A stretch of DNA of 64,000 bases from Rudanella paleaurantiibacter. Its GTDB lineage: Bacteria > Bacteroidota > Bacteroidia > Cytophagales > Spirosomataceae. The notes below the pieces were generated by a model. The model did not search any database, was not told where the DNA came from, and was given only the letters and a program-made list of their open reading frames with translations. The stretch is from positions 186,001-250,000 of the forward strand of contig NZ_WELI01000003.1 in NCBI RefSeq assembly GCF_009184635.1. Direction: 5' to 3'. Below, one piece after another: positions 1 through 64,000 of this stretch; the stretch's first letter is position 1; each line of letters begins with the position of its first letter. A program made the position numbers and the translations under genes.

Positions 1-1
1 G

Positions 2-235
2 GTAGCGCAGGAATGCGGTTACGAAGCTCATGAGTTTATCTGGACCGGGGGCGATACCCACCTGTACCTCAACCACCTAGAACAGGTAGAAACCCAACTT
101 GCCCGCGAGTTCCGGCCGTTGCCTACCATGCGCCTGAACCCGGCCGTAACGTCGATTTTTGATTTTACGTACGCCGATTTCACTCTCGAAAACTACAACC
201 CTCATCCCGCCATTAAAGCACCGGTAGCTATTTAA
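2..235 (+). CDS. thyA: Thymidylate synthase, C-terminal part (partial)
   Basis: This is the last 77 codons of an open frame that enters from the left edge and stops at TAA 233-235. The translation contains [12 protein letters not shown], then the arginine/proline stretch REFRPLP, then [17 protein letters not shown], and ends in the diagnostic IKAPVAI. This matches the C-terminus of ThyA, where the GDxHLYxNH segment contacts dUMP and the carboxy-terminal residue closes over the active site. The enzyme makes dTMP from dUMP using methylenetetrahydrofolate. The N-terminal part with the catalytic Cys lies outside the window. Identification is from remembered family motifs and is very secure. Confidence 0.95.
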
Positions 236-240
236 AACAA

Positions 241-355
241 GCAGTGGGCAGTGGGCAGTGGCAGTAGGCAGTGGGCAGTCACTTACACACGAAGGCCCAA
301 AAAGCACATAAGCTACTTCCAGTGCCGACTGCCACTACCTACTGCCACTACACCC
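241..355. repeat. Imperfect inverted repeat of GGGCAGTGGGCAGT-type units
   Basis: The left part (about 241-280) is made of repeated GGGCAGT/AGGCAGT units. The right part (about 325-352) carries the reverse complement, GACTGCCACTACCTACTGCC. Together they can fold into a long imperfect hairpin between thyA and the methyltransferase gene. A GTG-initiated frame runs through it, but the real downstream gene most likely starts at 364, so the repeat is probably non-coding. Confidence 0.7.
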
Positions 356-363
356 TACTTCTC

Positions 364-1152
364 ATGTTTGAATTTCATAAAGACCGGGCGCTTTATTTCC
401 AGCATCAGACCCTGAACACCACCCGGTACGTGATTCCGTTTATCGAAGCCGCTACCCCGCTCAAGCCCGGCTGTCGGGTGCTCGAAGTGGGCTCAGGCGA
501 AGGCGGTGTCCTCAAGGCATTTGTCGACCGGGGGTGCTACGGTGTGGGTGTCGAACTGGAAGAACCGAAGGTAAACGTGGCCCGCGCCATGATGGCCGAC
601 GATATTGCCGCCGGGCGGGCGCAGTTCTTTGTCAAGAATATTTACGATACCGACGTACTGAGCGAACTGGGTGGCCCCTTCGACCTCATTGTGCTGAAAG
701 ACGTGATCGAGCACATTTACGATCAGGAGAAATGCCTGGCGTTGCTCAAGACGTTTCTGAAACCGGGCGGCTCCATTTATTTCGGGTTTCCACCCTGGCA
801 AATGCCGTTTGGCGGGCATCAGCAGATTCTGCACAGCAAGTTCCTGTCGAAGTTACCCTACTTTCACCTGTTACCCATGCCCCTGTACGTGGGCATTCTG
901 AAGGCCTTTGGCGAACGCCCAAAAGGGCTAATCGAAATCAAGGAAACGGGCATTTCGATTGAGCGTTTCGAGCGGATTACCCGCCGGACCGGCTACCGGA
1001 TTACGAACAAAAAGCACTACCTCATCAATCCGATTTACGAGTTCAAGTTCAAGCTGAAGCCCCGCGAGCAGTACCCAATCATCAGCAAAATCCCGTATCT
1101 GCGCGATTTTGTCACGACCTGCGTGTACTACTTGATTACACCTAGGGTGTGA
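364..1152 (+). CDS. Class I SAM-dependent methyltransferase
   Basis: A 262-residue protein from the ATG at 364. An upstream in-frame GTG at 271 lies inside a palindromic repeat and would add residues with no family resemblance. Motif I is VLEVGSGEGG (about residues 39-48), the SAM-binding glycine loop. It is followed by an acidic strand end (GVGVELEEPK) and motif FDLIVLKDVIEHI, which is typical of the Methyltransf_11/23 group. The C-terminal third is rich in Tyr, Lys and aromatic residues and probably forms a substrate-binding lid. The substrate cannot be told from sequence, and no neighbour points to a pathway. It lies downstream of thyA on the same strand but is separated by a repeat hairpin, so co-transcription is doubtful. 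Confidence 0.85.
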   Translation: MFEFHKDRALYFQHQTLNTTRYVIPFIEAATPLKPGCRVLEVGSGEGGVLKAFVDRGCYGVGVELEEPKVNVARAMMADDIAAGRAQFFVKNIYDTDVLSELGGPFDLIVLKDVIEHIYDQEKCLALLKTFLKPGGSIYFGFPPWQMPFGGHQQILHSKFLSKLPYFHLLPMPLYVGILKAFGERPKGLIEIKETGISIERFERITRRTGYRITNKKHYLINPIYEFKFKLKPREQYPIISKIPYLRDFVTTCVYYLITPRV

Positions 1153-1160
1153 GGTAACTA

Positions 1161-1200
1161 CCGGACCACCCCCCGGCCCCCTCCTGAACTCAGGAGGGGG
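1161..1200. repeat. Palindromic intergenic repeat, family A copy 1
   Basis: The core CCCCCTCCTGAACTCAGGAG is a near-perfect palindrome preceded by a C-rich tail (CCGGACCACCCCCCGG). The tail is complementary to that of copy 2 at 1265-1305, so the two copies form a large inverted pair. It also follows the stop of the methyltransferase gene and may act as a terminator-like hairpin. Confidence 0.85.
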
Positions 1201-1264
1201 TGATGAAAACGTCAATCTTGACTAACTAATGGGATTGAAATGAGACGTAGCATGACTGTTACAC

Positions 1265-1305
1265 CTCCCCCTCCTGAACTCAGGAGGGGGCCGGGGGGTG
1301 GTCCG
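1265..1305. repeat. Palindromic intergenic repeat, family A copy 2 (inverted relative to copy 1)
   Basis: It has the same 24-base palindromic core as 1161-1200, but the asymmetric tail (CCGGGGGGTGGTCCG) lies on the other side. The element therefore sits in the opposite orientation. It abuts the end of the minus-strand 2TM gene, which stops at 1310. Confidence 0.85.
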
Positions 1306-1309
1306 AGAT

Positions 1310-1609
1310 CTATTGGCTCTGCTGAAGCCGTTGGTACTCGCGCTCAATGGGGTCTGAGCCGTTGCCCTGCCAGTATACAGACAGGTAATGAGACACAAGA
1401 CCAATCCCCCACCCAAATGTCATAAACACCGGCCATGGAAAGCGGCCAATCCGGCGGTCGACAAAAAATGTCAGGGCCAGATAAATAGTCCAAACAGCAG
1501 CATTGATCAATACGTAGGTACGGAGGTGTTGTTTGAACTCAACTCGTTTTTTTGCTTGTTCCCACAAGTACGGGTTACGGTTGGCAGGTGTGTTAGGAGT
1601 CGGTTGCAT
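1310..1609 (-). CDS. 2TM domain-containing small membrane protein
   Basis: A 99-residue protein. The N-terminal half carries NPYLWEQAKKRVEFKQHL, followed by two hydrophobic segments (about residues 31-47 and 60-80) joined by a short basic turn (DRRIGRFPWP). The layout of a short charged N-terminus with aromatic KxRVxxKxHL, two helices and a charged tail fits the Bacteroidota 2TM domain family, often found as a fusion or neighbour of LytTR-type regulators. No such neighbour is seen here. Function is unknown; it is presumably an inner-membrane protein. Confidence 0.75.
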   Translation of the reverse strand: MQPTPNTPANRNPYLWEQAKKRVEFKQHLRTYVLINAAVWTIYLALTFFVDRRIGRFPWPVFMTFGWGIGLVSHYLSVYWQGNGSDPIEREYQRLQQSQ

Positions 1610-1772
1610 GACGAGATTAGCAGTGCGTTGGTTGATGAGTCAAAGGTAAAGTACCTCTCAGCCGGGGCCTTTTACTTTCCGACAAACTCCCCCCTGTGCG
1701 GGATAAACCCCCTTTTTTCTGGAGTAGACTCCCGCATCCAAACCCATACGCTCGAAACACAACGAACCTCCC

Positions 1773-2009
1773 ATGAACACCTGGCTTGGTAAATACCTTA
1801 TTATCATCGGGGCCGCACTCCTGGTTGTGGGTGCGGTGGTCTACTTTGTAGGCGACCGGTGGCCTACGTGGTTAATTCCCGGCCGGTTGCCGGGCGACAT
1901 TCGGATCGAAGGCAAAAACGGCGGGGGATTTTACTTTCCGGTTGTCACCTGCATTGTGGCCAGTATTTTGCTCAACCTGCTTATTTCGCTCATCCGTCGA
2001 TTGTTCTGA
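1773..2009 (+). CDS. DUF2905 family membrane protein
   Basis: A 78-residue protein with two predicted transmembrane helices (about residues 6-25 and 54-75). Between them is the conserved loop WLIPGRLPGDIRIEG followed by FYFPV, which is the hallmark of DUF2905. The family is widespread, short and of unknown function. It lies 63 bases upstream of the PolX gene on the same strand and could be co-transcribed with it. Confidence 0.85.
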   Translation: MNTWLGKYLIIIGAALLVVGAVVYFVGDRWPTWLIPGRLPGDIRIEGKNGGGFYFPVVTCIVASILLNLLISLIRRLF

Positions 2010-2072
2010 CAACCGGACTCTCATTCCCCCCGAACTGCCTAACTTGCAATACGATATTTCTTACGCTTTCCC

Positions 2073-3776
2073 ATGACAAATGCCGATATAGTCGATCTGT
2101 TTGAACAGACCGCCCGCCTGATGGAACTCCACAACGAAGACCCGTTTCGGATTCGGACGTTCTCGTCGGCGGCTTTTAACATCGACAAACTCCAAGACGA
2201 CATTACCCAATTGCCCATTGCCGAGCTGACCCAGATTCAGGGTATTGGCAAATCGATTGCCTCGCGTATTCGCGAGATTGTTGATACGGGGCAGCTCACC
2301 GACCTCAACGAACTGCTGGCCCGCACGCCGGAGGGCGTTCTGGCCATGTTTCGGATCAAAGGGCTGGGGGCCAAAAAGATCCGGGTTCTCTGGACCGAAC
2401 TGGGTATCGATAACATCCGCGACCTGCAAATGGCCGCCGAAAACGGGCAAGTTGCCAAAATAAAAGGCTTCGGGGCGGCTACACAGGAGAAAATCCTGGC
2501 CTCGCTGGAGTTTTTGCAGAGTCAGGCCGGCAAGGTCCGAATGGACAAGGCCCGGATGTTCGCGCAGGTGTTGCACGATGAACTTAAGCCGGTATTTCCG
2601 TCGGTCGAGATAAGCGGGCAGGTACGGCGGCAGGCACAGGAAGTAGACACCGTTCAGCTTTTGATCGAAACCGCCGACGTGATCGGGGCCATGAATCAGA
2701 TTGATCAGTTGCCGATGCTCACCCGCAACGATAGCCAATCGTCGCCGTTTGTGTGGCGGGGCCAACTGAGCGGAACCGACGTAGGTATCGAAATCAAACT
2801 CGTACCCGAAGGGCAGTTACCCCGTCGGCTCTTTATCGAAACAGCCGCCGAGGCTCATTTAGAGCAAATAGGGCCCACTGGTATGACCCTCCTACAGGCC
2901 GCCCTCACGGCCCCCTCGCCTACCGACGAAGCCATCTACGAACGCGCCGGTCTGCCGTATGTAGTACCCGAAATGCGCGAAGACCAATTTGCCTACCAAT
3001 GGGCCTCGCGGCACCACCCCGACGAACTGGTCACCTGGGACGATCTGCGCGGCACGCTGCACAACCACAGTACCTGGTCGGACGGAAAACACACGCTGGC
3101 CGAGATGGCAGGCTATGCCCAATCATTGGGGCTGAGCTACTTTGGCATTGCCGACCACTCGCAAACGGCCTCGTACGCGCAGGGGCTGCGGCCCGAACGG
3201 GTGGCCGAACAGCACCGTGAGATTGAAGCACTCAACGCGGGTTTCGGGACCGGGTTTCGGATTCTGAAAGGCATTGAGTCGGATATTCTGGGCGACGGTT
3301 CGCTCGATTATACGCCCGAGGTACTGGCCTCGTTCGATTACGTGGTGGCATCGGTGCACCAAACGCTTACCATGACCAAAGAGAAGGCCACGGCACGTTT
3401 GCTCAAAGCTATCGAAAACCCGTACACAACGATTCTGGGGCACCCCACCGGCCGGCTACTGCTGGCCCGCGAAGGGTACCCGATTGATCACAAGGCCATT
3501 ATCGACGCCTGTGCCGAGCATCAGGTGGTGATTGAGATCAACGCCAGCCCTTACCGGCTCGACATCGACTGGCGCTGGATCGACTACGCGCAGCAACAAG
3601 GTGTGATGCTCAGTATCAACCCCGACGCCCACAGCACGGCGGGCCTCCTCGACATGCACTATGGCGTGGCCGTTGGGCGCAAAGGCGGACTGCTGAAAAC
3701 CATGACGTTCAACGCCCTGACGCTCGACGAAATAGTCGACTACCTCGCCAAACGTCGGCAGGCAAAAGGATTTTAG
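2073..3776 (+). CDS. polX: PolX/PHP family DNA polymerase-exonuclease
   Basis: A 567-residue protein with helix-hairpin-helix motifs near residues 55-66, 95-103 and 130-141, a Pol beta-like nucleotidyltransferase core to about residue 320, and a C-terminal PHP domain. The PHP metal ligands are visible: HNHSTWSDG (H330, H332), IADHSQ, GIESDIL, ASVHQ, GHPTGR and NPDAH. This is the standard bacterial PolX arrangement, used in base-excision or gap repair with 3'-5' exonuclease activity in the PHP part. The usual two-Asp polymerase motif (GDIDIL-like) reads EVDTVQLL, with only D192 kept, so polymerase activity is doubtful while nuclease activity looks intact. Confidence 0.9.
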   Translation: MTNADIVDLFEQTARLMELHNEDPFRIRTFSSAAFNIDKLQDDITQLPIAELTQIQGIGKSIASRIREIVDTGQLTDLNELLARTPEGVLAMFRIKGLGAKKIRVLWTELGIDNIRDLQMAAENGQVAKIKGFGAATQEKILASLEFLQSQAGKVRMDKARMFAQVLHDELKPVFPSVEISGQVRRQAQEVDTVQLLIETADVIGAMNQIDQLPMLTRNDSQSSPFVWRGQLSGTDVGIEIKLVPEGQLPRRLFIETAAEAHLEQIGPTGMTLLQAALTAPSPTDEAIYERAGLPYVVPEMREDQFAYQWASRHHPDELVTWDDLRGTLHNHSTWSDGKHTLAEMAGYAQSLGLSYFGIADHSQTASYAQGLRPERVAEQHREIEALNAGFGTGFRILKGIESDILGDGSLDYTPEVLASFDYVVASVHQTLTMTKEKATARLLKAIENPYTTILGHPTGRLLLAREGYPIDHKAIIDACAEHQVVIEINASPYRLDIDWRWIDYAQQQGVMLSINPDAHSTAGLLDMHYGVAVGRKGGLLKTMTFNALTLDEIVDYLAKRRQAKGF

Positions 3777-3817
3777 TCTGTTTGCGAAGCAGGTGGTCGG
3801 GTATCGTTTCCGGCCAC

Positions 3818-4882
3818 TTACTTCGTCAGTTCGTCTTTCGAGTGGCTGAGGGCGTCGGAACTGTGTTTGAAGTAACAACACGGCACACCAGCCGCCTGAA
3901 TTTCGTCGACAATGGCCTGCGTGCGGCCGTGGTGCGGGGTATGCACCTGCCGCAGATAAACCGCCCGGATCTGGCCGGGGTAGTGCTTCACCACATCGCG
4001 GTAAATAGTTGGGTCGGCCTGGGTATCATCGCCGAGCAACACAAACTGCTGGTCGGGGAACGCCGTCAGAATCCGGGCTATCCGGTCGAGCTTGGTAAAA
4101 TGTTTGCCCTGACCAGTTTTCCAGAGCTGCGATAGCTGCTTTAGCTGGCCCAGCAGATACACCCCCTCAGGTAGTTGGTGCTCTTCCGAAAATGTCAGAA
4201 TATAATCATACAGATTCCACTCGCTGCTCGATACGTAAAAGAACGGATTGGGGCGCTCCTCGCCCGAACAAACGTTAGCCAGAAACTGATAGTGATTGAC
4301 CACCCCCTCAAACGGGTCGCGACTTTGGGCGTTTTCGGTCAGTAAAACCTGCAGCCGTTTCCAGATCGTGGCCGAATGTGAAATCAGAAACGTGTCGTCG
4401 ATGTCCGAAATAAAGCCATACTGGGTTGGGTGCGGAATAAGCACCCGGCCGCGTCCGGTAGCCAAAACGGCCGCGTGGGGTGTCTGGTCGGCGACCAATT
4501 CAACGGCAACCGGGTTCCAGCCATATTCGGGTGCTCGCTCAACCGGGTAATCGAACCGGAAAAAGCCATCCGCGTCGGTTGTCGTGACCTGATCGGTACC
4601 CGCCAGCCGAACCGTCACGCCGGGCATGGGTTTTACCATAAACAGCCGGAGCAGTGCGAGCGTATTGGTCCAGACATTGGGGCTGTACGAACGGCGCGGC
4701 ATGGGCCCTCTGGCAAACACATGACCCTGCACTACCTGGTGCGTTTGGCTACCAAAGCCCCGGTACACCCGCACAATGGGGCCCTGCGTGAGCCGCATCC
4801 ACGATAAAAAAGTATCTTTCCAATGGCCAGATTGGGCTCGTTTGGGTTTATCCGTTGAGTTTTGTTTTGCTGTCTGTTCCAT
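3818..4882 (-). CDS. App1-type phosphatidate phosphatase domain protein (DUF2183)
   Basis: A 354-residue protein. The middle carries the HAD-like phosphatase signature FISDIDDTFLISHS (motif I, DxDDT). It is followed by FFYVSSSEWNLYDY (the Ser motif), a conserved Lys in QGKHFTKLDRI, and VLLGDDTQADPTIY (acidic motif). These are the App1 family catalytic motifs; yeast App1 dephosphorylates phosphatidic acid. The N-terminal ~130 residues contain a small beta-rich region typical of bacterial members. No signal peptide is evident. It is divergent from a lipid-kinase-like gene with a gap of only 15 bases, suggesting paired regulation of phosphatidate and diacylglycerol. Substrate is inferred from the family. 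Confidence 0.85.
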   Translation of the reverse strand: MEQTAKQNSTDKPKRAQSGHWKDTFLSWMRLTQGPIVRVYRGFGSQTHQVVQGHVFARGPMPRRSYSPNVWTNTLALLRLFMVKPMPGVTVRLAGTDQVTTTDADGFFRFDYPVERAPEYGWNPVAVELVADQTPHAAVLATGRGRVLIPHPTQYGFISDIDDTFLISHSATIWKRLQVLLTENAQSRDPFEGVVNHYQFLANVCSGEERPNPFFYVSSSEWNLYDYILTFSEEHQLPEGVYLLGQLKQLSQLWKTGQGKHFTKLDRIARILTAFPDQQFVLLGDDTQADPTIYRDVVKHYPGQIRAVYLRQVHTPHHGRTQAIVDEIQAAGVPCCYFKHSSDALSHSKDELTK

Positions 4883-4897
4883 ACTTGCTCAACCACC

Positions 4898-5788
4898 ATG
4901 CCCCTCAAACTGTTAGTTGCCGTTAATCCTGCGTCGGGAGGAACCGACAAAACCGAGTCTATTGAACAAATTCGGGCTTTTTGCCAGGCGCACGAAACCG
5001 AGCTTACTATTCTGATGCTCACCGGCACGGCCGATGGCAAACACATAGAGGAACGGGTTGCCCAAACCAAACCTGACCGGTTGGTAGCTATGGGGGGCGA
5101 CGGTACCATTAAACTCGTGGCCGAAGTAGCCCTCCGGCACAACCTCCCGCTTGGAATCTTACCCACCGGCTCGGCCAATGGGCTCGCCCGTGAACTGGGC
5201 CTCCCTACCGACTTAACCGAAGCCCTCGCAGTGGCCACGGGTAGCCTCGAACAGCCCATTGATGTTATTGAGGTAAACGGCGAATTATGCCTGCACCTGA
5301 GCGACATTGGCCTCAACGCTCAGCTCATCAAATACTACCAGCAAAACAACTGGCGCGGTATGCTCGGCTACGCCCGGGGCGTGGTTCGGGTGCTGCTGCG
5401 CAAGCGGGTACTGCACGTCACTATCTGCACCCCTGAGAAAGAAATAAGCCGTTCGGCCGAGATGATTGCGCTGGCTAACGCACGTATGTACGGCACCGGT
5501 GCCGTGCTCAATCCCGATGGCGACATGGCCGACGGACAGTTTGAGGTGGTTTTGTTGCGGCAGTTTTCGTGGATCGAGTTCATGAAAATGTTCTGGCGAT
5601 TCCGGCCGTTCGACCCCCAGAAAACCGAAATTATCGAAGCTCAATCCGTACAGATCAGCACCCGCCGGAAAGCCTATTTTCAGGTCGACGGCGAATACCG
5701 GGGCCGCATCACGCAGGTCGACGCCCGAATCAGGCCGGGGGCGTTGCGGGTTCTGCTCGCCCACCCCCTGGGTGAGTCAGGCTCCTGA
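4898..5788 (+). CDS. Diacylglycerol kinase family lipid kinase (YegS/DgkB-like)
   Basis: A 296-residue protein from ATG 4898; longer in-frame extensions run into the promoter of the divergent gene. The N-terminus LLVAVNPASGG and the motif VAMGGDGTIKLVAEVA (GGDGT, nucleotide binding) are diagnostic of the DAGK catalytic domain. ILPTGSANGLARELGLP follows, as in YegS/LCB5-type lipid kinases. The C-terminal half is the beta-sandwich domain with FQVDGEYRG. The enzyme would phosphorylate a diacylglycerol or related lipid at the cytoplasmic membrane face. It is divergent from the App1 phosphatase gene, which would catalyse the reverse step. Confidence 0.88.
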   Translation: MPLKLLVAVNPASGGTDKTESIEQIRAFCQAHETELTILMLTGTADGKHIEERVAQTKPDRLVAMGGDGTIKLVAEVALRHNLPLGILPTGSANGLARELGLPTDLTEALAVATGSLEQPIDVIEVNGELCLHLSDIGLNAQLIKYYQQNNWRGMLGYARGVVRVLLRKRVLHVTICTPEKEISRSAEMIALANARMYGTGAVLNPDGDMADGQFEVVLLRQFSWIEFMKMFWRFRPFDPQKTEIIEAQSVQISTRRKAYFQVDGEYRGRITQVDARIRPGALRVLLAHPLGESGS

Positions 5789-5829
5789 GTGCCAAATGAG
5801 TAAACAAATACGGCTTTTGTATTTCTTTG

Positions 5830-5863
5830 AACAAATCCCGGTGGTGCACCACCGGGATTTGTT
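5830..5863. terminator. Perfect 17-bp palindrome hairpin
   Basis: AACAAATCCCGGTGGTG is followed directly by its exact reverse complement, giving a 34-base palindrome ending in TTTGTTT. It probably terminates the lipid kinase transcript. The -7 promoter element of the next gene overlaps its downstream edge. Confidence 0.8.
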
Positions 5864-5871
5864 TATGTTTG
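5864..5871 (+). promoter_or_regulatory. Bacteroidota-type -7 element TATGTTTG
   Basis: It matches the TAnnTTTG consensus exactly and lies 25 bases before the TonB receptor start. No clear TTTG -33 element is visible because the terminator hairpin occupies that position. Confidence 0.5.
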
Positions 5872-5896
5872 CGTTTTCTTAAACCTACCCCAACCT

Positions 5897-8320
5897 ATGC
5901 CGCACCGTTTACCTGTTTTTTGCCAACGCTTTGTCTGGCAACTGGCTTTCTTATGGTTCTTGCTGACCAGCCTGACCGGGGTCCACGCGCAGCAAACCAC
6001 CTTGGCCATTGCCGGTTACGTGCGCGAAACGGCCACAAATACCCCCATTTCAGGGGTCAACGTGTTTGTGCAGGAGATCCGGAAGGGGGTTTCTACCGAC
6101 CGTGATGGGTACTACCTCGTCTCGTTGCCAGCGGGCACTTACACGGTCACGTTTTCGTCGGTCGGGTATCTGCGGAAAACGCAGACCATCAAGATTCCCC
6201 CGAGCCAGTTAGCCAACGACGTGAACCTCGATGTAGACACCAAGCTGCTCAACGAGGTAACGGTCAAAACAGAATCGGCCGACCGAAACGTCAAAAAAGT
6301 GGAAATGGGGGTCAATCAGTTAGCTATCCGCAACATCAAACGGATGCCTGCCCTCATGGGTGAGGTCGATGTGGTGCGGAGCCTGCTGTTGCTGCCGGGC
6401 GTAACTACCGTGGGCGAAGGCGCTACGGGCATCAACGTACGCGGGGGAAGTGTGGACCAGAATCTGGTGTTGCTGGACGATGCACCGGTGTATAACTCCT
6501 CACACCTGATGGGCTTTTTCTCGGTGTTCAACCCCGATGCCGTACGCGACGTAACCTTGCAAAAAGGCTCGCTGCCGGCCCGGTACGGTGGCCGTATTTC
6601 GTCGGTGCTGGATGTGCGGACCAAAGAACCCGAAACCGAGCGGCTTACCGTCAGTGGTGGGTTAGGTCTGGTATCGAGTCGGTTAGGGGTAGAAGGGCCG
6701 ATTGGTTCACGTAAACTTTCGTTTCTGGCCGATGGGCGGCTTTCGGCCAATAATTTTCTGTTTCAGCTCGGGCCCGCCAACATCCGCGACACCCGCGCCA
6801 ACTTCTACGACCTGACCACCAAAGTTAAGTTTCTACCCAACGAAAAGAACACGATCTGGCTATCGGGCTACGCCAGCAACGACCGAATTCGGTTTCCGTC
6901 CGACTCCCTTATCTCAATCGGTGTCCGCTCATCGCGCACCGACTTCGACTACCAGATCACCAATGCCTCGCTCAAGTGGAACCACGCCTTTTCCGATGCG
7001 TTCAATCTGACCACAACGGGCGTAGTGGCCCGGTACGCGGCCGCCCTGTCGGTACCTGATTCGGCGAGCGCGTTCCGGCTCCAGTCAACGCTTCTGACCA
7101 GCATTGGCAAGGTCGAAGCCGACTACCAGCAGGGGCAGCACCGGCTCTCGGGGGGGCTTGTTGCCACACACTACGGGCTTTCGCCCAACACACTCACGCC
7201 GGGGCCCCTATCGAGTCAGTTGCCGCTTACGCTACCTACCGAGCAGGCCCTTGAAGCAGCCCTGTTTGTGGAAGACGAATTTCGACCCACCGACAAGTTC
7301 TCTATCCTGGCTGGCTTGCGGTACACCCGATTTTTCAATCTGGGGCCGGGCACCGTGCAAACGTATAACCCCGAGGGGCCACGCCTGCCCGACAACGTGA
7401 TTGGACAAACGGTATTTGGGCGGGGTACCGTGGCCCAGACCTACGGCGGGCTTGAACCCCGCCTGGCCCTGCGGTGGGCACCTAAACCGGAGCAATCGGT
7501 TAAGGTGTCGTACACGCGGATGCAGCAGTTTCTGCACCTGATCACCAACACCCAGGCGGCTCTGCCCACCTCTCGCTGGAAACTGAGCGACGCCAACATT
7601 CGGCCCCAGATTGCCGATCAGCTCTCGGCCGGGTACTTTCTGAACCTCCAGGCCAACACCTACGAACTATCGGGCGAGGTGTACTACCGGCGTATTCGGG
7701 ACGCCATCGACTACCGCGACGGGGCCCGGCTATTACTCAACCCAACTCCCGAAACCGAGCTGTTGCAGGGCGAGGGCAAAGCCTACGGGGCCGAGCTGAT
7801 GCTCCGTAAAAACAACGGGTTTCTGACCGGCTGGGCCAGTTACGCCTATTCGCGTAGCTTGCTGCTCATCAACGGGCCGTACGCGGGCGAGCAGGTAAAC
7901 AATGGCAACTGGTTCCCGGCGAATTTCGACAAGCCTCACTCCGTCAACCTGGTGGCTATTTACCGACCTTCGCGCAAGTTCAATGCCTCGTTTAACTTCA
8001 CTTACAGCACCGGTCGCCCCGTAACGGCCCCCTACGGTAAAGCCCGGATCAACGGCATTGCCATTCCGATTTACCTCGACCGAAATCAGCAGCGGATTCC
8101 CGATTACCACCGGCTCGACCTCTCGTTGACCTGGGAGAAAGACCCCGACAAGCCGGGCCGATTCTGGTACAGTTGGGTATTTTCGGTGTACAACCTGTAC
8201 GGCCGCAAAAACGCGTACTCGGTGTTTTACAAGCTCCGGTCCAGCTCCATGAGCGACGCCTACAAGCTGTCGATTTTTGCGTCGCCGATTCCGTCGCTCA
8301 CGTACAATTTCAAATTTTAA
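5897..8320 (+). CDS. TonB-dependent receptor with carboxypeptidase-regulatory-like domain
   Basis: An 807-residue outer-membrane protein. A signal peptide of about 35 residues ends near GVHAQ. A beta-sandwich CarboxypepD_reg-like domain follows (about 38-120, with FVQEIRKGVSTDRDGYYLVSLP cut across its strands), then the plug (GINVRGGSVDQNLVLLDDAPVYN, about 175-200). The rest is a beta-barrel ending in an aromatic-terminated strand (LTYNFKF). This is the SusC-like/FecA-like layout of Bacteroidota. The gene lies 33 bases upstream of a DUF4249 lipoprotein gene, a pairing common in Bacteroidota. The substrate is unknown; no SusD is present. Confidence 0.92.
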   Translation: MPHRLPVFCQRFVWQLAFLWFLLTSLTGVHAQQTTLAIAGYVRETATNTPISGVNVFVQEIRKGVSTDRDGYYLVSLPAGTYTVTFSSVGYLRKTQTIKIPPSQLANDVNLDVDTKLLNEVTVKTESADRNVKKVEMGVNQLAIRNIKRMPALMGEVDVVRSLLLLPGVTTVGEGATGINVRGGSVDQNLVLLDDAPVYNSSHLMGFFSVFNPDAVRDVTLQKGSLPARYGGRISSVLDVRTKEPETERLTVSGGLGLVSSRLGVEGPIGSRKLSFLADGRLSANNFLFQLGPANIRDTRANFYDLTTKVKFLPNEKNTIWLSGYASNDRIRFPSDSLISIGVRSSRTDFDYQITNASLKWNHAFSDAFNLTTTGVVARYAAALSVPDSASAFRLQSTLLTSIGKVEADYQQGQHRLSGGLVATHYGLSPNTLTPGPLSSQLPLTLPTEQALEAALFVEDEFRPTDKFSILAGLRYTRFFNLGPGTVQTYNPEGPRLPDNVIGQTVFGRGTVAQTYGGLEPRLALRWAPKPEQSVKVSYTRMQQFLHLITNTQAALPTSRWKLSDANIRPQIADQLSAGYFLNLQANTYELSGEVYYRRIRDAIDYRDGARLLLNPTPETELLQGEGKAYGAELMLRKNNGFLTGWASYAYSRSLLLINGPYAGEQVNNGNWFPANFDKPHSVNLVAIYRPSRKFNASFNFTYSTGRPVTAPYGKARINGIAIPIYLDRNQQRIPDYHRLDLSLTWEKDPDKPGRFWYSWVFSVYNLYGRKNAYSVFYKLRSSSMSDAYKLSIFASPIPSLTYNFKF

Positions 8321-8353
8321 CCGGCCAATCGGGTCCAGACACTCCGTTTACCC

Positions 8354-9418
8354 ATGAAGGTTTTACACTATCTATCGTTTGTGCTACTCTGGCTGGCGTT
8401 TTCATGCGTGACGCCTTACAACCCCGACACCCAGTCGCTCGATAGCAAACTGGTGGTCGACGGCAACGTGACCGACCAGCCGGGACGCAGCGGTATCAAC
8501 CTCACGCTCACCACTGATTATACCGTAACGGGGCTTAATTTTCTGGTGACCAAAGCCACCGTCTACGTGACCGACGACCGGGGGCAGCGCATCAGCTATC
8601 GCGAGAGCACGGGGGGCAACTACCAGCCCGTTGATGCGAACTGGAAAGGGCAGGTCGGCCGGACGTACACGCTTTTTGTCCAGACCACCGACGGCCGACA
8701 GTACCAGTCGACCCCTCAGCTGATGCGGGCCGTGCCGCCCATCGACACGCTGTACTACGAGTACTCGCGTAAACCGGGTGTGAGTAGCCAAACTGTCAAT
8801 AAAGGATTCGACCTGTACATTGATACCAAAGACCCGGCTACCCCCGGCGACTATTACCGCTGGCGCTGGAAGCATTACGAGCTGATTAACTATTGCCGAA
8901 CCAATGAGGTACAGCAAGGCCCCAGCACCGTGATTTATGGCTTTTACTGCTGCGAAACCTGCTGGGATATTGAACAGTGCTACGGTTGCAATAATACCGG
9001 TGCCGACACCCGAATCAACGGCAACAAAATAGCCCGGCAACCCATTATGCGGATTCCGTACAACAGCACAAGCCGGTATTATGTGGAGGTTGAGCAGGAA
9101 TCGCTCACGCCCGATGCCTACCAGTACTGGAACACGGTATCGCAACTAACGCAGAATAACGGCGGTATTTTCGACGCGACGCCCGTACCGCTGAAAGGCA
9201 ACATAACCTGCACCAACCGCACCGGGGAGCTGGCGTTCGGCTTTTTTGGCGCGTCGAGCGTTTCGCTCAAAGCGACGTTTGTGGACCGCAGTAAGGCCCC
9301 CGATACCCCCGACACCCGCATTGTACCCATTGTGCCTCCGGGACCGCTCACGCCCTGCTCCCGTTGCGTAGAAAGCCCTTTCCGGACGCAGATTACCCCG
9401 CGATTCTGGAAGTATTAG
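8354..9418 (+). CDS. DUF4249 domain-containing lipoprotein
   Basis: A 354-residue protein with a lipoprotein signal (hydrophobic helix followed by LAFSC, lipidated Cys about residue 17). The early conserved text is SKLVVDGNVTDQPGR, followed by the beta-sandwich core of DUF4249. A Cys-rich stretch (YCCETCWDIEQCYGC and flanks, about residues 195-215) is characteristic of this family. It probably sits in the outer membrane facing the periplasm or the surface, and works with the TonB receptor encoded just upstream; both would be on one transcript. The biochemical role of DUF4249 is unknown. Confidence 0.88.
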   Translation: MKVLHYLSFVLLWLAFSCVTPYNPDTQSLDSKLVVDGNVTDQPGRSGINLTLTTDYTVTGLNFLVTKATVYVTDDRGQRISYRESTGGNYQPVDANWKGQVGRTYTLFVQTTDGRQYQSTPQLMRAVPPIDTLYYEYSRKPGVSSQTVNKGFDLYIDTKDPATPGDYYRWRWKHYELINYCRTNEVQQGPSTVIYGFYCCETCWDIEQCYGCNNTGADTRINGNKIARQPIMRIPYNSTSRYYVEVEQESLTPDAYQYWNTVSQLTQNNGGIFDATPVPLKGNITCTNRTGELAFGFFGASSVSLKATFVDRSKAPDTPDTRIVPIVPPGPLTPCSRCVESPFRTQITPRFWKY

Positions 9419-9421
9419 CCG

Positions 9422-9429
9422 TATCTTTG
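9422..9429 (+). promoter_or_regulatory. Bacteroidota-type -7 element TATCTTTG
   Basis: It matches TAnnTTTG and ends only 7 bases before the glycosyltransferase ATG at 9437, so transcription from it would give an almost leaderless mRNA. No good -33 element is seen. Confidence 0.45.
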
Positions 9430-9436
9430 TGCCAAT

Positions 9437-10432
9437 ATGCCCAAGTTTCTGATACTCCGATTTTCGTCGATCGGCGACATTGTGTTGACCACCCCCGTTG
9501 TGCGCTGCCTCAAACAGCAAGTGCCCAATGCAGAGGTGCATTTCTGCACCAAAAAGTCGTTTGCAGGACTGCTTGAGCATAATCCGTACATTGATCAGAC
9601 ACACCTCCTCGAGGGGTCGTTGAATACGCTCATTGGGCAGCTCAACGCCGAGCAGTTCGACTACATCATCGACCTGCACCACAACCTGCGCACGTCGATT
9701 ATCAAACTGCGACTCAAGCTGGCCCGCCCATCCATCCGGTCGTTCAGCTTCGATAAACTCAACACCCGAAAGTGGCTCCTGACCCGCTGGAAGGTAAACA
9801 CCATGCCACCCGTGCACATTGTGGATCGGTACATGGCTACCCTACACACCTTCGGCGTGATTAACGACGAACAGGGTCTCGATTACTTTATTCCCTACCG
9901 CGATCAGGTTGAGCCCGACTGGCTCCCGGCTACGCACCGCCCACATTACGTGGCCTACGCCATCGGCGGGCAGCACAATACCAAGAAGCTGCCGGTGCCG
10001 CGCATGATTGAGTTATGCCGCAAAATTGATTACCCGATTGTGCTGCTGGGCGGTAAAGAGGACGCAGCCGCCGGGACTGAAATTGAACAGGCGCTGGGCT
10101 CCAAACTGATTTACAACGCCTGCGGCAAATACAACCTCAACCAGTCGGCCTCGCTGCTGCAACAGGCGCGGGTGGTGTTTAGCCACGATACTGGGCTGAT
10201 GCACATTGCGTCGGCCCTGAAAAAAAAGGTGTACTCGATCTGGGGCAACACCACGCCCTTGTTTGGCATGTTTCCGTACAAGACCCCTTACGCCATACTC
10301 GAAAACAACGACCTCTCGTGCCGGCCGTGCTCCAAAATTGGTTACGCTAAATGCCCACTAGGGCATTTTAAGTGCATGAACGACCTATCGTTTGAATTTG
10401 AGGTGAAAGAACTCCGCCGGAAGAACGTCTGA
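9437..10432 (+). CDS. Glycosyltransferase family 9 (heptosyltransferase-like)
   Basis: A 331-residue protein. The N-terminus KFLILRFSSIGDIVLTTPVVR is the classic GT9 opening, where the loop SSIGD binds the acceptor. The C-terminal Rossmann half has VVFSHDTGLMHIASAL followed by VYSIWGNTTPLFGMFPY, the nucleotide-sugar-binding signature. A Cys-rich tail (LSCRPCSKIGYAKCPLG) is usual in ADP-heptose:LPS heptosyltransferases. It is predicted to be cytoplasmic and membrane-associated, acting in lipopolysaccharide core or another glycan. It stands alone, convergent with the next gene and separated from it by 10 bases. Confidence 0.9.
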   Translation: MPKFLILRFSSIGDIVLTTPVVRCLKQQVPNAEVHFCTKKSFAGLLEHNPYIDQTHLLEGSLNTLIGQLNAEQFDYIIDLHHNLRTSIIKLRLKLARPSIRSFSFDKLNTRKWLLTRWKVNTMPPVHIVDRYMATLHTFGVINDEQGLDYFIPYRDQVEPDWLPATHRPHYVAYAIGGQHNTKKLPVPRMIELCRKIDYPIVLLGGKEDAAAGTEIEQALGSKLIYNACGKYNLNQSASLLQQARVVFSHDTGLMHIASALKKKVYSIWGNTTPLFGMFPYKTPYAILENNDLSCRPCSKIGYAKCPLGHFKCMNDLSFEFEVKELRRKNV

Positions 10433-10442
10433 CCTGAACTAT

Positions 10443-11171
10443 CTATTTGCTCAGGTACACCTCCCGGCTGCGTATCAGCAACGACACGTAGTAGTGCCCC
10501 GGCACGGGATTACCATCAACCGTAGCAGGTTTCCAATACGGAATCTGCTTCACGGCCGTTTTTAGCACCTCGCCCAGGTCATCGTCAGGGGCGCTGACAC
10601 TCAGGTTGGTCAGTCGGCCATCGGCTTCGATGATACCCAGGACCGACACGTACCGATCCAGATTGGTCGACTCGAAAGCCCCTTTTCGGAGTTCGGCCTT
10701 GAGCGTTGCCAGAAATTCGGCCTCGGTCATGGCAATACCTGCTGGTTTGGTAAAGTCGTCGCACAGAAGTGGTTGCCCATCCCGGTCAAAACATTTGCTC
10801 TCGCGCTGTGCCCCCCATTTGTAGTAAGCCCGGCGCTTGGTTGAGCCGTCTGGGTAGTACACCAACAGGGGGCCGTGCATCTCGCCGTTTTTGTAATCGC
10901 ACGACCAATAGGTCTGCCCGTTCAGATACCACGACCGGGTAATGCCGTGCTTGATGCCCTGATCATAATTGACATAGTGCTCTTCGGCAATTCGGAAGCC
11001 CGACGGTGTAAACGTGCGTACTACGGCTACCTCTCGCCGTTTGTTCAGAAAAGTAATTTCCTCAATGTAAGTCCCGTGGTCGCGCCGTTCGAACAGCGGG
11101 TTTACTTCTGGATTCGGTACGGGAGCCGAGACCACCAGGCACAGCAGAGCCCCCCATAGAATAAAGTTCAT
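10443..11171 (-). CDS. Secreted MORN-repeat protein with TonB C-terminal-like domain
   Basis: A 242-residue protein from ATG 11171. A longer frame reaches 11231 but would run into the terminator hairpin of the next gene. A signal peptide (MNFILWGALLCLVVSAPV) is followed by repeated G-x-W-Y/x-G-x-x-Y units (SWYLNGQTYWSCDYKNGEMHG is cut by spacing, about residues 75-115), as in MORN/YwqK-like proteins. The last ~90 residues resemble the TonB C-terminal fold (SVLGIIEADGRLTNLSV, KQIPYWKPATVDGNPV). Such fusions are common in Bacteroidota. It is presumably periplasmic; function is unknown. Confidence 0.75.
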   Translation of the reverse strand: MNFILWGALLCLVVSAPVPNPEVNPLFERRDHGTYIEEITFLNKRREVAVVRTFTPSGFRIAEEHYVNYDQGIKHGITRSWYLNGQTYWSCDYKNGEMHGPLLVYYPDGSTKRRAYYKWGAQRESKCFDRDGQPLLCDDFTKPAGIAMTEAEFLATLKAELRKGAFESTNLDRYVSVLGIIEADGRLTNLSVSAPDDDLGEVLKTAVKQIPYWKPATVDGNPVPGHYYVSLLIRSREVYLSK

Positions 11172-11209
11172 ACGGCAGATTGATGAAGCGTGAATTAAAT
11201 GGGAGTTGG

Positions 11210-11248
11210 TTCCGAACGAAGCCAAATACACTGCGGCTTCGTTCGGAA
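11210..11248 (-). terminator. Hairpin terminator downstream of the efflux operon
   Basis: Arms TTCCGAACGAAGCC (11210-11223) and GGCTTCGTTCGGAA (11235-11248) are perfectly complementary with an 11-base loop. They lie 18 bases past the TolC stop on the minus strand. There is no strong U-tract. Confidence 0.7.
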
Positions 11249-11265
11249 TCCGTCAAGGATATGAT

Positions 11266-12735
11266 TTAGCTGCGAACACCGGCTGCGTAGTACAGCTGAG
11301 CCACCGCTTTCTGGTATTTACTTTTCAGCTCTTCCAGCTTGATTTGCATGTCGATGAGCTTGGTTTCACGGGTGTTGACCAGGAACAAGGAGCTCTCGCC
11401 CAGATCAAATCGCTGCTGCTCAGCCTGCAACAACCGGAGTTGATTTTGCACCGCCTGTTGTTGCAGGGTCAACTGCCGGTTCAGGGCCTTGATTTCGTTG
11501 TACGCCGTGTTTACCCCATTTTGCACATCACGGCCGGTTTGGGTACGGTCCCATTGCAACTGCTGGGTTTTGATCTGCACCTGCCGCAGTTTACCCCGCT
11601 CTTTCCGCAGAAACAGCGGCAGGGCAAAGTCGACGCCCACTTTGTAGTTATTCAGCCCAAATCCGTACATGTCACGCATTTCGGGCGTAGCCATATTGGC
11701 CTGACTTAACAACTGCCCCGATACGCTGAACTGCGGCTGTAGCAGCGACCGACGGAATTGCTCTTCAATGCGCTGTTGCCGGATTTTCAGGTCGAGCGAT
11801 AGTAGTTCGGGGTGCGACTCGGCGGCCCGTTGTCCCAGCAACTGGAACAGCGACTCATCAACGAGGCCATCCTGCGCTACCTGCGGCACGGCCAAATCGG
11901 GCAACTCTACCGGCTGACCGGCTTCGTTCCAGAGAAAGGTCGACAAAATCAGGCGGGCATTCTGCAAATTCACCAGCGACTGCTCCAGTTGCACCTGCCG
12001 ATCCTGCACCGTTATGGTTGCCTCGACCGAGTCGATGGCGGCTGCATCGCCAATCACCACGCGCTGCTTAACGGCCCGCGCCCGGGTGTCGGCCAGTTGA
12101 AAACCCTCGCGCAACAAATCAACCTGTCGCTGAGCCAAATACCAGTTCCAGTACTCCTTAGCGGCATTGAGCCAGATTTTGTTGATCTCTTTCACGCGGT
12201 CGGCCTCGGCGAGCGAGGGCAACAGTTGTGCCTGCCGGAGGGTGGCCCGCCGGGAATCGATCAGCAAGCCCTGCCCGATCGGGATACTCACTCCCACACC
12301 CAGCAACCCCGATTCGGGCGTTCGGAGCTCCGGGTTGACGCGCGCCCCCGTAAAACGGTCGTAGGTCAGCTTAAAATCTGCCCCACCCAGCCACACGGGC
12401 ACTTTCAGTTCGTTGGCCCAATTGTTATAATACAGTGACCCCGGCTTACCCGGCTCACCAAACTCCTTCCGGCCAAAACCCGAGCTAAGTTTCGGGTCGA
12501 AAAAGCCCCGAGCCTGCAAGAGCTCCTGCCGGGCCGATTCGGGTAAGAGGTTAGCCTGCCGCACCAAAGGGTGGTTGGCCATGATAAAATCGGCCAGATC
12601 ACTGAACGCAAACACCCGTGCGCGCGTGGTATCCTGCGCTTGCAGCGGCAGAGTCAGCAGGAAACTAAGAACCAGCCAACCCAACCCGTACATCCAGGCC
12701 GACTTTTGAAGTCGGCACATACACCAGCCGGTCAT
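11266..12735 (-). CDS. TolC family outer-membrane efflux protein
   Basis: A 489-residue protein. The N-terminal signal peptide ends near LPLQAQ. Two homologous alpha-helical repeats are rich in Gln, Leu and Asn (QQRIEEQFRRSLLQPQFSVS, LTLQQQAVQNQLRLLQAEQQ), as in the OEP/TolC family. The helical barrel would span the periplasm. Its ATG overlaps the HlyD stop by four bases (ATGA), so it is translationally coupled. It is the last gene of a three-gene export operon. Confidence 0.88.
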   Translation of the reverse strand: MTGWCMCRLQKSAWMYGLGWLVLSFLLTLPLQAQDTTRARVFAFSDLADFIMANHPLVRQANLLPESARQELLQARGFFDPKLSSGFGRKEFGEPGKPGSLYYNNWANELKVPVWLGGADFKLTYDRFTGARVNPELRTPESGLLGVGVSIPIGQGLLIDSRRATLRQAQLLPSLAEADRVKEINKIWLNAAKEYWNWYLAQRQVDLLREGFQLADTRARAVKQRVVIGDAAAIDSVEATITVQDRQVQLEQSLVNLQNARLILSTFLWNEAGQPVELPDLAVPQVAQDGLVDESLFQLLGQRAAESHPELLSLDLKIRQQRIEEQFRRSLLQPQFSVSGQLLSQANMATPEMRDMYGFGLNNYKVGVDFALPLFLRKERGKLRQVQIKTQQLQWDRTQTGRDVQNGVNTAYNEIKALNRQLTLQQQAVQNQLRLLQAEQQRFDLGESSLFLVNTRETKLIDMQIKLEELKSKYQKAVAQLYYAAGVRS

Positions 12736-14084
12736 TTTTTGGCCCCCTCCGTAGGCTCAGGTTCAGCTTTCAGGCTCGGTGGGAATCCGTTGAGCTGCCG
12801 CCAGATTTCGTACCAGATGGGCACATCGTCGAGCATCACCCACCCGTACACACCCGACCCCTGCCGAAGTTGCGGAGGCCAGGCTTGATCTCCATTGTCG
12901 GGGCGTACGAGCAGCCGGTACTTACCGTTGGTACTGCTCACAGCATCGACCACGGCCACCTGACCACCAAACGTACCTACAGCCACGGTAGGCCAGCCCG
13001 AAAACTGCACGGCCGGCCAGCCATCAAACTGAAGCCGCACTTTACGGCCCGGCGTGATAAGGGGCACGTCCATAGCGCGTACATACAACTCTACCGCCAG
13101 CGAAGGCTTATCGGGTTGCAGCGTCGCAATAGATTCGCCTTCCTTGATGGTTTCGCCAATACCCGCTTTGAGCGCCTTCACTACGTAGCCATCCTGCGGA
13201 GCCCGGATAATGTACAGCCCCCGCCGGACATCCACACTGCTGATTTTGTTTCGCAGCTTGGAAACCTCACCCATGGCATCGGCCCGGTACGAAACAGCCG
13301 AACTCCGGTCGGAGAGCGACTTAGCCATTTTTTCCGAATAATCGGCCTGAATTTCGGTCAGGTCGAGCCGGGCATTGGCCAGTTCCTGCCGCGCCACGTT
13401 CAGCTTATTTTCCTGAGCCACTACTTTGGCCTGATCTTCGGCAAATTTGAGCCGCCGGGTTTCCAGATCAGTCAACGAGATAAGCCCGTTGCGGTGAGCC
13501 TCCTCGTAGCGGTCGAGCCGCACGCGGGCTGTCTGGTAAAAATTCCGAACGGCAATCAGATCGGTACTATCGCTAACGACTTTAAAACGAGCCTGTTTTA
13601 CCTTATTTTTTGCCGACGCCAGTTTGACCTCAAGCCCGGCTTTCAGAGCCGCCATTTGTCCGTCGAGAGCCTGAATTTTGGCGTCGGTAGCATCCATACT
13701 TCCCCGCTTGGCATCGAGCTGCTCTGAGAGCCGCAGGGGTAGGTTTGGGTCAAAGTACTCGTCTTTAATTTCGGAGATTACGAGCAGCGTATCGCCCCGC
13801 CGAACCTTGTCACCTTCGGCCACAGCCCAGCGCTCAATCCGGCCGGCAATGGCGTTTTGTACAGTTTGTGGGCGGTCTTGCGGGGTCAGGGCGGTCAGGC
13901 TACCGTCGCCCGTGATATTTTGCTGCCAGGGTAAAAACAAGAGAATCACAACGCCGATCAGAATGCCAATCATGACGCGTCCGAGTCGGCGGGACGTATT
14001 CAATTCGGGCAACGACCGGAGCGTCCGAAGCGGATAATGCTTCCAGAGCTGTTCGTCGACACGTTGTTTTGATAGGTTAAGCAT
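12732..14084 (-). CDS. HlyD family periplasmic adaptor (membrane fusion protein)
   Basis: About 450 residues from ATG 14084, which overlaps the upstream stop (ATGCTTAA). A TTG at 14102 is a possible but weaker start. One transmembrane helix (about residues 36-55, GVVILLFLPWQ) is followed by a first lipoyl half (GRIERWAVAEGDKVRRGDTLL). Then comes a long coiled-coil hairpin and the second half (YIIRAPQDGYVVKALKAGIGE). These are HlyD/EmrA hallmarks. The protein would bridge the membrane ABC protein and TolC. The gene order ABC-HlyD-TolC with overlapping ends points to one exporter. Confidence 0.88.
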   Translation of the reverse strand: MLNLSKQRVDEQLWKHYPLRTLRSLPELNTSRRLGRVMIGILIGVVILLFLPWQQNITGDGSLTALTPQDRPQTVQNAIAGRIERWAVAEGDKVRRGDTLLVISEIKDEYFDPNLPLRLSEQLDAKRGSMDATDAKIQALDGQMAALKAGLEVKLASAKNKVKQARFKVVSDSTDLIAVRNFYQTARVRLDRYEEAHRNGLISLTDLETRRLKFAEDQAKVVAQENKLNVARQELANARLDLTEIQADYSEKMAKSLSDRSSAVSYRADAMGEVSKLRNKISSVDVRRGLYIIRAPQDGYVVKALKAGIGETIKEGESIATLQPDKPSLAVELYVRAMDVPLITPGRKVRLQFDGWPAVQFSGWPTVAVGTFGGQVAVVDAVSSTNGKYRLLVRPDNGDQAWPPQLRQGSGVYGWVMLDDVPIWYEIWRQLNGFPPSLKAEPEPTEGAKK

Positions 14085-15093
14085 GTGTGGTATCCGTTTC
14101 AAGGGGCAGGTCGGTTACACTACCCAATTTTTCCAAACCGGTGAGTAAGTCAAAATACGTTTCAATGCTCATAATCAGCTTTTCTACCGAGCCTGTAATC
14201 AAGACGATCACCAGCTCGGCGGCTACAAACTGACCGAGGGTCATCTGGCGCTCAACCACCAACGCGGTACCCAAAACGAGCAGGCCACCCGTGATAATGG
14301 TTTTGAAAGCCACGGCATTATAGAAAAAACGCTTCAATACACCGTAGTGTTCATTACGGTACTTGAGGTAGTTCGACACCAGGTCGTCCATTTTGTCGAT
14401 GGCTTCGAGCGAGTCAGCTTCGCGCCGGTAGGCGGTCAGGTCGCGGGCCAGTTCTTCGAGCCAGGCCGCGACCTTATACTTATACTTCGATTCGTTGAGG
14501 CTGGTCTCGATGCCCCGATTACCATAGATCCACACCACAAAGGCGATCATGGAAGCTGTAAGAGCCCCAAAAACAATGAACACCGGGTGGTAAAACGACA
14601 GCAGAATAAGCCCCAACACCACCTGAATGGCCGCAGCCGTGATGTCGATGAGCAGCTTGGGGAGTGATTTCTGTACGGTGATGATATCGAAAAACCGGTT
14701 CATCAACTCGGGCGGGTAATAGGGGCTCAACGCTTCGGGTTGAATGCGGGGAAGCCGGTACGTAAACTCAAACGCGGCCTTGGCAAAAATCCGTTGTTGC
14801 AGCACTTCTACCAGCGTCATCTGCCCGATCTGCAACAACCCAACCAAGACTACCCCAACTATAACAAGCCCGATAAGCAGGTAAATTGAATTGAAAACAG
14901 TGCCACTGGATACAAAGTTAAAAACGGCCTGAATGCCTAACGGGAGCGATAAACTGATCAGACCCGCAATGATTGCGTACAGATATACAAACCAAATATC
15001 ACGCTTTTCATTGCCGAGTAAGCGCATTAACCGCTGGAAAGGCGAGGGTGGACTTTCAAAGGTTGCGTCTCTCCGGTTACTGGAATATGCCAT
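14077..15093 (-). CDS. ABC exporter transmembrane-domain protein lacking an ATPase domain
   Basis: A 338-residue protein made of the six-helix ABC_membrane fold of type I exporters: hydrophobic segments near residues 38-62, 68-92, 145-165, 167-187, and a pair near 265-310. It contains the elbow text LPRIQPEALSPYYPPELMNRFF. It stops at LEKLGSVTDLPLE, which in full-length exporters is the linker leading into the nucleotide-binding domain. No Walker A, signature or Walker B motif follows. The next gene starts inside its last codons, so no decayed ATPase remnant is hidden here. It probably needs an ATPase encoded elsewhere, or works without one. Confidence 0.8.
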   Translation of the reverse strand: MAYSSNRRDATFESPPSPFQRLMRLLGNEKRDIWFVYLYAIIAGLISLSLPLGIQAVFNFVSSGTVFNSIYLLIGLVIVGVVLVGLLQIGQMTLVEVLQQRIFAKAAFEFTYRLPRIQPEALSPYYPPELMNRFFDIITVQKSLPKLLIDITAAAIQVVLGLILLSFYHPVFIVFGALTASMIAFVVWIYGNRGIETSLNESKYKYKVAAWLEELARDLTAYRREADSLEAIDKMDDLVSNYLKYRNEHYGVLKRFFYNAVAFKTIITGGLLVLGTALVVERQMTLGQFVAAELVIVLITGSVEKLIMSIETYFDLLTGLEKLGSVTDLPLETDTTHA

Positions 15094-15264
15094 AGTTATT
15101 GTTTCATTAGGTAGGTTGACACCCTATTTGCAATTGAATTGAGGGTAGAAGTCCAACAATGCACTCGATAGTATTACTATCAAACGTATCATTAAAACTT
15201 TTATTTCCCCTTTTTTGTTCATTACTTACACGAATTACGGCTGAGCGGCTCATTTCAACGATTC

Positions 15265-15969
15265 ATGGAATATACAGTACACGTGCGCATGAACGAGCAT
15301 TTGTTTTTGCGCGACCCGGAGAGTTCAGAACTCGGCCGCAAAATTGTGCGGCAAGGCATTGCGCTATTTGGTGAACTTGGTTTCGAAGATGCTACCTTCC
15401 GGAAATTGGCCGACAGGATTGGCACCAAAGAAGCCAGCATTTACCGCTATTTTGAAAACAAACACCGTTTGCTCGTGTATCTGGTTGCCTGGTACTGGCG
15501 CTGGGCCGAGTATCAGCTTATTTTTCAGACCAACAACCTTAAAGAACCGCACGAAAAACTGGAGCGGATCTTACGCCTATTGCTCCTGAAAGACCTGAGC
15601 GATGCTCCCGAAAGCAATGGTGCCGACGGAATCGACCTAAAAATGCTGCACAGCATTGTGATTCGGGAGGCCAGCAAGGCTTACCTCACGCATCACGTCA
15701 CCGAAGACAATCGGCAGCAACTCTTCAAGCCTTACAAGGATTTGTGCGGCCGTATTGCCGATATCATCCTTGAACAGCAACCCGATTACCCGTTTGCCCG
15801 GTCGTTGGCCAGTACACTCGTTGAAATGGCTCATTACCAGACATTCTTCATGCAGCACCTGCCCTCTCTTACCGACTTCAAAGCCGCGACAAACGACGAT
15901 CAGCTACTCGAATTCCTACGCCACCTGTTGTTTGCATCTTTGGAAAAACCCGTTCTCGAACAAGCCTGA
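15265..15969 (+). CDS. TetR/AcrR family transcriptional regulator
   Basis: A 234-residue protein. The N-terminal helix-turn-helix region includes GIALFGELGFEDATFRKLAD and IGTKEASIYRYFENKHRLL, the typical TetR DNA-binding signature (about residues 30-75). The C-terminal part is helical and unrecognised, as usual for the ligand domain. An internal ATG at 15289 is an alternative start. It is divergent from the ABC-HlyD-TolC operon across about 170 bases, the classic arrangement for a local repressor of an efflux operon. The effector is unknown. Confidence 0.88.
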   Translation: MEYTVHVRMNEHLFLRDPESSELGRKIVRQGIALFGELGFEDATFRKLADRIGTKEASIYRYFENKHRLLVYLVAWYWRWAEYQLIFQTNNLKEPHEKLERILRLLLLKDLSDAPESNGADGIDLKMLHSIVIREASKAYLTHHVTEDNRQQLFKPYKDLCGRIADIILEQQPDYPFARSLASTLVEMAHYQTFFMQHLPSLTDFKAATNDDQLLEFLRHLLFASLEKPVLEQA

Positions 15970-15990
15970 GCCGTTGTCTAAAATAACCCG

Positions 15991-16021
15991 AACCGGGGAG
16001 CAGTCACTCCCCGGTTTTTTT
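15991..16021. terminator. Intrinsic terminator between convergent genes
   Basis: The stem AACCGGGGAG / CTCCCCGGTT (15991-16000 and 16007-16016), followed by a run of T to 16021, ends the TetR transcript. The hairpin also faces the 3' end of the minus-strand uvsE. Confidence 0.88.
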
Positions 16022-16029
16022 GTGCCTAC

Positions 16030-16977
16030 TTAGTCTACCGAAGCGCCCAGCTGACTCAGCAGCTTGGTCAGTTTTGGGGTCATCTCGAAGTCCTCGCCCC
16101 GCAATCGCATAATGGCCAGTTCTTTCATTTTCGACTCAAACACAATATCAACCTCTTTCCCGTACGTATTGGCCGGGGCATACAGCCAATCGGCATGGGC
16201 TTCGCGCCGGGCCTTGGGGTCTTCGCGCTCCTGCCGCGAGTCGGAGTAGTGAAATACGGGCCGCACATCCCAGGTGTTGTAGGCCATCAGAAACGCTTCC
16301 TCTTGGGTTTGGCCGTCGGGGTGGAGCGAGTGATGGAAATAATCGAACACAATCGGGATACCAATATCCTCATGCAAGCCGAGCAAATCCCGTACCGAAT
16401 AGAGCGATGTCCGGTCGTCGTTCTCAACCGTCAGCCGGGCCCGCAGGTTTTCCGATAGCTTCCGGAAATTATCGGCAAACCGGCTGAGCGTAGCGGCTTT
16501 ATCGCCGTAGGTTCCGCCCGCATGAATATTGATCTTGTTCCAGTGCGAGGGCGTCAGGCCCATCAGATCAAACAGTTCCGAATGGTATTCCAGATCGGTG
16601 ATGGTATTGGCAAGCACCTTGCCCTGACCCGCCAAATGATTGAACGGACCGGGATGAACCGTCAGGCGGATTGGGCGGCTGCCAATTTCTTCCAGCACGG
16701 CCCGAATCTCGACATAGTCGGGCAACTGACCGATTCGGTACTCCGAAGCCCACGGAAACAGGTCGGAGGTGACGCGGAACAGCCGGAAACCGTGCGTCAG
16801 GTTCCAGTCGACCACTTTCAGCAAATCCTGTACGTTTTGCAGAGCTAGCTGCGACGCGTACTGAATGCCTTTTTCGGTGAATGTTTTCTTGATCATCCCC
16901 CGGGTTGTGGTGATCTTCTCGGCCTGCAAACTCAGGTTAATACAGGCATAGCCAACGTTAAGTGGGGCAGTTATCAT
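16030..16977 (-). CDS. uvsE: UV damage endonuclease UvsE
   Basis: A 315-residue protein from ATG 16977; the frame continues upstream to a GTG at 17055, but the family starts at NVGYACINLSL. Conserved text includes VGYACINLSL, FRVTSDLFPWAS, RLTVHPGPFNHL, INIHAGGTYGDK, LTVENDD and IVFDYFHHSLHP. The His, Glu and Asp ligands of the metal-dependent TIM barrel are present. UVDE nicks DNA 5' of UV photoproducts as a light-independent repair route. It stands alone on the minus strand. Confidence 0.92.
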   Translation of the reverse strand: MITAPLNVGYACINLSLQAEKITTTRGMIKKTFTEKGIQYASQLALQNVQDLLKVVDWNLTHGFRLFRVTSDLFPWASEYRIGQLPDYVEIRAVLEEIGSRPIRLTVHPGPFNHLAGQGKVLANTITDLEYHSELFDLMGLTPSHWNKINIHAGGTYGDKAATLSRFADNFRKLSENLRARLTVENDDRTSLYSVRDLLGLHEDIGIPIVFDYFHHSLHPDGQTQEEAFLMAYNTWDVRPVFHYSDSRQEREDPKARREAHADWLYAPANTYGKEVDIVFESKMKELAIMRLRGEDFEMTPKLTKLLSQLGASVD

Positions 16978-17154
16978 ATTCAGAAAACAAGGAACAAATA
17001 CCGGTGGTTTGAAGAGTTGACCGTTCGTTCGAAAGTTTTTACCCTGAATTGACACATCCGGGCCGGTTCGTTAACTTGCTTTCCTTCTTTTCACGGTCTT
17101 TACCATTCGCCCGCCTGCTTGCTGGCAGCCCGCGAATTTTAACTAAGACAACCC

Positions 17155-17562
17155 ATGGGCGAACTGACCCGTACACAATTGAGCGAGATGGCTCAGGTAT
17201 GGCGCGAAATGGCGCGCAACCTGAGTGTGTACCAGGCAAGCCACTGGACCGAACTGAGTACCGTTCAGCATTATGACCTGAACGCCTACCAAAACAGCCT
17301 GCTCACCCGGGCGCAGGAAATCGACGAGCGGACGTACCTGCTCCTGAATGAATCACTCGAAACCATACTAAACCGGTCGATTCAACTCGTCGATCAGGCA
17401 GCCCACGCCCTACACACTACCGACGAACAGGCCAAAGCCCTCAACATGGGTGCATTGACCGTGGCCCTGGCCGCTGGCCTGTACCGCAACAATGTATCGA
17501 GTGTGCAGCTTGCTCTCTCCGAACTCACCAACCTGACCCGACCCGTTTCGGTACGACGATAA
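17155..17562 (+). CDS. Conserved hypothetical protein, all-helical
   Basis: A 135-residue protein, not recognised. It is predicted to be almost entirely helical, with no signal peptide and no transmembrane segment. The first half is rich in Gln, Glu and Tyr (MARNLSVYQASHWTELSTVQ). The second half is Ala/Leu-rich (QAKALNMGALTVALAAGLYR), and could be an amphipathic helix. It lies 112 bases upstream of the PhzF gene on the same strand; a shared transcript is possible. No function is offered. Confidence 0.6.
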   Translation: MGELTRTQLSEMAQVWREMARNLSVYQASHWTELSTVQHYDLNAYQNSLLTRAQEIDERTYLLLNESLETILNRSIQLVDQAAHALHTTDEQAKALNMGALTVALAAGLYRNNVSSVQLALSELTNLTRPVSVRR

Positions 17563-17674
17563 AAAGCAGCCCAATTCAACCGGCCATTTTTGGCGATTGG
17601 AATTTGGCGTTGTAGTTTGCCGACGGGCCCGGCAGAGACGAACCGTCAGCTGCCCGGAGAGCCTTCCTATTTGT

Positions 17675-18571
17675 ATGCCGCATACCTTTCACATCGTCGA
17701 TGTATTCGCCGAGAAAAAGTACCAGGGAAACCAGTTAGCCGTTTTTGAGCACACGGGTGACCTGAACACCGAGCACATGCTCGCCATAGCCCGCGAAATC
17801 AACTTCGCCGAAACAACCTTTATTGATACCCGCAGCCTGAGCGAAAACGGGGCCAATGTGCGCATTTTTACGCCCGACCAGGAGTTGCCTTTTGCGGGGC
17901 ACCCTACGCTGGGTACCGCCTACGTACTGCGTAAGCACCTCCTTGCGGGCAAGCCCCGTCAACTGGTGCTGAATCTGGGCGTGGGGCCCATTCCGGTCAC
18001 CGCCGAGGAAGATGTGCTGTGGATGGAACAGAAACAGCCCACCTTTGGCAACCGGTACGAAGCCGCTGAGGTAGCCGGTTTTCTGGGCATCCCTCCCACC
18101 GATATTTTATCTGACTTTGCACTGGAAGAGGTATCGACCGGGATTCTGTTTCTGATTGTACCGGTCCGGTCGCGGCAGGTGCTGCATGATATGGTCCCCG
18201 ATACGGCCGCTTTTCTGGCCTTTTTACAGCAACATAGCCGCCATTTGGGGGCTGTTCGGATGGGGTGTCTGGTGTTTACCACCGAGACGTACGAGCCGCA
18301 ACACGACGTATCGTGCCGGATGTTTTACCCCATGAATGCCTCCGTGATTGAAGATTCGGCGACGGGGAGTGCCAATGGGTGTTTACTAGCTTATTTGCTG
18401 AAGCACCGGGTGCTGAACAACCCGACGCTGCGGCTCCGTGTAGAGCAGGGTTACGCGATTCCGAGGCCCTCGCTCCTGTATCACCACGGGGAGTTACGGC
18501 CGAATGGTGATTATCTGCTTCGGATTGGTGGCAAAGTGCAGCCTGTGGCCCGTGGGCAGTGGGATGCCTGA
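17675..18571 (+). CDS. PhzF family isomerase/epimerase-like protein
   Basis: A 298-residue protein from ATG 17675; a longer in-frame start at 17597 gives unrelated sequence. The N-terminus FHIVDVFAEKKYQGNQLAVF matches the PhzF opening. NFAETTFI contains the catalytic Glu, FTPDQELPFAGHPTLG is the strongest family motif, and DSATGSANG near the C-terminus completes the second half. It is a two-lobed diaminopimelate-epimerase-like fold. In phenazine producers PhzF isomerises a trans-dihydro intermediate, but most bacterial members, with no phenazine genes nearby as here, have unknown substrates. Confidence 0.9.
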   Translation: MPHTFHIVDVFAEKKYQGNQLAVFEHTGDLNTEHMLAIAREINFAETTFIDTRSLSENGANVRIFTPDQELPFAGHPTLGTAYVLRKHLLAGKPRQLVLNLGVGPIPVTAEEDVLWMEQKQPTFGNRYEAAEVAGFLGIPPTDILSDFALEEVSTGILFLIVPVRSRQVLHDMVPDTAAFLAFLQQHSRHLGAVRMGCLVFTTETYEPQHDVSCRMFYPMNASVIEDSATGSANGCLLAYLLKHRVLNNPTLRLRVEQGYAIPRPSLLYHHGELRPNGDYLLRIGGKVQPVARGQWDA

Positions 18572-18573
18572 GC

Positions 18574-19008
18574 TTAGTAGTTATAGACCTGCCGGGGCAG
18601 GGTTACGGTTTCGAGCCAGTAGGTACGAAGTGTCCGAAAGTACTGCAACCACTGTTCGAAGTCGAGCGGCTTGGCAATGTACGAGTTGGCACCAAGGGCA
18701 TACGACCGCTCGATGTCTTCATCGACATTCGAAACGCTTAATACCACCACCGGCAACCGACGCCGAATGGGATACTCTTTTATTCGCTGCAACAACTGCC
18801 ATCCGTCTTCGGCGGTGGGTAGGTAGAGGTCCAGCAGAATCAGACGGGGCAGATCACGGCCATTTTCGACACAATCGTTGAGATAAGCCATGGCATCATC
18901 AGCCCCTGATACGCAGACGGGCTCAACAGTAGGCATGGCCTGCTGAAGAGCATACCGAATAAGGACTTGCTGATCGAGGTTATCTTCAATAACCAAAACG
19001 GTGGGCAT
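18574..19008 (-). CDS. Single-domain response regulator
   Basis: A 144-residue protein from ATG 19008 (MPTVLVIEDN). Another ATG at 19062 and a further start at 19104 are in frame, but CheY-like receivers begin close to the VLVIEDN strand. It has the acidic pair ED, the phospho-acceptor Asp in LILLDLYLP, the switch Ser/Thr in VVVLSVS and the Lys in SYIAKPLD. There is no output domain. It is divergent from a sensor kinase gene at 19285, so it is probably the kinase's partner or part of a phosphorelay. Confidence 0.88.
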   Translation of the reverse strand: MPTVLVIEDNLDQQVLIRYALQQAMPTVEPVCVSGADDAMAYLNDCVENGRDLPRLILLDLYLPTAEDGWQLLQRIKEYPIRRRLPVVVLSVSNVDEDIERSYALGANSYIAKPLDFEQWLQYFRTLRTYWLETVTLPRQVYNY

Positions 19009-19284
19009 TCGGTCTCGACTGGTGGAAGGCACAATAAATCGTTTAAAGGTTTTATGACACATAGGGCCGTCAGGGCGGTGGGTGCTAAAAACGGCTGAGG
19101 TCAAATTTACGATAAAAATATCGCTATTCAGACCCTTCGGTTTTCGGCAATTACCGGGGTACTACCCGTATCGTAGACAGCAACCGTTCCATCAATACAC
19201 ATGTTATTACCCAAATGTTTGCTAACCTTCGCAACCAACCCGTTGTTTAAGAGTTAGTCAGCTTTTTGTCACCATTTATTAACT

Positions 19285-20526
19285 ATGTCAGCACCATTGG
19301 CGGGTAGCCCTTCTTTGGCCGACTTGGGCGCCTATCTGCTTACCCATAAAGACACAATTCTGCACAACTGGTGGGACGCCTGCCTCCGCGACACAAACCT
19401 GCGGGCGGGCCTGATGCTCTCACCGGATGAGCAATGGGGCCGCATCCCCGACCTACTGGCCACCCTGGCCCAACGCATGGAGGCACAGGCCGCTCTCAAC
19501 CTGCCCAACCAGTTGATTTCCGAGTTACTAAGCCAAACACAGGCCGAACCCGATGGACTTGCCGAGGAACACGGCCTTCACCGCTGGCAAAAAGGGTACA
19601 CTCTTCAGGAGTTAATGGGCGAGATTGCGCACCTACATCAGTGCATTACGCATCAGGAAAAGGATTTCTGGGCTAATTACCCCCTTACAGAGCCCGCCCT
19701 GTTGCTCGAAGCCGGCCAGATTACCGCCCGGCTGATCCACGAGCTCATTAGCGGCAGCGTCGGTCAATACCATACGCTGCAAAAGCAGATGGCCGCCGAC
19801 CGGGCCTCCAAACTACAACAGAGCCTCAACGGCCTGAACGACCTGATCCGTCAGCGTAGCAACCTGCTGCGGATGGCCTCGCACGACCTGAAAGGCAGTT
19901 TTGGTATTATGAGCGGGGCAGCTTACCTCCTCGACCAACCCGACAACTCGGAACAGGTGCGTACGCAGATGCTCCAGATGCTTCAACGAAACCTGTCGAA
20001 AGTAACGGGTCTCTTAACGCAATTGATGGACCTCGCCCGGCTCGAAGCGGGCCATGAGGTGCTGTACCTCGAAGAATTCGACGCGGCTCAACTGCTGCAC
20101 CGGGTTGCCGAAAGTGTACAAACGTATGCAGGGGAGCGTAACCTGTATCTGAGCCTGCTCGGCCCCGAAAAGCTACCCGTCCGAAGCGATAGTGTGAAGG
20201 TGCAACGCATCGCCCAAAACCTGCTTCTAAACGCCCTCAAATACACAGCCACGGGTGGTGTAACACTGAGCTGGGGCATCGAAAATGATGCCTGGTGGCA
20301 TTTCACCGTCACCGACACCGGTCCCGGCCTGGGCCAGGCCCTGAACACCCCGCACAAACCCGGCCGGGGCGAAGGGCTGGGCCTCCATATTGTGAAGCTG
20401 CTCTGTAGCTTGCTCAAAGGAAAAATGGCCGTGGACAGTCAGGCTGGAGTAGGTACATCATTCCGAATTATGCTGCCCACCCAATACTCCCCCACCGACG
20501 ACATAAACCGAGAGGTAAAAAGTTAG
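19285..20526 (+). CDS. Sensor histidine kinase (soluble)
   Basis: A 413-residue protein with no transmembrane segment. The N-terminal ~170 residues are helical and resemble RsbR N-terminal-type sensor domains (WWDACLRDTNLRAG, LHRWQKGYTLQELMGEIAHL); this is a weak match. HisKA follows at about residues 195-260 with the H-box RMASHDLKGSFGIMSG. HATPase_c comes next, with the N-box (RIAQNLLLNALKYTATGG), G1 (VTDTGPGLG) and G2 (GRGEGLGLHIVKLL). It is probably cytoplasmic and signals to the divergent single-domain regulator. Stimulus is unknown. Confidence 0.88.
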   Translation: MSAPLAGSPSLADLGAYLLTHKDTILHNWWDACLRDTNLRAGLMLSPDEQWGRIPDLLATLAQRMEAQAALNLPNQLISELLSQTQAEPDGLAEEHGLHRWQKGYTLQELMGEIAHLHQCITHQEKDFWANYPLTEPALLLEAGQITARLIHELISGSVGQYHTLQKQMAADRASKLQQSLNGLNDLIRQRSNLLRMASHDLKGSFGIMSGAAYLLDQPDNSEQVRTQMLQMLQRNLSKVTGLLTQLMDLARLEAGHEVLYLEEFDAAQLLHRVAESVQTYAGERNLYLSLLGPEKLPVRSDSVKVQRIAQNLLLNALKYTATGGVTLSWGIENDAWWHFTVTDTGPGLGQALNTPHKPGRGEGLGLHIVKLLCSLLKGKMAVDSQAGVGTSFRIMLPTQYSPTDDINREVKS

Positions 20527-20744
20527 GTGTGAACAGTCAGAGGGTATGTAACAGAACCGGGGCCAAATTCGATTGGGCCCCGGAATAGGGGGCATTTACC
20601 ATTTCCTAATTTTTTTAACACGTTTTATGCAACTCCGCGCCTGGTTGCATCGTCTTTCTGTGAGCAAACAGACTGCTTAACTATCTTTTTAGTTTTTTTA
20701 ACTATTTTTTTCGTTATTTAACAATCAGTTACACATCGAGTACT

Positions 20745-20752
20745 TACTTTTG
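20745..20752 (+). promoter_or_regulatory. Bacteroidota-type -7 element TACTTTTG
   Basis: It matches TAnnTTTG and lies 35 bases before the outer-membrane receptor start, in an AT-rich stretch (20,690-20,730) unlike the rest of the region. This is one of the better promoter candidates in the window. Confidence 0.55.
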
Positions 20753-20787
20753 CCCTGCTCGTTTAGCACACCTTTACCTTTTCGTTT

Positions 20788-23637
20788 ATGAAATACTTTA
20801 TACTCACGGGCTTACTATGCCTGTTGATGACGGGCGTGTTTGCCCAGTCGGCTCCGGCCCGCTTCAACCTATTGGGCAAAGCCGTCGACACGAGTGCGGT
20901 GGCGCTCAACGGGGCAACAGTAATGCTTCTTACGCCCAAAGACTCGGCACTTGTCAATTTCACCCGCACCTCCGAAACCGGCGCCTTTCAGTTCAAAAAC
21001 CTGAAACGCGGCACCTATCTGCTCAAGATTTCGTACGTCGGCTCGATTCCGTTTAACCGCACCATTGCCCCACCCGACGGCAATGAGCTGGACCTGGGCG
21101 AGCTGAAACTGAAGCCCATCACGAAAGAGCTGTTTGAGGTTGTGGTGAAAACGGCCCGCGCTCCGCTGACCATCAAGGGCGACACCATCGAGTACAACGC
21201 GGCTACCTTCAAGGTGCCCCCCGGCTCCACGGTGGAAGAACTGCTACGCAAGCTTCCCGGCGTACAGGTCGATCAGGAAGGAAACATCCGGGCGCAGGGG
21301 CAGGAAGTAAAACGCGTGACCGTAGACGGCAAGAGCTTTTTTGGCAGCGACCCCAAAATGGCCACCAAAAACCTGCCCGCCGATGCAATCTCGAAAGTGC
21401 AGGTGTTCACCGACAAAAGCGAACAGGCTAAAATCACCGGTGTGGACGACGGCAAAAAAGAGAAGACCGTAAACCTCGAACTAAAAGACAACTTTAAGAA
21501 AGGGGGCTTTGGCAAACTGGTAGCTGGGGGCGGCAGCGACTTAGTACCGGACCGCGATAACCGGGCCCGGGGCGAAATAAAGGGTAACTACAACAAGTTC
21601 GACACGAAACAGCAGTTTTCGGTGATTGGCCTCGCCAACAACACCAACCAAACCGGACTATCGTGGAACGACTATCAGGATTTCCGGGGCAGCAACTCGT
21701 TTAACTGGAACGACGAAGCCGATTTTGGGTTCAACGGAGGGCGGTTTATCATGTTTGGCGACGACCAGGAAAGCCTCTCGATTCCGGTGACGGGCGGCCG
21801 GGGTCGAGGTTTCTCGGATAATCAGGCCGGGGGTGCCAACTACAATTACGACACCAAGAAAACCAAACTCAGCAGCAACTACTACTACAGCCGCACCCGT
21901 TTATCGCTCGATGCCCTTCGCTCGCGCGAGAACTTCCTGCCGGGTGACCTCTCGATTCTGACCGCCGACACCAGCGGCCAAATCAACGCCAACTCGAACC
22001 ACCGGGGTAGCATCCGGTTCGAGAAATCGCTCGATTCGATGAGCACCCTTATTTTCCTGAACAACAGCCGATTTGGCACCAATAGCGGCTTGTTGCAGGC
22101 CGAACAGAGTCTGTTCCGAAACGGTGAGACGCTCACAACCCGCAACGTTCGTAACAACACCAGCTCAGGGCAGTCGCTCGGCATGGCCAACACCTTGCTG
22201 TTCCGGCGGAAGTTTAAAACCAAAGGCCGCAACTTTGCCGCGTCGGCGTCAATTCTGACCAACACCTCAGAAAGCCAGCTGGATTTGAACACCTCTACCC
22301 AGTTTTTCGAGAGCTCTCGGGCAACCCTCGCCCAACGGCAAGACCAGCGTACCAACAGCGTCAGCAACGAATACAAAGCCAGCCTGCTGTTTACGGAGCC
22401 GTTCAAAAAGAAATTCTTCTGGGAGAGCTTTTACAATTTCAGCCTCCGGCGCGACGTAGCCGACCGCGATGTGTACGACCGTATGCGCGAAGGCAGCACG
22501 GGTCAGATGCCCCGGCTCGATTCGCTCAGCCTGTACTACGAGAACAACTACCTGTATAACCGGCTCGGTACGAGTGTCCGGTATTCGCACAAGGGCATTA
22601 ACCTGACAGTGGGAGCGGCTGCGCAGCGGTTCGATCTCGACGGGGAGTACGCCAACGATCAGTCTTTGTTCCTGCGGTCAAAAATCAACCGGACGTTTAT
22701 GAATATCATTCCGTCGGTGGGGCTTAACTACGATCTCAAAAACAACCGCTACCTCAATTTCAATTATAGCGTTAACACGCAGATGCCCTCCGCGCGCGAT
22801 TTGCAGCCTATCGTCGACAACTCAAACCCGTTGTTTATCCGTCAGGGAAACCCCAATCTGCTGCCGTCGCAGGCCCATAATCTTTGGGGTGGGTTCAGCT
22901 ATTTCAACCCCGGCAGCTTCACCAATTTCTGGGGTAATATCAACTACAACTATTTCACCAATCAGGTTGTGTATAACCAGGTTATCGACCCAACCACGCT
23001 CGTGACTACCACCCGACCTGAGAATATTTCGGGCGGTTTCAACGTGGGCGCGTACACCAACTTTAGCTTCCCGTTGAAGAAAACAAAGTCGAATCTGGGC
23101 TTTGGTACCAACACCAGCTACGGCGAAAACCTGCTGTATATCAACCAGGTACTAAACACAAGCAAGAACCAGAATTACACATTCCGCGCCCGTCTCGACC
23201 TCACCCCGGTCGACTGGTTTACGCTGTACGCCAACGGGGAGTGGGGTATCCAGAAGGTAAACTTCTCGGTCGATACGCGCCAGAACCAAACCATTTACAA
23301 CTACACCTACGGGGGCGAAATGAACATCCGGCTACTGGGCGATTTTTACATCAACAGCAACCTCAACTACCGGGTGTTTATCAACGAGCGCTTCGGGTTC
23401 AACCAGCACGTTCCGATCCTGAACGCGTCGGTTTACAAAATTCTGGGCAAAGAAAAACGTTGGGAAATTCGGGGGACGTTGTACGATGCGCTTAACCGCA
23501 ACCTCGGCGTAAACCTGTCGGCGTTCCAGAACTTCGTGACCAACGAGCGGGTACAAACCATCTCGCGCTACGGTATGCTCACGCTCACGTACAACATGCG
23601 GGGGGTAAAAGCCCAGATGAAACGGCAAGGCTTTTAA
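20788..23637 (+). CDS. Outer-membrane beta-barrel protein, TonB-receptor-like (OMP_b-brl_3 type)
   Basis: A 949-residue protein. The signal peptide ends near GVFAQ. A carboxypeptidase-regulatory-like domain follows (about 28-110, with AVDTSAVALNGATV and GTYLLKISYVG), then a plug-like region (GSTVEELLRKLPGVQVDQEG, RVTVDGKSFFGSDP, about 148-190). A long Asn/Tyr-rich barrel comes last. No C-terminal TonB-receptor signature is obvious, which fits the OMP_b-brl_3 subgroup. The 3' neighbour encodes a GLPGLI protein, a pairing seen repeatedly in Bacteroidota. Substrate is unknown. Confidence 0.9.
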   Translation: MKYFILTGLLCLLMTGVFAQSAPARFNLLGKAVDTSAVALNGATVMLLTPKDSALVNFTRTSETGAFQFKNLKRGTYLLKISYVGSIPFNRTIAPPDGNELDLGELKLKPITKELFEVVVKTARAPLTIKGDTIEYNAATFKVPPGSTVEELLRKLPGVQVDQEGNIRAQGQEVKRVTVDGKSFFGSDPKMATKNLPADAISKVQVFTDKSEQAKITGVDDGKKEKTVNLELKDNFKKGGFGKLVAGGGSDLVPDRDNRARGEIKGNYNKFDTKQQFSVIGLANNTNQTGLSWNDYQDFRGSNSFNWNDEADFGFNGGRFIMFGDDQESLSIPVTGGRGRGFSDNQAGGANYNYDTKKTKLSSNYYYSRTRLSLDALRSRENFLPGDLSILTADTSGQINANSNHRGSIRFEKSLDSMSTLIFLNNSRFGTNSGLLQAEQSLFRNGETLTTRNVRNNTSSGQSLGMANTLLFRRKFKTKGRNFAASASILTNTSESQLDLNTSTQFFESSRATLAQRQDQRTNSVSNEYKASLLFTEPFKKKFFWESFYNFSLRRDVADRDVYDRMREGSTGQMPRLDSLSLYYENNYLYNRLGTSVRYSHKGINLTVGAAAQRFDLDGEYANDQSLFLRSKINRTFMNIIPSVGLNYDLKNNRYLNFNYSVNTQMPSARDLQPIVDNSNPLFIRQGNPNLLPSQAHNLWGGFSYFNPGSFTNFWGNINYNYFTNQVVYNQVIDPTTLVTTTRPENISGGFNVGAYTNFSFPLKKTKSNLGFGTNTSYGENLLYINQVLNTSKNQNYTFRARLDLTPVDWFTLYANGEWGIQKVNFSVDTRQNQTIYNYTYGGEMNIRLLGDFYINSNLNYRVFINERFGFNQHVPILNASVYKILGKEKRWEIRGTLYDALNRNLGVNLSAFQNFVTNERVQTISRYGMLTLTYNMRGVKAQMKRQGF

Positions 23638-23683
23638 TTGAGTGAATGAGCGTCACAATACGAACATCAATCTGCCCGTCAGT

Positions 23684-23720
23684 GCCCCCTCCTGAATTCA
23701 GGAGGGGGTTGGGGGTGGTC
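23684..23720. repeat. Palindromic intergenic repeat, family A copy 3
   Basis: GCCCCCTCCTGAATTCAGGA continues into GGGGG, followed by the G-rich tail TTGGGGGTGGTC. It is the same element as at 1161-1305 and ends 13 bases before the GLPGLI start codon, so it forms most of that gene's leader. Confidence 0.85.
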
Positions 23721-23733
23721 AACCAACCAAACT

Positions 23734-24474
23734 ATGCTTAAACCCATTCTTCTCCTTCTGCTGACTACCTCGCTTGCCTTCGCGCAGAAGACCGAGGGCA
23801 TCGTGACCTACGAGCGCAAATCACACTGGACAAAAATCATTGCGCGGCTCCCCTTTCTGAGCCGGGAAGAAAAAGACCGGGCCGCCATGACCTGGAAAAA
23901 CGACGATGAAGACAAGGTAAAAATGAAGCTGCTGTTCAGCGAGAAAGGCAGCTTATTCACCTACGAGAGCGAGCAGGCCCAAAGCGACGACGGTCGTTGG
24001 TCGTGGCGGCAAGACGATTATTTTATCAGCCGCAACTTCGAAAAAGAGACCATGACGGACATTATCGAGACGCTCGGCAAAACGTACATCATTGAAGACT
24101 CCCTGCGCACGCCGGTCTGGAAAGTGATGAATCAGATCAAAGACGTAAACGGCTATGTGTGCATGAAAGCCGAAACCACAGACCCGATCCGGGGCCAGAA
24201 AATTGCCGCCTGGTTTTCGCAGGACATTCCCGTGCCGGCGGGGCCAGAGCGGTACTTTGGCCTGCCCGGCCTCATTATGGAGCTGGACATCAACGAGGGC
24301 GACGTGATTCTGGAAGCAGTGAAAGTAGAGTTTAAGCCTGTGGGGAAGGAACTGGCTTTGCCTAAAGCGAAGGGTAAGAAAATAAAGGAAACCGAGTACG
24401 AGTCGTTGCTCACAAAACACATCAATGACAGTATCAAGGCCAACCGAAACCCGTACTGGGCCATCCGGTACTAA
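23734..24474 (+). CDS. GLPGLI family protein
   Basis: A 246-residue secreted protein with a signal peptide (MLKPILLLLLTTSLAFAQ). The segment ERYFGLPGLIMELDINEGD contains the family name motif GLPGLI. Upstream are VCMKAETTDPIRGQKIAAWF and a conserved Trp. The family is confined to Bacteroidota, is presumably periplasmic, and commonly accompanies TonB-type receptors; its function is unknown. Here it follows such a receptor by 96 bases, with a family A hairpin in between. Confidence 0.9.
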   Translation: MLKPILLLLLTTSLAFAQKTEGIVTYERKSHWTKIIARLPFLSREEKDRAAMTWKNDDEDKVKMKLLFSEKGSLFTYESEQAQSDDGRWSWRQDDYFISRNFEKETMTDIIETLGKTYIIEDSLRTPVWKVMNQIKDVNGYVCMKAETTDPIRGQKIAAWFSQDIPVPAGPERYFGLPGLIMELDINEGDVILEAVKVEFKPVGKELALPKAKGKKIKETEYESLLTKHINDSIKANRNPYWAIRY

Positions 24475-24498
24475 GCCCGGCTGACTAAAACCACGTGC

Positions 24499-24533
24499 CA
24501 CGGGGCCGCTCTGCTAATCAGAGCGGCCCCGTG
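24499..24533. terminator. Strong hairpin between convergent genes
   Basis: Arms CACGGGGCCGCTCTG and CAGAGCGGCCCCGTG are perfectly complementary with a 5-base loop. The right half overlaps the last codons of the minus-strand beta-glucosidase gene. No U-tract follows. Confidence 0.8.
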
Positions 24534-25963
24534 CTGTTCAGCAACCGGCTAAACCAGTGCCCGGATGCTTTCACAGTGCGCGCCTGTGTCCGAAAATCGA
24601 CATAAACCAGCCCAAAACGCGGCCTGAACCCTTCGGCCCATTCAAAATTGTCGAGAAACGTCCAGACGAAGTACCCCTCTATCGGCACCCCCTCCGACCG
24701 GGCCCGCCGGGTTTGCAACAGGTAATCCTGATGGTATTGAATGCGGGCTGGATCATCGACGACGCCCTTTACGAGCCCATCGTAAAAGGCCGCTCCACTT
24801 TCCGAAATATACAGTTTCCGTACCCCTTCGTACTGCGCAAATTGTTTCAGAATTCGGTACATACTCTCGGGGTACACCTCCCAGCCCATTTCGGTGAGTT
24901 GGGGCACCTGCCGCCGGAGCGGAGTCACCTCTCGCGCCCACAGATACGGCATGAAATACGTATGCTCCACTACAGCCCGGAAGTAGTGTTGCAACCCAAT
25001 AAAATCGAAGTCGAACGCCAGCCGTTCGGCATCGCCGGGCAGGGTGTACTTCTGGGCGATTCCTTTCAGAAAAGGCAGATCGGCTACAGGGTAGCCAAGG
25101 CCGAGCGCGGGCTCGATAAACAACCGGTTCATGAGGGCATCGACCCGGCGGGCGGCCCCGGCGTCGCGCACTGAGGCCGTGAACGGCTCTACCGGCGAAC
25201 AGGAAAACGTAGTACCCACCTCGGCACCGGGCACATTCTGCCGCACCACCCGGCCTCCTTCAGCCTGCGCCAGAGCCACATGGTGAATTACCGGCAGGAG
25301 GCTCCAGATACCCCGCCGACCGGGTGCGTGCTGGCCCGTGCAGTACCCCAGCACCGAAAAAGCCAGGGGCTCGTTCAGAATGATCCAGTGCTTTACCTTA
25401 TGACCAAATGCGCGGGTACAAACGTCGGCAAACGCCCCGAACCACTCGACAATCTGCCGATTGCGCCAACCACCCCGATCTTCGAGGGCCTGCGGCAAAT
25501 CCCAATGGTACAACGTAATCCAGGGCGTAATGCCCAGCGCCAGACAATGGTCGATCAGGCGGTCGTAAAAGGCCAGACCAGCCTCGTTGACGACACCACC
25601 CTGCCCCGGTCCTATCCCCATCGGCAGTATCCGCGACCACGACAGCGAAAACCGAAAATGCGAAAACCCCAGAGCCTTGTGGAGGTGCAGATCGGCCTCG
25701 TACTGGTCGTAAAACAAACAGGCGAGGTCGGCCGTATCACCTGTTTTGATTTTACCGGGCTGGCGCGAAAATGTATCCCAGATCGAGGGGGCGCGCCCAT
25801 CCCGGTCTACCGCCCCTTCGATCTGAAAAGCAGCGGTGGCCGTACCCCAAATAAAGTCGGGGCCAAAGTCGGCTTTTTGCAGTATCGGCTGTGCGTGCGT
25901 AAGTGTCGACAAAATAGGTAAGGGTTTTCTGTCTAACGCATCCTGTACCCAAATCGATTGCAC
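24518..25963 (-). CDS. GH1 family beta-glucosidase
   Basis: A protein of about 481 residues, a typical (beta/alpha)8 GH1 size. Early text is FGPDFIWGTATAAFQIEGA. The acid/base Glu lies in HWIILNEPLAFS (usually T/S-x-NEP), and the nucleophile Glu in KLYISESGAAFYD, where the common ENG is ESG. It also has EGYFVWTFLDNFEWAEGF near the C-terminus. No ATG is available near the 5' end: the frame opens at GTG 25963, and a TTG at 25912 would match the usual N-terminus better. It hydrolyses beta-glucosides, probably in the cytoplasm as no signal peptide is seen. Confidence 0.9.
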   Translation of the reverse strand: MQSIWVQDALDRKPLPILSTLTHAQPILQKADFGPDFIWGTATAAFQIEGAVDRDGRAPSIWDTFSRQPGKIKTGDTADLACLFYDQYEADLHLHKALGFSHFRFSLSWSRILPMGIGPGQGGVVNEAGLAFYDRLIDHCLALGITPWITLYHWDLPQALEDRGGWRNRQIVEWFGAFADVCTRAFGHKVKHWIILNEPLAFSVLGYCTGQHAPGRRGIWSLLPVIHHVALAQAEGGRVVRQNVPGAEVGTTFSCSPVEPFTASVRDAGAARRVDALMNRLFIEPALGLGYPVADLPFLKGIAQKYTLPGDAERLAFDFDFIGLQHYFRAVVEHTYFMPYLWAREVTPLRRQVPQLTEMGWEVYPESMYRILKQFAQYEGVRKLYISESGAAFYDGLVKGVVDDPARIQYHQDYLLQTRRARSEGVPIEGYFVWTFLDNFEWAEGFRPRFGLVYVDFRTQARTVKASGHWFSRLLNSTGPL

Positions 25964-25996
25964 GTAACAAAATGGTAATGAAGGCTACCTTCCCCA

Positions 25997-26605
25997 TTAA
26001 GCCTCGGTTGGGAGCAGGGCAGCCAGATCCAGCTCGGCTGCTGGGGTGGTATCGGCTTTGAGAACCCGCTGCATATACGCGAGGGCCGCCCGTGTATCGT
26101 CGGGCGAACCAGCCGCGACACAATCGGTCGGCACGTTCAACCGAAAATCACGCATGTAAGCATCGTTGGCCGCAAACAACACGCAGAGATCGGCGCTGAT
26201 ACCGGTCAGAATGAGCCGCTCAGCGTTGAGGTATTCGAGCAGGGCATCGAGGGTGGTGGCGTAAAACGCCGAATGCTTGGGTTTGAGCACCACGTAATCG
26301 TCGGCTTCGGGTTTGAGGAGCCGCACCACCGGCTCTCCGCGCACACCATCGTGCAGGCAGTGGTTCACTACGTCATTTATATCAGACTGCCACCGGCCAA
26401 AATTATCATTGACATACACCACCGGGATCTTCAGCGCCTTGGCCTGTTTCTTCAGTTGTTTTATCTGCCGGGCTGCGGCCAGCGTGGGTTCCAGAAACTG
26501 CGGGCCTTCGGGAAACTCCAGGTCGTTGAGCATATCGATGATGAGCAATGCCACCGGCGAATTGTCGGGCGCGTTGCCGTGCAGATCGTCATTTAAGGTT
26601 GCCAT
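25997..26605 (-). CDS. Isochorismatase family cysteine hydrolase
   Basis: A 202-residue protein. The catalytic triad regions are visible: Asp in ALLIIDMLNDLEF, Lys in VVLKPKHSAFYAT, and Cys in ILTGISADLCVLFAANDAYM. This fits nicotinamidase/isochorismatase-like hydrolases. The exact substrate is not determined. It is on the same strand as the beta-glucosidase gene and 33 bases upstream of it, so they may share a transcript, although no functional link is apparent. Confidence 0.88.
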   Translation of the reverse strand: MATLNDDLHGNAPDNSPVALLIIDMLNDLEFPEGPQFLEPTLAAARQIKQLKKQAKALKIPVVYVNDNFGRWQSDINDVVNHCLHDGVRGEPVVRLLKPEADDYVVLKPKHSAFYATTLDALLEYLNAERLILTGISADLCVLFAANDAYMRDFRLNVPTDCVAAGSPDDTRAALAYMQRVLKADTTPAAELDLAALLPTEA

Positions 26606-26717
26606 ACGGTTGTCGTGCGGTTAACTGAGGTTGTTGAGTAGTCCCTCTTCAACAATTTCACCCCATAATTTCCCCAGCCACCCGCCCAAAAAAGAGTTTA
26701 CGGGCTACTTTAAAGTT

Positions 26718-26742
26718 GTTTATAGTTTAGCGTTTATAGTTT
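26718..26742. repeat. Short direct repeat GTTTATAGTTT
   Basis: GTTTATAGTTT occurs at 26718-26728 and 26732-26742 in the 297-base gap between the isochorismatase and EcsC genes. It resembles the repeat at 38209-38242 (opposite strand). Nothing else is recognised in this gap. Confidence 0.5.
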
Positions 26743-26902
26743 GAAACAGCCTCACCTTTAGCTGGTCTGACGCAGGCGGCAAGTCATACCCTGCCACAAA
26801 CCCAATTTCGTCCGCCTATCCGGGTCTCGAATCCGTTTATACAATTGAGCACATCGCCCTTACTTTTGGGTGAGAATTTTGTAGTCACTATCCGAAAACC
26901 AC

Positions 26903-27643
26903 ATGCCTGCTACCCCACTCTACGATACACATGCGCTGGGCGAACTGTCGGTCTGGCAACACCAGATGCGTCAGCCGCCTTCGCTGGCTAACCGGCTCTC
27001 CAAAGGGCTGCAAAACCGGGTTAACCGACTTATTCCCCAACGGGTGCACGACCTGATTACGGGGGCCATCAAACACATGACACGAGCCGTTTTGGCCGGG
27101 TCGGAGTTTACGGCCCCATCGCCCTCGGCCGAAATACGACTCGAACGAAAAGAAGAGGCTGTTCGGAACCGGATCGTATGGTACAAACGGGTGGGCGCGG
27201 CCGAAGGGGGCGTAACCGGCGCGGGAGGAATCTTGCTCGGCCTGGCCGACTTTCCGCTGCTTCTGAGCCTTAAAATGAAGATGCTCTACGACATTGCGGC
27301 CCTGTACGGGTACGACGTGAGCGATTACCGCGAACGGCTCTTTGTACTCCATATTTTCCAGCTCGCGTTTTCGAGCCAAGAGCGCCGACAGGCCGTTTTT
27401 GCCCATATGGAGCAATGGCATGAGTTTGCCGCCACCCTTCCCGATGATATCCATCAGTTCGACTGGCAAACGTTTCAGCAGGAATACCGCGACTATATTG
27501 ACCTCGCCAAACTGCTTCAGCTTGTACCGGGCATTGGGGCCGTGGTGGGCGTGGTGGCCAATTGGCGTCTGCTCGACCAACTGGGCGAAACCGCCATGAT
27601 GGCCTACCGTATGCGTTGGGCGAGCAAGCGGGCTATTGAGTAG
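26903..27643 (+). CDS. EcsC family protein
   Basis: A 246-residue protein. The middle segment GAAEGGVTGAGGILLGLADFP is the diagnostic glycine-rich EcsC motif. It is followed by LLSLKMKMLYDIAALYGYD and a C-terminal hydrophobic stretch, LLQLVPGIGAVVGVVANWRLL. Two hydrophobic segments suggest membrane association. EcsC in Bacillus is encoded with an ABC transporter and acts through an unknown mechanism; here it is not next to such genes. Confidence 0.88.
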   Translation: MPATPLYDTHALGELSVWQHQMRQPPSLANRLSKGLQNRVNRLIPQRVHDLITGAIKHMTRAVLAGSEFTAPSPSAEIRLERKEEAVRNRIVWYKRVGAAEGGVTGAGGILLGLADFPLLLSLKMKMLYDIAALYGYDVSDYRERLFVLHIFQLAFSSQERRQAVFAHMEQWHEFAATLPDDIHQFDWQTFQQEYRDYIDLAKLLQLVPGIGAVVGVVANWRLLDQLGETAMMAYRMRWASKRAIE

Positions 27644-27889
27644 TTAAGGCTGAGGGGCATCGGGCAGGGTATCGCCCACGAGCAGGGCCGCTTCGTGCAC
27701 CAGCTCGGTTGCAACCAGCTCATCCGTAACGGCTTCGATGTACTCATCGATAGCCTCCACGGCTTCATCGGCCAGCAGGGGTTTGTCGGCAGACATACCC
27801 AACAACATCCGGCCTACATAGAGCAGATTGAGCGAAAAACGCAGGGGCGGCAACTGGGCGCTGTGCCGGGTGTTGGGTTCGGTTTCCAT
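27644..27889 (-). CDS. Small hypothetical protein
   Basis: An 81-residue acidic protein, not recognised. It has a central FSLNLLYVGRMLLGMSADK and a C-terminal Glu/Ala-rich helix. It directly abuts the EcsC stop on the opposite strand. It lies 19 bases downstream of the DinB-like gene, so the two are probably one transcript. No signal or membrane segment is seen. Confidence 0.55.
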   Translation of the reverse strand: METEPNTRHSAQLPPLRFSLNLLYVGRMLLGMSADKPLLADEAVEAIDEYIEAVTDELVATELVHEAALLVGDTLPDAPQP

Positions 27890-27908
27890 GGGTACAGAGA
27901 AAACACGG

Positions 27909-28415
27909 TCAGGCCCGCTTCCGTTCGGTCAGCACCCGAACCGTAACGAGCAACTGCCCTAAATGGCGCATAGTGTGCTCAGCCGAATGCACCAGCAAGC
28001 CCAGCACGGTGGAGGGTAAACCCGCCCGACCTACCCCCCGAAACTCGGTGAGTGTACCTTCGTCGGTGGCCCGCAACTGCACCAGCGCCCGGTCGACCTG
28101 CGTATTGAATGCCTCGACCAATTCACCCACCCGAACCGTTTCGTCTGGTTTCCCCTCAGCGGCTAAGTAAGCCAGTTGGTCGGGCGTGAGCCCCTCGGCA
28201 CGGGCGTAGGTGAGCAACCGGTCGAGAACGCCAGTCAGGTGTTGCAGGTGAAACCCAGCGGAGGCCAACCCCGCCGGGCGCTCCCACAACAAACTATCCG
28301 GAAAATCGGCCATCAACTCGTTCAATTCTTCCCGGGCTTGCAAGAGCGCGTGGGCAACCGGCTGGAGAAAGGCCGACACATGGGGTAATGCCCCCCGGAG
28401 CCATACTTCGGGCAT
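27909..28415 (-). CDS. DinB family protein
   Basis: A 168-residue helical protein. The four-helix-bundle pattern of DinB_2 is visible with likely metal-binding His at AGFHLQHLTGVLDRLLTYAR (about residue 59) and LLVHSAEHTMRHLGQLL (about 140-150), where HxxxHxxxH is expected. The family includes thiol transferases and unassigned metal proteins. The specific role is unknown. It is in one probable transcript with the small downstream gene. Confidence 0.82.
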   Translation of the reverse strand: MPEVWLRGALPHVSAFLQPVAHALLQAREELNELMADFPDSLLWERPAGLASAGFHLQHLTGVLDRLLTYARAEGLTPDQLAYLAAEGKPDETVRVGELVEAFNTQVDRALVQLRATDEGTLTEFRGVGRAGLPSTVLGLLVHSAEHTMRHLGQLLVTVRVLTERKRA

Positions 28416-28455
28416 GATGTTCAGTTTTAGAGCAATGTGAATGCGGGTTCAGTAC

Positions 28456-28696
28456 TGGCCATTAGATGTTAGATGTGTTGAGTGATAAGGTTGTTCTCCT
28501 TTTGGCTATCCTGTACAACCACTGCCAGGGTCTTCGACCACTGGCAGGGTTTAGGTTGCTCACTCCATGCCAGTGGTCGAAGACCCTGGCAGTGGTTCCT
28601 TGCGAGAACAACCTTATCACCCAATACAGTTAGACATTAGACCTGACTACAGAATGGTAGTAGGTCTAACGTCTAATGTCCAACATCTAATGTCCA
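28456..28696. mobile_element. Nested inverted-repeat element (MITE-like)
   Basis: A perfect 30-base inverted repeat (28517-28546 and 28568-28597, reading AACCACTGCCAGGGTCTTCG and onward) is flanked by a perfect 16-base pair (GTGATAAGGTTGTTCT at 28482-28497 and its complement at 28605-28620). Outside these are looser copies of ATTAGATGTTAGATG (28461-28475) and its complement (28682-28696). There is no coding capacity. It fills the 368-base gap between the DinB and SDR genes and has the form of a non-autonomous palindromic element. No target-site duplication was identified. Confidence 0.65.
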
Positions 28697-28783
28697 GTTT
28701 AGATTTAGGCTTGCAAGATACTGCTTACTACAAAAACATAGAACAAGTTACCCTCCAGACGGTCGTCTCCGTCCCAGCATTCG

Positions 28784-29818
28784 TCAGACCGTCTGATTAT
28801 TTTTCTGGGCTGCCTGATCCGTCAAAGTTGTCAGCACCGACTGGCTGATGGGTGTTTCCTTACCCGCACCAAATGCCCGTTGGTTACCCTCCAGGCTCGG
28901 AGCCGGGTCGGGCAGTAAGTCGTTGATGAGCGTCAGGGTTTCGGCCATGAGACTGGGCGACAACCCCTGCAAGGCCGTACCCACTTTGGCCATCACGGTC
29001 ACCACCCGCTCGGCCTCGCCATGTCGGCAGGCATCAATAATCTGGCTCGCGCAGTCTTCGGCGCTGGTGGTCAGGCCCGGCAATGAGTCCCCGATTTTAA
29101 ACCAGGCGTACTCTTTTTCGTGCTGCCCTTTCACAATGGCGTTGCGCGGGCTCCCCGTCCGAATCAGACCGGGGCAGATGGTCGTTACGAATATACCGTC
29201 GCGTTTGAGTTCGGCCCGGATACTCTCCGAAAAGCCCACCAACGCAAATTTGCTTGTTACATACGGCGAAAGGTGCGGAGCCGCCACCTTCCCCCCAAAC
29301 GAGGCTACATTGACAATACGGCCCGCCCGACGTTGGCGCATATCGGGCAGTACGGCCTGAATCATGTGGTAAGCCGCCCAAAAATTAGTCGCCAGCGCAT
29401 CTTGGTAGTCTTCTTCGGCCGCATTGGCAAACGGCGTGACCATAATAACCCCGGCATTGTTAATCAGCACATCGACCGCCCCCCCATCGGCGCGGGCTGC
29501 CGATACGAAAGCCGTAATATCCGCTTTGTCGGTCAGGTCACATTCGTAGGTAAACACCCGGCCACCCTGTTGCTCCAGCTCGGTTCGGGCGCGGTCGAGT
29601 TCGTAGGGGTCACGGGCACAGATCGACAGGTGCGCGCCCTCGGCTACCAGCTGACGGGCCAGAACCAGGCCCAGCCCCCTCGACCCACCCGTGATGATGA
29701 CGTGCTTACCGGCAAAGTCGATCTTACGGCTCTGACGCATCACGGCCCGACTGGCCAGTACGGCCCCGAGGCCCGCCAGGCCCCAAAGCAGGGCTGTCTT
29801 GTTGGAGGATAATGCCAT
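28784..29818 (-). CDS. Short-chain dehydrogenase/reductase with N-terminal membrane segment
   Basis: About 344 residues from ATG 29818; an in-frame ATG at 29857 adds 13 residues. The N-terminal hydrophobic stretch (ALLWGLAGLGAVLASRAV) may anchor it. Cofactor motif VIITGGSRGLGLVLA (TGxxxGxG) is followed by LINNAGVI. The catalytic Ser lies in VNVASFGG, and YVTSKFALVG gives YxxxK. The C-terminal tail (~60 residues) is longer than the 250-residue classical SDR. Substrate unknown. A 16-base palindrome (29875-29890) sits upstream and may be an operator. Confidence 0.85.
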   Translation of the reverse strand: MALSSNKTALLWGLAGLGAVLASRAVMRQSRKIDFAGKHVIITGGSRGLGLVLARQLVAEGAHLSICARDPYELDRARTELEQQGGRVFTYECDLTDKADITAFVSAARADGGAVDVLINNAGVIMVTPFANAAEEDYQDALATNFWAAYHMIQAVLPDMRQRRAGRIVNVASFGGKVAAPHLSPYVTSKFALVGFSESIRAELKRDGIFVTTICPGLIRTGSPRNAIVKGQHEKEYAWFKIGDSLPGLTTSAEDCASQIIDACRHGEAERVVTVMAKVGTALQGLSPSLMAETLTLINDLLPDPAPSLEGNQRAFGAGKETPISQSVLTTLTDQAAQKNNQTV

Positions 29819-29874
29819 ACGAATAGAGGAGTTAGTGTACGACTCCAACCCCGGCATCAGGCTATTGTTTGCTT

Positions 29875-29890
29875 TTCCGTACGTACGGAA
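29875..29890. promoter_or_regulatory. 16-bp perfect palindrome, possible operator
   Basis: TTCCGTACGTACGGAA lies 57 bases upstream of the SDR start. This is a plausible dimeric regulator site (inference). Half-sites TTCCGTAC also occur around the integrase promoter at 48868-48916. Confidence 0.45.
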
Positions 29891-29940
29891 CCGGGCAGGC
29901 TATACAGTAAAATTATGGCCCATGATGTTAACAGTACGGT

Positions 29941-29948
29941 TATATTTG
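29941..29948 (+). promoter_or_regulatory. Bacteroidota-type -7 element TATATTTG
   Basis: An exact TAnnTTTG match, 120 bases before the start of the secreted protein gene at 30069. No clear -33 element is seen. Confidence 0.35.
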
Positions 29949-30068
29949 CCACCAACACGCTCGATTCATCCCGATCAATCCCGCCTGTCGAGGTATCATC
30001 CATCCTGATGAAACCCACCCGGTTATGGACTACGAGCGATGAATTGACCAACTATTCTGTACGTCTGA

Positions 30069-30842
30069 ATGAAAAAAATCATGTTAGCCCTGTGCGCTTT
30101 ACTGAGCATACAGGCTTACGCGCAAGGCCCCGTCTCGACCCGTATCCGGAGCGGCCTCGATGTCGGGTTTGCGTTTAAAAAAGATAATTACGCCCCATCG
30201 CTCACGTATTTTCAGCTGATGAACATCGGCCGAAACAAAGTAATTTCGGTCGGCTGGACTTCCCGGCTGGCCAAGTTTTACGGCGACAATCTGAACCTGT
30301 ACACGGCCCCGGCCAGCCTTACCCGCGGCAAAACGGGTTTCGAAGCGCTGGGCGCACCACTTACCCCGGCTACTATCGATACGGCCCGGTTCGATTTCAT
30401 CACCAACACCTCGCTCAATTTCGGAATCCGGGTACAGGTGCAGCTTGGCCCTGTTGAACTGGGCGGCAGCGCCGACCTTTTCGGCCTGACGTTCGGTAAA
30501 ACCCGCGTAGGGCGCATGATTGCCTCGGCCGGTGCGTATAAGGTGGAGAGTAGCCGCGCCGGCGTCGACTCGCTCGTGTACTTTACAGGCGATAACCGCT
30601 TGCAGTCGTTTAAACCAACGCGGGGTAGTGTACGCCTGCTGGGCGACAATGATATTGGCAACCTGGCCGCTGAACTGTACGCCCGCGTTCGGGTAGGACA
30701 ACGGCTCAGTATCAAAGGCGGCTACCAGTGGCAAACGGCCGAGATGAGCCTCCGCGACATCCGCCCCATCGACGGCAACCGCCGTTTCCGCCATCGCACC
30801 GGTATGCCCTTCGTCGCAGTAACGTTTCCGTTTTTTAATTAA
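30069..30842 (+). CDS. Secreted hypothetical protein, probable outer-membrane protein
   Basis: A 257-residue protein, not recognised. The signal peptide (MKKIMLALCALLSIQAYAQ) is clear. The mature part alternates short amphipathic strands and ends in an aromatic-rich strand (FVAVTFPFFN), as outer-membrane beta-barrels do. It has no Cys. It may be a small porin-like barrel of 8-12 strands; this is inference from composition only. It stands alone, with a palindromic element starting at its stop codon. Confidence 0.65.
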   Translation: MKKIMLALCALLSIQAYAQGPVSTRIRSGLDVGFAFKKDNYAPSLTYFQLMNIGRNKVISVGWTSRLAKFYGDNLNLYTAPASLTRGKTGFEALGAPLTPATIDTARFDFITNTSLNFGIRVQVQLGPVELGGSADLFGLTFGKTRVGRMIASAGAYKVESSRAGVDSLVYFTGDNRLQSFKPTRGSVRLLGDNDIGNLAAELYARVRVGQRLSIKGGYQWQTAEMSLRDIRPIDGNRRFRHRTGMPFVAVTFPFFN

Positions 30843-31005
30843 CGTGAGTTATAGATAATACGCACCTCTAAATCTCTGTTCTACAAGTAGTTACTGACGT
30901 TTGTACCTTCGACAGGCTCAGGCTGACGGGCAGCTCACAAGTTTGCGGTCAGCCTGAGCCTGTCGAAGGCCCTGGCGTTAGCCATTATGTATAATTCACG
31001 TTAAT
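30838..31005. mobile_element. Palindromic element with TTAACGTGAGTTAT ends
   Basis: Outer arms ATTAACGTGAGTTATAGATA (30838 onward) and its near-complement ending at 31005 flank an inner perfect 22-base inverted repeat (30906-30927 and 30948-30969, core TTCGACAGGCTCAGGCTGAC). A related single end recurs at 39699-39721. The stop codon of the preceding gene lies in the left end. It is non-coding and MITE-like. Confidence 0.65.
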
Positions 31006-31013
31006 TAAAGAGA

Positions 31014-31066
31014 AAAGGAGTAAGGGGAGGAAAGTGCTAATAACCTTCACCTCCCCTTACTCCTTT
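31014..31066. terminator. Long hairpin downstream of the alpha-E gene
   Basis: AAAGGAGTAAGGGGAGG (31014-31030) pairs perfectly with CCTCCCCTTACTCCTTT (31050-31066). It lies 30 bases past the stop of the minus-strand alpha-E gene, in position to be its terminator. Confidence 0.65.
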
Positions 31067-31096
31067 CCTCCTTTTCTCCCTCTACTCCTTTCTCAA

Positions 31097-32056
31097 CTAT
31101 TCCACCGGCTTCAGGTCGAAGTACGTTTCGTAGATCGCGTTGCCGACTTCGTTGCAGCGAGTCTGGAAACGGTCGAGATATTGGTGGAGTCCGGTTTTAA
31201 GAATATCCGTAGTCTCGGTGAATTCAATTTCGGCCCGGAGCTTACTCATCATACGCTCGGCCGGATTGGTGTAGCCGTTGGCCGCGTTGTTCGATGAGAT
31301 TTCGTAGAGCGACAGCTCGGCCTGCCGGATGCAGTGCGCCACCGCCCGCGGAAAGAGCTTATCGAGAATCAGGAAATTAATAATGTTTTCGGGGGTCAGA
31401 TGCCGGTGCTGCTGCCGGTACATATTGTAGGCCGACACCGACTTGAGCACCGACGACCAGATCATCAGGTCGAGCGTTGAGCCGTCTTCGTCTTCGGGGA
31501 AGAGCGTAAAGTACTTCACATCCAGAAACCGCGACGTTTTGTCGGCCCGCTCCAGAAACCGGCCCAGCCGCCCGAAATGCCAGGCTTCGTTGCGGGTCAC
31601 GGTAGCGTCGATCACCCCATAAAATAACTGCGTGCCGTTGCGGACATCGGCCAGAAAATCCTGCATCCGGTTTTGCGGCCAATCGGTATGCTGGCTACCG
31701 GCATCGCGCACCATCAGGTACAACTGATTCAGGTTTTCCCACATCTCTTTCGAGATGGTTTCGCGCACGGTGCGGGCGTTTTCGCGGGCGTTGCTCAACG
31801 ACGATACAATCGAGTTGGGGTTGCGCTTGTCAAACGTCAGGAACTCGATTACGTTCTCGCGCGAAGGCTCCGTGAAGTACTGGTAAAACAGGTAGTTGTC
31901 GGCCGTAGCGATCAACAAAGGCTCCCACTGCTGCGCTACGTTGGGGGGCAAATCGAGAGCCAGATTGAAATTAACGCTCATAAACCGGGCGTAATTTTCG
32001 GCCCGCTCCATGTAGCGGTTCATCCAGTAGATAGAGTTGGCAACGCGGCTAAGCAT
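31097..32056 (-). CDS. Alpha-E domain-containing protein (DUF403)
   Basis: A 319-residue, predicted all-helical protein. It opens with MLSRVANSIYWMNRYMERAE, the canonical alpha-E start. Also seen are QLYLMVRDAGSQHTDWPQNR, FGRLGRFLERADKTSRFLD and VAHCIRQAELSLYEIS. The length fits the family. Alpha-E genes usually sit beside a circularly permuted ATP-grasp gene and a transglutaminase gene in peptide-synthesis-like clusters. Neither partner is adjacent here, so it is an orphan or its partners lie elsewhere. Confidence 0.9.
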   Translation of the reverse strand: MLSRVANSIYWMNRYMERAENYARFMSVNFNLALDLPPNVAQQWEPLLIATADNYLFYQYFTEPSRENVIEFLTFDKRNPNSIVSSLSNARENARTVRETISKEMWENLNQLYLMVRDAGSQHTDWPQNRMQDFLADVRNGTQLFYGVIDATVTRNEAWHFGRLGRFLERADKTSRFLDVKYFTLFPEDEDGSTLDLMIWSSVLKSVSAYNMYRQQHRHLTPENIINFLILDKLFPRAVAHCIRQAELSLYEISSNNAANGYTNPAERMMSKLRAEIEFTETTDILKTGLHQYLDRFQTRCNEVGNAIYETYFDLKPVE

Positions 32057-32062
32057 AATTTT

Positions 32063-32099
32063 AATGAGTGAATGAGCGATTGAGTGAATGAGCGAATGG
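32063..32099. repeat. GAGTGAATGAGCG family repeat, site 1 left arm
   Basis: AATGAGTGAATGAGCGATTG and following bases form a 14-base double unit (GAGTGAATGAGCGAT / TGAGTGAATGAGCGA). The complementary right arm lies at 32175-32210. Confidence 0.75.
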
Positions 32100-32174
32100 C
32101 GTCAGTAAACTCATCTTTCCGACAAACGTTTCCTCTAATTTGAGCAAATAAAGCATAAAAAGCGGCTTTTCAAG

Positions 32175-32210
32175 CATTCACTCAATTGCTCATTCACCAA
32201 TTCACTCATT
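32175..32210. repeat. GAGTGAATGAGCG family repeat, site 1 right arm
   Basis: CATTCACTCAATTGCTCATT followed by CACCAATTCACTCATT is complementary to 32063-32099. It overlaps the stop of the radical SAM gene at 32202, so part of the repeat is used as coding sequence. Confidence 0.75.
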
Positions 32211-33305
32211 AAATTGGGCCCACACCTTGGTGCCTTCGGTGCAGTTTTTACACATCTCGATCTCAGAGCGAGAGCGGAGGAGTGTTTGCCGGAAGTTGGT
32301 GTAGGCCGGGCTTTGCCAAAGTTCCCGGAACGATTGCTGCTGTAAATCGCCCAGCCGATGGTGGGCGTCTTTGTCGAAACAGCATGGCACCACCAGCCCG
32401 TCCCAGGTAATCACGCACGAATGCCACATTTTCCAGCAGTGGTTGTCCATACCGCTCTTAATCCGGTAGGTGCCGTCGGGTTGCGGGGCATAGCGGCTGT
32501 ACTGGTCGAGGGTCGGAATGAGGTCATTGCCCTGCTCGTAATCGTAGATTTGGGCCGTTTTTAAGGCTACCTCGTCCACACCCAATTCACGGGCCAGCTG
32601 CCGTACCTCGGCAATCTGATGCTCGTTGGGCCGCACCACCAGAAACTGAAACACGATATGGGGCGTACGCGATTTGAGTTCTTTTTTCCAGCGAACAATC
32701 TGCCGCGTGCCTTCGATTACTTTCTCAAGCTTACCCCCTACCCGATACTGCTGATACACCTCCTGCGTGGTTCCGTCGATGCTGATAATGAGCCGATCAA
32801 GTCCCGACTCCACCGTTTTGCGGGCGTTGGCTTCGGTCAGGTAATGGGCATTAGTACTGGTAGCCGTGTAAATGTTGCGGTCGGCCGCGTAACGCACCAG
32901 TTCCAGAAACTGCGGGTGCAGGTAGGGCTCACCCTGGAAGTAAAAAATGAGGTAAAGCAGGGTTTCGTGCAGCTCGTCGATGGTGCGTTTGTACAGCTCC
33001 TCGCCGAGCATACCCGTGGGTCTGGTAAAGGAGCGTAGGCCGCTGGGGCACTCCGGGCAGCGCAGGTTGCAGGAGGTTGTGGGCTCAAACGAAATCGACA
33101 TGGGTAACCCCCACGCTTCGGCACGGCCCGTCTGGCGCGACCGGTAGTAACTGGCCAGCACGTTGAGCGCGTTGCCCACCCGCCGGGGTGTCAGCTTCGA
33201 CAGGAAGTTTAGGCCATCACGCAGGTTCCCGCCCAGAAAATCACTTCTCGAAAAAAGCTTAGTCACACGTTCAGCAAGGGCAATTGGCTTCGATTTATTG
33301 TGCAC
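32202..33305 (-). CDS. Radical SAM/SPASM domain protein
   Basis: About 367 residues from GTG 33305; no ATG is available before the cluster. The [4Fe-4S] cysteines lie in TTSCNLRCPECPSG (CxxxCxxC), with the radical SAM barrel after it (IISIDGTTQEVYQQYRVGG). The C-terminal SPASM-like Cys cluster includes CWKMWHSCVI, VVPCCFDKD and EMCKNCTEG, which would bind auxiliary clusters. Family members modify peptides or are uncharacterised. Its start overlaps by 11 bases a 60-63-residue gene, so the small protein and this enzyme are translationally coupled. Confidence 0.88.
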   Translation of the reverse strand: MHNKSKPIALAERVTKLFSRSDFLGGNLRDGLNFLSKLTPRRVGNALNVLASYYRSRQTGRAEAWGLPMSISFEPTTSCNLRCPECPSGLRSFTRPTGMLGEELYKRTIDELHETLLYLIFYFQGEPYLHPQFLELVRYAADRNIYTATSTNAHYLTEANARKTVESGLDRLIISIDGTTQEVYQQYRVGGKLEKVIEGTRQIVRWKKELKSRTPHIVFQFLVVRPNEHQIAEVRQLARELGVDEVALKTAQIYDYEQGNDLIPTLDQYSRYAPQPDGTYRIKSGMDNHCWKMWHSCVITWDGLVVPCCFDKDAHHRLGDLQQQSFRELWQSPAYTNFRQTLLRSRSEIEMCKNCTEGTKVWAQFNE

Positions 33306-33477
33306 GAAGTGTAGTTTGAATTTGCGAACTCAATTCGGGAATTTCATTCATAAGCACATCCCAAACGATTGAATAGTTCACACCGATTGTCGACGTATCC
33401 CGAATGGCAATAAGCTCCATGGTCGCCAAGTCTTTTAACAGCCCGGCCGCTTTAGGATTCAATATCTCTATTCCCAT
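33295..33477 (-). CDS. Small protein overlapping the radical SAM gene
   Basis: A 60-residue protein from ATG 33477 (MGIEILNPKAAGLLKDLA), or 63 residues from ATG 33486. The earlier start leaves only 4 bases to a TAGATTTG -7 element, so the later one is more plausible. It resembles Bacteroidota small proteins of the form IEILNPKAxxLLxDL, usually listed as hypothetical or antitoxin-like. It is acidic, with no Cys and no signal. The 11-base overlap with a radical SAM/SPASM gene makes a modified-peptide precursor role conceivable, but the sequence lacks a clear Gly-Gly leader or core pattern. Confidence 0.6.
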   Translation of the reverse strand: MGIEILNPKAAGLLKDLATMELIAIRDTSTIGVNYSIVWDVLMNEIPELSSQIQTTLRAQ

Positions 33478-33490
33478 CGTGTACATATAC

Positions 33491-33498
33491 CAAATCTA
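33491..33498 (-). promoter_or_regulatory. Bacteroidota-type -7 element TAGATTTG
   Basis: An exact TAnnTTTG match read on the minus strand, 13 bases before ATG 33477. It would drive the small gene and the radical SAM gene as one transcript. Confidence 0.5.
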
Positions 33499-33554
33499 AT
33501 CAATAATCGGAGCATTTGGTTTAAAACTACCTCGCCAACGCCCCTGGCCAATAT

Positions 33555-34016
33555 CTACCCATCGGTCAGGATACGGTTTTTTAATTTTCGCAGCATTCCT
33601 TTTTGTAACCCGATAATGTGATCAACCTGCACGTTGTCTTTGAAAACCAGTATTTGTGGAAAAACATCGTTTTTTTTCTTCAGCCTGTACCCAAGCGTGA
33701 CATTCGAAAAAGTAGGATACTTTTCAGCGGTTTGCCCCATGTATTTCGCCAGACTGTCGCGGGGTTGATCCATGATCAGAATTATGTCCGCTTTTACCCG
33801 ACACTCGTGCAGGCTATCCAATCGGTCAATCAGATACTTTGAGTAGCCACACCCGAGCCCACCGTACAGAACAACGGTGTATTTTTTTCGGGTTTCGAGC
33901 CAATCAGCATGGGGTTTGACAAGGGCGCGCTGATCTAAATCTGGAAACGAATTCTGGCCATACAAACGGCCCGAAAAAGCAAGAAGCAGCAAGAAGAGAC
34001 AGTTCGTTAATCTCAT
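33555..34016 (-). CDS. Secreted thioredoxin-fold-like protein
   Basis: A 153-residue protein with a signal peptide (MRLTNCLFLLLLAFSGRLYG, then Q). KYTVVLYGGLGCGYSKYLID resembles a thioredoxin beta1-alpha1 region in which CxxC is reduced to CGYS, with a single Cys at that site. FPQILVFKDNVQVDHIIGLQ looks like the cis-Pro strand and following turn. This suggests a thioredoxin-like, possibly non-redox, periplasmic protein. The assignment is weak and from pattern only. Confidence 0.6.
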   Translation of the reverse strand: MRLTNCLFLLLLAFSGRLYGQNSFPDLDQRALVKPHADWLETRKKYTVVLYGGLGCGYSKYLIDRLDSLHECRVKADIILIMDQPRDSLAKYMGQTAEKYPTFSNVTLGYRLKKKNDVFPQILVFKDNVQVDHIIGLQKGMLRKLKNRILTDG

Positions 34017-34099
34017 ATCTACTCACTGTTAAGAAGGTCGAAACGTTTTACAAGTTAGCGAAGAGTACAGCACAATTTGCTAATACACTTCCCCATCTT

Positions 34100-35005
34100 T
34101 TACTTCGCCGGGTTTGTGTAAAAGTCGTAGGTAGCCTTCGCGATGTCGGCAATCAGTTTCTCGTTGGTGGCCTCGTTCTCTTTGGAATCGGTCACAAAAA
34201 CGCTGATGATTACGAACTCTCCGTTGGGCAGAAATAGGAGACCGATGTCGTTGGTAGCGGCCGTTAACCCCTCTTTGTTCGTACCCGACGAACCCGTTTT
34301 GTGCGCCACCACCGTACCGGCAGGCAAACGGCCTTTCAACCGGTTGACACCCGTGCCCGTTTCGCGCAGAGTTTGCCAAATAAAGTCGTAACTACGCTTA
34401 GAAAGCCGTTTACCGGCGGGGTCATAAAAGATTTGTAGTGTTTTGCTGGCGGCTTTGGGGGTGGTCCAGTTCTGAAACATATTGTCCCACTCGGCCTGCA
34501 TTTCTTTCTCGGCAAACCGGATAGCAATCTCTTCAACGCCATTTTCTTTGATGTACGTCTCTACCGCTTTTGGGGAACCCAGCAGCCGAATCAACACATC
34601 GCAAGCCACGTTATCGCTCTGAGAAACCGCGTACTGAATGAGCCTGGCAATGGTAAACAGGCCCCCGTTCGGGTTCTCGTCGCGGAGTGGACTCCATAAA
34701 TCGGGCACCAGGTCGGCTTTCCGCACCTCCACGGTTTGGTCCAGCGTAAACCGCCCCTTGTCAACTTGCGACAGCACGGCCAATCCAATATGTAGCTTAA
34801 ACACGCTCTGCAAAGGGCAACGCCGGTCGCCGTTCAGCGACAGGGTGTCTTTCCCGTCGTTGGCGATGATGGAAACCCCCACCACGGCCTTTTTATCCGC
34901 GACAATCTGCTGAATTTCGGCCCGCAACAGGTCTGTATTCCGGCCAGATGTCTGGCAACCGAACACCGCCCAAAGAAAAAAGGCAACGATGAGTACCTGT
35001 TTCAT
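34100..35005 (-). CDS. bla: Class A beta-lactamase, subclass A2-like
   Basis: A 301-residue protein with a lipoprotein-type signal (FFLWAVFGC, lipidated Cys about residue 17). Catalytic motifs in order: S67-V-F-K70, SDN at 130-132, a Glu near residue 166 in FAEKEMQAEWDN followed by QNW, and K236-T-G-S. The Glu region and the QNW segment match the Bacteroidota A2 group (PER/VEB/CfxA/CepA kin) rather than TEM/SHV. It would hydrolyse beta-lactams in the periplasm. No resistance island or insertion sequence is adjacent, so it looks resident. Spectrum cannot be read from sequence. Confidence 0.9.
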   Translation of the reverse strand: MKQVLIVAFFLWAVFGCQTSGRNTDLLRAEIQQIVADKKAVVGVSIIANDGKDTLSLNGDRRCPLQSVFKLHIGLAVLSQVDKGRFTLDQTVEVRKADLVPDLWSPLRDENPNGGLFTIARLIQYAVSQSDNVACDVLIRLLGSPKAVETYIKENGVEEIAIRFAEKEMQAEWDNMFQNWTTPKAASKTLQIFYDPAGKRLSKRSYDFIWQTLRETGTGVNRLKGRLPAGTVVAHKTGSSGTNKEGLTAATNDIGLLFLPNGEFVIISVFVTDSKENEATNEKLIADIAKATYDFYTNPAK

Positions 35006-35044
35006 GAAATGGCTGGAGGATGCAGGGTTGAAACGCGTGGCGCT

Positions 35045-35548
35045 TTAAGCTGCACCACCCGCCATCATGGTCATGTACAGATTGGCCCCGTAGCCGCAGA
35101 TGATTAGCAACAATGCCCGATCAAACGACGAAACGGCGTCCTGCGCAAAGTGAACGTCGTAATTGTAGTTCATCTTTTGCCATTTAAACGTCGGGCGGAG
35201 TTCCAGGATCGGGGTTTCCTGCTCATTTTCAAGTACGAAATGGGAATTCCAAAAGCCCTTCATGCGGAGTCGGACCGTTTGGGTAGCGCCCGTTTCTCCG
35301 GTCAGTTTGATAATGATATGCCCTTTCCAGTTGAAGGTGATGTCGCCCCGATCTACCCCATCGACGAATACATCGAAGTTCGAGCTCCAGATATTCCGCG
35401 ATTTGATGACCACCGACCGGCTATCTACCGTAGCCGAAGCCGTGCTGGAAAACCAGCTTTCGTAAGCTACCGTCGACACGATTTTTCCTTCCGCGTCGGT
35501 CACTGTAAAGTCGCCCCGGCCTGAGTTTGAAGTAAGCTGAAAGTTCAT
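35045..35548 (-). CDS. Hypothetical protein, LURP-one/tubby-like fold suspected
   Basis: A 167-residue protein from ATG 35548; a TTG at 35590 is less likely. The sequence alternates short beta strands: FTVTDAEGKIVSTVAYESWF, a repeated VxxGVDRGDITFNWKG, then GFWNSHFVLENEQETPI. This is the pattern of a LURP-one-related/tubby C-terminal-like beta-barrel. The C-terminus is hydrophobic and would fit the barrel's central helix (FDRALLLIICGYGANLYMTM). Function unknown; assignment is by pattern only. Confidence 0.55.
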   Translation of the reverse strand: MNFQLTSNSGRGDFTVTDAEGKIVSTVAYESWFSSTASATVDSRSVVIKSRNIWSSNFDVFVDGVDRGDITFNWKGHIIIKLTGETGATQTVRLRMKGFWNSHFVLENEQETPILELRPTFKWQKMNYNYDVHFAQDAVSSFDRALLLIICGYGANLYMTMMAGGAA

Positions 35549-35677
35549 ACGTAAGGTGTTTTGAAAATCTGTTTTCAACTGCTTGTCCAATCGGTCAGGC
35601 CCCGGTTAAGGAAGCCGACCGATTGCCGGTAAGTTGCACAAAAAGGGCGAATATTTCTTGATTGGGTTTCAGGCCCC

Positions 35678-37636
35678 TCACCGTAGCCGATACACGCGGC
35701 AGTTTTCTTCTTCAAAGGTGAGGTAACCCGCCGGCATACCGGGGATTGATTCGGGCGGGGGGGCTGTCATACCGGCCACAAAGGCGTAGGCAGGTGCGTC
35801 GGCATGGGTCCAGGCGATGTAATCGGCGCGGCCCGGCTCCAGAATCCAGCGCACGGCCTTGCCGCCAATCTCGCTCCAGATTTGCTCGGCAAACAAACGA
35901 ATCCGGCTGATGGCCTCAAACTGCTCTATATTATCGCCCCACTGATACGGGCCGTGCGTCACCTTGTCTACCTCGCCATCGTCGTTGATCTGGAACACAT
36001 ACAACTTGGTGTATTCCTCATTGGCTCCGCGCTCCTGATGCAGGTTACGCACCTCAAACCCGAGCGATACGTAACTGGGCATATCGGTCAGAAACAAGGC
36101 CACAAAGTACCGAAACAGGTTGCCCGTGCGGTAAAACTCATCGAAACGGGGGTCGTCTTTGTCGGCCGTCATGACCGTAAAGTTGGGCGCAAACCGCCGG
36201 GTACGGAGCCACTCGTCGTAATCACTGAACCGTTTCTGGAACAGCACCGAGCCCACCACGCACGATTGCAGGTCGCCCAGGGTCGAGTCGGCGTCGATAG
36301 CTTCGAGGTGGTCGGGTTCGCTGCCGTAAGCCATCGTATTGGGCGGAGCCAGAAACGTCTCGGCAAAAAAACCGAAATGCGGCACACCCTGCTTCTGAAC
36401 ATGGTGCTTCACGGCACGCAAAGGATCGTAGTAGGCATCGGGGTCGGCGGGCACGCCCGTCGGGCGGAGTTGCACATGGGCCATGTCGCCCCGCATAAAA
36501 TCGAAATTGTACGCCCGCTGACAGCTCAGGTATCGGTCGCAGAGGTAATTCCAGGCGGGTAGGTTGGGCCGTTCAAAGTCGAGTTCCCAGTCGCGGTTGT
36601 CGTCTTTGCTGTAGTGAAACTTGTAACGGGCCAACGGACCAAACACCCGCGACATGGGCTCAGGCCGGTTAAACGCGTACTGATACCAGATTTGGCCGTA
36701 CTCATCGGTCACAAAATCGTTGGGCACAATATGCAGCCCCCGGTACGGCGGAGCCATAGTCATGGGCAGCGTTTCGTAGCCCTGTGCCGTGAGGTGGCTG
36801 ATGAGTTTGAGCCGCCGGATAAGCCGCCCCGTGTAGTCGCCGGGCGGGCCAAACAGAATCGAATGGCGTTGCTCGTCGGTGAGCAGCGGGATATTATGGG
36901 CGAAGAAAACCTCTTTGGTAAACGAAAGCGGGGTGCCGTCGGCGGCTCCTTTAAGTTTCAGAAACTGCCAGATTACCTCTTCAACCTGCCGGTACACGCC
37001 CTCGGTATGGTTAATGAGCCGGTAGCCTTCGCGGTGTACCCATTCAAACAGGTTGGGGTGCACCAGAGCCATTTCGGAGAAGCGGTCGGTGTGCGGAATT
37101 ACATCCATGCCAACGGTTCGGCCCAGAGCATGAATCAGGTTGACAGTCACTTTGAGCTGTTTCTCGACGGTATCGAGGGCGGGCACAAACCGGGCCAGAT
37201 CGACGCTAAAAAACTCAGGGTTGATTTGCCAGCTTACCATGCCGTACAAACTGCCCACCACGCCCGGCTCCCAAATAGGCAAGAGGTGAATACTGTCGTG
37301 GCAGGCCGGCAGAGTAAGCACGTAGTTGATCACGTTCCAGAACGAACCCACCGTCCGCACGTTTACGCCCACCATATTGGCTTTTTTGAGCCAGGTTCCA
37401 TCGGGCTCGCTAATGGCGGGGCTCGGGATGGTTTCGCCCGGATCGAGCGCCCGGCGCAGAACGTCGTTGCCTAAACGTTTGTGCAGAACATCCAGTGTTT
37501 GATACACCGAGAAACGAACCGCCGTTTGCGGCAGCAGTTTGGGCACAAACGACTGCTGCCCGGCCTGGAACCGGTCGAGATAGGTGGCAAAATGTTGTTG
37601 CCAGTCGGCTTGAAAATCGGCTACAGAGGTTGGCAT
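35678..37636 (-). CDS. Alpha-amylase-like (GH13-type barrel) protein
   Basis: A 652-residue protein from ATG 37636. The frame stays open for 459 bases further upstream, but only as a shadow of the divergent thioesterase gene. It has GH13-like features: SIHLLPIWEPGVVGSLYG, MDVIPHTDRF, FDFMRGDMAHVQL (candidate nucleophile Asp), FGFFAETFLAP (candidate acid/base Glu) and a C-terminal beta domain (AGYLTFEEENCRVYRL). No signal peptide is visible, so it is probably cytoplasmic. Substrate is unknown. Another clan GH-H-like family is possible. Confidence 0.7.
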   Translation of the reverse strand: MPTSVADFQADWQQHFATYLDRFQAGQQSFVPKLLPQTAVRFSVYQTLDVLHKRLGNDVLRRALDPGETIPSPAISEPDGTWLKKANMVGVNVRTVGSFWNVINYVLTLPACHDSIHLLPIWEPGVVGSLYGMVSWQINPEFFSVDLARFVPALDTVEKQLKVTVNLIHALGRTVGMDVIPHTDRFSEMALVHPNLFEWVHREGYRLINHTEGVYRQVEEVIWQFLKLKGAADGTPLSFTKEVFFAHNIPLLTDEQRHSILFGPPGDYTGRLIRRLKLISHLTAQGYETLPMTMAPPYRGLHIVPNDFVTDEYGQIWYQYAFNRPEPMSRVFGPLARYKFHYSKDDNRDWELDFERPNLPAWNYLCDRYLSCQRAYNFDFMRGDMAHVQLRPTGVPADPDAYYDPLRAVKHHVQKQGVPHFGFFAETFLAPPNTMAYGSEPDHLEAIDADSTLGDLQSCVVGSVLFQKRFSDYDEWLRTRRFAPNFTVMTADKDDPRFDEFYRTGNLFRYFVALFLTDMPSYVSLGFEVRNLHQERGANEEYTKLYVFQINDDGEVDKVTHGPYQWGDNIEQFEAISRIRLFAEQIWSEIGGKAVRWILEPGRADYIAWTHADAPAYAFVAGMTAPPPESIPGMPAGYLTFEEENCRVYRLR

Positions 37637-37641
37637 AGAGA

Positions 37642-37649
37642 CAAAGATA
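37642..37649 (-). promoter_or_regulatory. Minus-strand -7 element TATCTTTG
   Basis: CAAAGATA on the plus strand reads TATCTTTG on the minus strand. It is 5 bases before the amylase-like ATG, so the mRNA would be essentially leaderless. It pairs with the plus-strand element at 37662-37669. Confidence 0.55.
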
Positions 37650-37661
37650 AACAGCAAGGCG

Positions 37662-37669
37662 TATCTTTG
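37662..37669 (+). promoter_or_regulatory. Plus-strand -7 element TATCTTTG
   Basis: An exact consensus, 24 bases before the thioesterase ATG at 37694. It lies back to back with the minus-strand element 13 bases away. Confidence 0.55.
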
Positions 37670-37693
37670 ACGGCACCGCTGACCGAATTTACC

Positions 37694-38110
37694 ATGCCTG
37701 ACGAATTTCGCTTTCACCACCCGATTCGGGTGCGCTGGTCTGAGGTTGACCCCTATCAGGTTGTTTTCAATGGGCATTACCTCAATTATTTCGACGTGGC
37801 CATCACCGAGTATTTCCGTAACCTGGGGATGCGTTTCACCGACCCGGCTACCATTGGCGGGGCCTTTTACGTTCGTAAGGCTACGCTGGAATACCACGCA
37901 CCGGCTTTTTTCGATGATGAGCTGCGCATAGGCGTCCGGGTGAGCCGGATCGGCAACAGCAGCCTTCCGTTTACCCTGACCATCAGCCGGGCGGGGCAAA
38001 CGCTGGTCACGGGCGAGCTTGTCTACGTAAACACCGACCCGGCTACGCGCCAGCCCGCACCCGTTCCCGAAACCGTTCGGCAGGCTATTGGGCAATTTGA
38101 GGAGTTTTAG
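37694..38110 (+). CDS. Acyl-CoA thioesterase, 4-hydroxybenzoyl-CoA type hotdog fold
   Basis: A 138-residue protein from ATG 37694. The opening HHPIRVRWSEVDPYQVVFNG has the catalytic Asp in the SEVDPYQVVF motif, typical of YbgC/4HBT thioesterases. HYLNYFDVAITEYFRNLGM is the central helix, and ATLEYHAPAFFDDELRIGV follows. The size is right for a single hotdog domain. It would hydrolyse a small acyl-CoA in the cytoplasm. Substrate unknown. Confidence 0.9.
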   Translation: MPDEFRFHHPIRVRWSEVDPYQVVFNGHYLNYFDVAITEYFRNLGMRFTDPATIGGAFYVRKATLEYHAPAFFDDELRIGVRVSRIGNSSLPFTLTISRAGQTLVTGELVYVNTDPATRQPAPVPETVRQAIGQFEEF

Positions 38111-38130
38111 GACCGAGTTGACTCTACATA

Positions 38131-38169
38131 TAATGAGTGAATGAGCGATTGAGTGAATGAGTGATTGAA
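38131..38169. repeat. GAGTGAATGAGCG family repeat, site 2
   Basis: TAATGAGTGAATGAGCGATT and following bases repeat the same 14-base unit as site 1. It is followed by the short palindrome TACGGAGTCACTCCGTA (38170-38186). Confidence 0.75.
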
Positions 38170-38208
38170 TACGGAGTCACTCCGTACTGACCAATCCACT
38201 AAAAACTA

Positions 38209-38242
38209 AAAACCGTCAACTATAAACTGAAAACCGTCAACT
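38209..38242. repeat. Direct repeat AAAACCGTCAACT, period 21
   Basis: AAAACCGTCAACT is present at 38209-38221 and 38230-38242, separated by 8 bases. A related TATAAACTGAAAAC text fills the leader of the PI-PLC-like gene. Confidence 0.6.
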
Positions 38243-38267
38243 GAAAACTTTAAACCCTAATCCGTTC

Positions 38268-39035
38268 ATGAAGACTCTCCTTTTCTGGTGTCTGCTGTTG
38301 TGCATTTCGCCCACGGTATGGGCCCAGCGGTCGGGTTCCGTTAAAATCCACGCCCATAACGACTACGAAAAACCTGTTCCGCTCATGACGGCCCTCGAAA
38401 ACCGGGCCGACTTTATTGAGGCTGACATCTGGCTCATGGATGGAAAGCTGATGGTGGCCCACGACCGAAAAGATATAAACCCAGCCCGCACGCTCGACTC
38501 GCTCTACCTCAACCCGATTGTGCGGCTGTTTGCCCAGAACGGGGGTCGTATCAGCACCGACCGAACGTACCGGCCCGCGCTGGTGATTGACCTGAAAGAC
38601 AAGTTCGATGATATTTGGCCGGTGCTACAGGCGCGGCTGGCGCAAAACATCGACATTTTCAACCCCTTCTCAAACCCCAACGGGATTCAGGTGATTATCA
38701 GCGGTAGCCGCCCCAAGGTGGAGCGCATGGTCGATTATCCCCTATTTGTGCAGTTCGACGGCCGACCAACCGAGATTTACGACGATGAAACCGTCCGGCG
38801 GGTGGCGCTTATCAGCGATAGTTTCTATAATTACTCGCGCTGGGACGGTAACGGCGACCTGCCCGATGCAGACCGTGAAAAGCTGAAACGCATAATTCGG
38901 CGGGCGCACGACCAAAACAAAATGATCCGGTTCTGGGCCACGCCCGATAACCCCAACGCCTGGAAACAACTCCGCAAACTGGGCGTTAACGTTCTCAATA
39001 CCGACAAAGTGGCCGAGTGCCGCAAATCGCTGTAA
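38268..39035 (+). CDS. Secreted PI-PLC-like phosphodiesterase domain protein
   Basis: A 255-residue protein with a signal peptide (MKTLLFWCLLLCISPTVWA). The mature N-terminus KIHAHNDYEKPVPLMTALEN, then FIEADIWLMDGKLMVAHDRK, fits the PI-PLC/GDPD-like TIM barrel of the AIM6 type, with HAHND and EADI carrying metal or catalytic residues. The C-terminal FWATPDNPNAWKQLRKLGVN and VLNTDKV end the barrel. It is probably periplasmic; substrate unknown. Confidence 0.8.
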   Translation: MKTLLFWCLLLCISPTVWAQRSGSVKIHAHNDYEKPVPLMTALENRADFIEADIWLMDGKLMVAHDRKDINPARTLDSLYLNPIVRLFAQNGGRISTDRTYRPALVIDLKDKFDDIWPVLQARLAQNIDIFNPFSNPNGIQVIISGSRPKVERMVDYPLFVQFDGRPTEIYDDETVRRVALISDSFYNYSRWDGNGDLPDADREKLKRIIRRAHDQNKMIRFWATPDNPNAWKQLRKLGVNVLNTDKVAECRKSL

Positions 39036-39044
39036 CCAGACGCT

Positions 39045-39578
39045 ATGACTGCTCCCATTCGAATTGGCATTATTAATGTATCGGACCGCGCCAGCGCCGG
39101 TGTCTACGAAGACATTCCAGGCAAAGCCGTGGTCGACTTGCTCAACAAATACCTCACCTGCGCCTGGGAACCGGTTTACCGGGTTATCCCCGACGAGCAG
39201 GATCAGCTTTCGGCCGCGTTTATCGAGATGGCCGATGTGCAGGCGTGCTGCCTGATTGTAACTACCGGTGGTACCGGCCCGGCCCCCCGTGACGTAACGC
39301 CCGAAGCCACCGAAGCCGTTTGCCAGAAAATGTTACCCGGATTCGGTGAGCTGATGCGCCAGGAAAGCCTCAAATACGTCCCGACGGCCATTTTGTCGCG
39401 CCAAACGGCGGGCATTCGGGGCAAAACCCTGTTACTCAACCTGCCCGGTCGGCCCCGAGCCATCGAGCAGTGCCTGTCGGTGGTATTTCCGGCTATCCCT
39501 TACTGCATCGACCTGATTGGCGGCCCCTACCTCACCACCGACGAAACGGTGATGCCTGTTTTCCGGCCGAAGAGTTAA
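39045..39578 (+). CDS. mogA: Molybdopterin adenylyltransferase
   Basis: A 177-residue protein, right for MogA/MoaB. IGIINVSDRASAGVYEDIPG starts the family, and LIVTTGGTGPAPRDVTPEAT is the diagnostic molybdopterin-binding motif. LLLNLPGRPRAIEQCL follows. The enzyme adenylylates molybdopterin before metal insertion. It starts 9 bases after the PI-PLC-like gene and could share its transcript. No other Mo-cofactor genes are in the window. Confidence 0.9.
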   Translation: MTAPIRIGIINVSDRASAGVYEDIPGKAVVDLLNKYLTCAWEPVYRVIPDEQDQLSAAFIEMADVQACCLIVTTGGTGPAPRDVTPEATEAVCQKMLPGFGELMRQESLKYVPTAILSRQTAGIRGKTLLLNLPGRPRAIEQCLSVVFPAIPYCIDLIGGPYLTTDETVMPVFRPKS

Positions 39579-39579
39579 A

Positions 39580-39614
39580 CCACCCCCTAGCCCCCTCCTG
39601 AAAACAGGAGGGGG
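39580..39614. repeat. Palindromic intergenic repeat, family A copy 4
   Basis: CCACCCCCTAGCCCCCTCCT, then GAAAACAGGAGGGGG. It has the same palindrome and C-rich tail as copies 1-3, just after the mogA stop. Confidence 0.8.
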
Positions 39615-39698
39615 AACAAAAACGCCTACTAGGCTTACCCAGAAGCAAGAAGGGCTTATGAAATAGTTGCTGACGCTTGGGCAGATGAATTGCGCTCC

Positions 39699-39721
39699 AC
39701 ATTATCCATAACTCACGTTAA
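39699..39721. repeat. Single copy of the TTAACGTGAGTTAT element end
   Basis: CATTATCCATAACTCACGTT AA (39699-39721) is the reverse complement of the left end of the element at 30838-31005. The partner end is absent or decayed. Confidence 0.6.
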
Positions 39722-39756
39722 AAGTTACCTACAATCTCTTTGAATGTCTGGTAAAT

Positions 39757-39795
39757 CGCCCCCTACTTAGTTCAAGGAGGGAGTCAGGGGGCGGT
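39757..39795. repeat. Palindromic intergenic repeat, family A copy 5 (divergent)
   Basis: CGCCCCCTACTTAGTTCAAG continues into GAGGGAGTCAGGGGGCGG. It has complementary ends and the same central TTCAAGGAGG theme, in the opposite orientation and more diverged than the other copies. Confidence 0.6.
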
Positions 39796-39800
39796 AAAAA

Positions 39801-39829
39801 AAAAGGGCCGTCCTCTTCGGGCGGCCCTT
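39801..39829 (-). terminator. Minus-strand intrinsic terminator
   Basis: AAGGGCCG pairs with CGGCCCTT. On the minus strand the stem is followed by TTTTTTTTTAC. It ends the small lipoprotein gene 20 bases downstream of its stop at 39849. Confidence 0.85.
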
Positions 39830-39848
39830 CTCTATTCAGGGGTGACTA

Positions 39849-40082
39849 TTAATTGTTCCGGGCGTCTTTCGCGGCCGAGTCGTACTCTGCTTTGGCCGAG
39901 TCCAGCTCCTGCCGTTCTTCTCTGATGTCGCTGGTATCACCTTCAGCTCTGGCTTCGTTCAGGTCTTCCTGCTCGTCCCGAACCTCCTCGGCTTTGTTTT
40001 CTGTTTTCGAATCACAGGCCACCTGCGTAGTCACCATCAATGCTGCAAGAGCCAGTGCGCTCATCCACTGTTTAGTTTTCAT
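39849..40082 (-). CDS. Small lipoprotein, charged coiled-coil
   Basis: A 77-residue protein. The lipoprotein signal (MKTKQWMSALALAALMVTTQ, then VAC with Cys 23) is clear. The mature part is a highly charged helix (EEVRDEQEDLNEARAEGDTS and EERQELDSAKAEYDSAAK). It resembles Lpp-like or YtxH-like small charged lipoproteins in organisation only. Function is unknown. Confidence 0.7.
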   Translation of the reverse strand: MKTKQWMSALALAALMVTTQVACDSKTENKAEEVRDEQEDLNEARAEGDTSDIREERQELDSAKAEYDSAAKDARNN

Positions 40083-40186
40083 CTTTCAGTTCGTTTCGTA
40101 AAAGCGGACAATCCGCTGTTTGTACGATTAGTCGAACTACTTTCCCGGCTGTAAGGGCCGAAAAGCTGAGCGAACGGCCCTATACG

Positions 40187-41239
40187 TCAACGCTTGACCC
40201 ACCAGATTAGTAGGCCCGTTACACTTACCACGGCCGTCGCCAATGCCATCACAATCCACAAAATCTGCGTTACCGGACCACCAAACCGGCCGAAGTGCAG
40301 TTCTTCGAAAACGTGTTCCAGTTTGTATTCGGCATCGGCTTCCTCGGCCCGAAACACCTTGTGCTGAACGCCAGTGAGGGCATCAAACTCCACGGCGGCC
40401 GTAAACCGACCCAGCATCCGGTTGCTCTCGGGCGTATTGCCACGCACCACAAGCGGGCGGTCGGGCGCTTCGGGGAACGCGATGAGGTCGGGAGTTAGTT
40501 GCGGGATGGCCTGTTGGCTGCGCGTCAGGTACGTATCTACTGCAGTGATGGTTGGGGGGGTAACTTCGGTTTTGGGACGCTGCGGCCCGTTGCCAAATGA
40601 CCGCTCCAGATGTTCCCAGTGAAAAAACACCCCCGTAGCTCCCATCCAGGTCATAAACAACATAGCCACCACGCCGAGGTACTTGTGCAGGTCGGCGTAC
40701 ACGATCCGGCGCGATTTCTTCCAGCGCACCCCCATCGAAAATACACTCAGCAACGATTTGCGGTAGTACCAGGCGCCCGTCAGCACCGAACCAAGCAGAC
40801 ACAGGCCCACCAAACCCATAATGTAGCCGCCGTAAGGCTCCCACAGCAGGCTTTCATGGAGTTCGCGCATCTGGCGCACAAACGCTTTTTCGCGCTCACG
40901 GGTGCCCGTCACCGCACCTGTGTACGGGTTCACGTACACCCAGATTCGCTCCCCTTTTTCTTTCAGCTCGACGCGGGTAGCGCGGTCGGATTCGCCTGCG
41001 TACAGGCGCATGTTGAGTAATGTAGCCGTAGGGAATTGACGCCGGGCCGAAGCCAGCAGGGCATCGGCCGGTTGACGAGACGCAGCAGGTTCCACCGTGA
41101 CGACACCGGGGTTAAGCCACGCATCTACCTGACTGTCGAGCACCAGTATTGAGCCCGTGAGGGTAAGCATCAGAATAAATAAACCGGCGGTAAGTCCCAG
41201 AACCCGGTGAATACGGAAAACAAGTTTATCAGTGAGCAT
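40187..41239 (-). CDS. PepSY-associated transmembrane helix domain protein
   Basis: A 350-residue membrane protein with at least four transmembrane helices: near 14-34 (GLTAGLFILMLTLTGSILVL), about 140-160 (GLVGLCLLGSVLTGAWYYRK), about 190-210 and 325-346. The periplasmic loops hold PepSY-like segments (RVELKEKGERIWVYVNPYTG, GRFTAAVEFDALTG). LHKYLGVVAMLFMTWMGATG is typical of the FecR/TonB-linked iron-reductase-like group. The family is often next to siderophore receptors, but none is adjacent here. Confidence 0.88.
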   Translation of the reverse strand: MLTDKLVFRIHRVLGLTAGLFILMLTLTGSILVLDSQVDAWLNPGVVTVEPAASRQPADALLASARRQFPTATLLNMRLYAGESDRATRVELKEKGERIWVYVNPYTGAVTGTREREKAFVRQMRELHESLLWEPYGGYIMGLVGLCLLGSVLTGAWYYRKSLLSVFSMGVRWKKSRRIVYADLHKYLGVVAMLFMTWMGATGVFFHWEHLERSFGNGPQRPKTEVTPPTITAVDTYLTRSQQAIPQLTPDLIAFPEAPDRPLVVRGNTPESNRMLGRFTAAVEFDALTGVQHKVFRAEEADAEYKLEHVFEELHFGRFGGPVTQILWIVMALATAVVSVTGLLIWWVKR

Positions 41240-41457
41240 GAGGATGTAAGGAATTGGAAGGCCAATATAAGCGAAAGACCCTGACGAGGCATTAGCGAAT
41301 TTTAATTCCTGTTACCCTGTAAACTAAGACGCCTTTTAGTATTTTCCGACCAAATTTTAGACGCGACCCACCGGGCGTCGGGCGTCTTGTTTGCGAAACA
41401 ACTGATACACTGTTTAGAAACAACCACGTTCGCCCAACCCGGTATTGCCCCTGTACA

Positions 41458-42411
41458 ATGAAACGTTCTCCCCTTTTCTGGTCGGCCCTGACCGCTGCCT
41501 TACTCTCCGGCGGACTCATGAGCTGCAATTCGACGGGTAAGCCAGCCGATGCGACCGCCACCGAAACCACCACAAGCCCAGCTGAAGCGGGCACTGCTAC
41601 GGCCAACACCGTTGCTACCGACGGCACCGCGATAGACACCACAGCCGCGGCCGGTGCAGGCGACCCAACGGCGATTCCGGCAGGCAAAATAGCCGATGCC
41701 GCAACCATTATTGGCCGCAAACAGGTGCCGGTACTGTGCTATCACCAGATTCGCGATTGGAAAGGCACCGACTCGAAAACAGCCAAAGATTACATTGTAC
41801 CTCTGGCTACGTTTGAACAGCACATGAAAATGCTTGCCGACAGCGGGTATCATACCATTCTGCCCGACCAACTGTATGCTTACCTGACCACAGGGGCCAA
41901 ACTGCCCGAAAAACCAGTGATGCTCACCTTCGACGATGGCGACCTGACACAGTACACCAACGCTCTGCCAGTTCTGAACAAATACGGTTTCAAAGGGTCA
42001 TTCTACATCATGACCGTGGCTATTGGTCGGCGGGGCAAGCAGCATTATATGGACAAAAGCCAGCTCAAGGACCTCTCCGACAAAGGCCACACCATTGGTG
42101 CCCACACCTGGGACCACCAGAACGTGAAAAAGCTAACCACGGCCGAGGACTGGAAAACGCAGCTGGAAGAACCCAAGGCGAAGCTCGAAGAAATCACAGG
42201 CAAGCCCGTTCGGCACTTTGCCTATCCGTTTGGACTGTGGAACGAGGCAGCCCTGCCCGAAGTTGAAAAACGTGGCTACCTGACGGCATACCAACTGGCG
42301 GAGAAGAAAATGAACCCAACTGACCCGCTCATGACCATCCGCCGGATTATTGCGGGCGGCTATTGGTCAGCCAAAACCCTCAACGGCAACATACGGGCAA
42401 GTTTTAGATAA
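41458..42411 (+). CDS. Polysaccharide deacetylase lipoprotein
   Basis: A 317-residue protein with a lipoprotein signal (LSGGLMSC, Cys about 22), followed by a low-complexity Ala/Thr linker (about 30-75). The NodB-like catalytic domain follows: VPVLCYHQIRDW, VMLTFDDGDLTQY (TFDDG, Asp base and metal ligand), and IGAHTWDHQN (HxxxH metal ligands). HFAYPFGLWN and LMTIRRIIAGG complete it. It is presumably surface- or periplasm-facing and deacetylates a glycan. It stands alone, followed by two hairpins. Confidence 0.9.
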   Translation: MKRSPLFWSALTAALLSGGLMSCNSTGKPADATATETTTSPAEAGTATANTVATDGTAIDTTAAAGAGDPTAIPAGKIADAATIIGRKQVPVLCYHQIRDWKGTDSKTAKDYIVPLATFEQHMKMLADSGYHTILPDQLYAYLTTGAKLPEKPVMLTFDDGDLTQYTNALPVLNKYGFKGSFYIMTVAIGRRGKQHYMDKSQLKDLSDKGHTIGAHTWDHQNVKKLTTAEDWKTQLEEPKAKLEEITGKPVRHFAYPFGLWNEAALPEVEKRGYLTAYQLAEKKMNPTDPLMTIRRIIAGGYWSAKTLNGNIRASFR

Positions 42412-42424
42412 GAATGCCCAAAAC

Positions 42425-42463
42425 AGCGATGACATCTTGTTTAGAAAGATGTCATCGCTTGTT
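42425..42463 (+). terminator. Hairpin with T-run after the deacetylase gene
   Basis: AGCGATGACATCTT (42425-42438) pairs perfectly with AAGATGTCATCGCT (42446-42459) around a 7-base loop and is followed by TGTTTTT. It lies 14 bases past the stop. Confidence 0.75.
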
Positions 42464-42484
42464 TTTGGATGCCTGTCTCGCTTT

Positions 42485-42523
42485 TTAGATATGTCATCTT
42501 GTTTAGAAAGATGACATATCTAA
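42485..42523. repeat. Second hairpin sharing the core of the adjacent terminator
   Basis: TTAGATATGTCATCTT pairs perfectly with AAGATGACATATCTAA. The central GTCATCTTGTTTAGAAAGAT matches the core of the hairpin at 42425-42459, so it looks like a diverged duplicate. It lies 23 bases past the stop of the minus-strand gene. Confidence 0.7.
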
Positions 42524-42545
42524 GAGACGAAACCACCCGATGCGC

Positions 42546-45500
42546 TTACTTCTTCACGGGCGTACTTGTCCGCAGAAACGCCACTAAGTTTTTCACCTCG
42601 GCTTCAGAAAGAGGCTCCAACAGGCCGGTCGGCATCATCGAAACCGGGTTCACCTCCCGCGCCTGAATCTCTGATTTGTTGATCACCACAGCCTCCTGCC
42701 CAACCACACGCAGCGTCAACTGACGCTCGTTTTCGCGGGCTACATTACCCACATAGGTACGCCCATCGCGCGTGGTAACAACCACCATTTTGTAATCATC
42801 CTGAATTTCGGCGCTGGGGTCCAGAATATTACTGAGCAAATAATCGACGTTGGCCCGGTTCGAGCCGGTTAATTCGGGACCAATGACGCCCCCTTCGCCG
42901 TACATTTTATGGCAGGGGCCACAGGTACTTTGAAAAACAAGCCGCCCCTTGCCCGCATCGGCCGCCGACACGGCTTTGTCGGTGAGTAGGCTCCGATAGC
43001 GGGCGTAGGCTTTTTCGTCGAGCGTCACATGGTCAATTGGCCCCCAGACCTCCACAAATCCGCTACCCACCACCCGGCGCAACTGCCGAGCTACGTACGT
43101 GGGCACCTCGCGCTTGTCAATCTGCTTTTTGGCTAAGGCCTGCGTGAGCATCCAGCCGTAGCGCGGCCGCGAGGCCAACGTCTGGATAGCCTCAGCCTTT
43201 TCGGCCGCCGGCCAGCCCGCGTACCGCTCCAGCAGGAGTTTGCCCAGGCTCTCGTTGTCGTACCCAGCCACCGCCCGAATAGCCTCCATCCGTAATCCCG
43301 GTTCGGCCAGTAAACCCGGCAAGAGCTTAGGTAATTCGGGGCGTTGCTGAAGGGCCAGCGCCCGCAGGGCTTTCTGACGCGTTTCTACGGGCAATTTGAC
43401 ATTGTTGAGCGTCGCTATCGACTTCCGGGCCATCTCGATACCCCCAAACTGACCCGCAATTTGCGTGGCCAGCTTACCCGCCACGGGGTCGGTTTTCAGA
43501 CGGGCGTACACCGATTCCCAGTTGGCCGGGGCCGTCAGGTCTGAGCGTCCTTCCACGGCATCGCGCATTCCTTCGAGCAGGTTTATCCGGTTTTTGGGCA
43601 GTTTACCCAGTGTAGCAACCAGAGCCTCGGTCGCGTCGGCGTCCACGGCCCGGCGGGCAATAAACCCGGTCACCATCGGAATCTGACTCCGGGTGGCCAA
43701 CTCCAGTGCCCGACGGGTATTTTCTTTCACCAGAGGTTCGAGCCCGAACCAAATCATTTTGGGCAGGTTATGGTCGGTGGCATCTTCACGGTGGGTCAGC
43801 AGCCCCTCGGCAATGGTCCAACGGGCCTCGCCGGTCAGCCGTTGCAGGGCCGACGCCAGGTAGAGCCGCACCACGGGCGAGGGGTCTTGCCGGGCCATTC
43901 GGCCAAACTGATTCAGCACTTCGGCCGACGGACTGGCATCTTCGCAGAGCAATTGGATAGCCCACGCCCGCACGTGCGGGTCTTTATCGGCCAAAGCCGT
44001 TGTAAGTTGAGCGGTCGACAGGCCCCCCGTGACGTGCAGCGCCCACATGGCCCGTAGCCGATGGTCGGGGTGCGTAGTAGCCGCTGTGTACAGCGTTTGC
44101 AGAGCCCGATGCGTACCCGCAGCCAGCCGACCCGCAGCCGCCCGGCCTTGCAGAACCACCCGCGCCCGTCGGGCATGCCACTCACTCGGACTGGTTTGCA
44201 GGTTCACAAGCTGATCGTCGGGCATCTGCCCCAAATCGCTGTACCGGCCGGGCCAGTTCTGCGCCCGCGAGCGAGTCGGCATGATTCGGAAAATACGGCC
44301 GGTTTCGGTGTTCAGCACGTCGGACCCGCAAATGTCGGCATCGTGCCAGTCGAGCACATACAACCCGCCTTCGGGGCCAATTTCCATGCTAAACCCCACC
44401 CATTGGGCGTTGTTGGCCGTCAGAAAATCCTCGCCATGATGCCCGGCAAAGCCCGATCCTTTGGGTTCGAGCACGTCGGAAAGCACCGCGTGTTCGTGGA
44501 TGTTTGCCATAAAGATACGCCCCCGGTGCTCGGGCGGGAAGGCATCGGACAGGTACACCCGTGCCCCACCGTGCGCCGAGCGGTGGCTATGGTCGGCAAT
44601 GGTTTTGATGTCATTATACACATACGGGTTGAAGTGCTGCCCCCCCTGCCGGTGGTAAATTCCGCCCGGAATCACGTGCCAGAGGTGCGGAATCACGCAG
44701 GCCGAGATAAAAAACTGTCCTTTGGCATCGTAGTCGATGCCCCACGGGTTGCTGAAGCCATGCGCCACCACCTCAAACCGGTCTTTGATGGGATGGTAGC
44801 GCCACACGCCCCCGTTAATGTCGACACCCTCACCTTGCAGAATATTCTCCGGGAACGGGTCTTTATGCTTATACAGACGCCCCTCGGCCCGCGATGGTTT
44901 ACGCACTTTTGAGGGCGTTGCAAAGCCCTGACAGCCGTACAGCCAGCCATCGGGCCCCCAGTGCAAACTATTGAGGGTTTCGTGCCGGTCGCGGATACCC
45001 CAGCCCGTGAGTCGCACCTCAATATCGTCCATATCGGCCTTGTCGTCGCCGTTCTTATCAGGCACAAACAGCAGGTTGGGCGGGGCACCCACAAACACAC
45101 CGGGCGTACCCTTGGTACCAAAGCCTACCGCAATAGCCGCCGGAAACGCAATACCCTCCATGAATACCTTGCGGCTATCGGCCACGCCGTCGCGGTCGGT
45201 ATCTTCCAGAATCAGAATCCGGCTATCACCCGCATTGGAAAATCCTTTCCCCCGTGATTCGTAATCACGGTTTTCGGCAATCCAGAGCCGCCCCCGGTCG
45301 TCCCAGCAAAAGGCCATTGGTTGAGTCATGAGCGGTTCCGACGCCCAGGCATTCACCGTAAAACCGGGAGCCACGGTCATGGCCGCCACAGCTTCGGTAG
45401 CATTCAGAAATTTCGCTTCGCGGCCTTCTTTCTGCGCAATTCCCCACAAAGCGGCCGTGGTGTAATCAGACTGATTGCCCGTAAACTGCCCGAAGGTTTT

Positions 45501-46382
45501 GGTCAGCTCCACATCATTCAGCGTACCGGTGTACACAACCAATTGATGCTTGAGAATCTCGACGCTTCCTTTTTTGATATGCCAGTCGGCCTTACGCGCC
45601 CGCGCCGGCCCTACGCCCAACTGCCCATCGACCCGCCAGACCGTGGGATAACCCCTGTTTTGCGGGTGGTCGAAAATAGCGATATGGGCCAGGTCGGAGC
45701 GGCCGGCCACCTGCATACCCACATCCACCCAGGGCGCGGCCTGGCCCTCGGCTTTATCGTTGCGTTGCCGGGCGGCATTGATTACCTCACCCCGGATACC
45801 CTCTTTCCAGGGCATTCGCAGAAACAGCCCGCCATAGTCGTATTTGCCAATGGTGACGTCGGTTTGGGCCTCCCCGTTCCACTCCAGATCGAGAAAGAAC
45901 TTGCCATCCTGCTCACGCATGGCCCAGTTTTGGGTTTCGGTGAGTACCGCCCGGCCGGTTGAATCGAGCAGGTCGTAGACGGTTTGCCAGCGCACCGTAG
46001 TTCCCCGACTTTCGACAATTCGGGCCGATACGCGACGCCAGTAATCGCCCTGTGGATGGTGGAAATAATCGCGCCCGTTGACGCGGGTAAAGCCCCAATA
46101 CAAGCCCGTTTGGTGCTTGTGATGACCGGGGCTGTATTCGGTAAGTACACCCTGACCGTCGGGGGCGGCAATAGGGTGTAGGTACGGCCGAAAATCGGCT
46201 TTGGCGTGCTGGGTAACAAGGGGCGTTTTCTCGCCCGCCCGGTACACGGCAAAGGTTTGAGCCGCTTTATCTTCCCGAATCAGCAGTTCTTTTTGGGCCA
46301 CCGACCGACCCTCGGGCGGGGCTTGCCAAGTGTACGTCAGACCTAAGCAAACGAGGCTGGTTAACAGCAGGAAATACTTCAT
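42546..46382 (-). CDS. DUF6807/PVC-type propeller/HEAT/cytochrome c fusion protein
   Basis: A 1278-residue secreted protein (signal peptide MKYFLLLTSLVCLGLTYTWQ). Residues ~30-310 look like the DUF6807 (PmoA) domain: LHPIAAPDGQGVLTEYSPGH and HHKHQTGLYWGFT. Residues ~335-800 form a PQQ/NHL-like propeller of the membrane-bound dehydrogenase (PVC N-terminal) type: MAFCWDDRGRLWIAENRDYE, NSLHWGPDGWLYGCQGF. HEAT-type helical repeats follow to ~1120. The C-terminus has a c-type heme motif CGPCH at 1154-1158. It is probably periplasmic and may oxidise or bind a carbohydrate-type substrate; that is inference. Confidence 0.82.
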   Translation of the reverse strand: MKYFLLLTSLVCLGLTYTWQAPPEGRSVAQKELLIREDKAAQTFAVYRAGEKTPLVTQHAKADFRPYLHPIAAPDGQGVLTEYSPGHHKHQTGLYWGFTRVNGRDYFHHPQGDYWRRVSARIVESRGTTVRWQTVYDLLDSTGRAVLTETQNWAMREQDGKFFLDLEWNGEAQTDVTIGKYDYGGLFLRMPWKEGIRGEVINAARQRNDKAEGQAAPWVDVGMQVAGRSDLAHIAIFDHPQNRGYPTVWRVDGQLGVGPARARKADWHIKKGSVEILKHQLVVYTGTLNDVELTKTFGQFTGNQSDYTTAALWGIAQKEGREAKFLNATEAVAAMTVAPGFTVNAWASEPLMTQPMAFCWDDRGRLWIAENRDYESRGKGFSNAGDSRILILEDTDRDGVADSRKVFMEGIAFPAAIAVGFGTKGTPGVFVGAPPNLLFVPDKNGDDKADMDDIEVRLTGWGIRDRHETLNSLHWGPDGWLYGCQGFATPSKVRKPSRAEGRLYKHKDPFPENILQGEGVDINGGVWRYHPIKDRFEVVAHGFSNPWGIDYDAKGQFFISACVIPHLWHVIPGGIYHRQGGQHFNPYVYNDIKTIADHSHRSAHGGARVYLSDAFPPEHRGRIFMANIHEHAVLSDVLEPKGSGFAGHHGEDFLTANNAQWVGFSMEIGPEGGLYVLDWHDADICGSDVLNTETGRIFRIMPTRSRAQNWPGRYSDLGQMPDDQLVNLQTSPSEWHARRARVVLQGRAAAGRLAAGTHRALQTLYTAATTHPDHRLRAMWALHVTGGLSTAQLTTALADKDPHVRAWAIQLLCEDASPSAEVLNQFGRMARQDPSPVVRLYLASALQRLTGEARWTIAEGLLTHREDATDHNLPKMIWFGLEPLVKENTRRALELATRSQIPMVTGFIARRAVDADATEALVATLGKLPKNRINLLEGMRDAVEGRSDLTAPANWESVYARLKTDPVAGKLATQIAGQFGGIEMARKSIATLNNVKLPVETRQKALRALALQQRPELPKLLPGLLAEPGLRMEAIRAVAGYDNESLGKLLLERYAGWPAAEKAEAIQTLASRPRYGWMLTQALAKKQIDKREVPTYVARQLRRVVGSGFVEVWGPIDHVTLDEKAYARYRSLLTDKAVSAADAGKGRLVFQSTCGPCHKMYGEGGVIGPELTGSNRANVDYLLSNILDPSAEIQDDYKMVVVTTRDGRTYVGNVARENERQLTLRVVGQEAVVINKSEIQAREVNPVSMMPTGLLEPLSEAEVKNLVAFLRTSTPVKK

Positions 46383-46563
46383 GATGGTTTAGGACAGTAT
46401 GGTTTCAAAAGGAACCATATCTCTCTTTTTACCACGTTTTGCCAGTGCTGTCTAAACCCACACCCGCGTTTACCTGCCTGCAAGCGATGACATCTTTACC
46501 CATCCACCAGCCGAAAAGATATTTTCCCTATGCATCCGCCCCGGTGAAGGCCAAAACTTCGGT

Positions 46564-46571
46564 TACCTTTG
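46564..46571 (+). promoter_or_regulatory. Bacteroidota-type -7 element TACCTTTG
   Basis: An exact TAnnTTTG match, 22 bases before the nucleoside hydrolase ATG. Confidence 0.5.
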
Positions 46572-46593
46572 GTGTCGTTTACCCCATCTGACT

Positions 46594-47607
46594 ATGACGT
46601 TCCTTAAACCCCTACGCTTTTTACTTGCCCTGTTTCTGTCTGTGCCTGTTTTGGGGCAAACCATTGGCAACCCAGCCGCCGTGACACCCCGGATGCGGGT
46701 TATCATGGACAATGATTTCAGCGGAGACCCCGACGGGCTATTTGCCCTGGCGCATCTGCTGGCTTCGCCCTCAGTGGATGTTCGGGGCATTATTGGCTCG
46801 CACCTGCGTGTGGGCGATGGGTTCGACAACTCGACCCGGCAGGCGCAAAATGCCGCTGCCAAAGCCCGCGAGCTGATGCAGGTAATGAACGTGACCCGGC
46901 CGATTCCGGTGTTGGCAGGCTCAGACACCGCCCTACCCAACGACAGTACGCCCGTTCGGAATGAAGCGGTCAATCTGATTATTCGGGAAGCACTCCGTAC
47001 CGATACGAAGCAACCCTTGTACCTGCTTTGCGGTGCCGGACTTACCGAAGCAGCTGCGGCCTTGCTAACGGCCCCGCAGATTGCCGATAAGCTGACGATT
47101 GTCTGGATTGGCGGCCCGGAGTACGCTGGCATGGCTTTGCCACCACCTAATTATTCGAGCCCGGAGTATAATCTGAATATTGATATTGCTGCGGCCCGGG
47201 TGGTATTCAATCGCTCGTCGGTGGCAATCTGGCAGGTGCCCCGCAGTACATACCGGCAAGCGTTATTGCCCTATTCACAACTGCTGCTCCAGGTGAAACC
47301 GCAGGGCAAAACCGGGGCTTACCTGAGCGGTCTGCTCGAAGCCCTGATGGTTCGGATTACGCGGTACGTAAATATTGGGGAGACGTATGTGCTGGGCGAC
47401 AGTCCGCTGGTGTTGCTTACGGCCCTGCAATCGTCATTCGAGGCCGACCCGTCGTCGAGCGAGTACGAGATTCGGCAAGCTCCGCTCATCAACGCGCAGG
47501 GCGAATATGCCTACAACGCCAAAGGACGTACCATTCGGGTGTACAGCCGTATTGATACGCAACTCATGTTCAACGACTTCTTCGCAAAGCTGACGTTGCT
47601 GAAATAA
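46594..47607 (+). CDS. Nucleoside hydrolase-like secreted protein
   Basis: A 337-residue protein with a signal peptide (MTFLKPLRFLLALFLSVPVL, then GQ). The N-terminal VIMDNDFSGDPDGLFALAHL resembles the IUNH DxDxxxDD calcium/ribose site. LYLLCGAGLTEAAAAL and IVWIGGPEYAGM follow. ALxxSPEYNLNIDIAAARVVF also fits (NxxxD). It could cleave nucleosides in the periplasm. A few canonical Asp are substituted (DFSGDPDG for DtDpGxDD), so substrate and activity are not certain. Confidence 0.8.
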   Translation: MTFLKPLRFLLALFLSVPVLGQTIGNPAAVTPRMRVIMDNDFSGDPDGLFALAHLLASPSVDVRGIIGSHLRVGDGFDNSTRQAQNAAAKARELMQVMNVTRPIPVLAGSDTALPNDSTPVRNEAVNLIIREALRTDTKQPLYLLCGAGLTEAAAALLTAPQIADKLTIVWIGGPEYAGMALPPPNYSSPEYNLNIDIAAARVVFNRSSVAIWQVPRSTYRQALLPYSQLLLQVKPQGKTGAYLSGLLEALMVRITRYVNIGETYVLGDSPLVLLTALQSSFEADPSSSEYEIRQAPLINAQGEYAYNAKGRTIRVYSRIDTQLMFNDFFAKLTLLK

Positions 47608-47611
47608 TTGC

Positions 47612-47681
47612 GAAAGAGTGAATGAGCGATTGAGTGATTTTTTGCTTAAAATCTTTTACTCAATCGCTCATTCACTCTTTC
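47612..47681. repeat. GAGTGAATGAGCG family repeat, site 3: perfect 24-bp inverted repeat
   Basis: GAAAGAGTGAATGAGCGATT with GAGT (47612-47635) pairs perfectly with 47658-47681 around a T/A-rich loop. It sits just past the nucleoside hydrolase stop, convergent with the SDR gene, and can act as a bidirectional terminator. Confidence 0.8.
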
Positions 47682-47747
47682 ACTAATTGGAGACGAGCCC
47701 GATTGAGCGCCCCAACTATACACCAAAAACGATAAACGCTAAACGGC

Positions 47748-48512
47748 TTATTTCACGCTCAGCCCCCCGTCAATTACCTGCATGGTGCCGGTGATAAACT
47801 TGCTGTCGTCGCTCGCCAGAAACAGCACCAACTGACCGATTTCTTCGGGTTGGGCGTAACGGCCCAGCGGGATAGTGGCTTCGAGGCCCTTTTTGGCTTC
47901 GGTTCCATGACCGGGCGCAAACCCTTCTTCCAGCGAACGCATCATCCGGTTGTCTACAGGCGACGGGTGCACCGAGTTGACCCGGATCTTGCGGGGCGCA
48001 GCCTCCACGGCCACCGCCCGCATGATACCCACGTTCGCGTGCTTGCTGGTGATGTAGGCGCTTACAAATGGGCTACCGTTGATACCCGCCACCGACGAGG
48101 TGATAATCATACTGCCCCCGTCGTTCATTTGCGGCAACACGTATTTGGCTCCCAACCAAACCCCCTTAATATTGACAGCCACTATTTTATCAAACACGTC
48201 TTCGGGGTAGTCTTCAATCGGTTTCACTACACCCTCGATGCCTGCGTTGTTGAAAAACACGTCTATTTTTCCGAAACGCTCCACCGTCTGATTCACATAT
48301 TGCTGCACATCGGCCGACTGCGACACATCGGCCGCGCACCAGGCTACCTGTTCTGACCCACCCAGTTCGTCGGCCGCACTTTTGAGGGCTTCCTCACTCA
48401 GATCGACCAGCATAACGCGGGCCCCCTCGTCCAGAAACAGTTTTGCCGTGATTTTACCGATACTCCCGGCCCCTCCGGTGATGACCGCTACTTTTCCTTT
48501 GAGCTTTTTCAT
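47748..48512 (-). CDS. Short-chain dehydrogenase/reductase, classical 254-residue type
   Basis: The cofactor loop is VAVITGGAGSIGKITAKLF (TGGAGSIG). NNAGIEG is the structural NNAG motif, the catalytic Ser lies in IITSSVAG, and YITSKHANVGIM gives YxxxK. The C-terminus ends ITGTMQVIDGGLSVK, the canonical SDR DGG tail. The length is normal. It is probably an NAD(P)-dependent alcohol or sugar dehydrogenase; substrate unknown. It is the last chromosomal gene before the mobile element. Confidence 0.9.
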   Translation of the reverse strand: MKKLKGKVAVITGGAGSIGKITAKLFLDEGARVMLVDLSEEALKSAADELGGSEQVAWCAADVSQSADVQQYVNQTVERFGKIDVFFNNAGIEGVVKPIEDYPEDVFDKIVAVNIKGVWLGAKYVLPQMNDGGSMIITSSVAGINGSPFVSAYITSKHANVGIMRAVAVEAAPRKIRVNSVHPSPVDNRMMRSLEEGFAPGHGTEAKKGLEATIPLGRYAQPEEIGQLVLFLASDDSKFITGTMQVIDGGLSVK

Positions 48513-48659
48513 GTGCTTGTTTTTTTTAAACCAAAAACCACTCAGCGACCGTAAAGTAGAGGTAAAAAGGGGATGCCCGGACTGATTTTAATCATTCGTT
48601 CGGCTAATTCTGACCCAATGGTACATAGACGGAGAAAAAGGGCCGTTTCAGAGGGATTC

Positions 48660-48716
48660 GGCCTAAAAGCAAGAGTCCTCACAAATTGCTCGCTATAAGC
48701 TTTTTGTGAGGACTCT
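48660..48716 (-). terminator. tRNA-type terminator on the minus strand
   Basis: Read on the minus strand, AGAGTCCTCACAAA (complement of 48703-48716) pairs perfectly with 48672-48685 and is followed by TTGCTTTT. It lies immediately downstream of a sequence resembling a tRNA 3' end. Confidence 0.75.
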
Positions 48717-48717
48717 C

Positions 48718-48735
48718 TGTACCGGGAGCCGGACT
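48718..48735 (-). other. Putative attL: 3'-end fragment of a tRNA gene
   Basis: The complement of 48718-48735, AGTCCGGCTCCCGGTACA, resembles the T-arm 3' strand plus acceptor 3' strand of a bacterial tRNA. Upstream of it (higher coordinates), the expected TTCGA T-loop is lost (GTGTTAGTCC instead of GTTCGAGTCC). A terminator follows directly. An integrase gene starts 197 bases away. This is the pattern of a tRNA 3' end left at one junction of an integrated element. The tRNA identity is not assigned. Confidence 0.6.
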
Positions 48736-48867
48736 AACACCCTGTTAATCTCTCCATTTTGACCATAGATTCAAATAAGGCAATAAATAGCCATAGTTAA
48801 TCCTATTAGCACTTTTTCGTCTCTCGCCTTGTTTGGGCAAGCTAAGTAGGAATAAAATAAATTAACC

Positions 48868-48916
48868 TATTCCGTACACAAAACCGTACACAAGGTTATA
48901 TTTGGTGTACGGAATA
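48868..48916. promoter_or_regulatory. Inverted repeat flanking the integrase promoter
   Basis: TATTCCGTACAC (48868-48879) and GTGTACGGAATA (48905-48916) are perfectly complementary, with a third CCGTACAC at 48884-48891. The -7 element TATATTTG (48897-48904) lies between the arms. This could be an operator or a set of integrase/excisionase arm sites. Confidence 0.6.
48897..48904 (+). promoter_or_regulatory. Integrase -7 element TATATTTG
   Basis: An exact TAnnTTTG match, 27 bases before the integrase ATG. Confidence 0.6.
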
Positions 48917-48931
48917 TTTGCTAAACGACCT

Positions 48932-50242
48932 ATGGCCCGCACCTCAAACAGCCCTGTTACTTACCTTCTTCGAGATCCCAAGGCCAGGAAACCTACGCCT
49001 ATCATTTGCGCTGTCCGCTTCAACAACCAACGCATAAATGTTGGCACTGGGTTTAAGGTTTTGCCCTCTCATTGGGACATAAGAAAAAGCCGAGTAAAGA
49101 ATGTTGTCGACGCTATCGACAAAGAGCAAATTAACCGATACCTTGAGAACACAGAAGATGCTATATCAAGCATAATTACAGAACTAAAAGCGAACCTTTC
49201 TGCACTGACGAAGGAGAACGTTAGGGCGCGTATCAGCGCTTACCTTAACCCTATCGTTGAAACAGTACAACCTCAGTCAACGGAGCCAGCACTATTTACT
49301 TTCATCGCTGATTTTATTAACCGTGCCCCCAAGCGTATCAATCCAGACACAGGTAAGAATGTAGAATATCGGACTATTCAGCGTTACAAAACTGCTTTGA
49401 ACGGCCTTCAAGAGTTTGCTAAATCGTACCGGCGCAAGGTGGACTTTGACACGATTGATCTTGATTTCTACGAAGACTTCACTACTTGGCTGACCTTTAC
49501 CAAAGGTTACACCGTTAACAACGTCGGCAAGTACATTCAGATGTTGAAAACGTTCCTGAACGAAGCATCTGCGAAGGGGATAAATGTAAAGCAAGACTAC
49601 CGAAGCAGAGGCTTTAAAGTAGTTAATGAGAATGCTGACGCCGTTTTTTTAAGTGAAACCGAAATTGAGCAACTGCTTGCCCTCGACCTTTCCAAGCAAG
49701 ATCGTTTAGAACGAGTCAGAGACCTCTTCGTTGTAGGCTGTTACACAGGCTTACGGTTTTCTGATCTAACCAACTTACGGCCAGAGTACATCAAAGATGG
49801 GCTTATCCGTATCGAGCAGCAAAAGACAGCCGACAAAGTTGTCATTCCTTGCCATGAGGTTGTTACGCAGATGCTGGAAAAATATAATGGCATCTTGCCC
49901 CGTAGCATCTCCAACCAGAAGATGAATGACTATCTGAAAGAAGTGTGTCAACTGTCCGGCATTAATACCATCGAAAGCAAGGCCCAAACAAAAGGAGGCA
50001 AACGCGTAATTAAGTCAGTCGAAAAATGGCAACTAGTTAGTACGCACACTGCCCGACGTTCGTTTGCTACAAATATGTATCTATTGGGCATTCCGGCTCT
50101 GACCATTATGCAGATTACCGGACACCGCACCGAGAAGGCCTTCATGAAGTATATAAAACTTGACCGGGAACAACACGCTAAAGTAATGGCTCTGCATTGG
50201 CAGAATCAGCGCAAAGCCGTTGAATCATTGAAAGCCATCTAA
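48932..50242 (+). CDS. Tyrosine site-specific integrase
   Basis: A 436-residue protein from ATG 48932; an upstream TTG at 48902 is part of the promoter. An N-terminal arm-binding domain is followed by a phage-integrase SAM-like core-binding domain (about 120-230). The catalytic domain has R in GCYTGLRFSDLTNL, K in QQKTADKVVIP, HxxR in HTARRSFATNMYL, then TGHRTEKAFMKYIKL with the final Tyr. This layout is typical of Bacteroidota phage and ICE integrases. It would integrate the element at the adjacent tRNA-like att site. Confidence 0.93.
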   Translation: MARTSNSPVTYLLRDPKARKPTPIICAVRFNNQRINVGTGFKVLPSHWDIRKSRVKNVVDAIDKEQINRYLENTEDAISSIITELKANLSALTKENVRARISAYLNPIVETVQPQSTEPALFTFIADFINRAPKRINPDTGKNVEYRTIQRYKTALNGLQEFAKSYRRKVDFDTIDLDFYEDFTTWLTFTKGYTVNNVGKYIQMLKTFLNEASAKGINVKQDYRSRGFKVVNENADAVFLSETEIEQLLALDLSKQDRLERVRDLFVVGCYTGLRFSDLTNLRPEYIKDGLIRIEQQKTADKVVIPCHEVVTQMLEKYNGILPRSISNQKMNDYLKEVCQLSGINTIESKAQTKGGKRVIKSVEKWQLVSTHTARRSFATNMYLLGIPALTIMQITGHRTEKAFMKYIKLDREQHAKVMALHWQNQRKAVESLKAI

Positions 50243-50257
50243 ACCCATACCTCACTC

Positions 50258-51091
50258 ATGTCTCTGTTGAAAACCAAAACTTTTGAGAACATTAAGAGCC
50301 TTTTTGCTGAAGGGGTTCGGTATACTTCTACGGATTTTCAGCAATTTGTAGAATTCCAAAAAGAGTGGATAGAGGTTTCTACCGGAGAATATGAATATAA
50401 TGACAATGCTCCCTTCAACGCCTTTCAAGAACAAACCCTTAATCACCGATTAAAGAAAAAACAACACATTCAGGAAAGGCTTGAGGAAATTTTCAAAATT
50501 ACGAATGAAACGTACAAAGCCGTGATGGAAAGTCAAGAGCCCCAAACGGCACTTTCTTACCTTCAAGAGTTATTGGCATACTTTGAAAGCGAAGCAGGTA
50601 GGCCCATCATCTCAGGAGGTTTTATACAACGAACAGATGGCACAATTAGCTTGAGAAATGTTGCCCGTGATATTAGGTTTGACCGACTTGTAGAAAAGAT
50701 AATTTTACCCACCATCCGTAAGGGCATTTCTCAATTAGAAAAATTAGTTGCAAGCGGCTGCTACACTTCGGTTGGTACAGAAAGCAAAGAATTTGTACAA
50801 GCCCAAACAGAAGACACTAAGCTCACTCACGCACAAATAGCAATTCTATATCACCTAGAGGGTCGAACAATCAATAAAAATAATGCTGATGATATAGCCC
50901 GCAGGTATGGCCAAACTAGTGGGCAAAAATTACAAGAATATTACGATGATCTTTCCTCTGAACTAACAAGAACGGCGAAAGGTAAGAAGACAGTAGAGAA
51001 TTACCGAAAGATAGAGTCTCTTATTTCCGAGATGTCTAAACTCAAGTATAACAGGGAGTTACAACAAGCCTTAATCAATAATAAAAAATAG
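50258..51091 (+). CDS. Hypothetical protein of Bacteroidota mobile elements
   Basis: A 277-residue protein, not assigned to a function. It is rich in Lys, Glu and Gln, mostly helical, with no signal peptide. Near the C-terminus, LTHAQIAILYHLEGRTINKN followed by ADDIARRYGQTSGQKLQEYY matches a recurrent pattern in proteins carried by Bacteroidota integrative elements, and looks like a helix-turn-helix-like C-terminal domain. It starts 15 bases after the integrase stop and is AT-rich relative to the chromosome. Confidence 0.6.
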   Translation: MSLLKTKTFENIKSLFAEGVRYTSTDFQQFVEFQKEWIEVSTGEYEYNDNAPFNAFQEQTLNHRLKKKQHIQERLEEIFKITNETYKAVMESQEPQTALSYLQELLAYFESEAGRPIISGGFIQRTDGTISLRNVARDIRFDRLVEKIILPTIRKGISQLEKLVASGCYTSVGTESKEFVQAQTEDTKLTHAQIAILYHLEGRTINKNNADDIARRYGQTSGQKLQEYYDDLSSELTRTAKGKKTVENYRKIESLISEMSKLKYNRELQQALINNKK

Positions 51092-51164
51092 TCAACTGGT
51101 TGCAACCAGTTACACTACTTGCCATGCCCGAACATTGCCAGCACGAACCAAATGCAAGAAGGCA

Positions 51165-51455
51165 ATGGCAAATCCGTTTGAATTGATTGATCGCCGTTTA
51201 GGTGCTATTGAACAAGTATTACAAGAGTTACGCCGAGCAACGCCCGCACATAAAGTACAGGCACAGACAGATTCCGACGAACTTCTTACACCCGAAGAGA
51301 CCGCCCAACTTTTGAAGGTTAGTAAAGTTACGGTCTGGCAGTGGAGTAAGCCCAAGCCGGGCATTCTCAAAAAACACACAATCGGCAACCAAGTACGTTA
51401 CTTGCGATCAGAAGTCATTGCTGCAGCCACTAAGAAAGGAGGGCAAGCGGCATGA
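51165..51455 (+). CDS. Excisionase-like helix-turn-helix (MerR-type) protein
   Basis: A 96-residue protein from ATG 51165; TTG 51135 is a weaker start. An N-terminal coiled-coil (FELIDRRLGAIEQVLQELRR) precedes LLTPEETAQLLKVSKVTVWQ and VRYLRSEVIAA, the pattern of the HTH_17 excisionase family. It likely binds DNA near the att or origin and assists excision or regulation. It overlaps the next gene by four bases (ATGA). Confidence 0.82.
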   Translation: MANPFELIDRRLGAIEQVLQELRRATPAHKVQAQTDSDELLTPEETAQLLKVSKVTVWQWSKPKPGILKKHTIGNQVRYLRSEVIAAATKKGGQAA

Positions 51456-51688
51456 ACAAAATCCCCCTCCGCAACGGCAACGGCCTACAACTGTCTGCAA
51501 TCGAAACGGTCGAACTGATGCAACTACTTTACCGAGTTGCCAACGATCAAACCACCAACTCAGACCGTGACTTTGCCCGCTCTGTACTGGAACGCTCTGC
51601 TTCACTTTATCCTGAGTACGCCAACGTCAAACCACTGATCCGGCCCGCTCTATCTCCCATTCGGCACACAAAGAAAAGGGGCAAGTAG
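51452..51688 (+). CDS. Small hypothetical protein
   Basis: A 78-residue protein, not recognised. It is hydrophilic with a central helical region (IETVELMQLLYRVANDQTTN) and a basic tail (RHTKKRGK). Its start overlaps the excisionase-like gene stop (ATGA), so it is coupled to it. It precedes the helicase gene by 33 bases. Confidence 0.55.
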   Translation: MNKIPLRNGNGLQLSAIETVELMQLLYRVANDQTTNSDRDFARSVLERSASLYPEYANVKPLIRPALSPIRHTKKRGK

Positions 51689-51721
51689 CCCCCTCCGCTA
51701 CTCACCCCAAACTCTTTTGTT

Positions 51722-53200
51722 ATGACTGACAACGTAAGCAATTTACGTTCTTCTTCCCAGAAGATCAAACAGGCCGTTGCAGGCGATGCCAAACACCTGA
51801 AAGCAACTGCCTTTGTCTGCCTATCGCACGCACAAATGATCAAAAACCTACTCGACCAGATCGGGAAGATTGATTTCAGAGAGCGTGCTGGTTTTGCCCC
51901 CGATGATGAGGAAGCAAAGCTTAAGAAAGCCCACTATCTGGTTATTGCCGTAGAGGAAGTTCTAAGCCTGGCTGAACGCAACAAGTGGGGGCTTTGCCGC
52001 CGTGATGGGTTCTTTTATTCATTCAATGGAGCGTACTGGAAGCCCTTAGACAAAGACGACCTAAAGAACTTTCTCAAGCAAGCGGCCGAACGAATGGGGG
52101 TAGATCGGTTTCAGGCCCGGCACTTCGAGTATGCCGAACAACTCTTCAAACAGTTCAACGAAACGGCCTACTTGCCTTCACCCGAAGCCGACCGCTTTAC
52201 GGTGATGGTTAACCTCAGCAACGGCACGTTTGCCATTGGTACCGACAAACAGGAATTACGCACCCCTAGTGCTGCTGACTTTCTGACCCACCAATTACCG
52301 TTTGGGTATGATCCCAAAGCCACAGCACCAAAGTTTCAGGCGTACCTTAACCGAGTGCTACCCGACATAGATTGTCAGCACATATTGGCTGAATACCTGG
52401 GCTATGTGTTCATCAATCCGGCCAAGCTTAAGTTAGAGAAAACGCTACTCCTGTATGGCACCGGTGCAAACGGCAAGAGCGTCTTTTTTGAAATAGTAAC
52501 CGCCTTGTTGGGGAATGACAACGTCAGCCACTACTCGTTGCAATCCCTCACCAATGAGCCTGCATATTGTCGGGCGCACCTGGCTACCAAACTGGTAAAC
52601 TATGCCAGCGAGATAAATGGCAAGCTGGAAGCGGACACGTTCAAACAGCTGGTTTCCGGCGAACCAGTAGAGGCCCGGTTACCGTACGGTCAACCGTTTA
52701 TCCTGACCAATTACGCCAAACTCATTTTCAACTGTAATGAATTACCGGCCGATGTGGAGCATACCCCGGCGTACTTCAGGCGCTTTCTGATTGTGCCGTT
52801 CAAACAGACGATTCCCGAACAGGATCAGGATAAGCAGTTAGCCCGAAAGATCATTGATACTGAACTGTCAGGCGTATTCAATTGGGTTTTAACTGGCTTG
52901 CGTCGACTATTGGAGCAGGGCCGTTTTACCGACTCCGAAGCCGTTCGGGAGCAGTTGGAGAGCTACAAAAAGCAGTCTGACACCGTGCGTCTTTTCTTGG
53001 ATGACAACAGCTATCAATCCTCTGACAGCTTTACACCCCTCAAAGACCTGTATCGAGACTACAGAGCCTATTGCATTGAAGATGGGTATAAGGCCGTCAA
53101 TAACCGAAACTTTCAGAAGCGACTAAATGCCAACGGTGTTACCACCGAACGGAAAACTATAGGCTATGTGGCCTATGTACGAAGGCCCGATTTGCCCTAA
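51722..53200 (+). CDS. D5/P4-type replicative helicase (SF3, primase-associated)
   Basis: A 492-residue protein. A D5_N-like domain lies at about 80-225 (FFYSFNGAYWKPLDKDDLKN; MVNLSNGTFAIG). The SF3 helicase has Walker A LYGTGANGKSVFF (GTGANGKS at 246-253) and a Walker B-like region near KLIFNCNELPADVEHTPAYF. YFRRFLIVPF follows. A C-terminal DUF3854-like/winged region includes FTPLKDLYRDYRAYCI. No zinc-finger or primase catalytic motif is seen at the N-terminus, so priming is probably by the next gene product. It would load and unwind at the element's origin. Confidence 0.88.
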   Translation: MTDNVSNLRSSSQKIKQAVAGDAKHLKATAFVCLSHAQMIKNLLDQIGKIDFRERAGFAPDDEEAKLKKAHYLVIAVEEVLSLAERNKWGLCRRDGFFYSFNGAYWKPLDKDDLKNFLKQAAERMGVDRFQARHFEYAEQLFKQFNETAYLPSPEADRFTVMVNLSNGTFAIGTDKQELRTPSAADFLTHQLPFGYDPKATAPKFQAYLNRVLPDIDCQHILAEYLGYVFINPAKLKLEKTLLLYGTGANGKSVFFEIVTALLGNDNVSHYSLQSLTNEPAYCRAHLATKLVNYASEINGKLEADTFKQLVSGEPVEARLPYGQPFILTNYAKLIFNCNELPADVEHTPAYFRRFLIVPFKQTIPEQDQDKQLARKIIDTELSGVFNWVLTGLRRLLEQGRFTDSEAVREQLESYKKQSDTVRLFLDDNSYQSSDSFTPLKDLYRDYRAYCIEDGYKAVNNRNFQKRLNANGVTTERKTIGYVAYVRRPDLP

Positions 53201-53219
53201 AAATAAAAGATGTTTTCCC

Positions 53220-53298
53220 GCCTACATATCCTACATAGCCTACATGAACGCCTATAGTGATTCGTGCTGCCTATGTAGGAAATGTAGGATATGTAGGC
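53220..53298. other. Iteron-like hairpin, candidate replication origin
   Basis: Three 9-base units CCTACATAT, CCTACATAG, CCTACATGA (53221-53247) face three units CTATGTAGG, AAATGTAGG, ATATGTAGG (53271-53297) in inverse. GCCTACATATCCTACAT (53220-53236) is perfectly complementary to 53282-53298. The hairpin lies between the helicase and primase genes. Confidence 0.6.
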
Positions 53299-53316
53299 CC
53301 AAACAAACCTTTTTTT

Positions 53317-54690
53317 ATGACTACATGCCAACCCCGATACCAGCTACCCAAGAAGGCAATAAAAATCGACTGCCCGCAGTGTAGCCCCCGACACCGTAAG
53401 ACCCTCAGCCAATATGTAGATCGGACAACAGGTGACGTATTACCCTTACCGTTCGGCCGATGCGACCGGGAAAGTAATTGCGGCTACTTTCTTAGTCCTT
53501 ATCACAAAGGGTCATCCGGTTTAAGCTTTGTTGATGAGCAAAAAGGCCCGCCTATCCCGAAAGAATGGTTTAAAATGGCTGCCAAATGGAAGAAGGCAGG
53601 TACTACCCCCGAAGGTGTTGTTACTACCCTTATCCAAATGGAGGGAGCAACACTGGAACAGGCCGAGCGAGTAAAAAACTATATCTTTTTACGGCCTGCA
53701 TATCCTACACAACCTACACAGCCCGCCCCGGTTCATGTGCTGCCGGATGAGGTCTTACACCAGTCACTAGGCCGTTATGAACACAATGAGTTTGCCCGCT
53801 TCTTAGTATGTCACTTCGGGACTGAGATTGCTACCACCCTATTGCAGCGATTCAAAGTTGGCACCTCGACGTACTTTAAAGGGGCTTGTGTATTCTGGTT
53901 GGTTGATGAGCAAAACCGCGTTAGAGGAGGACAAATAGCACTCTATGACCAAACGGGCCATAAGGTTAAGTACACCAACAAGGAAGGAGAGCGAAGAGCC
54001 TGCATTACATCCGTTCGGCACGCCCTGGCAAGAAAGTATAAAGGTGAGACCCCGCCCGAATGGTTGGCAAAAATCCCGGAAGATGCTGAGACGTGGCCTG
54101 TTGTTTTTGGCTTACCTCAACTGCACAGAGCGCCAATTGATGCACCAATAGCCATTGTAGAGGGCCCGAAAACAGCTATTATCTGTAGCTACTACCTACC
54201 GGAATTTATCTGGTTGGCCGTTGGCGGAAAGTCGTACCTGAAACCTGAACGGTTGGAAGCCTTACGAGGTCGCAAGATTCGGCTTTTCCCTGACTTGAAT
54301 GCTTACCACGATACAAAGAATGCTCAAGGGCGAACCGTGAAAGGTTGGCTTTCTATTGCAGACCAGCTACAAGCCGCAGGTTTTGACGTGAGCGTATCTG
54401 ATATACTGGAACAGTTAGCGACCGACGAAGAAAGGGAAAAGGGGTTAGATATGGCGGACTACCTGCTATCCGAATCCAACACAATTACCGCCCTTTCTGA
54501 TTGGAGCCCCGGGCAACTCGTAACGTTTGACCAAAGCCGTATTGAGCGGCTTACCGTCGACTTCACCAGCGACTACCCGCCCGAATGGGACGCCCCCGCC
54601 CCAGCCGATGCCGCCCCGATAATCCGGCCCATTGCCTACGGTTCACCTGAGTTCCACCAATGGCACCACAATACGCACACGCAGCCATGA
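53317..54690 (+). CDS. Primase-like protein with zinc ribbon and Toprim-like domain (DUF6371 type)
   Basis: A 457-residue protein from ATG 53317; a GTG at 53257 lies inside the iteron hairpin. An N-terminal zinc ribbon is visible in IDCPQCSPRHRKTL and RCDRESNCGYF (CxxC...CxxxxxC). The middle has IAIVEGPKTAIICSYYLPEF, a Toprim-type Glu strand, and IRLFPDLNAYHD with a second acidic motif. The C-terminus is Pro-rich. It probably primes replication together with the D5-type helicase. Confidence 0.75.
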   Translation: MTTCQPRYQLPKKAIKIDCPQCSPRHRKTLSQYVDRTTGDVLPLPFGRCDRESNCGYFLSPYHKGSSGLSFVDEQKGPPIPKEWFKMAAKWKKAGTTPEGVVTTLIQMEGATLEQAERVKNYIFLRPAYPTQPTQPAPVHVLPDEVLHQSLGRYEHNEFARFLVCHFGTEIATTLLQRFKVGTSTYFKGACVFWLVDEQNRVRGGQIALYDQTGHKVKYTNKEGERRACITSVRHALARKYKGETPPEWLAKIPEDAETWPVVFGLPQLHRAPIDAPIAIVEGPKTAIICSYYLPEFIWLAVGGKSYLKPERLEALRGRKIRLFPDLNAYHDTKNAQGRTVKGWLSIADQLQAAGFDVSVSDILEQLATDEEREKGLDMADYLLSESNTITALSDWSPGQLVTFDQSRIERLTVDFTSDYPPEWDAPAPADAAPIIRPIAYGSPEFHQWHHNTHTQP

Positions 54691-54902
54691 AACCACCCGA
54701 GCAACAACTGACTGGCCTGGCTGCCGAAGTCGTGCGAGTGCTGGACAAACGAGCGAAAACAGACGGTTGGACCTGGGTAGGCTTCGAGAACGGGGAAGGG
54801 TCAGAAGTTGGCCGAGAGATAGAGCGACTGATACGAAAGGCCCGACGAATCCTAAACCAGCAACAGAGCAAAGCACACAAAGAAACCAATCAAAACCAAT
54901 GA
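54687..54902 (+). CDS. Small hypothetical protein
   Basis: A 71-residue protein from ATG 54687, which overlaps the primase stop by four bases (ATGA). It is charged and helical (VGREIERLIRKARRILNQQQ) with no recognised domain, and its stop overlaps the next start (ATGA, 54899-54902). It is part of a tightly packed operon. Confidence 0.55.
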   Translation: MKPPEQQLTGLAAEVVRVLDKRAKTDGWTWVGFENGEGSEVGREIERLIRKARRILNQQQSKAHKETNQNQ

Positions 54903-55402
54903 AAAAGCAGACCAAAGCCGTAGTGGCTACCACAACCGAAGGCCATGCCGGCCGACCCTCCAAGTTTATGCCTGAGTTTACAGAGCGGGCTCACAAAATG
55001 GCCTTGCTGGGCCTGACAGATGAAGCGATGGCCGATGTTTTAGGCGTTGCCCGTTCAACATTCAGCCTTTGGAAGAAGAACAACCCTGAATTTTCGGACG
55101 CAGTACAGGGGGGTAAAATCTTAGCGGATGCCAAAGTAGCAGCGGCATTGTACATACGAGCCGTAGGCTACGAATACCCCTCCGAGAAGTTGCTGACCGT
55201 CTCCGTAGGGGATGGGGTTTCAGAGGTTCAACGGCACCCGATTACCGTGCACGTGCTGCCTGACCCCGGTGCCGCCCTCAATTGGCTCAAGAATCGACAG
55301 CCAAAGCTTTGGCGGGATAAGCAGGACGTGCAGCTATCGGGCGAAATCAGCGTTACCCTCAACTTAGATGGCGACCATTCTAACAATTCTAAAACAGAAT
55401 AG
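54899..55402 (+). CDS. Small-terminase-like helix-turn-helix protein
   Basis: A 167-residue protein from ATG 54899. After a basic N-terminus, GRPSKFMPEFTERAHKMALL and DEAMADVLGVARSTFSLWKK form a helix-turn-helix (about 20-70) typical of phage terminase small subunits. NPEFSDAVQGGKILADAKVA and NWLKNRQPKLWRDKQDVQLS give the usual C-terminal region. The DNA-recognition part of packaging is suggested, but no large terminase is seen downstream. Confidence 0.7.
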   Translation: MKKQTKAVVATTTEGHAGRPSKFMPEFTERAHKMALLGLTDEAMADVLGVARSTFSLWKKNNPEFSDAVQGGKILADAKVAAALYIRAVGYEYPSEKLLTVSVGDGVSEVQRHPITVHVLPDPGAALNWLKNRQPKLWRDKQDVQLSGEISVTLNLDGDHSNNSKTE

Positions 55403-55405
55403 ACC

Positions 55406-55693
55406 ATGTTTCAAAAAGGCAGAACAAAAACCGGAGGGCGCAAAGCCGGAATAGGAAACAAGATTGACGCGAAACTGAAAGAGCGTATTGCTGAACTGGT
55501 AGAAGGGCAGTTTGACAACATCGTGGCAGACCTTGCCGAACTGGAACCCAAAGACCGCGTTGCGGCCTACCAACGATTCTTAGAATACGTAATACCGAAG
55601 CAACGGGAGCAAAAGACGGATGTGCATGTAGAAGCCAGAGATAAGCCCCATTGGCTTACTGCAACGTTGGATTACCCAGCCTTTACCGAGTAA
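55406..55693 (+). CDS. Small phage-type protein next to the terminase-like gene
   Basis: A 95-residue protein. The N-terminus FQKGRTKTGGRKAGIGNKID is basic and glycine-rich, and FDNIVADLAELEPKDRVAAY and FLEYVIPKQ follow. It resembles short Bacteroidota phage proteins found beside terminase genes (DUF5681-like opening). It starts 3 bases after the terminase-like stop. Confidence 0.55.
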   Translation: MFQKGRTKTGGRKAGIGNKIDAKLKERIAELVEGQFDNIVADLAELEPKDRVAAYQRFLEYVIPKQREQKTDVHVEARDKPHWLTATLDYPAFTE

Positions 55694-55716
55694 ACCACAA
55701 CCAAACCAATACTGCA

Positions 55717-58700
55717 ATGGAAGAGAACGATGATAGCTTGATATTTGAAGTGAAGCTGGAAGAGAACAATCTGGAAGAGCGCGTTAAGGTGCTCAAGCAA
55801 CAGATAGAAGCCCTCAAACAGCAAAAGAAAAACCTTGATACCCTCAACAAATCGGGCGTTGTGACGGGCAAAGCGTATGCTGACCAACTCGAAGAGATTG
55901 AGAAGCGCACCAAATCCGCCAAGACGGAACTGCAAGGCCATACCCGTACCCTTGACCTGCAACAGAAGGCCCAAAAATCAGCAGCAGGGTCTATTACTCA
56001 GCTACGGGCGAACCTTTCTTTACTGACCGCGCAGTATGCCGAACTGAGTGCTGAGGAGCGTGACGCAACTGACGCTGGGGCCGAGATGCAAAAGCAACTT
56101 ACTGAGCAGATTGCAAAGCTGAAAGCCCTCGAAAAAGCCTATGGTGACAGTCGACGCAACGTCGGCAACTATACCGATGGGATGCGCGAAGCCGCCCGCA
56201 GCCATTCGCCCTTTATCAGTACGCTCTTAGACGTGAAAGACACGCTCACGCAAACCGTTGAAGGGCTGAGAGCAAGCCGGGAAGGTTTGCGCGAACAGAT
56301 TGCAGGGTTGAAGGGTACGGCCGCAGGGTTTGAAGGGGCGAAGAAATCAAGCATTGCTTTCGGATTGTCATTGAACGCTCTGGGCATTGGCTTACTCATT
56401 ACCGCCCTGGCTGGATTGGTTTCATTCTTCACCAAGACCGAGAAAGGAGCCCTGATGTTGAAGCAGGTAATAAGCGGGCTATCTGCTGCCTTTGATGTTT
56501 TCGTTCGCGCCCTGGCACCCATTGGCGAATTGCTGACCGACTTGTTTACCGGGAACATTACCAGCATCAAAGACTTTACCACCCGCTTAGGTGGAGCCCG
56601 CAAAGAGTTAAGCGGAGTCGGATCAGCGATGTTGTCCGCTGCCAAAGCGGCCGCAATCTACGAGAAGCGTATAAAGGAACTGGAAAAGGCGCAGCGGGCG
56701 CAAATGGTAGCCAGTGCCGAAGCAAACCGAGAAGCTGAGTTTGCACTGAAACGGGCCGAAGATACCACGCTGGGCATAGCCACCCGACGCGAAGCCTTGC
56801 AGCGAGCGTTTAAGATTCAGAGCAACGCGGTAAAAGCCGACATTGACTTGCTCAGAGCCAAAGCCAACGTCGAACGGGAGGCCATTATAGGCACGTTGCG
56901 CGTTACAGAAGCCGAACGGGAACGGTTGCGTAAAAAGTCCAACGCTGACTTTAGCCGGGAAATTGAAACCTTAGGCGTTGCAGAGGATCAGCGGCAACGG
57001 TTCCGCGACGCTGCCGTGCAAGCTATCGAGAAAGAGACCGAACTACGGTTGAAGTCGATGGACCTGGTTAAAGAAGATAACGCCCTACGGCAGGAAGGGG
57101 CCGACAAGTCGAAAGAGCAAGCAGAGAACCAACTGGCAACGGCCGTGCAAATCGCACAGCTACGACTCGAACGGGCGCAGATGTTGGGCGAGGAGACGCT
57201 AAAGCTGGAAGAAGCCCTAATTCTCAAGCAAGGCCAGCAGGAAGCCTTTGGACTCAAGAAAAGCAGCGACCTCCGCAAAGCGATTGAAGCCAAAACGAAC
57301 GCGGAAATTCTGAAACTACGGTTAGACTATGCCGTGGATATGCAACAGCAGGAATTAGAATTGAAAGCGGCCGAGGTTGCAGCGTCGTTAACGTTGGCCC
57401 GTAGAGGCAGTAAAGAGGAGTTGGAACTGATTGTTCAATCCCTCCGCATACAAGGCCAGCAAAGGGAGGTAGAAGCCCGTAAGCAGTACCGGAAAGATGC
57501 CGAATACGAGCAGGCACGGGCCGCTATTGTCTTGCAGACGCAGCGTCAAATTGACGACGCACGGGCGGCATTCGCTCGGGGTGAGATCGAGCGCGTTGCT
57601 GAACTTGGGCAGCTTCGCATTCAGACCGAAATCGACCTGAACAAAACGTCTATCGACAACGACCGCATCTTAGCTGAACGTCGAATCGACCTCGAAGAAA
57701 AGACGCAACTTGAACTGCTTGAGATTGCGGAAATAAGCGAAGAAGAACGACTCGTACGCATGAACGCAATTCAGGCGAAAGCCTTGGCAGAACGTCGTGA
57801 GGTGTACAAGCAGCTACGCGAAGACGAACGTACGCAGACGCAGGCGCTGCTCGACATCCGCTTGGCGTCGGTCAAGAAAGGTACGGTTGAGGAATTGAAG
57901 CTAAAGAAGGAACAGCTTGCCTTGCAGATGAAGGCTGAACTTGACAACCTGAAACTCACCGAAGAGCAAAAAGAAGCGATCAAGGCAAAGTACCGTGAGC
58001 AGGAAGAGGAAGCGGTCGATGCCTTCAACGAAAGCGTTGCTGCTAACACGATTGAGTCAGCAGCCCGTGCGACACAGGTAGCTACAACTCTGATCGAAGC
58101 GTCGATAGCAAGGCGTACGGCCGTGCTCGACAAACAACAGAAAGCGGCTCTGCAATCGGCTGGTCTGAACGCTGACTTGCGGGCGAAGGTCGAAGAAACG
58201 TTTCAGAAGCGACGCGAGAAACTCGAAAAGGATGCGGCCAAGAAGCGGCAACGCATAGCCAGTATTGAGAACGTCATCAATACGGCGAAGGCCGTGACGG
58301 TCGCGATCACGGGCGCACCCCCTCCGTTCAGTGCGATACTCGCAGCCATTGCCGGGGCGCAGGGCTTGGCGCAGCAGGTATTGATCGACTCGCAGCAGTT
58401 CGCACGGGGCGGGGTGTATCTGTCTGACGGGCGGGGCGGCTATGTACGCGGCCCCGGCACTGCCACCTCGGACAGCATCAACAGCCGACTCAGTAACGGG
58501 GAGAGTGTGAACAATGCCGAAAGCACAAAGATGTTTTACCCGCTCTACTCCCTACTGAATCAACTCGGAGGAGGTAAGGCCTACCCAAATACCCCGGCCT
58601 ACAATCCAAGTACCTTTCTTGCACCGGCACCGGCACCGAGTGCAAACCCTGAGCAGTTGGCCGCCCTGGTTGAGCAGGGAGTAGCCAGAGCCCTGGAACG

Positions 58701-58785
58701 GATGCCGAACCCCGTGGTAACAGTCGATGACATAAACAAGGGACAGAAGAAGGTGACGGCTATTCGAGACAGTAACGACGTGTAA
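55717..58785 (+). CDS. Tail tape-measure-like protein
   Basis: A 1022-residue protein from ATG 55717; a further in-frame start at 55651 overlaps the preceding gene. Long coiled-coils run through most of it (LEERVKVLKQQIEALKQQKK, repeated ELRxKxEELELI text), broken by a hydrophobic segment near residues 220-250 (GLSLNALGIGLLITALAGLV). The C-terminal FARGGVYLSDGRGGYVRGPG, then TSDSINSRLSNGES, is the signature of tape-measure proteins of phages with long tails. It would set tail length. It follows the small packaging genes directly, with no head genes. Confidence 0.8.
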   Translation: MEENDDSLIFEVKLEENNLEERVKVLKQQIEALKQQKKNLDTLNKSGVVTGKAYADQLEEIEKRTKSAKTELQGHTRTLDLQQKAQKSAAGSITQLRANLSLLTAQYAELSAEERDATDAGAEMQKQLTEQIAKLKALEKAYGDSRRNVGNYTDGMREAARSHSPFISTLLDVKDTLTQTVEGLRASREGLREQIAGLKGTAAGFEGAKKSSIAFGLSLNALGIGLLITALAGLVSFFTKTEKGALMLKQVISGLSAAFDVFVRALAPIGELLTDLFTGNITSIKDFTTRLGGARKELSGVGSAMLSAAKAAAIYEKRIKELEKAQRAQMVASAEANREAEFALKRAEDTTLGIATRREALQRAFKIQSNAVKADIDLLRAKANVEREAIIGTLRVTEAERERLRKKSNADFSREIETLGVAEDQRQRFRDAAVQAIEKETELRLKSMDLVKEDNALRQEGADKSKEQAENQLATAVQIAQLRLERAQMLGEETLKLEEALILKQGQQEAFGLKKSSDLRKAIEAKTNAEILKLRLDYAVDMQQQELELKAAEVAASLTLARRGSKEELELIVQSLRIQGQQREVEARKQYRKDAEYEQARAAIVLQTQRQIDDARAAFARGEIERVAELGQLRIQTEIDLNKTSIDNDRILAERRIDLEEKTQLELLEIAEISEEERLVRMNAIQAKALAERREVYKQLREDERTQTQALLDIRLASVKKGTVEELKLKKEQLALQMKAELDNLKLTEEQKEAIKAKYREQEEEAVDAFNESVAANTIESAARATQVATTLIEASIARRTAVLDKQQKAALQSAGLNADLRAKVEETFQKRREKLEKDAAKKRQRIASIENVINTAKAVTVAITGAPPPFSAILAAIAGAQGLAQQVLIDSQQFARGGVYLSDGRGGYVRGPGTATSDSINSRLSNGESVNNAESTKMFYPLYSLLNQLGGGKAYPNTPAYNPSTFLAPAPAPSANPEQLAALVEQGVARALERMPNPVVTVDDINKGQKKVTAIRDSNDV

Positions 58786-58805
58786 ACCGTAGCCCCAAAG
58801 AAACT

Positions 58806-60833
58806 ATGATACAGGACGGACTTTATTTAAATGACCAATGGGTAAGCCCATTTGAAAACTTTGCTCTGACGTTTCAGGGTAACGACCTGACAAAACCGGA
58901 GTCTCAGCAGACGTCTTATTCGAGTGCAATCAAACTACCCGATACGGTCAATGTTCGTGCCGTTACGCAGTCGGCCGAGCAGCCCAACAGCGGATCAGAG
59001 ATGCCCTACCAACTGACCCCGGCGCACGTGGTCAGTAATGGGGAGATTATGCTACGGGGTAACTTTCGGTTTACCGACTTTCAGCAGGGATGGAACGGGA
59101 CATTATCCGAAGCCAAGCAACAGCTATTGACTCGGTTAAAGCGCCCGCTTCGTTCGCTACACCTCAGCGACTACGATTTTCCGTGGAGCCTGGACTATAT
59201 CAATAGCCGTGCTACCGCAAAGCAGGGTGTTTGTTTTCCGTTCGTTGACTACGGCACCCTGAGTAGCACCGAGCAACCGAGCGACACACTGAACCCGGCC
59301 GTTTACGTTCATTCGTTGGTAGCCAGTATGCTGCACGAAGAAGGCTATAAGCTAACAGGTAGCCTACCGGCTGATGAGTTGTACAAGCGGCTTGCGCTGC
59401 CGTTTGTTGAGGATAAGCCGACCAATGTAGACCCCGATTTTGTGGAAGCGCGTAGGGCGCGCGTTACTTGCCCTACCGGAATTGTTGCCCCTCCCCGTTC
59501 TGCCGGGAAGAGTATCACTCTGCCTTTTTCCGTGGTGGATCAACCGTTGGAAGGATTTGGACAGGGTCGGCTAAACCTGTACGATCCGGTAAGTTTTTCG
59601 TATGTAGTTGATACAGCGATGCGAGTAAAAGTAACGTGCTTTCAGCAGTTCCAAATAAAGATTGACTTTGGAGCCGTTGAAGCAAAGCTGCAACTTGAAA
59701 AGAATGGGAAGGTGGTCGCAGAAGAGTATTGGAGTGAAGCGGGGCCATTTAACAACCTGTTACTACGAGTGCAGACCATAGAGTTAAAGACCTCTGTAAG
59801 CTGTCAAGCGGGCGACCGTTTGCGGCTACGTTTGGTACTGCAACGTCGCACCCGGGTTGCCCAATGGGAGGGTATTATTTTCTTTGGTGCCATGCAAAGT
59901 ATTGCGGGCTACGAGCCCGACAATGCCCTGACCTTTGGCGACCTTTGGCCCGTTGGTCGAAACTTGCCTGACATGGATTGTTTGGACTTGTTGAAGGCCG
60001 TTGCGTTGCTGACTTGCTCAACTATTACCGTTGATGACTCCCGAAAGCAGGTGCAGTTTACTCGGATCAGCGAGGTAATCAGTAACACGGCCGACGCTTT
60101 GGACTGGACTGACCGGATATGTGTAACACCAAACGAGCCAGCCGAAATAACGCCCGCCCTGGAGCCCTACGGGGCCACAAACTATTTACGCTGGAAAGAA
60201 TGCGAGGGGGTAGATAAAGGCTACGGTGACGGTATGATTGAAGCCAAGAGCCCGGCCGTGGACTCAGTGGATTTATTCACCCTACCCTTTGCCGCAAGCA
60301 TGGAAAGCCCCGTTGAAATATCCGGCTACGGGAAGCCGTTACGAATCGAAACCCGTACCGTCACCGGATCGGGTGAAAACCGAGCGGTAAACCTCAAGAG
60401 CACACAGCCCCGGCTTATCATTGTGGAGCCTGCACACAACTATACTATCAATACGTCGATCCTGACCGATACCGGCACCATTGAGAAAAAGCCCGTTACA
60501 TTAATGGCTTGCTGGTTCGATAGAAGGCCGCAGCTTGCAGTAACATTGCTGAATAACCTGAGCCTGAACTTTGCCGACACAGCAACGAGCAACGGCTTAA
60601 TCAGTCGGTATTTTGTTGGCTTGCGCAGGGTGTTACGTCGGCCCCGAGAAGTCAGTATATCGGCAAAGCTGACACCGGCCGACGTGGCACAGCTTGACTT
60701 TTCCCGCCCCGTTTTGCTGAGGTCAACAAAGATTGATGGGTTAGATTTTACGCAGTGCTACTACTACCTGAATAAGGTTGAGCGATACCGGGCCGATGGT
60801 TTATGTAGATTGAGCCTGGTTAGTTTTTTCTAA
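58806..60833 (+). CDS. Phage tail-associated protein, unassigned
   Basis: A 675-residue protein, not assigned to a family. It is predicted to be largely beta, starting GLYLNDQWVSPFENFALTFQ. It follows the tape-measure gene by 20 bases, where distal tail or tail-tip proteins usually stand in long-tailed phages. No lysin or adhesin domain is recognised. A role as distal tail/hub is inferred from position only. Confidence 0.55.
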   Translation: MIQDGLYLNDQWVSPFENFALTFQGNDLTKPESQQTSYSSAIKLPDTVNVRAVTQSAEQPNSGSEMPYQLTPAHVVSNGEIMLRGNFRFTDFQQGWNGTLSEAKQQLLTRLKRPLRSLHLSDYDFPWSLDYINSRATAKQGVCFPFVDYGTLSSTEQPSDTLNPAVYVHSLVASMLHEEGYKLTGSLPADELYKRLALPFVEDKPTNVDPDFVEARRARVTCPTGIVAPPRSAGKSITLPFSVVDQPLEGFGQGRLNLYDPVSFSYVVDTAMRVKVTCFQQFQIKIDFGAVEAKLQLEKNGKVVAEEYWSEAGPFNNLLLRVQTIELKTSVSCQAGDRLRLRLVLQRRTRVAQWEGIIFFGAMQSIAGYEPDNALTFGDLWPVGRNLPDMDCLDLLKAVALLTCSTITVDDSRKQVQFTRISEVISNTADALDWTDRICVTPNEPAEITPALEPYGATNYLRWKECEGVDKGYGDGMIEAKSPAVDSVDLFTLPFAASMESPVEISGYGKPLRIETRTVTGSGENRAVNLKSTQPRLIIVEPAHNYTINTSILTDTGTIEKKPVTLMACWFDRRPQLAVTLLNNLSLNFADTATSNGLISRYFVGLRRVLRRPREVSISAKLTPADVAQLDFSRPVLLRSTKIDGLDFTQCYYYLNKVERYRADGLCRLSLVSFF

Positions 60834-60841
60834 TACGCACC

Positions 60842-60869
60842 GCCCCGGCCAATGAGTCGGGGCTTTTTT
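60842..60869 (+). terminator. Intrinsic terminator of the tail operon
   Basis: GCCCCG (60842-60847) pairs with CGGGGC (60858-60863), followed by six T (60864-60869). Confidence 0.85.
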
Positions 60870-61164
60870 ATTCCTCCTCCACCGGGAGCGAGTTGATAAA
60901 TTGGTTGATGAGGTACGTTACACTTTTGCCCGTCTTTTCGGCATAGTTCAGTAATCGCTCATGCCGATCCGCCCTGATAAAAAAGGCCAGTTGACGCAGA
61001 GGTTTAGAATCGAGTTTCAGCTTTTCCCGTCGAACTTGAGCCCGATCAGGCGCAGGTACCACGTCGTAATACTTGCTCACCGTTCCGAATACAGTTTTAG
61101 CAGCGTCTTTGATGCCGACACCGCTTTGCACCAATGCCCGGACCTGTTCAAGTTTATCATTCAT
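60868..61164 (-). CDS. Ribbon-helix-helix-like regulator (minus strand)
   Basis: A 98-residue protein from ATG 61164; TTG 61221 is a weaker start and would cover the operator-like site. The C-terminal half KPLRQLAFFIRADRHERLLN followed by GKSVTYLINQFINSLP is the pattern of a ribbon-helix-helix domain. The N-terminal half is basic. It is divergent from another RHH-like gene with a palindrome between, suggesting that it and its neighbour control this region. Confidence 0.65.
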   Translation of the reverse strand: MNDKLEQVRALVQSGVGIKDAAKTVFGTVSKYYDVVPAPDRAQVRREKLKLDSKPLRQLAFFIRADRHERLLNYAEKTGKSVTYLINQFINSLPVEEE

Positions 61165-61222
61165 GGAGTTTTTGCGCCTTTTGTGATGCCCAAATATACG
61201 CGGGCTTTTGTTGTTCTGCAAT

Positions 61223-61233
61223 ACTGTATGTAC
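61223..61233. promoter_or_regulatory. Operator-like site ACTGTATGTAC (copy 1)
   Basis: It lies just before a near-consensus -7 element (GACCTTTG at 61234-61241) that would drive the RHH gene at 61267. The same 11 bases recur at 61470-61480. Confidence 0.6.
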
Positions 61234-61266
61234 GACCTTTGTAGGGCCAACTAAAACAAAACAGAT

Positions 61267-61467
61267 ATGCAGCCCAAAGCGAAACGCACCCCGAAAACCT
61301 ACCGCCTGACCGATGAAACCCTGAGCCGGATAAACGAACTGACCGACCTGTTAGGCGTTGATGCTACGGCCATAATCGAGCGGTCAGTAGAACACTACCA
61401 CCCGACCGGGAAAGCGGCAGGAATTGAGCAGATGAAAGCGAAACTAAAAAAACACGCTGATTTGTAA
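61267..61467 (+). CDS. Small ribbon-helix-helix-like DNA-binding protein
   Basis: A 66-residue protein. KTYRLTDETLSRINELTDLL followed by ATAIIERSVEHYH is the strand-helix-helix pattern of the RHH superfamily (Arc/CopG-like). It is divergent from the RHH-like gene at 60868-61164. Copies of the palindrome ACTGTATGTAC flank it on both sides, consistent with autoregulation. Confidence 0.72.
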   Translation: MQPKAKRTPKTYRLTDETLSRINELTDLLGVDATAIIERSVEHYHPTGKAAGIEQMKAKLKKHADL

Positions 61468-61468
61468 G

Positions 61469-61484
61469 TACTGTATGTACAGTA
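61469..61484. promoter_or_regulatory. Operator-like palindrome TACTGTATGTACAGTA (copy 2)
   Basis: 7-base arms TACTGTA/TACAGTA around TG. It shares ACTGTATGTAC with 61223-61233 and lies 14 bases upstream of a consensus -7 element. Confidence 0.65.
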
Positions 61485-61498
61485 TTGCTTTTTGTTCT

Positions 61499-61506
61499 TA
61501 TCTTTG
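61499..61506 (+). promoter_or_regulatory. Bacteroidota-type -7 element TATCTTTG
   Basis: An exact TAnnTTTG match, 24 bases before ATG 61531. It would drive the 108-residue gene and the M41-like gene. Confidence 0.6.
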
Positions 61507-61530
61507 TTCCAACAAAAAGCACTTACAACC

Positions 61531-61857
61531 ATGCAGACCACAAAAGCCCCTCAGTTGCAGCCCACGTTAGGCCGTTCGTTCGACATTGAAATCAGTATGA
61601 GCCTGGAAGAGGGCCGCACCTCCACCGATGCCGAGTTACTACTGGACATATTGGATGCGCACCGGGAAGTTCAACTAAAGGAGTTGCAAAACGAGTTAGA
61701 CCGCCTGATTAAGAACCCCGCTGAATATGCCAGACAGCGCGAATATTTTAAGGCAGAGTTAAGCAAGCTGGAACGATTGAGTTTTTATACCACCGTTCTA
61801 CGCACTGGCATAGATCAGGCTTACCGCCAACTTGCCGAAGAGGTAAGAACAAAGTAA
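61531..61857 (+). CDS. Small hypothetical protein with coiled-coil
   Basis: A 108-residue protein from ATG 61531. The first 25 residues (QTTKAPQLQPTLGRSFDIEI) are extended. A coiled-coil follows (LKELQNELDRLIKNPAEYAR and ELSKLERLSFYTTVLR). No domain is recognised. It lies 22 bases upstream of the M41-like gene on the same strand, under a shared promoter. Confidence 0.55.
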   Translation: MQTTKAPQLQPTLGRSFDIEISMSLEEGRTSTDAELLLDILDAHREVQLKELQNELDRLIKNPAEYARQREYFKAELSKLERLSFYTTVLRTGIDQAYRQLAEEVRTK

Positions 61858-61879
61858 GTGCCTAACTCATACTCAGACC

Positions 61880-62458
61880 ATGCAATCACAAGAGTACAGA
61901 ACAGCCATACACGAAGCAGCACACTTTGTAACGCTTATCATGAGGGGTATAGGCTCAACCCCCCATATAATCAGTATTATTCAGTCAGAGAAGATACGCG
62001 GATACGTCAGAGACCCAGCGCTTATAAGGATTAAGCATTGTCCGGAAATGTTTTCTGCTGCGCACAGAATGCGATGGGTCGCCCAATATTTAGCGGGCCA
62101 TGCAGCCGAGCAGGTACTGACCGGAGAGGTCTACGATTTTTGGGGCCATGACATAGACGAACCCCACGACTTTGGAATAGCCTGGAAGATTATTGAGAGT
62201 ATTGCCGATGGATCAGTGGACGGGGTTTTTGTTGGCAGTGCTTTGGAAGATGCCTACCAAGAAACCATAGAGTTTTTAAAAACGCCCGTGGTTTGGCAAG
62301 CAATCGAATTGGTAGCGAATGAGGTTTTCAAGCGCAAAGAGATAACCAGAGACAACGGGCTCTTTGAGTTAGCGGAAAAAGTTTTTGCTTTGCCTGTCTT
62401 TGCCGACGTTCAACTGATAACACCACATTTGACAATTCCTGCCCGCAATCCACAGTAG
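61880..62458 (+). CDS. Stand-alone M41-like zinc peptidase domain protein
   Basis: A 192-residue protein. The zinc motif HEAAH (H11-E12, H15) sits in YRTAIHEAAHFVTLIMRG. YLAGHAAEQVLTGEVYDFWG and HDIDEPHDFGIAWKIIESIA align with the FtsH peptidase region, where a later Asp (D97 here) is the third metal ligand. There is no AAA+ domain and no membrane segment. It may be a soluble protease acting on element or host regulators; this is inference. It is the last gene before a terminator. Confidence 0.7.
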   Translation: MQSQEYRTAIHEAAHFVTLIMRGIGSTPHIISIIQSEKIRGYVRDPALIRIKHCPEMFSAAHRMRWVAQYLAGHAAEQVLTGEVYDFWGHDIDEPHDFGIAWKIIESIADGSVDGVFVGSALEDAYQETIEFLKTPVVWQAIELVANEVFKRKEITRDNGLFELAEKVFALPVFADVQLITPHLTIPARNPQ

Positions 62459-62481
62459 TAACTTAGTACCTGACCCATACA

Positions 62482-62507
62482 AGCCCCGGCATACGTCGGG
62501 GCTTTTT
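62482..62507 (+). terminator. Intrinsic terminator of the M41-like gene
   Basis: AGCCCCG (62482-62488) pairs with CGGGGCT (62497-62503), followed by TTTTT. Confidence 0.85.
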
Positions 62508-62581
62508 GATAATATCATCCCAACAATTGATTTTTACTCTGTGGTATTGTGTACTGTATTTTCGCCAAGATGCCCCTTCGC

Positions 62582-63790
62582 TTACTTTAATAAACTCACG
62601 TAAAGATTAGTAACGATAGGAGTGCGGAGTTGCTTGGCAAATAGCTTACACTCTATGTTGATTATCTCGCCAGCCAAAGAATTAGGAAAATGTATCCTTA
62701 ATGGTGTCTCAAAGGCTCGAACAGGTATACCATGCCGTAGAACTCCGATGTGCTCATTAACTAGTATGTAGTCATTTAATTCAGAAACCTCAGGATAAGA
62801 CATTATATTAACTTTAATCTCAGGCACCCTCATCCCAAATGGCCCGGTCACTGCTTTTTCGGGATCATCATATACTTTATCGGCCACAAGTAACCCATTT
62901 ATTTTGGGAATAAATAATTGGATAGAGGCATCGTCAATATAACTATCACCTTCGTTGTGAATGACTACATTAATCTTTACAGCATGCTTCTCGTAGATTG
63001 TAAAAAGATCATCTTCTTCGTATGTATCTTCTACGTCACGAAGGTTTTCATACAGTTCAACTGTATCCCGATCTTCATAACTTCTTGATACACTTATTCG
63101 TGGAAAGTTTTGAAGTGCATTTAAGAGAGTGAAATTATCCGTACCCTTCTCATCTTCTAATCGACGAGCTAACTCTTCTCGCTTCCTTAAAATATCTAGA
63201 ATGCTTTCTTTTGCTTTTTGAGAAGGTAGTGTGTATTCCCCCGCAGTCTGAACAGCAATTTTTTCAGATTTATCGTCCGAATCAAATTTTATATGAATCG
63301 GCCCCACCGAGGTACGGCTATCAAAAATTTTCTCAAAGTCTTGACGCATCATTCTTCGCTGGGTCGACCCCTTACGAATCCAAGAATCCCCTACATTAAG
63401 TCTAGCTTTACTCTCCGTTGAATCGAAATTCTTAAGCATCATATAAGGCTGGTTAGTGCAGTTATAAATCCGGATAACGCCTAACGTAAGCCCTCTAAAG
63501 TGAACAGGAGTATAATCTATATCAAGTTCGGGTTCAATGTTGCTTTGTATAAGTTGTTGATAAGTTGCTGAATCAACTAATGGTTCAGCAATGCCAGTGA
63601 TAGTTCTTGTACCATCAGAATTGAGTTTTACACCTATTATAATATGCCTGTCTCCCGAAATAGATGCATTAGCCATTGCCATCACATCTTTAAGGAGTGA
63701 AGCGTACTGAGGCTTTGTATATTGACTGGATTTAAAGTCAAGCCGTGTGTTTTCATTTTCATATTCAATTAAGTCGTTTAAGTTATCCAT
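62582..63790 (-). CDS. AlbA_2/Schlafen-type DNA- or ATP-binding domain protein
   Basis: A 402-residue protein from ATG 63790 (MDNLNDLIEYEN); a TTG at 63862 is a weaker start. LDFKSSQYTKPQYASLLKDV, MAMANASISGDRHIIIGVK and GVIRIYNCTNQPYMML fit the AlbA_2 (Schlafen AAA_4-like) fold, about residues 15-150. The rest is unrecognised and includes a beta-rich C-terminal region (INGLLVADKVYDDPEKAV). It is visibly more AT-rich than the phage-like genes before it, as cargo genes often are. It may be a defence or regulatory protein. Confidence 0.65.
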   Translation of the reverse strand: MDNLNDLIEYENENTRLDFKSSQYTKPQYASLLKDVMAMANASISGDRHIIIGVKLNSDGTRTITGIAEPLVDSATYQQLIQSNIEPELDIDYTPVHFRGLTLGVIRIYNCTNQPYMMLKNFDSTESKARLNVGDSWIRKGSTQRRMMRQDFEKIFDSRTSVGPIHIKFDSDDKSEKIAVQTAGEYTLPSQKAKESILDILRKREELARRLEDEKGTDNFTLLNALQNFPRISVSRSYEDRDTVELYENLRDVEDTYEEDDLFTIYEKHAVKINVVIHNEGDSYIDDASIQLFIPKINGLLVADKVYDDPEKAVTGPFGMRVPEIKVNIMSYPEVSELNDYILVNEHIGVLRHGIPVRAFETPLRIHFPNSLAGEIINIECKLFAKQLRTPIVTNLYVSLLK

Positions 63791-63985
63791 AAGCCAATAT
63801 TTTTCATGCTTTAAACGCCAGTATGAGCGTCCGAATTTATTGAAAACTAAGTCACCCCTCAACTCAGACGTTTTATATTTTGTAACAAATGGCTCTGGTA
63901 TCTATCAGCGTACTATTAAAGATAAAGAATTAATATACGAAAAGAGCCTGCTTTAGATGCCTAGAACTAAGTGTTAATCTTACAA

Positions 63986-63996
63986 TCCGTACACAC
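63986..63996. repeat. CCGTACACA-type copy near the window's end
   Basis: ATCCGTACACA at the extreme right end repeats the CCGTACAC units at 48868-48916. It may be another arm-type binding site at the far side of the element. Confidence 0.4.
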
Positions 63997-64000
63997 ATCC

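What the first reader, a model, noticed from the sequence alone, without database searches (positions are those of the whole stretch)
48718..64000. Phage-satellite-like element with small terminase and tape measure but no head or packaging-motor genes
The element has a tyrosine integrase, excisionase-like protein, D5-type helicase, primase-like protein, small-terminase-like protein, tape-measure protein and a tail-associated protein. Only 23 bases separate the small phage-type gene (ends 55693) from the tape-measure gene (starts 55717), where large terminase, portal, protease, capsid, head-tail joining and tail tube genes would be expected. Known satellites (PICI-type) carry integrase, P4-like replication genes and a small terminase and borrow the rest from a helper. 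Carrying a tape-measure and tail protein would be unusual and could mean the satellite alters helper tail length or specificity. An internally deleted prophage is the alternative.
Basis: partly seen in the sequence, partly recalled or inferred. Interest (0 to 1): 0.7.

Follow-up and report, generated by a model that had tools for sequence, protein, structure and literature searches.

The report
Phage satellite carrying tail genes
A 15-kb DNA parasite of a phage, sitting in a bacterial tRNA gene, carries two phage tail genes but no head genes, and its relatives suggest that such parasites took tail parts from phages more than once, probably to build hybrid tails.

Summary
The element is complete and bounded: an 18-bp repeat at 48718-48735 recurs at 64063-64080 in the 3' end of tRNA-Leu(CAA), and a same-genus genome has the empty site. 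Host genes follow, so no head genes lie to the right. It encodes integrase, excisionase-like protein, P4-type helicase, DUF6371 primase-like protein, small terminase, tape measure protein (TMP) and a 675-residue tail protein ('Tail675'); no portal, capsid, protease or large terminase was recognised. Tail675 is homologous over its length to a virion protein of Cellulophaga phage phi46:1 encoded beside that phage's TMP. In the 222 genomes searched for the bacterial family, Tail675 occurs in 8 prophages (the only 8 genomes with a strong match to that portal family) and in 7 head-less satellites with differing replication genes, 4 of them with their own large terminase. Satellite copies do not form one clade; they interleave with prophage copies. 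A simple deletion is therefore unlikely. Best reading: a satellite that builds chimeric tails on helper parts, as Vibrio cholerae PLEs do (Nature 2026, the one precedent I found), in an apparently unrelated element (PLE sequences not compared) and phylum. Packaging, helper and chimeric tails are inferred, not shown.

The parts
48718..48735 (.). left attachment core, 18 bp; its partner, the right core at 64063-64080 (L003 63-80), lies beyond the window in the 3' end of tRNA-Leu(CAA) at 64064-64148 (-)
   Evidence: exact repeat, tRNA; empty site in G230
48872..48891 (+). arm-type repeat pair CCGTACACnnnnCCGTACAC (left), putative integrase site
   Evidence: D10; same motif at both ends of the S. 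spitsbergense satellite
48902..50242 (+). tyrosine integrase
   Evidence: PF00589 2.5e-14, phrog_1 4.8e-31; 62% identical to the S. spitsbergense satellite integrase
50258..51091 (+). 277-aa protein, unknown; weak similarity to proteins at the same place in two other satellites
   Evidence: no confident family
51135..51455 (+). excisionase-like HTH protein
   Evidence: HTH_17 1.4e-8; phrog_66 2.6e-8
51452..51688 (+). small ORF, 78 aa
   Evidence: no family at cut-off
51722..53200 (+). D5-type helicase / P4-family primase C-terminal
   Evidence: DUF5906 6.2e-20, TIGR01613 181.9 bits against cut-off 108.7
53257..54690 (+). DUF6371 + zinc-ribbon primase-like protein
   Evidence: 1.3e-43 and 6.8e-18
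54660..54902 (+). small ORF, 80 aa, with homologs near the same place in two other satellites
   Evidence: 44-48% to G527 and G379
54899..55402 (+). terminase small subunit (phrog_309)
   Evidence: 2.6e-49; phrog_309 also in 5 of the 6 other tail-carrying satellites
55406..55693 (+). 95-aa protein, phrog_15261; possibly small-terminase-like (by eye)
   Evidence: 3.9e-4; 41% homolog in a distant prophage
55717..58785 (+). tail tape measure protein, 1022 aa
   Evidence: 30-44% to TMPs of 7 helper-type prophages; C-terminus matches that of phi46:1 gp21 TMP
58806..60833 (+). Tail675: TMP-linked tail protein with an inserted TNF/C1q-like jelly roll, candidate tail hub / receptor-binding part
   Evidence: hhalign to phi46:1 gp20 (virion protein by MS) 99.4%, E 2.5e-21; fold
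60868..61164 (-). 98-aa protein, unknown
   Evidence: no family at cut-off
61267..61467 (+). RHH-like small protein
   Evidence: RHH_1 0.006, below cut-off
61492..61857 (+). 121-aa protein, unknown
61880..62458 (+). 192-aa protein, unknown cargo
   Evidence: no confident family; 23% homolog in another satellite-like element, G326
62582..63862 (-). SLFN/AlbA_2-domain protein, candidate cargo or defence gene
   Evidence: PF04326 1.5e-15; PADLOC candidate PDC-S50 2.8e-14
63987..64000 (+). arm-type repeat pair (right), runs to 64006 beyond the window

Best explanation
It is an intact, integrated phage satellite that supplies part of its own tail. Inferred cycle: a siphophage-like phage of the phrog_11226-portal type enters or is induced; integrase and excisionase-like protein release the element from tRNA-Leu; the D5 helicase and DUF6371 protein replicate it; its small terminase steers the helper's large terminase and heads to satellite DNA; and its own TMP and Tail675 replace the helper's copies in tails otherwise made of helper tube, connector and fibre proteins. 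Tail675, with its jelly-roll domain, probably forms the tail tip hub, so the satellite could set assembly and adsorption of its particles. Shown here: boundaries, gene content, no recognisable head genes, homology of TMP and Tail675 to virion tail genes, recurrence of Tail675 in satellites with other replication genes, and low dN/dS of Tail675 in one satellite-satellite pair. Inferred: helper identity, packaging, incorporation into virions, hub role.
For: Bounded insertion with empty site. No phrog_11226 portal (E<=1e-5) and no second TMP in the genome. Tail675 homologs in 21 of 222 genomes of the family: 8 with helper-type prophages, exactly the 8 genomes with strong portal matches (E 7.5e-48 or lower), and 7 with satellites; the other 6 are partial, weak or unresolved. 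Two more satellites have tRNA-linked att repeats: 56 bp at tRNA-Thr, 16 bp at tRNA-Gln. G484 repeats the order integrase, excisionase-like, replication, TerS, TMP, Tail675. Satellite Tail675 copies are not one clade (AU p 1e-45, at least 4 changes): repeated recruitment or exchange. Tail675 dN/dS 0.19 between satellites G478 and G483. Homolog of a virion protein next to a TMP; two control comparisons negative. Experimental precedent: PLEs encode TMP, chaperone and hub and need TMP for transduction (PMC12987554).
Against: No helper is resident and none has been seen to mobilise any of these elements. No tail assembly chaperone and no capsid-size gene was recognised. TMP is full length in only 2 of 7 satellites; 2 have a 95-aa relative of its N-terminus and 3 have none beside Tail675, so a replaced TMP cannot be general. 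The hub role rests on synteny and a predicted fold; the C-terminal part alone folded poorly. One of the two genes in the dN/dS pair (G483) is frameshifted in its assembly. Tail675 of this element is deep and alone in the tree, so no recent donor is visible, and the satellite/prophage label is no more clustered than shuffled labels, so the direction of transfer is not shown. The satellites were found by their Tail675, so its constancy among them is partly ascertainment.
Confidence: 0.6

Rival explanations
1. An internally deleted, decaying prophage that lost large terminase, head and tail tube genes between 55693 and 55717.
For: TMP and Tail675 are phage tail genes; such deletions occur; partial Tail675 copies exist in other genomes (G522, G526, G528, G497).
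Against: Tight gene spacing, open reading frames and both att ends; at E<=1e-3 no other gene of the element hits the 8 helper-type prophage windows; six other head-less elements with the same kind of layout in other hosts; low dN/dS of Tail675 in one satellite pair.
Confidence: 0.07
2. A satellite whose TMP and Tail675 act as decoys that spoil the helper's or a competitor's tails rather than as parts of its own particles.
For: Tail assembly interference is a described defence strategy (PMC11364771, title and start of abstract only); satellites with a 95-aa piece like the TMP N-terminus would fit a dominant-negative.
Against: Tail675 aligns over its whole length with prophage copies, and TMP over about 900-1070 columns with 5 of 7 prophage TMPs; in PLE the satellite TMP is in virions and needed for transduction.
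Confidence: 0.15
3. A satellite in which the tail genes are passengers picked up by recombination with helpers and without a current role.
For: Position at the end of the packaging genes; TMP present in only some satellites; tree shows exchange with phages.
Against: Seven of seven keep a Tail675 of near full length (one with a frameshift in its assembly), low dN/dS in the one satellite pair that could be measured, at least four label changes on the tree.
Confidence: 0.12

Closest known systems
Vibrio cholerae PLE satellites with chimeric tails (PMC12987554; section 8 read in full, passages elsewhere)
   Same: Satellite that encodes its own TMP and a hub (here: candidate hub) protein and leaves heads and most of the tail to the helper.
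   Different: Different phylum; presumed helper is siphophage-like rather than contractile; small terminase and sometimes large terminase carried; tail protein conserved where TMP is not; no recognisable chaperone. No experiment here, and no PLE sequence was compared.
PICIs (Gram-negative and Gram-positive)
   Same: Integrase, excisionase-like regulator, primase/helicase, small terminase, size near 15 kb, head genes borrowed (definition recalled).
   Different: Carries tail genes, which PICIs as I know them do not (recalled); no stl/alpA-type divergent control recognised.
P4-like satellites
   Same: P4-family helicase/primase domain; integration at a tRNA.
   Different: No Sid/Psu-like genes recognised; TerS and tail genes present (P4 features recalled).
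Capsid-forming PICIs
   Same: Satellite with part of a virion set.
   Different: Mirror image: those bring heads and borrow tails (passage); this brings tail parts and borrows heads.
Cellulophaga phage phi46:1 and Spirosomataceae prophages with phrog_11226 portal
   Same: Tail675 (phi46:1 gp20, virion protein) and TMP (gp21) are neighbours there.
   Different: Phages with head genes and, in phi46:1, large terminase.

Membership tests
Phage satellite (general) | integrated between att repeats with own integrase | tested here: met
   18-bp repeats, tRNA-Leu, empty site
Phage satellite (general) | lacks genes for a full virion | tested here: met
   no portal, capsid, protease or large terminase family among the genes scanned and no hit to those genes of 8 prophages
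Phage satellite (general) | mobilised in particles of a helper | not testable with these tools
   needs induction or infection
PICI | int, xis, primase-replication block and TerS in one direction | tested here: met
   definition recalled
PICI | no structural genes | tested here: not met
   TMP and Tail675 present; definition recalled
PLE-type chimeric-tail satellite | satellite-encoded TMP | tested here: met
   55717-58785
PLE-type chimeric-tail satellite | satellite-encoded hub protein | tested here: inconclusive
   Tail675 is a TMP-linked virion-protein homolog; hub role inferred
PLE-type chimeric-tail satellite | satellite-encoded tail assembly chaperone | tested here: inconclusive
   none recognised
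PLE-type chimeric-tail satellite | sequence relatedness to PLE genes | not tested
   PLE sequences were not compared
Capsid-forming PICI | own capsid, portal, protease and both terminase subunits | tested here: not met
   only TerS recognised
P4-like satellite | P4-type primase/helicase | tested here: met
   TIGR01613 above cut-off
P4-like satellite | Sid/Psu/Delta genes | tested here: inconclusive
   no such family named; several small ORFs have no family

The most novel reading that the evidence does not exclude
A Bacteroidota satellite family whose hallmark is its own tail tip: different lineages took a tail hub/receptor-binding protein (Tail675) from helper phages more than once and placed it next to their terminase genes, so that particles with helper heads and tubes carry a satellite-chosen tip. 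Some keep a full tape measure and some only a 95-aa piece like its N-terminus, a possible assembly initiator. Satellites would then choose their own hosts instead of inheriting the helper's host range.
Probability: 0.3. Interest if true: 0.8.

Novelty: new variant of a known kind. Interest (0 to 1): 0.62.

Why it matters
[quoted passage not shown] This element and six relatives point to a second, apparently independent case in another phylum. It suggests that swapping tail parts is a wider satellite strategy, and it gives a natural experiment: presumably the same kind of helper, with satellites that have a TMP, a TMP-like piece or none, and with or without their own large terminase.

Tried and rejected
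Co-resident helper: not found (only the element's own TMP, the window genome is not among the 14 of 222 with a portal hit). Tail-length change: TMP lengths overlap. Solved-structure search by sequence with the Tail675 profile: nothing useful (best E 0.7). The PDB fold searches were filled by the jelly-roll domain, so the rest of the protein is barely tested there. Folding the C-terminal 303 residues alone failed (pLDDT 55) and was not searched. A viral-contig scan with the single protein found no relative; with the alignment it gave 10 loci. Tail675 in G518 and in a second place of G511 lies with TMP and two further genes, without integrase, portal or terminase hits in the 40 kb compared; unresolved, and labelled neither satellite nor prophage in the tree. 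Outside the family, 9 of the 11 further Tail675 genomes have a phrog_11226 portal, in 8 of the 9 on the same contig as a Tail675 hit, so most look like ordinary prophages; the 12 regions fetched were not mapped. The TerS search (31 of 222 genomes) shows more satellite-like elements without Tail675, such as G326 C22 and G511 C23; these 20 regions were mapped by similarity only, not classified one by one. The large-terminase question for the 20 regions was dropped after one search failed. L004, further right, was fetched but not analysed.

Rows left out or weak: the tree used 19 of the 21 Tail675 rows, leaving out the partial G522 and G528; row G483 is the longer of two ORFs of a frameshifted gene and begins with some out-of-frame residues. 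dN/dS is saturated for 6 of the 8 Tail675 pairs. The 95-aa TMP-like pieces are less constrained than Tail675 (dN 0.254, dS 0.57, ratio about 0.45). Their match to the TMP N-terminus used blastp with the low-complexity and composition filters off, so its E-values (2.7e-10 at best) are optimistic. Replication genes of the other satellites are named by eye or by similarity, except those scanned; the cargo of the G379 element was not profiled.

Literature: searches in the held PMC library (no preprints; only the top rows of each are listed, e.g. 25 of 132, 20 of 49, 10 of 24; one search found none). Among the listed titles and abstract starts I recognised only the PLE paper for a satellite-encoded TMP. 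PMC12987554: passages and section 8 in full. PMC10690885: passages only. All other papers: listing and start of abstract only.
Full report
What is there. The window is G000:C26:186001-250000. From 48718 to 64080 lies one inserted element. An 18-bp sequence at 48718-48735 recurs at 64063-64080, where it overlaps the 3' end of tRNA-Leu(CAA). A near-exact pair of 20-bp repeats of the form CCGTACACnnnnCCGTACAC lies inside both ends (48872 and 63987) and again at both ends of a related element in Spirosoma spitsbergense; these look like integrase arm sites (inference). In G230 of the same genus, matches to the two host neighbours (98% and 99% identical) lie 563 bases apart with one copy of the 18-bp core, and both flanks align through the core (91% and 92% identity, with small gaps). 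The insertion is 15,345 bp net and complete; to its right are an ABC permease and other genes that read by eye as host.

Genes. In one direction: integrase, an unknown 277-aa protein, an excisionase-like HTH protein, a D5 helicase with a P4-family primase domain, a DUF6371/zinc-ribbon protein, small terminase (phrog_309), a 95-aa protein, TMP, Tail675; then small genes and an AlbA_2-domain gene on the other strand. No family for large terminase, portal, capsid, protease or tail tube was found in those scans; six small or accessory genes were scanned with Pfam but not with PHROGs.

What the tail genes are. TMP is 30-44% identical to the TMPs of 7 of 8 helper-type prophages, over 287 to 1068 columns, and its C-terminus matches that of the tape measure protein gp21 of Cellulophaga phage phi46:1. 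Tail675 is 38-41% identical, over its length, to copies in all 8 prophages. Its profile aligns with phi46:1 gp20 (99.4%, E 2.5e-21), encoded directly before gp21, and with Bacteroides phage BS-TP3 gp59 (99.2%, E 8e-20), encoded directly before gp60, which the element's TMP matches. gp20 is a virion protein by mass spectrometry according to its record. Two control comparisons gave 0.3% and 0.1%. The predicted structure (pLDDT 81.8, pTM 0.76) matches predicted proteins of uncultured tailed phages along its length (best E 9e-48, TM 0.69); about residues 210-375 form a TNF/C1q-like jelly roll (Z 14-15). A hub or tip with a receptor-binding insert is my inference from position and fold.

Relatives. 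Tail675 was searched in 390 genomes drawn from the order (20 hits) and in the 222 genomes returned for the family with up to 400 allowed (21 hits). Eight of the 21 carry a prophage with portal, protease and capsid-like genes near Tail675 ('capsid-like' is by position and similarity). A search for the portal family phrog_11226 in the 222 genomes gave 14 hits at E<=1e-5, of which 8 were at 7.5e-48 or lower and the next at 1.9e-8: the 8 are exactly these genomes. Seven carry Tail675 in a head-less element with integrase and replication genes: the window, Larkinella terrae G484 (TerS, TMP, 146-aa, Tail675), L. humicola G478 (TerS, 95-aa, Tail675), Larkinella sp. C7 G483 (TerS, TerL, 95-aa, Tail675), and S. 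spitsbergense G527, G379 and G029 (small-terminase-like, TerL, Tail675). TerL of G029 and G379 was scanned with profiles (phrog_38); those of G527 and G483 are 87% and 66% identical to G379's. The remaining six genomes are partial, weak or unresolved (G497, G437, G518, G522, G526, G528). None of the seven satellite genomes is among the 14 portal hits. The 95-aa proteins of G478 and G483 resemble the first 39-95 residues of TMPs. Two further satellites have att repeats in tRNA genes (G379 tRNA-Thr, 22.8 kb; G527 tRNA-Gln, 12.8 kb); for G484, G478 and G483 no att repeat was found, and for G029 only an uncertain 15-bp one.

Evolution. In the Tail675 tree the satellites do not form a clade (AU p 1e-45); at least four changes between satellite and prophage are forced by well-supported branches. 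Larkinella satellites sit with the L. knui prophage, the G029 satellite with the S. profusum prophage, and the window copy alone and deep. The number of changes is not clearly lower than for shuffled labels (4 against a mean of 5.3; 90 of 500 shuffles as low), so the label hardly clusters: tail genes have passed between phages and satellites more than once, and the count does not show the direction. dN/dS is 0.19 for the satellite pair G478/G483 (the G483 gene is frameshifted in its assembly) and 0.12 for G029 against the S. profusum prophage; the other six pairs are saturated.

Mechanism. The simplest reading is a satellite that redirects packaging with its own small (or small and large) terminase and builds tails from helper parts plus its own tip, and in two cases its own ruler. 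PLEs of V. cholerae do this with TMP, chaperone and hub (PMC12987554). The variable TMP against constant Tail675 suggests that the tip, not the ruler, is the core of the strategy here, though the set was collected by Tail675 and is biased to that. TMP lengths (1022 and 1035 against 876-1101) give no sign of tail shortening.

Judgement. Observation confirmed; satellite reading strong (about 0.9); chimeric tail mechanism likely but untested (0.6). New variant of a known kind.

Noticed in passing
window 62582-63862: SLFN/AlbA_2-domain gene at the element's right end, similar to a PADLOC candidate defence family (PDC-S50), possibly defence cargo.
   Followed up: partly
G478 and G483 regions (L073/L074, L081/L082; L141, L145), just before Tail675: A 95-aa protein that resembles only the N-terminus of the tape measure protein and is kept in two satellites (65% identity, dN 0.25, dS 0.57).
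   Followed up: partly
G511:C2 and G518:C13 (L140, L142): An orphan TMP-Tail675 pair with two further phage genes and a Rha-like regulator (name recalled) but no integrase, portal or terminase hit in 40 kb; shared by two Spirosoma species in mostly different surroundings.
   Followed up: partly
G326:C22 489000-508999 (L120): Satellite-like element with integrase 82% identical to that of the G029 satellite, RepA-like, DUF6371 primase (45% to the window's) and TerS but no tail gene hit: a tail-less cousin.
   Followed up: no
L145 / G483 Tail675: Frameshift early in Tail675 of Larkinella sp. C7, in a draft assembly, so real decay or error is open.
   Followed up: no
G528 and G522: Partial Tail675 copies; G528's is closest to the G379/G527 satellite copies and G522's to G528's: decayed satellites of the same lineage may persist in these chromosomes.
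   Followed up: no
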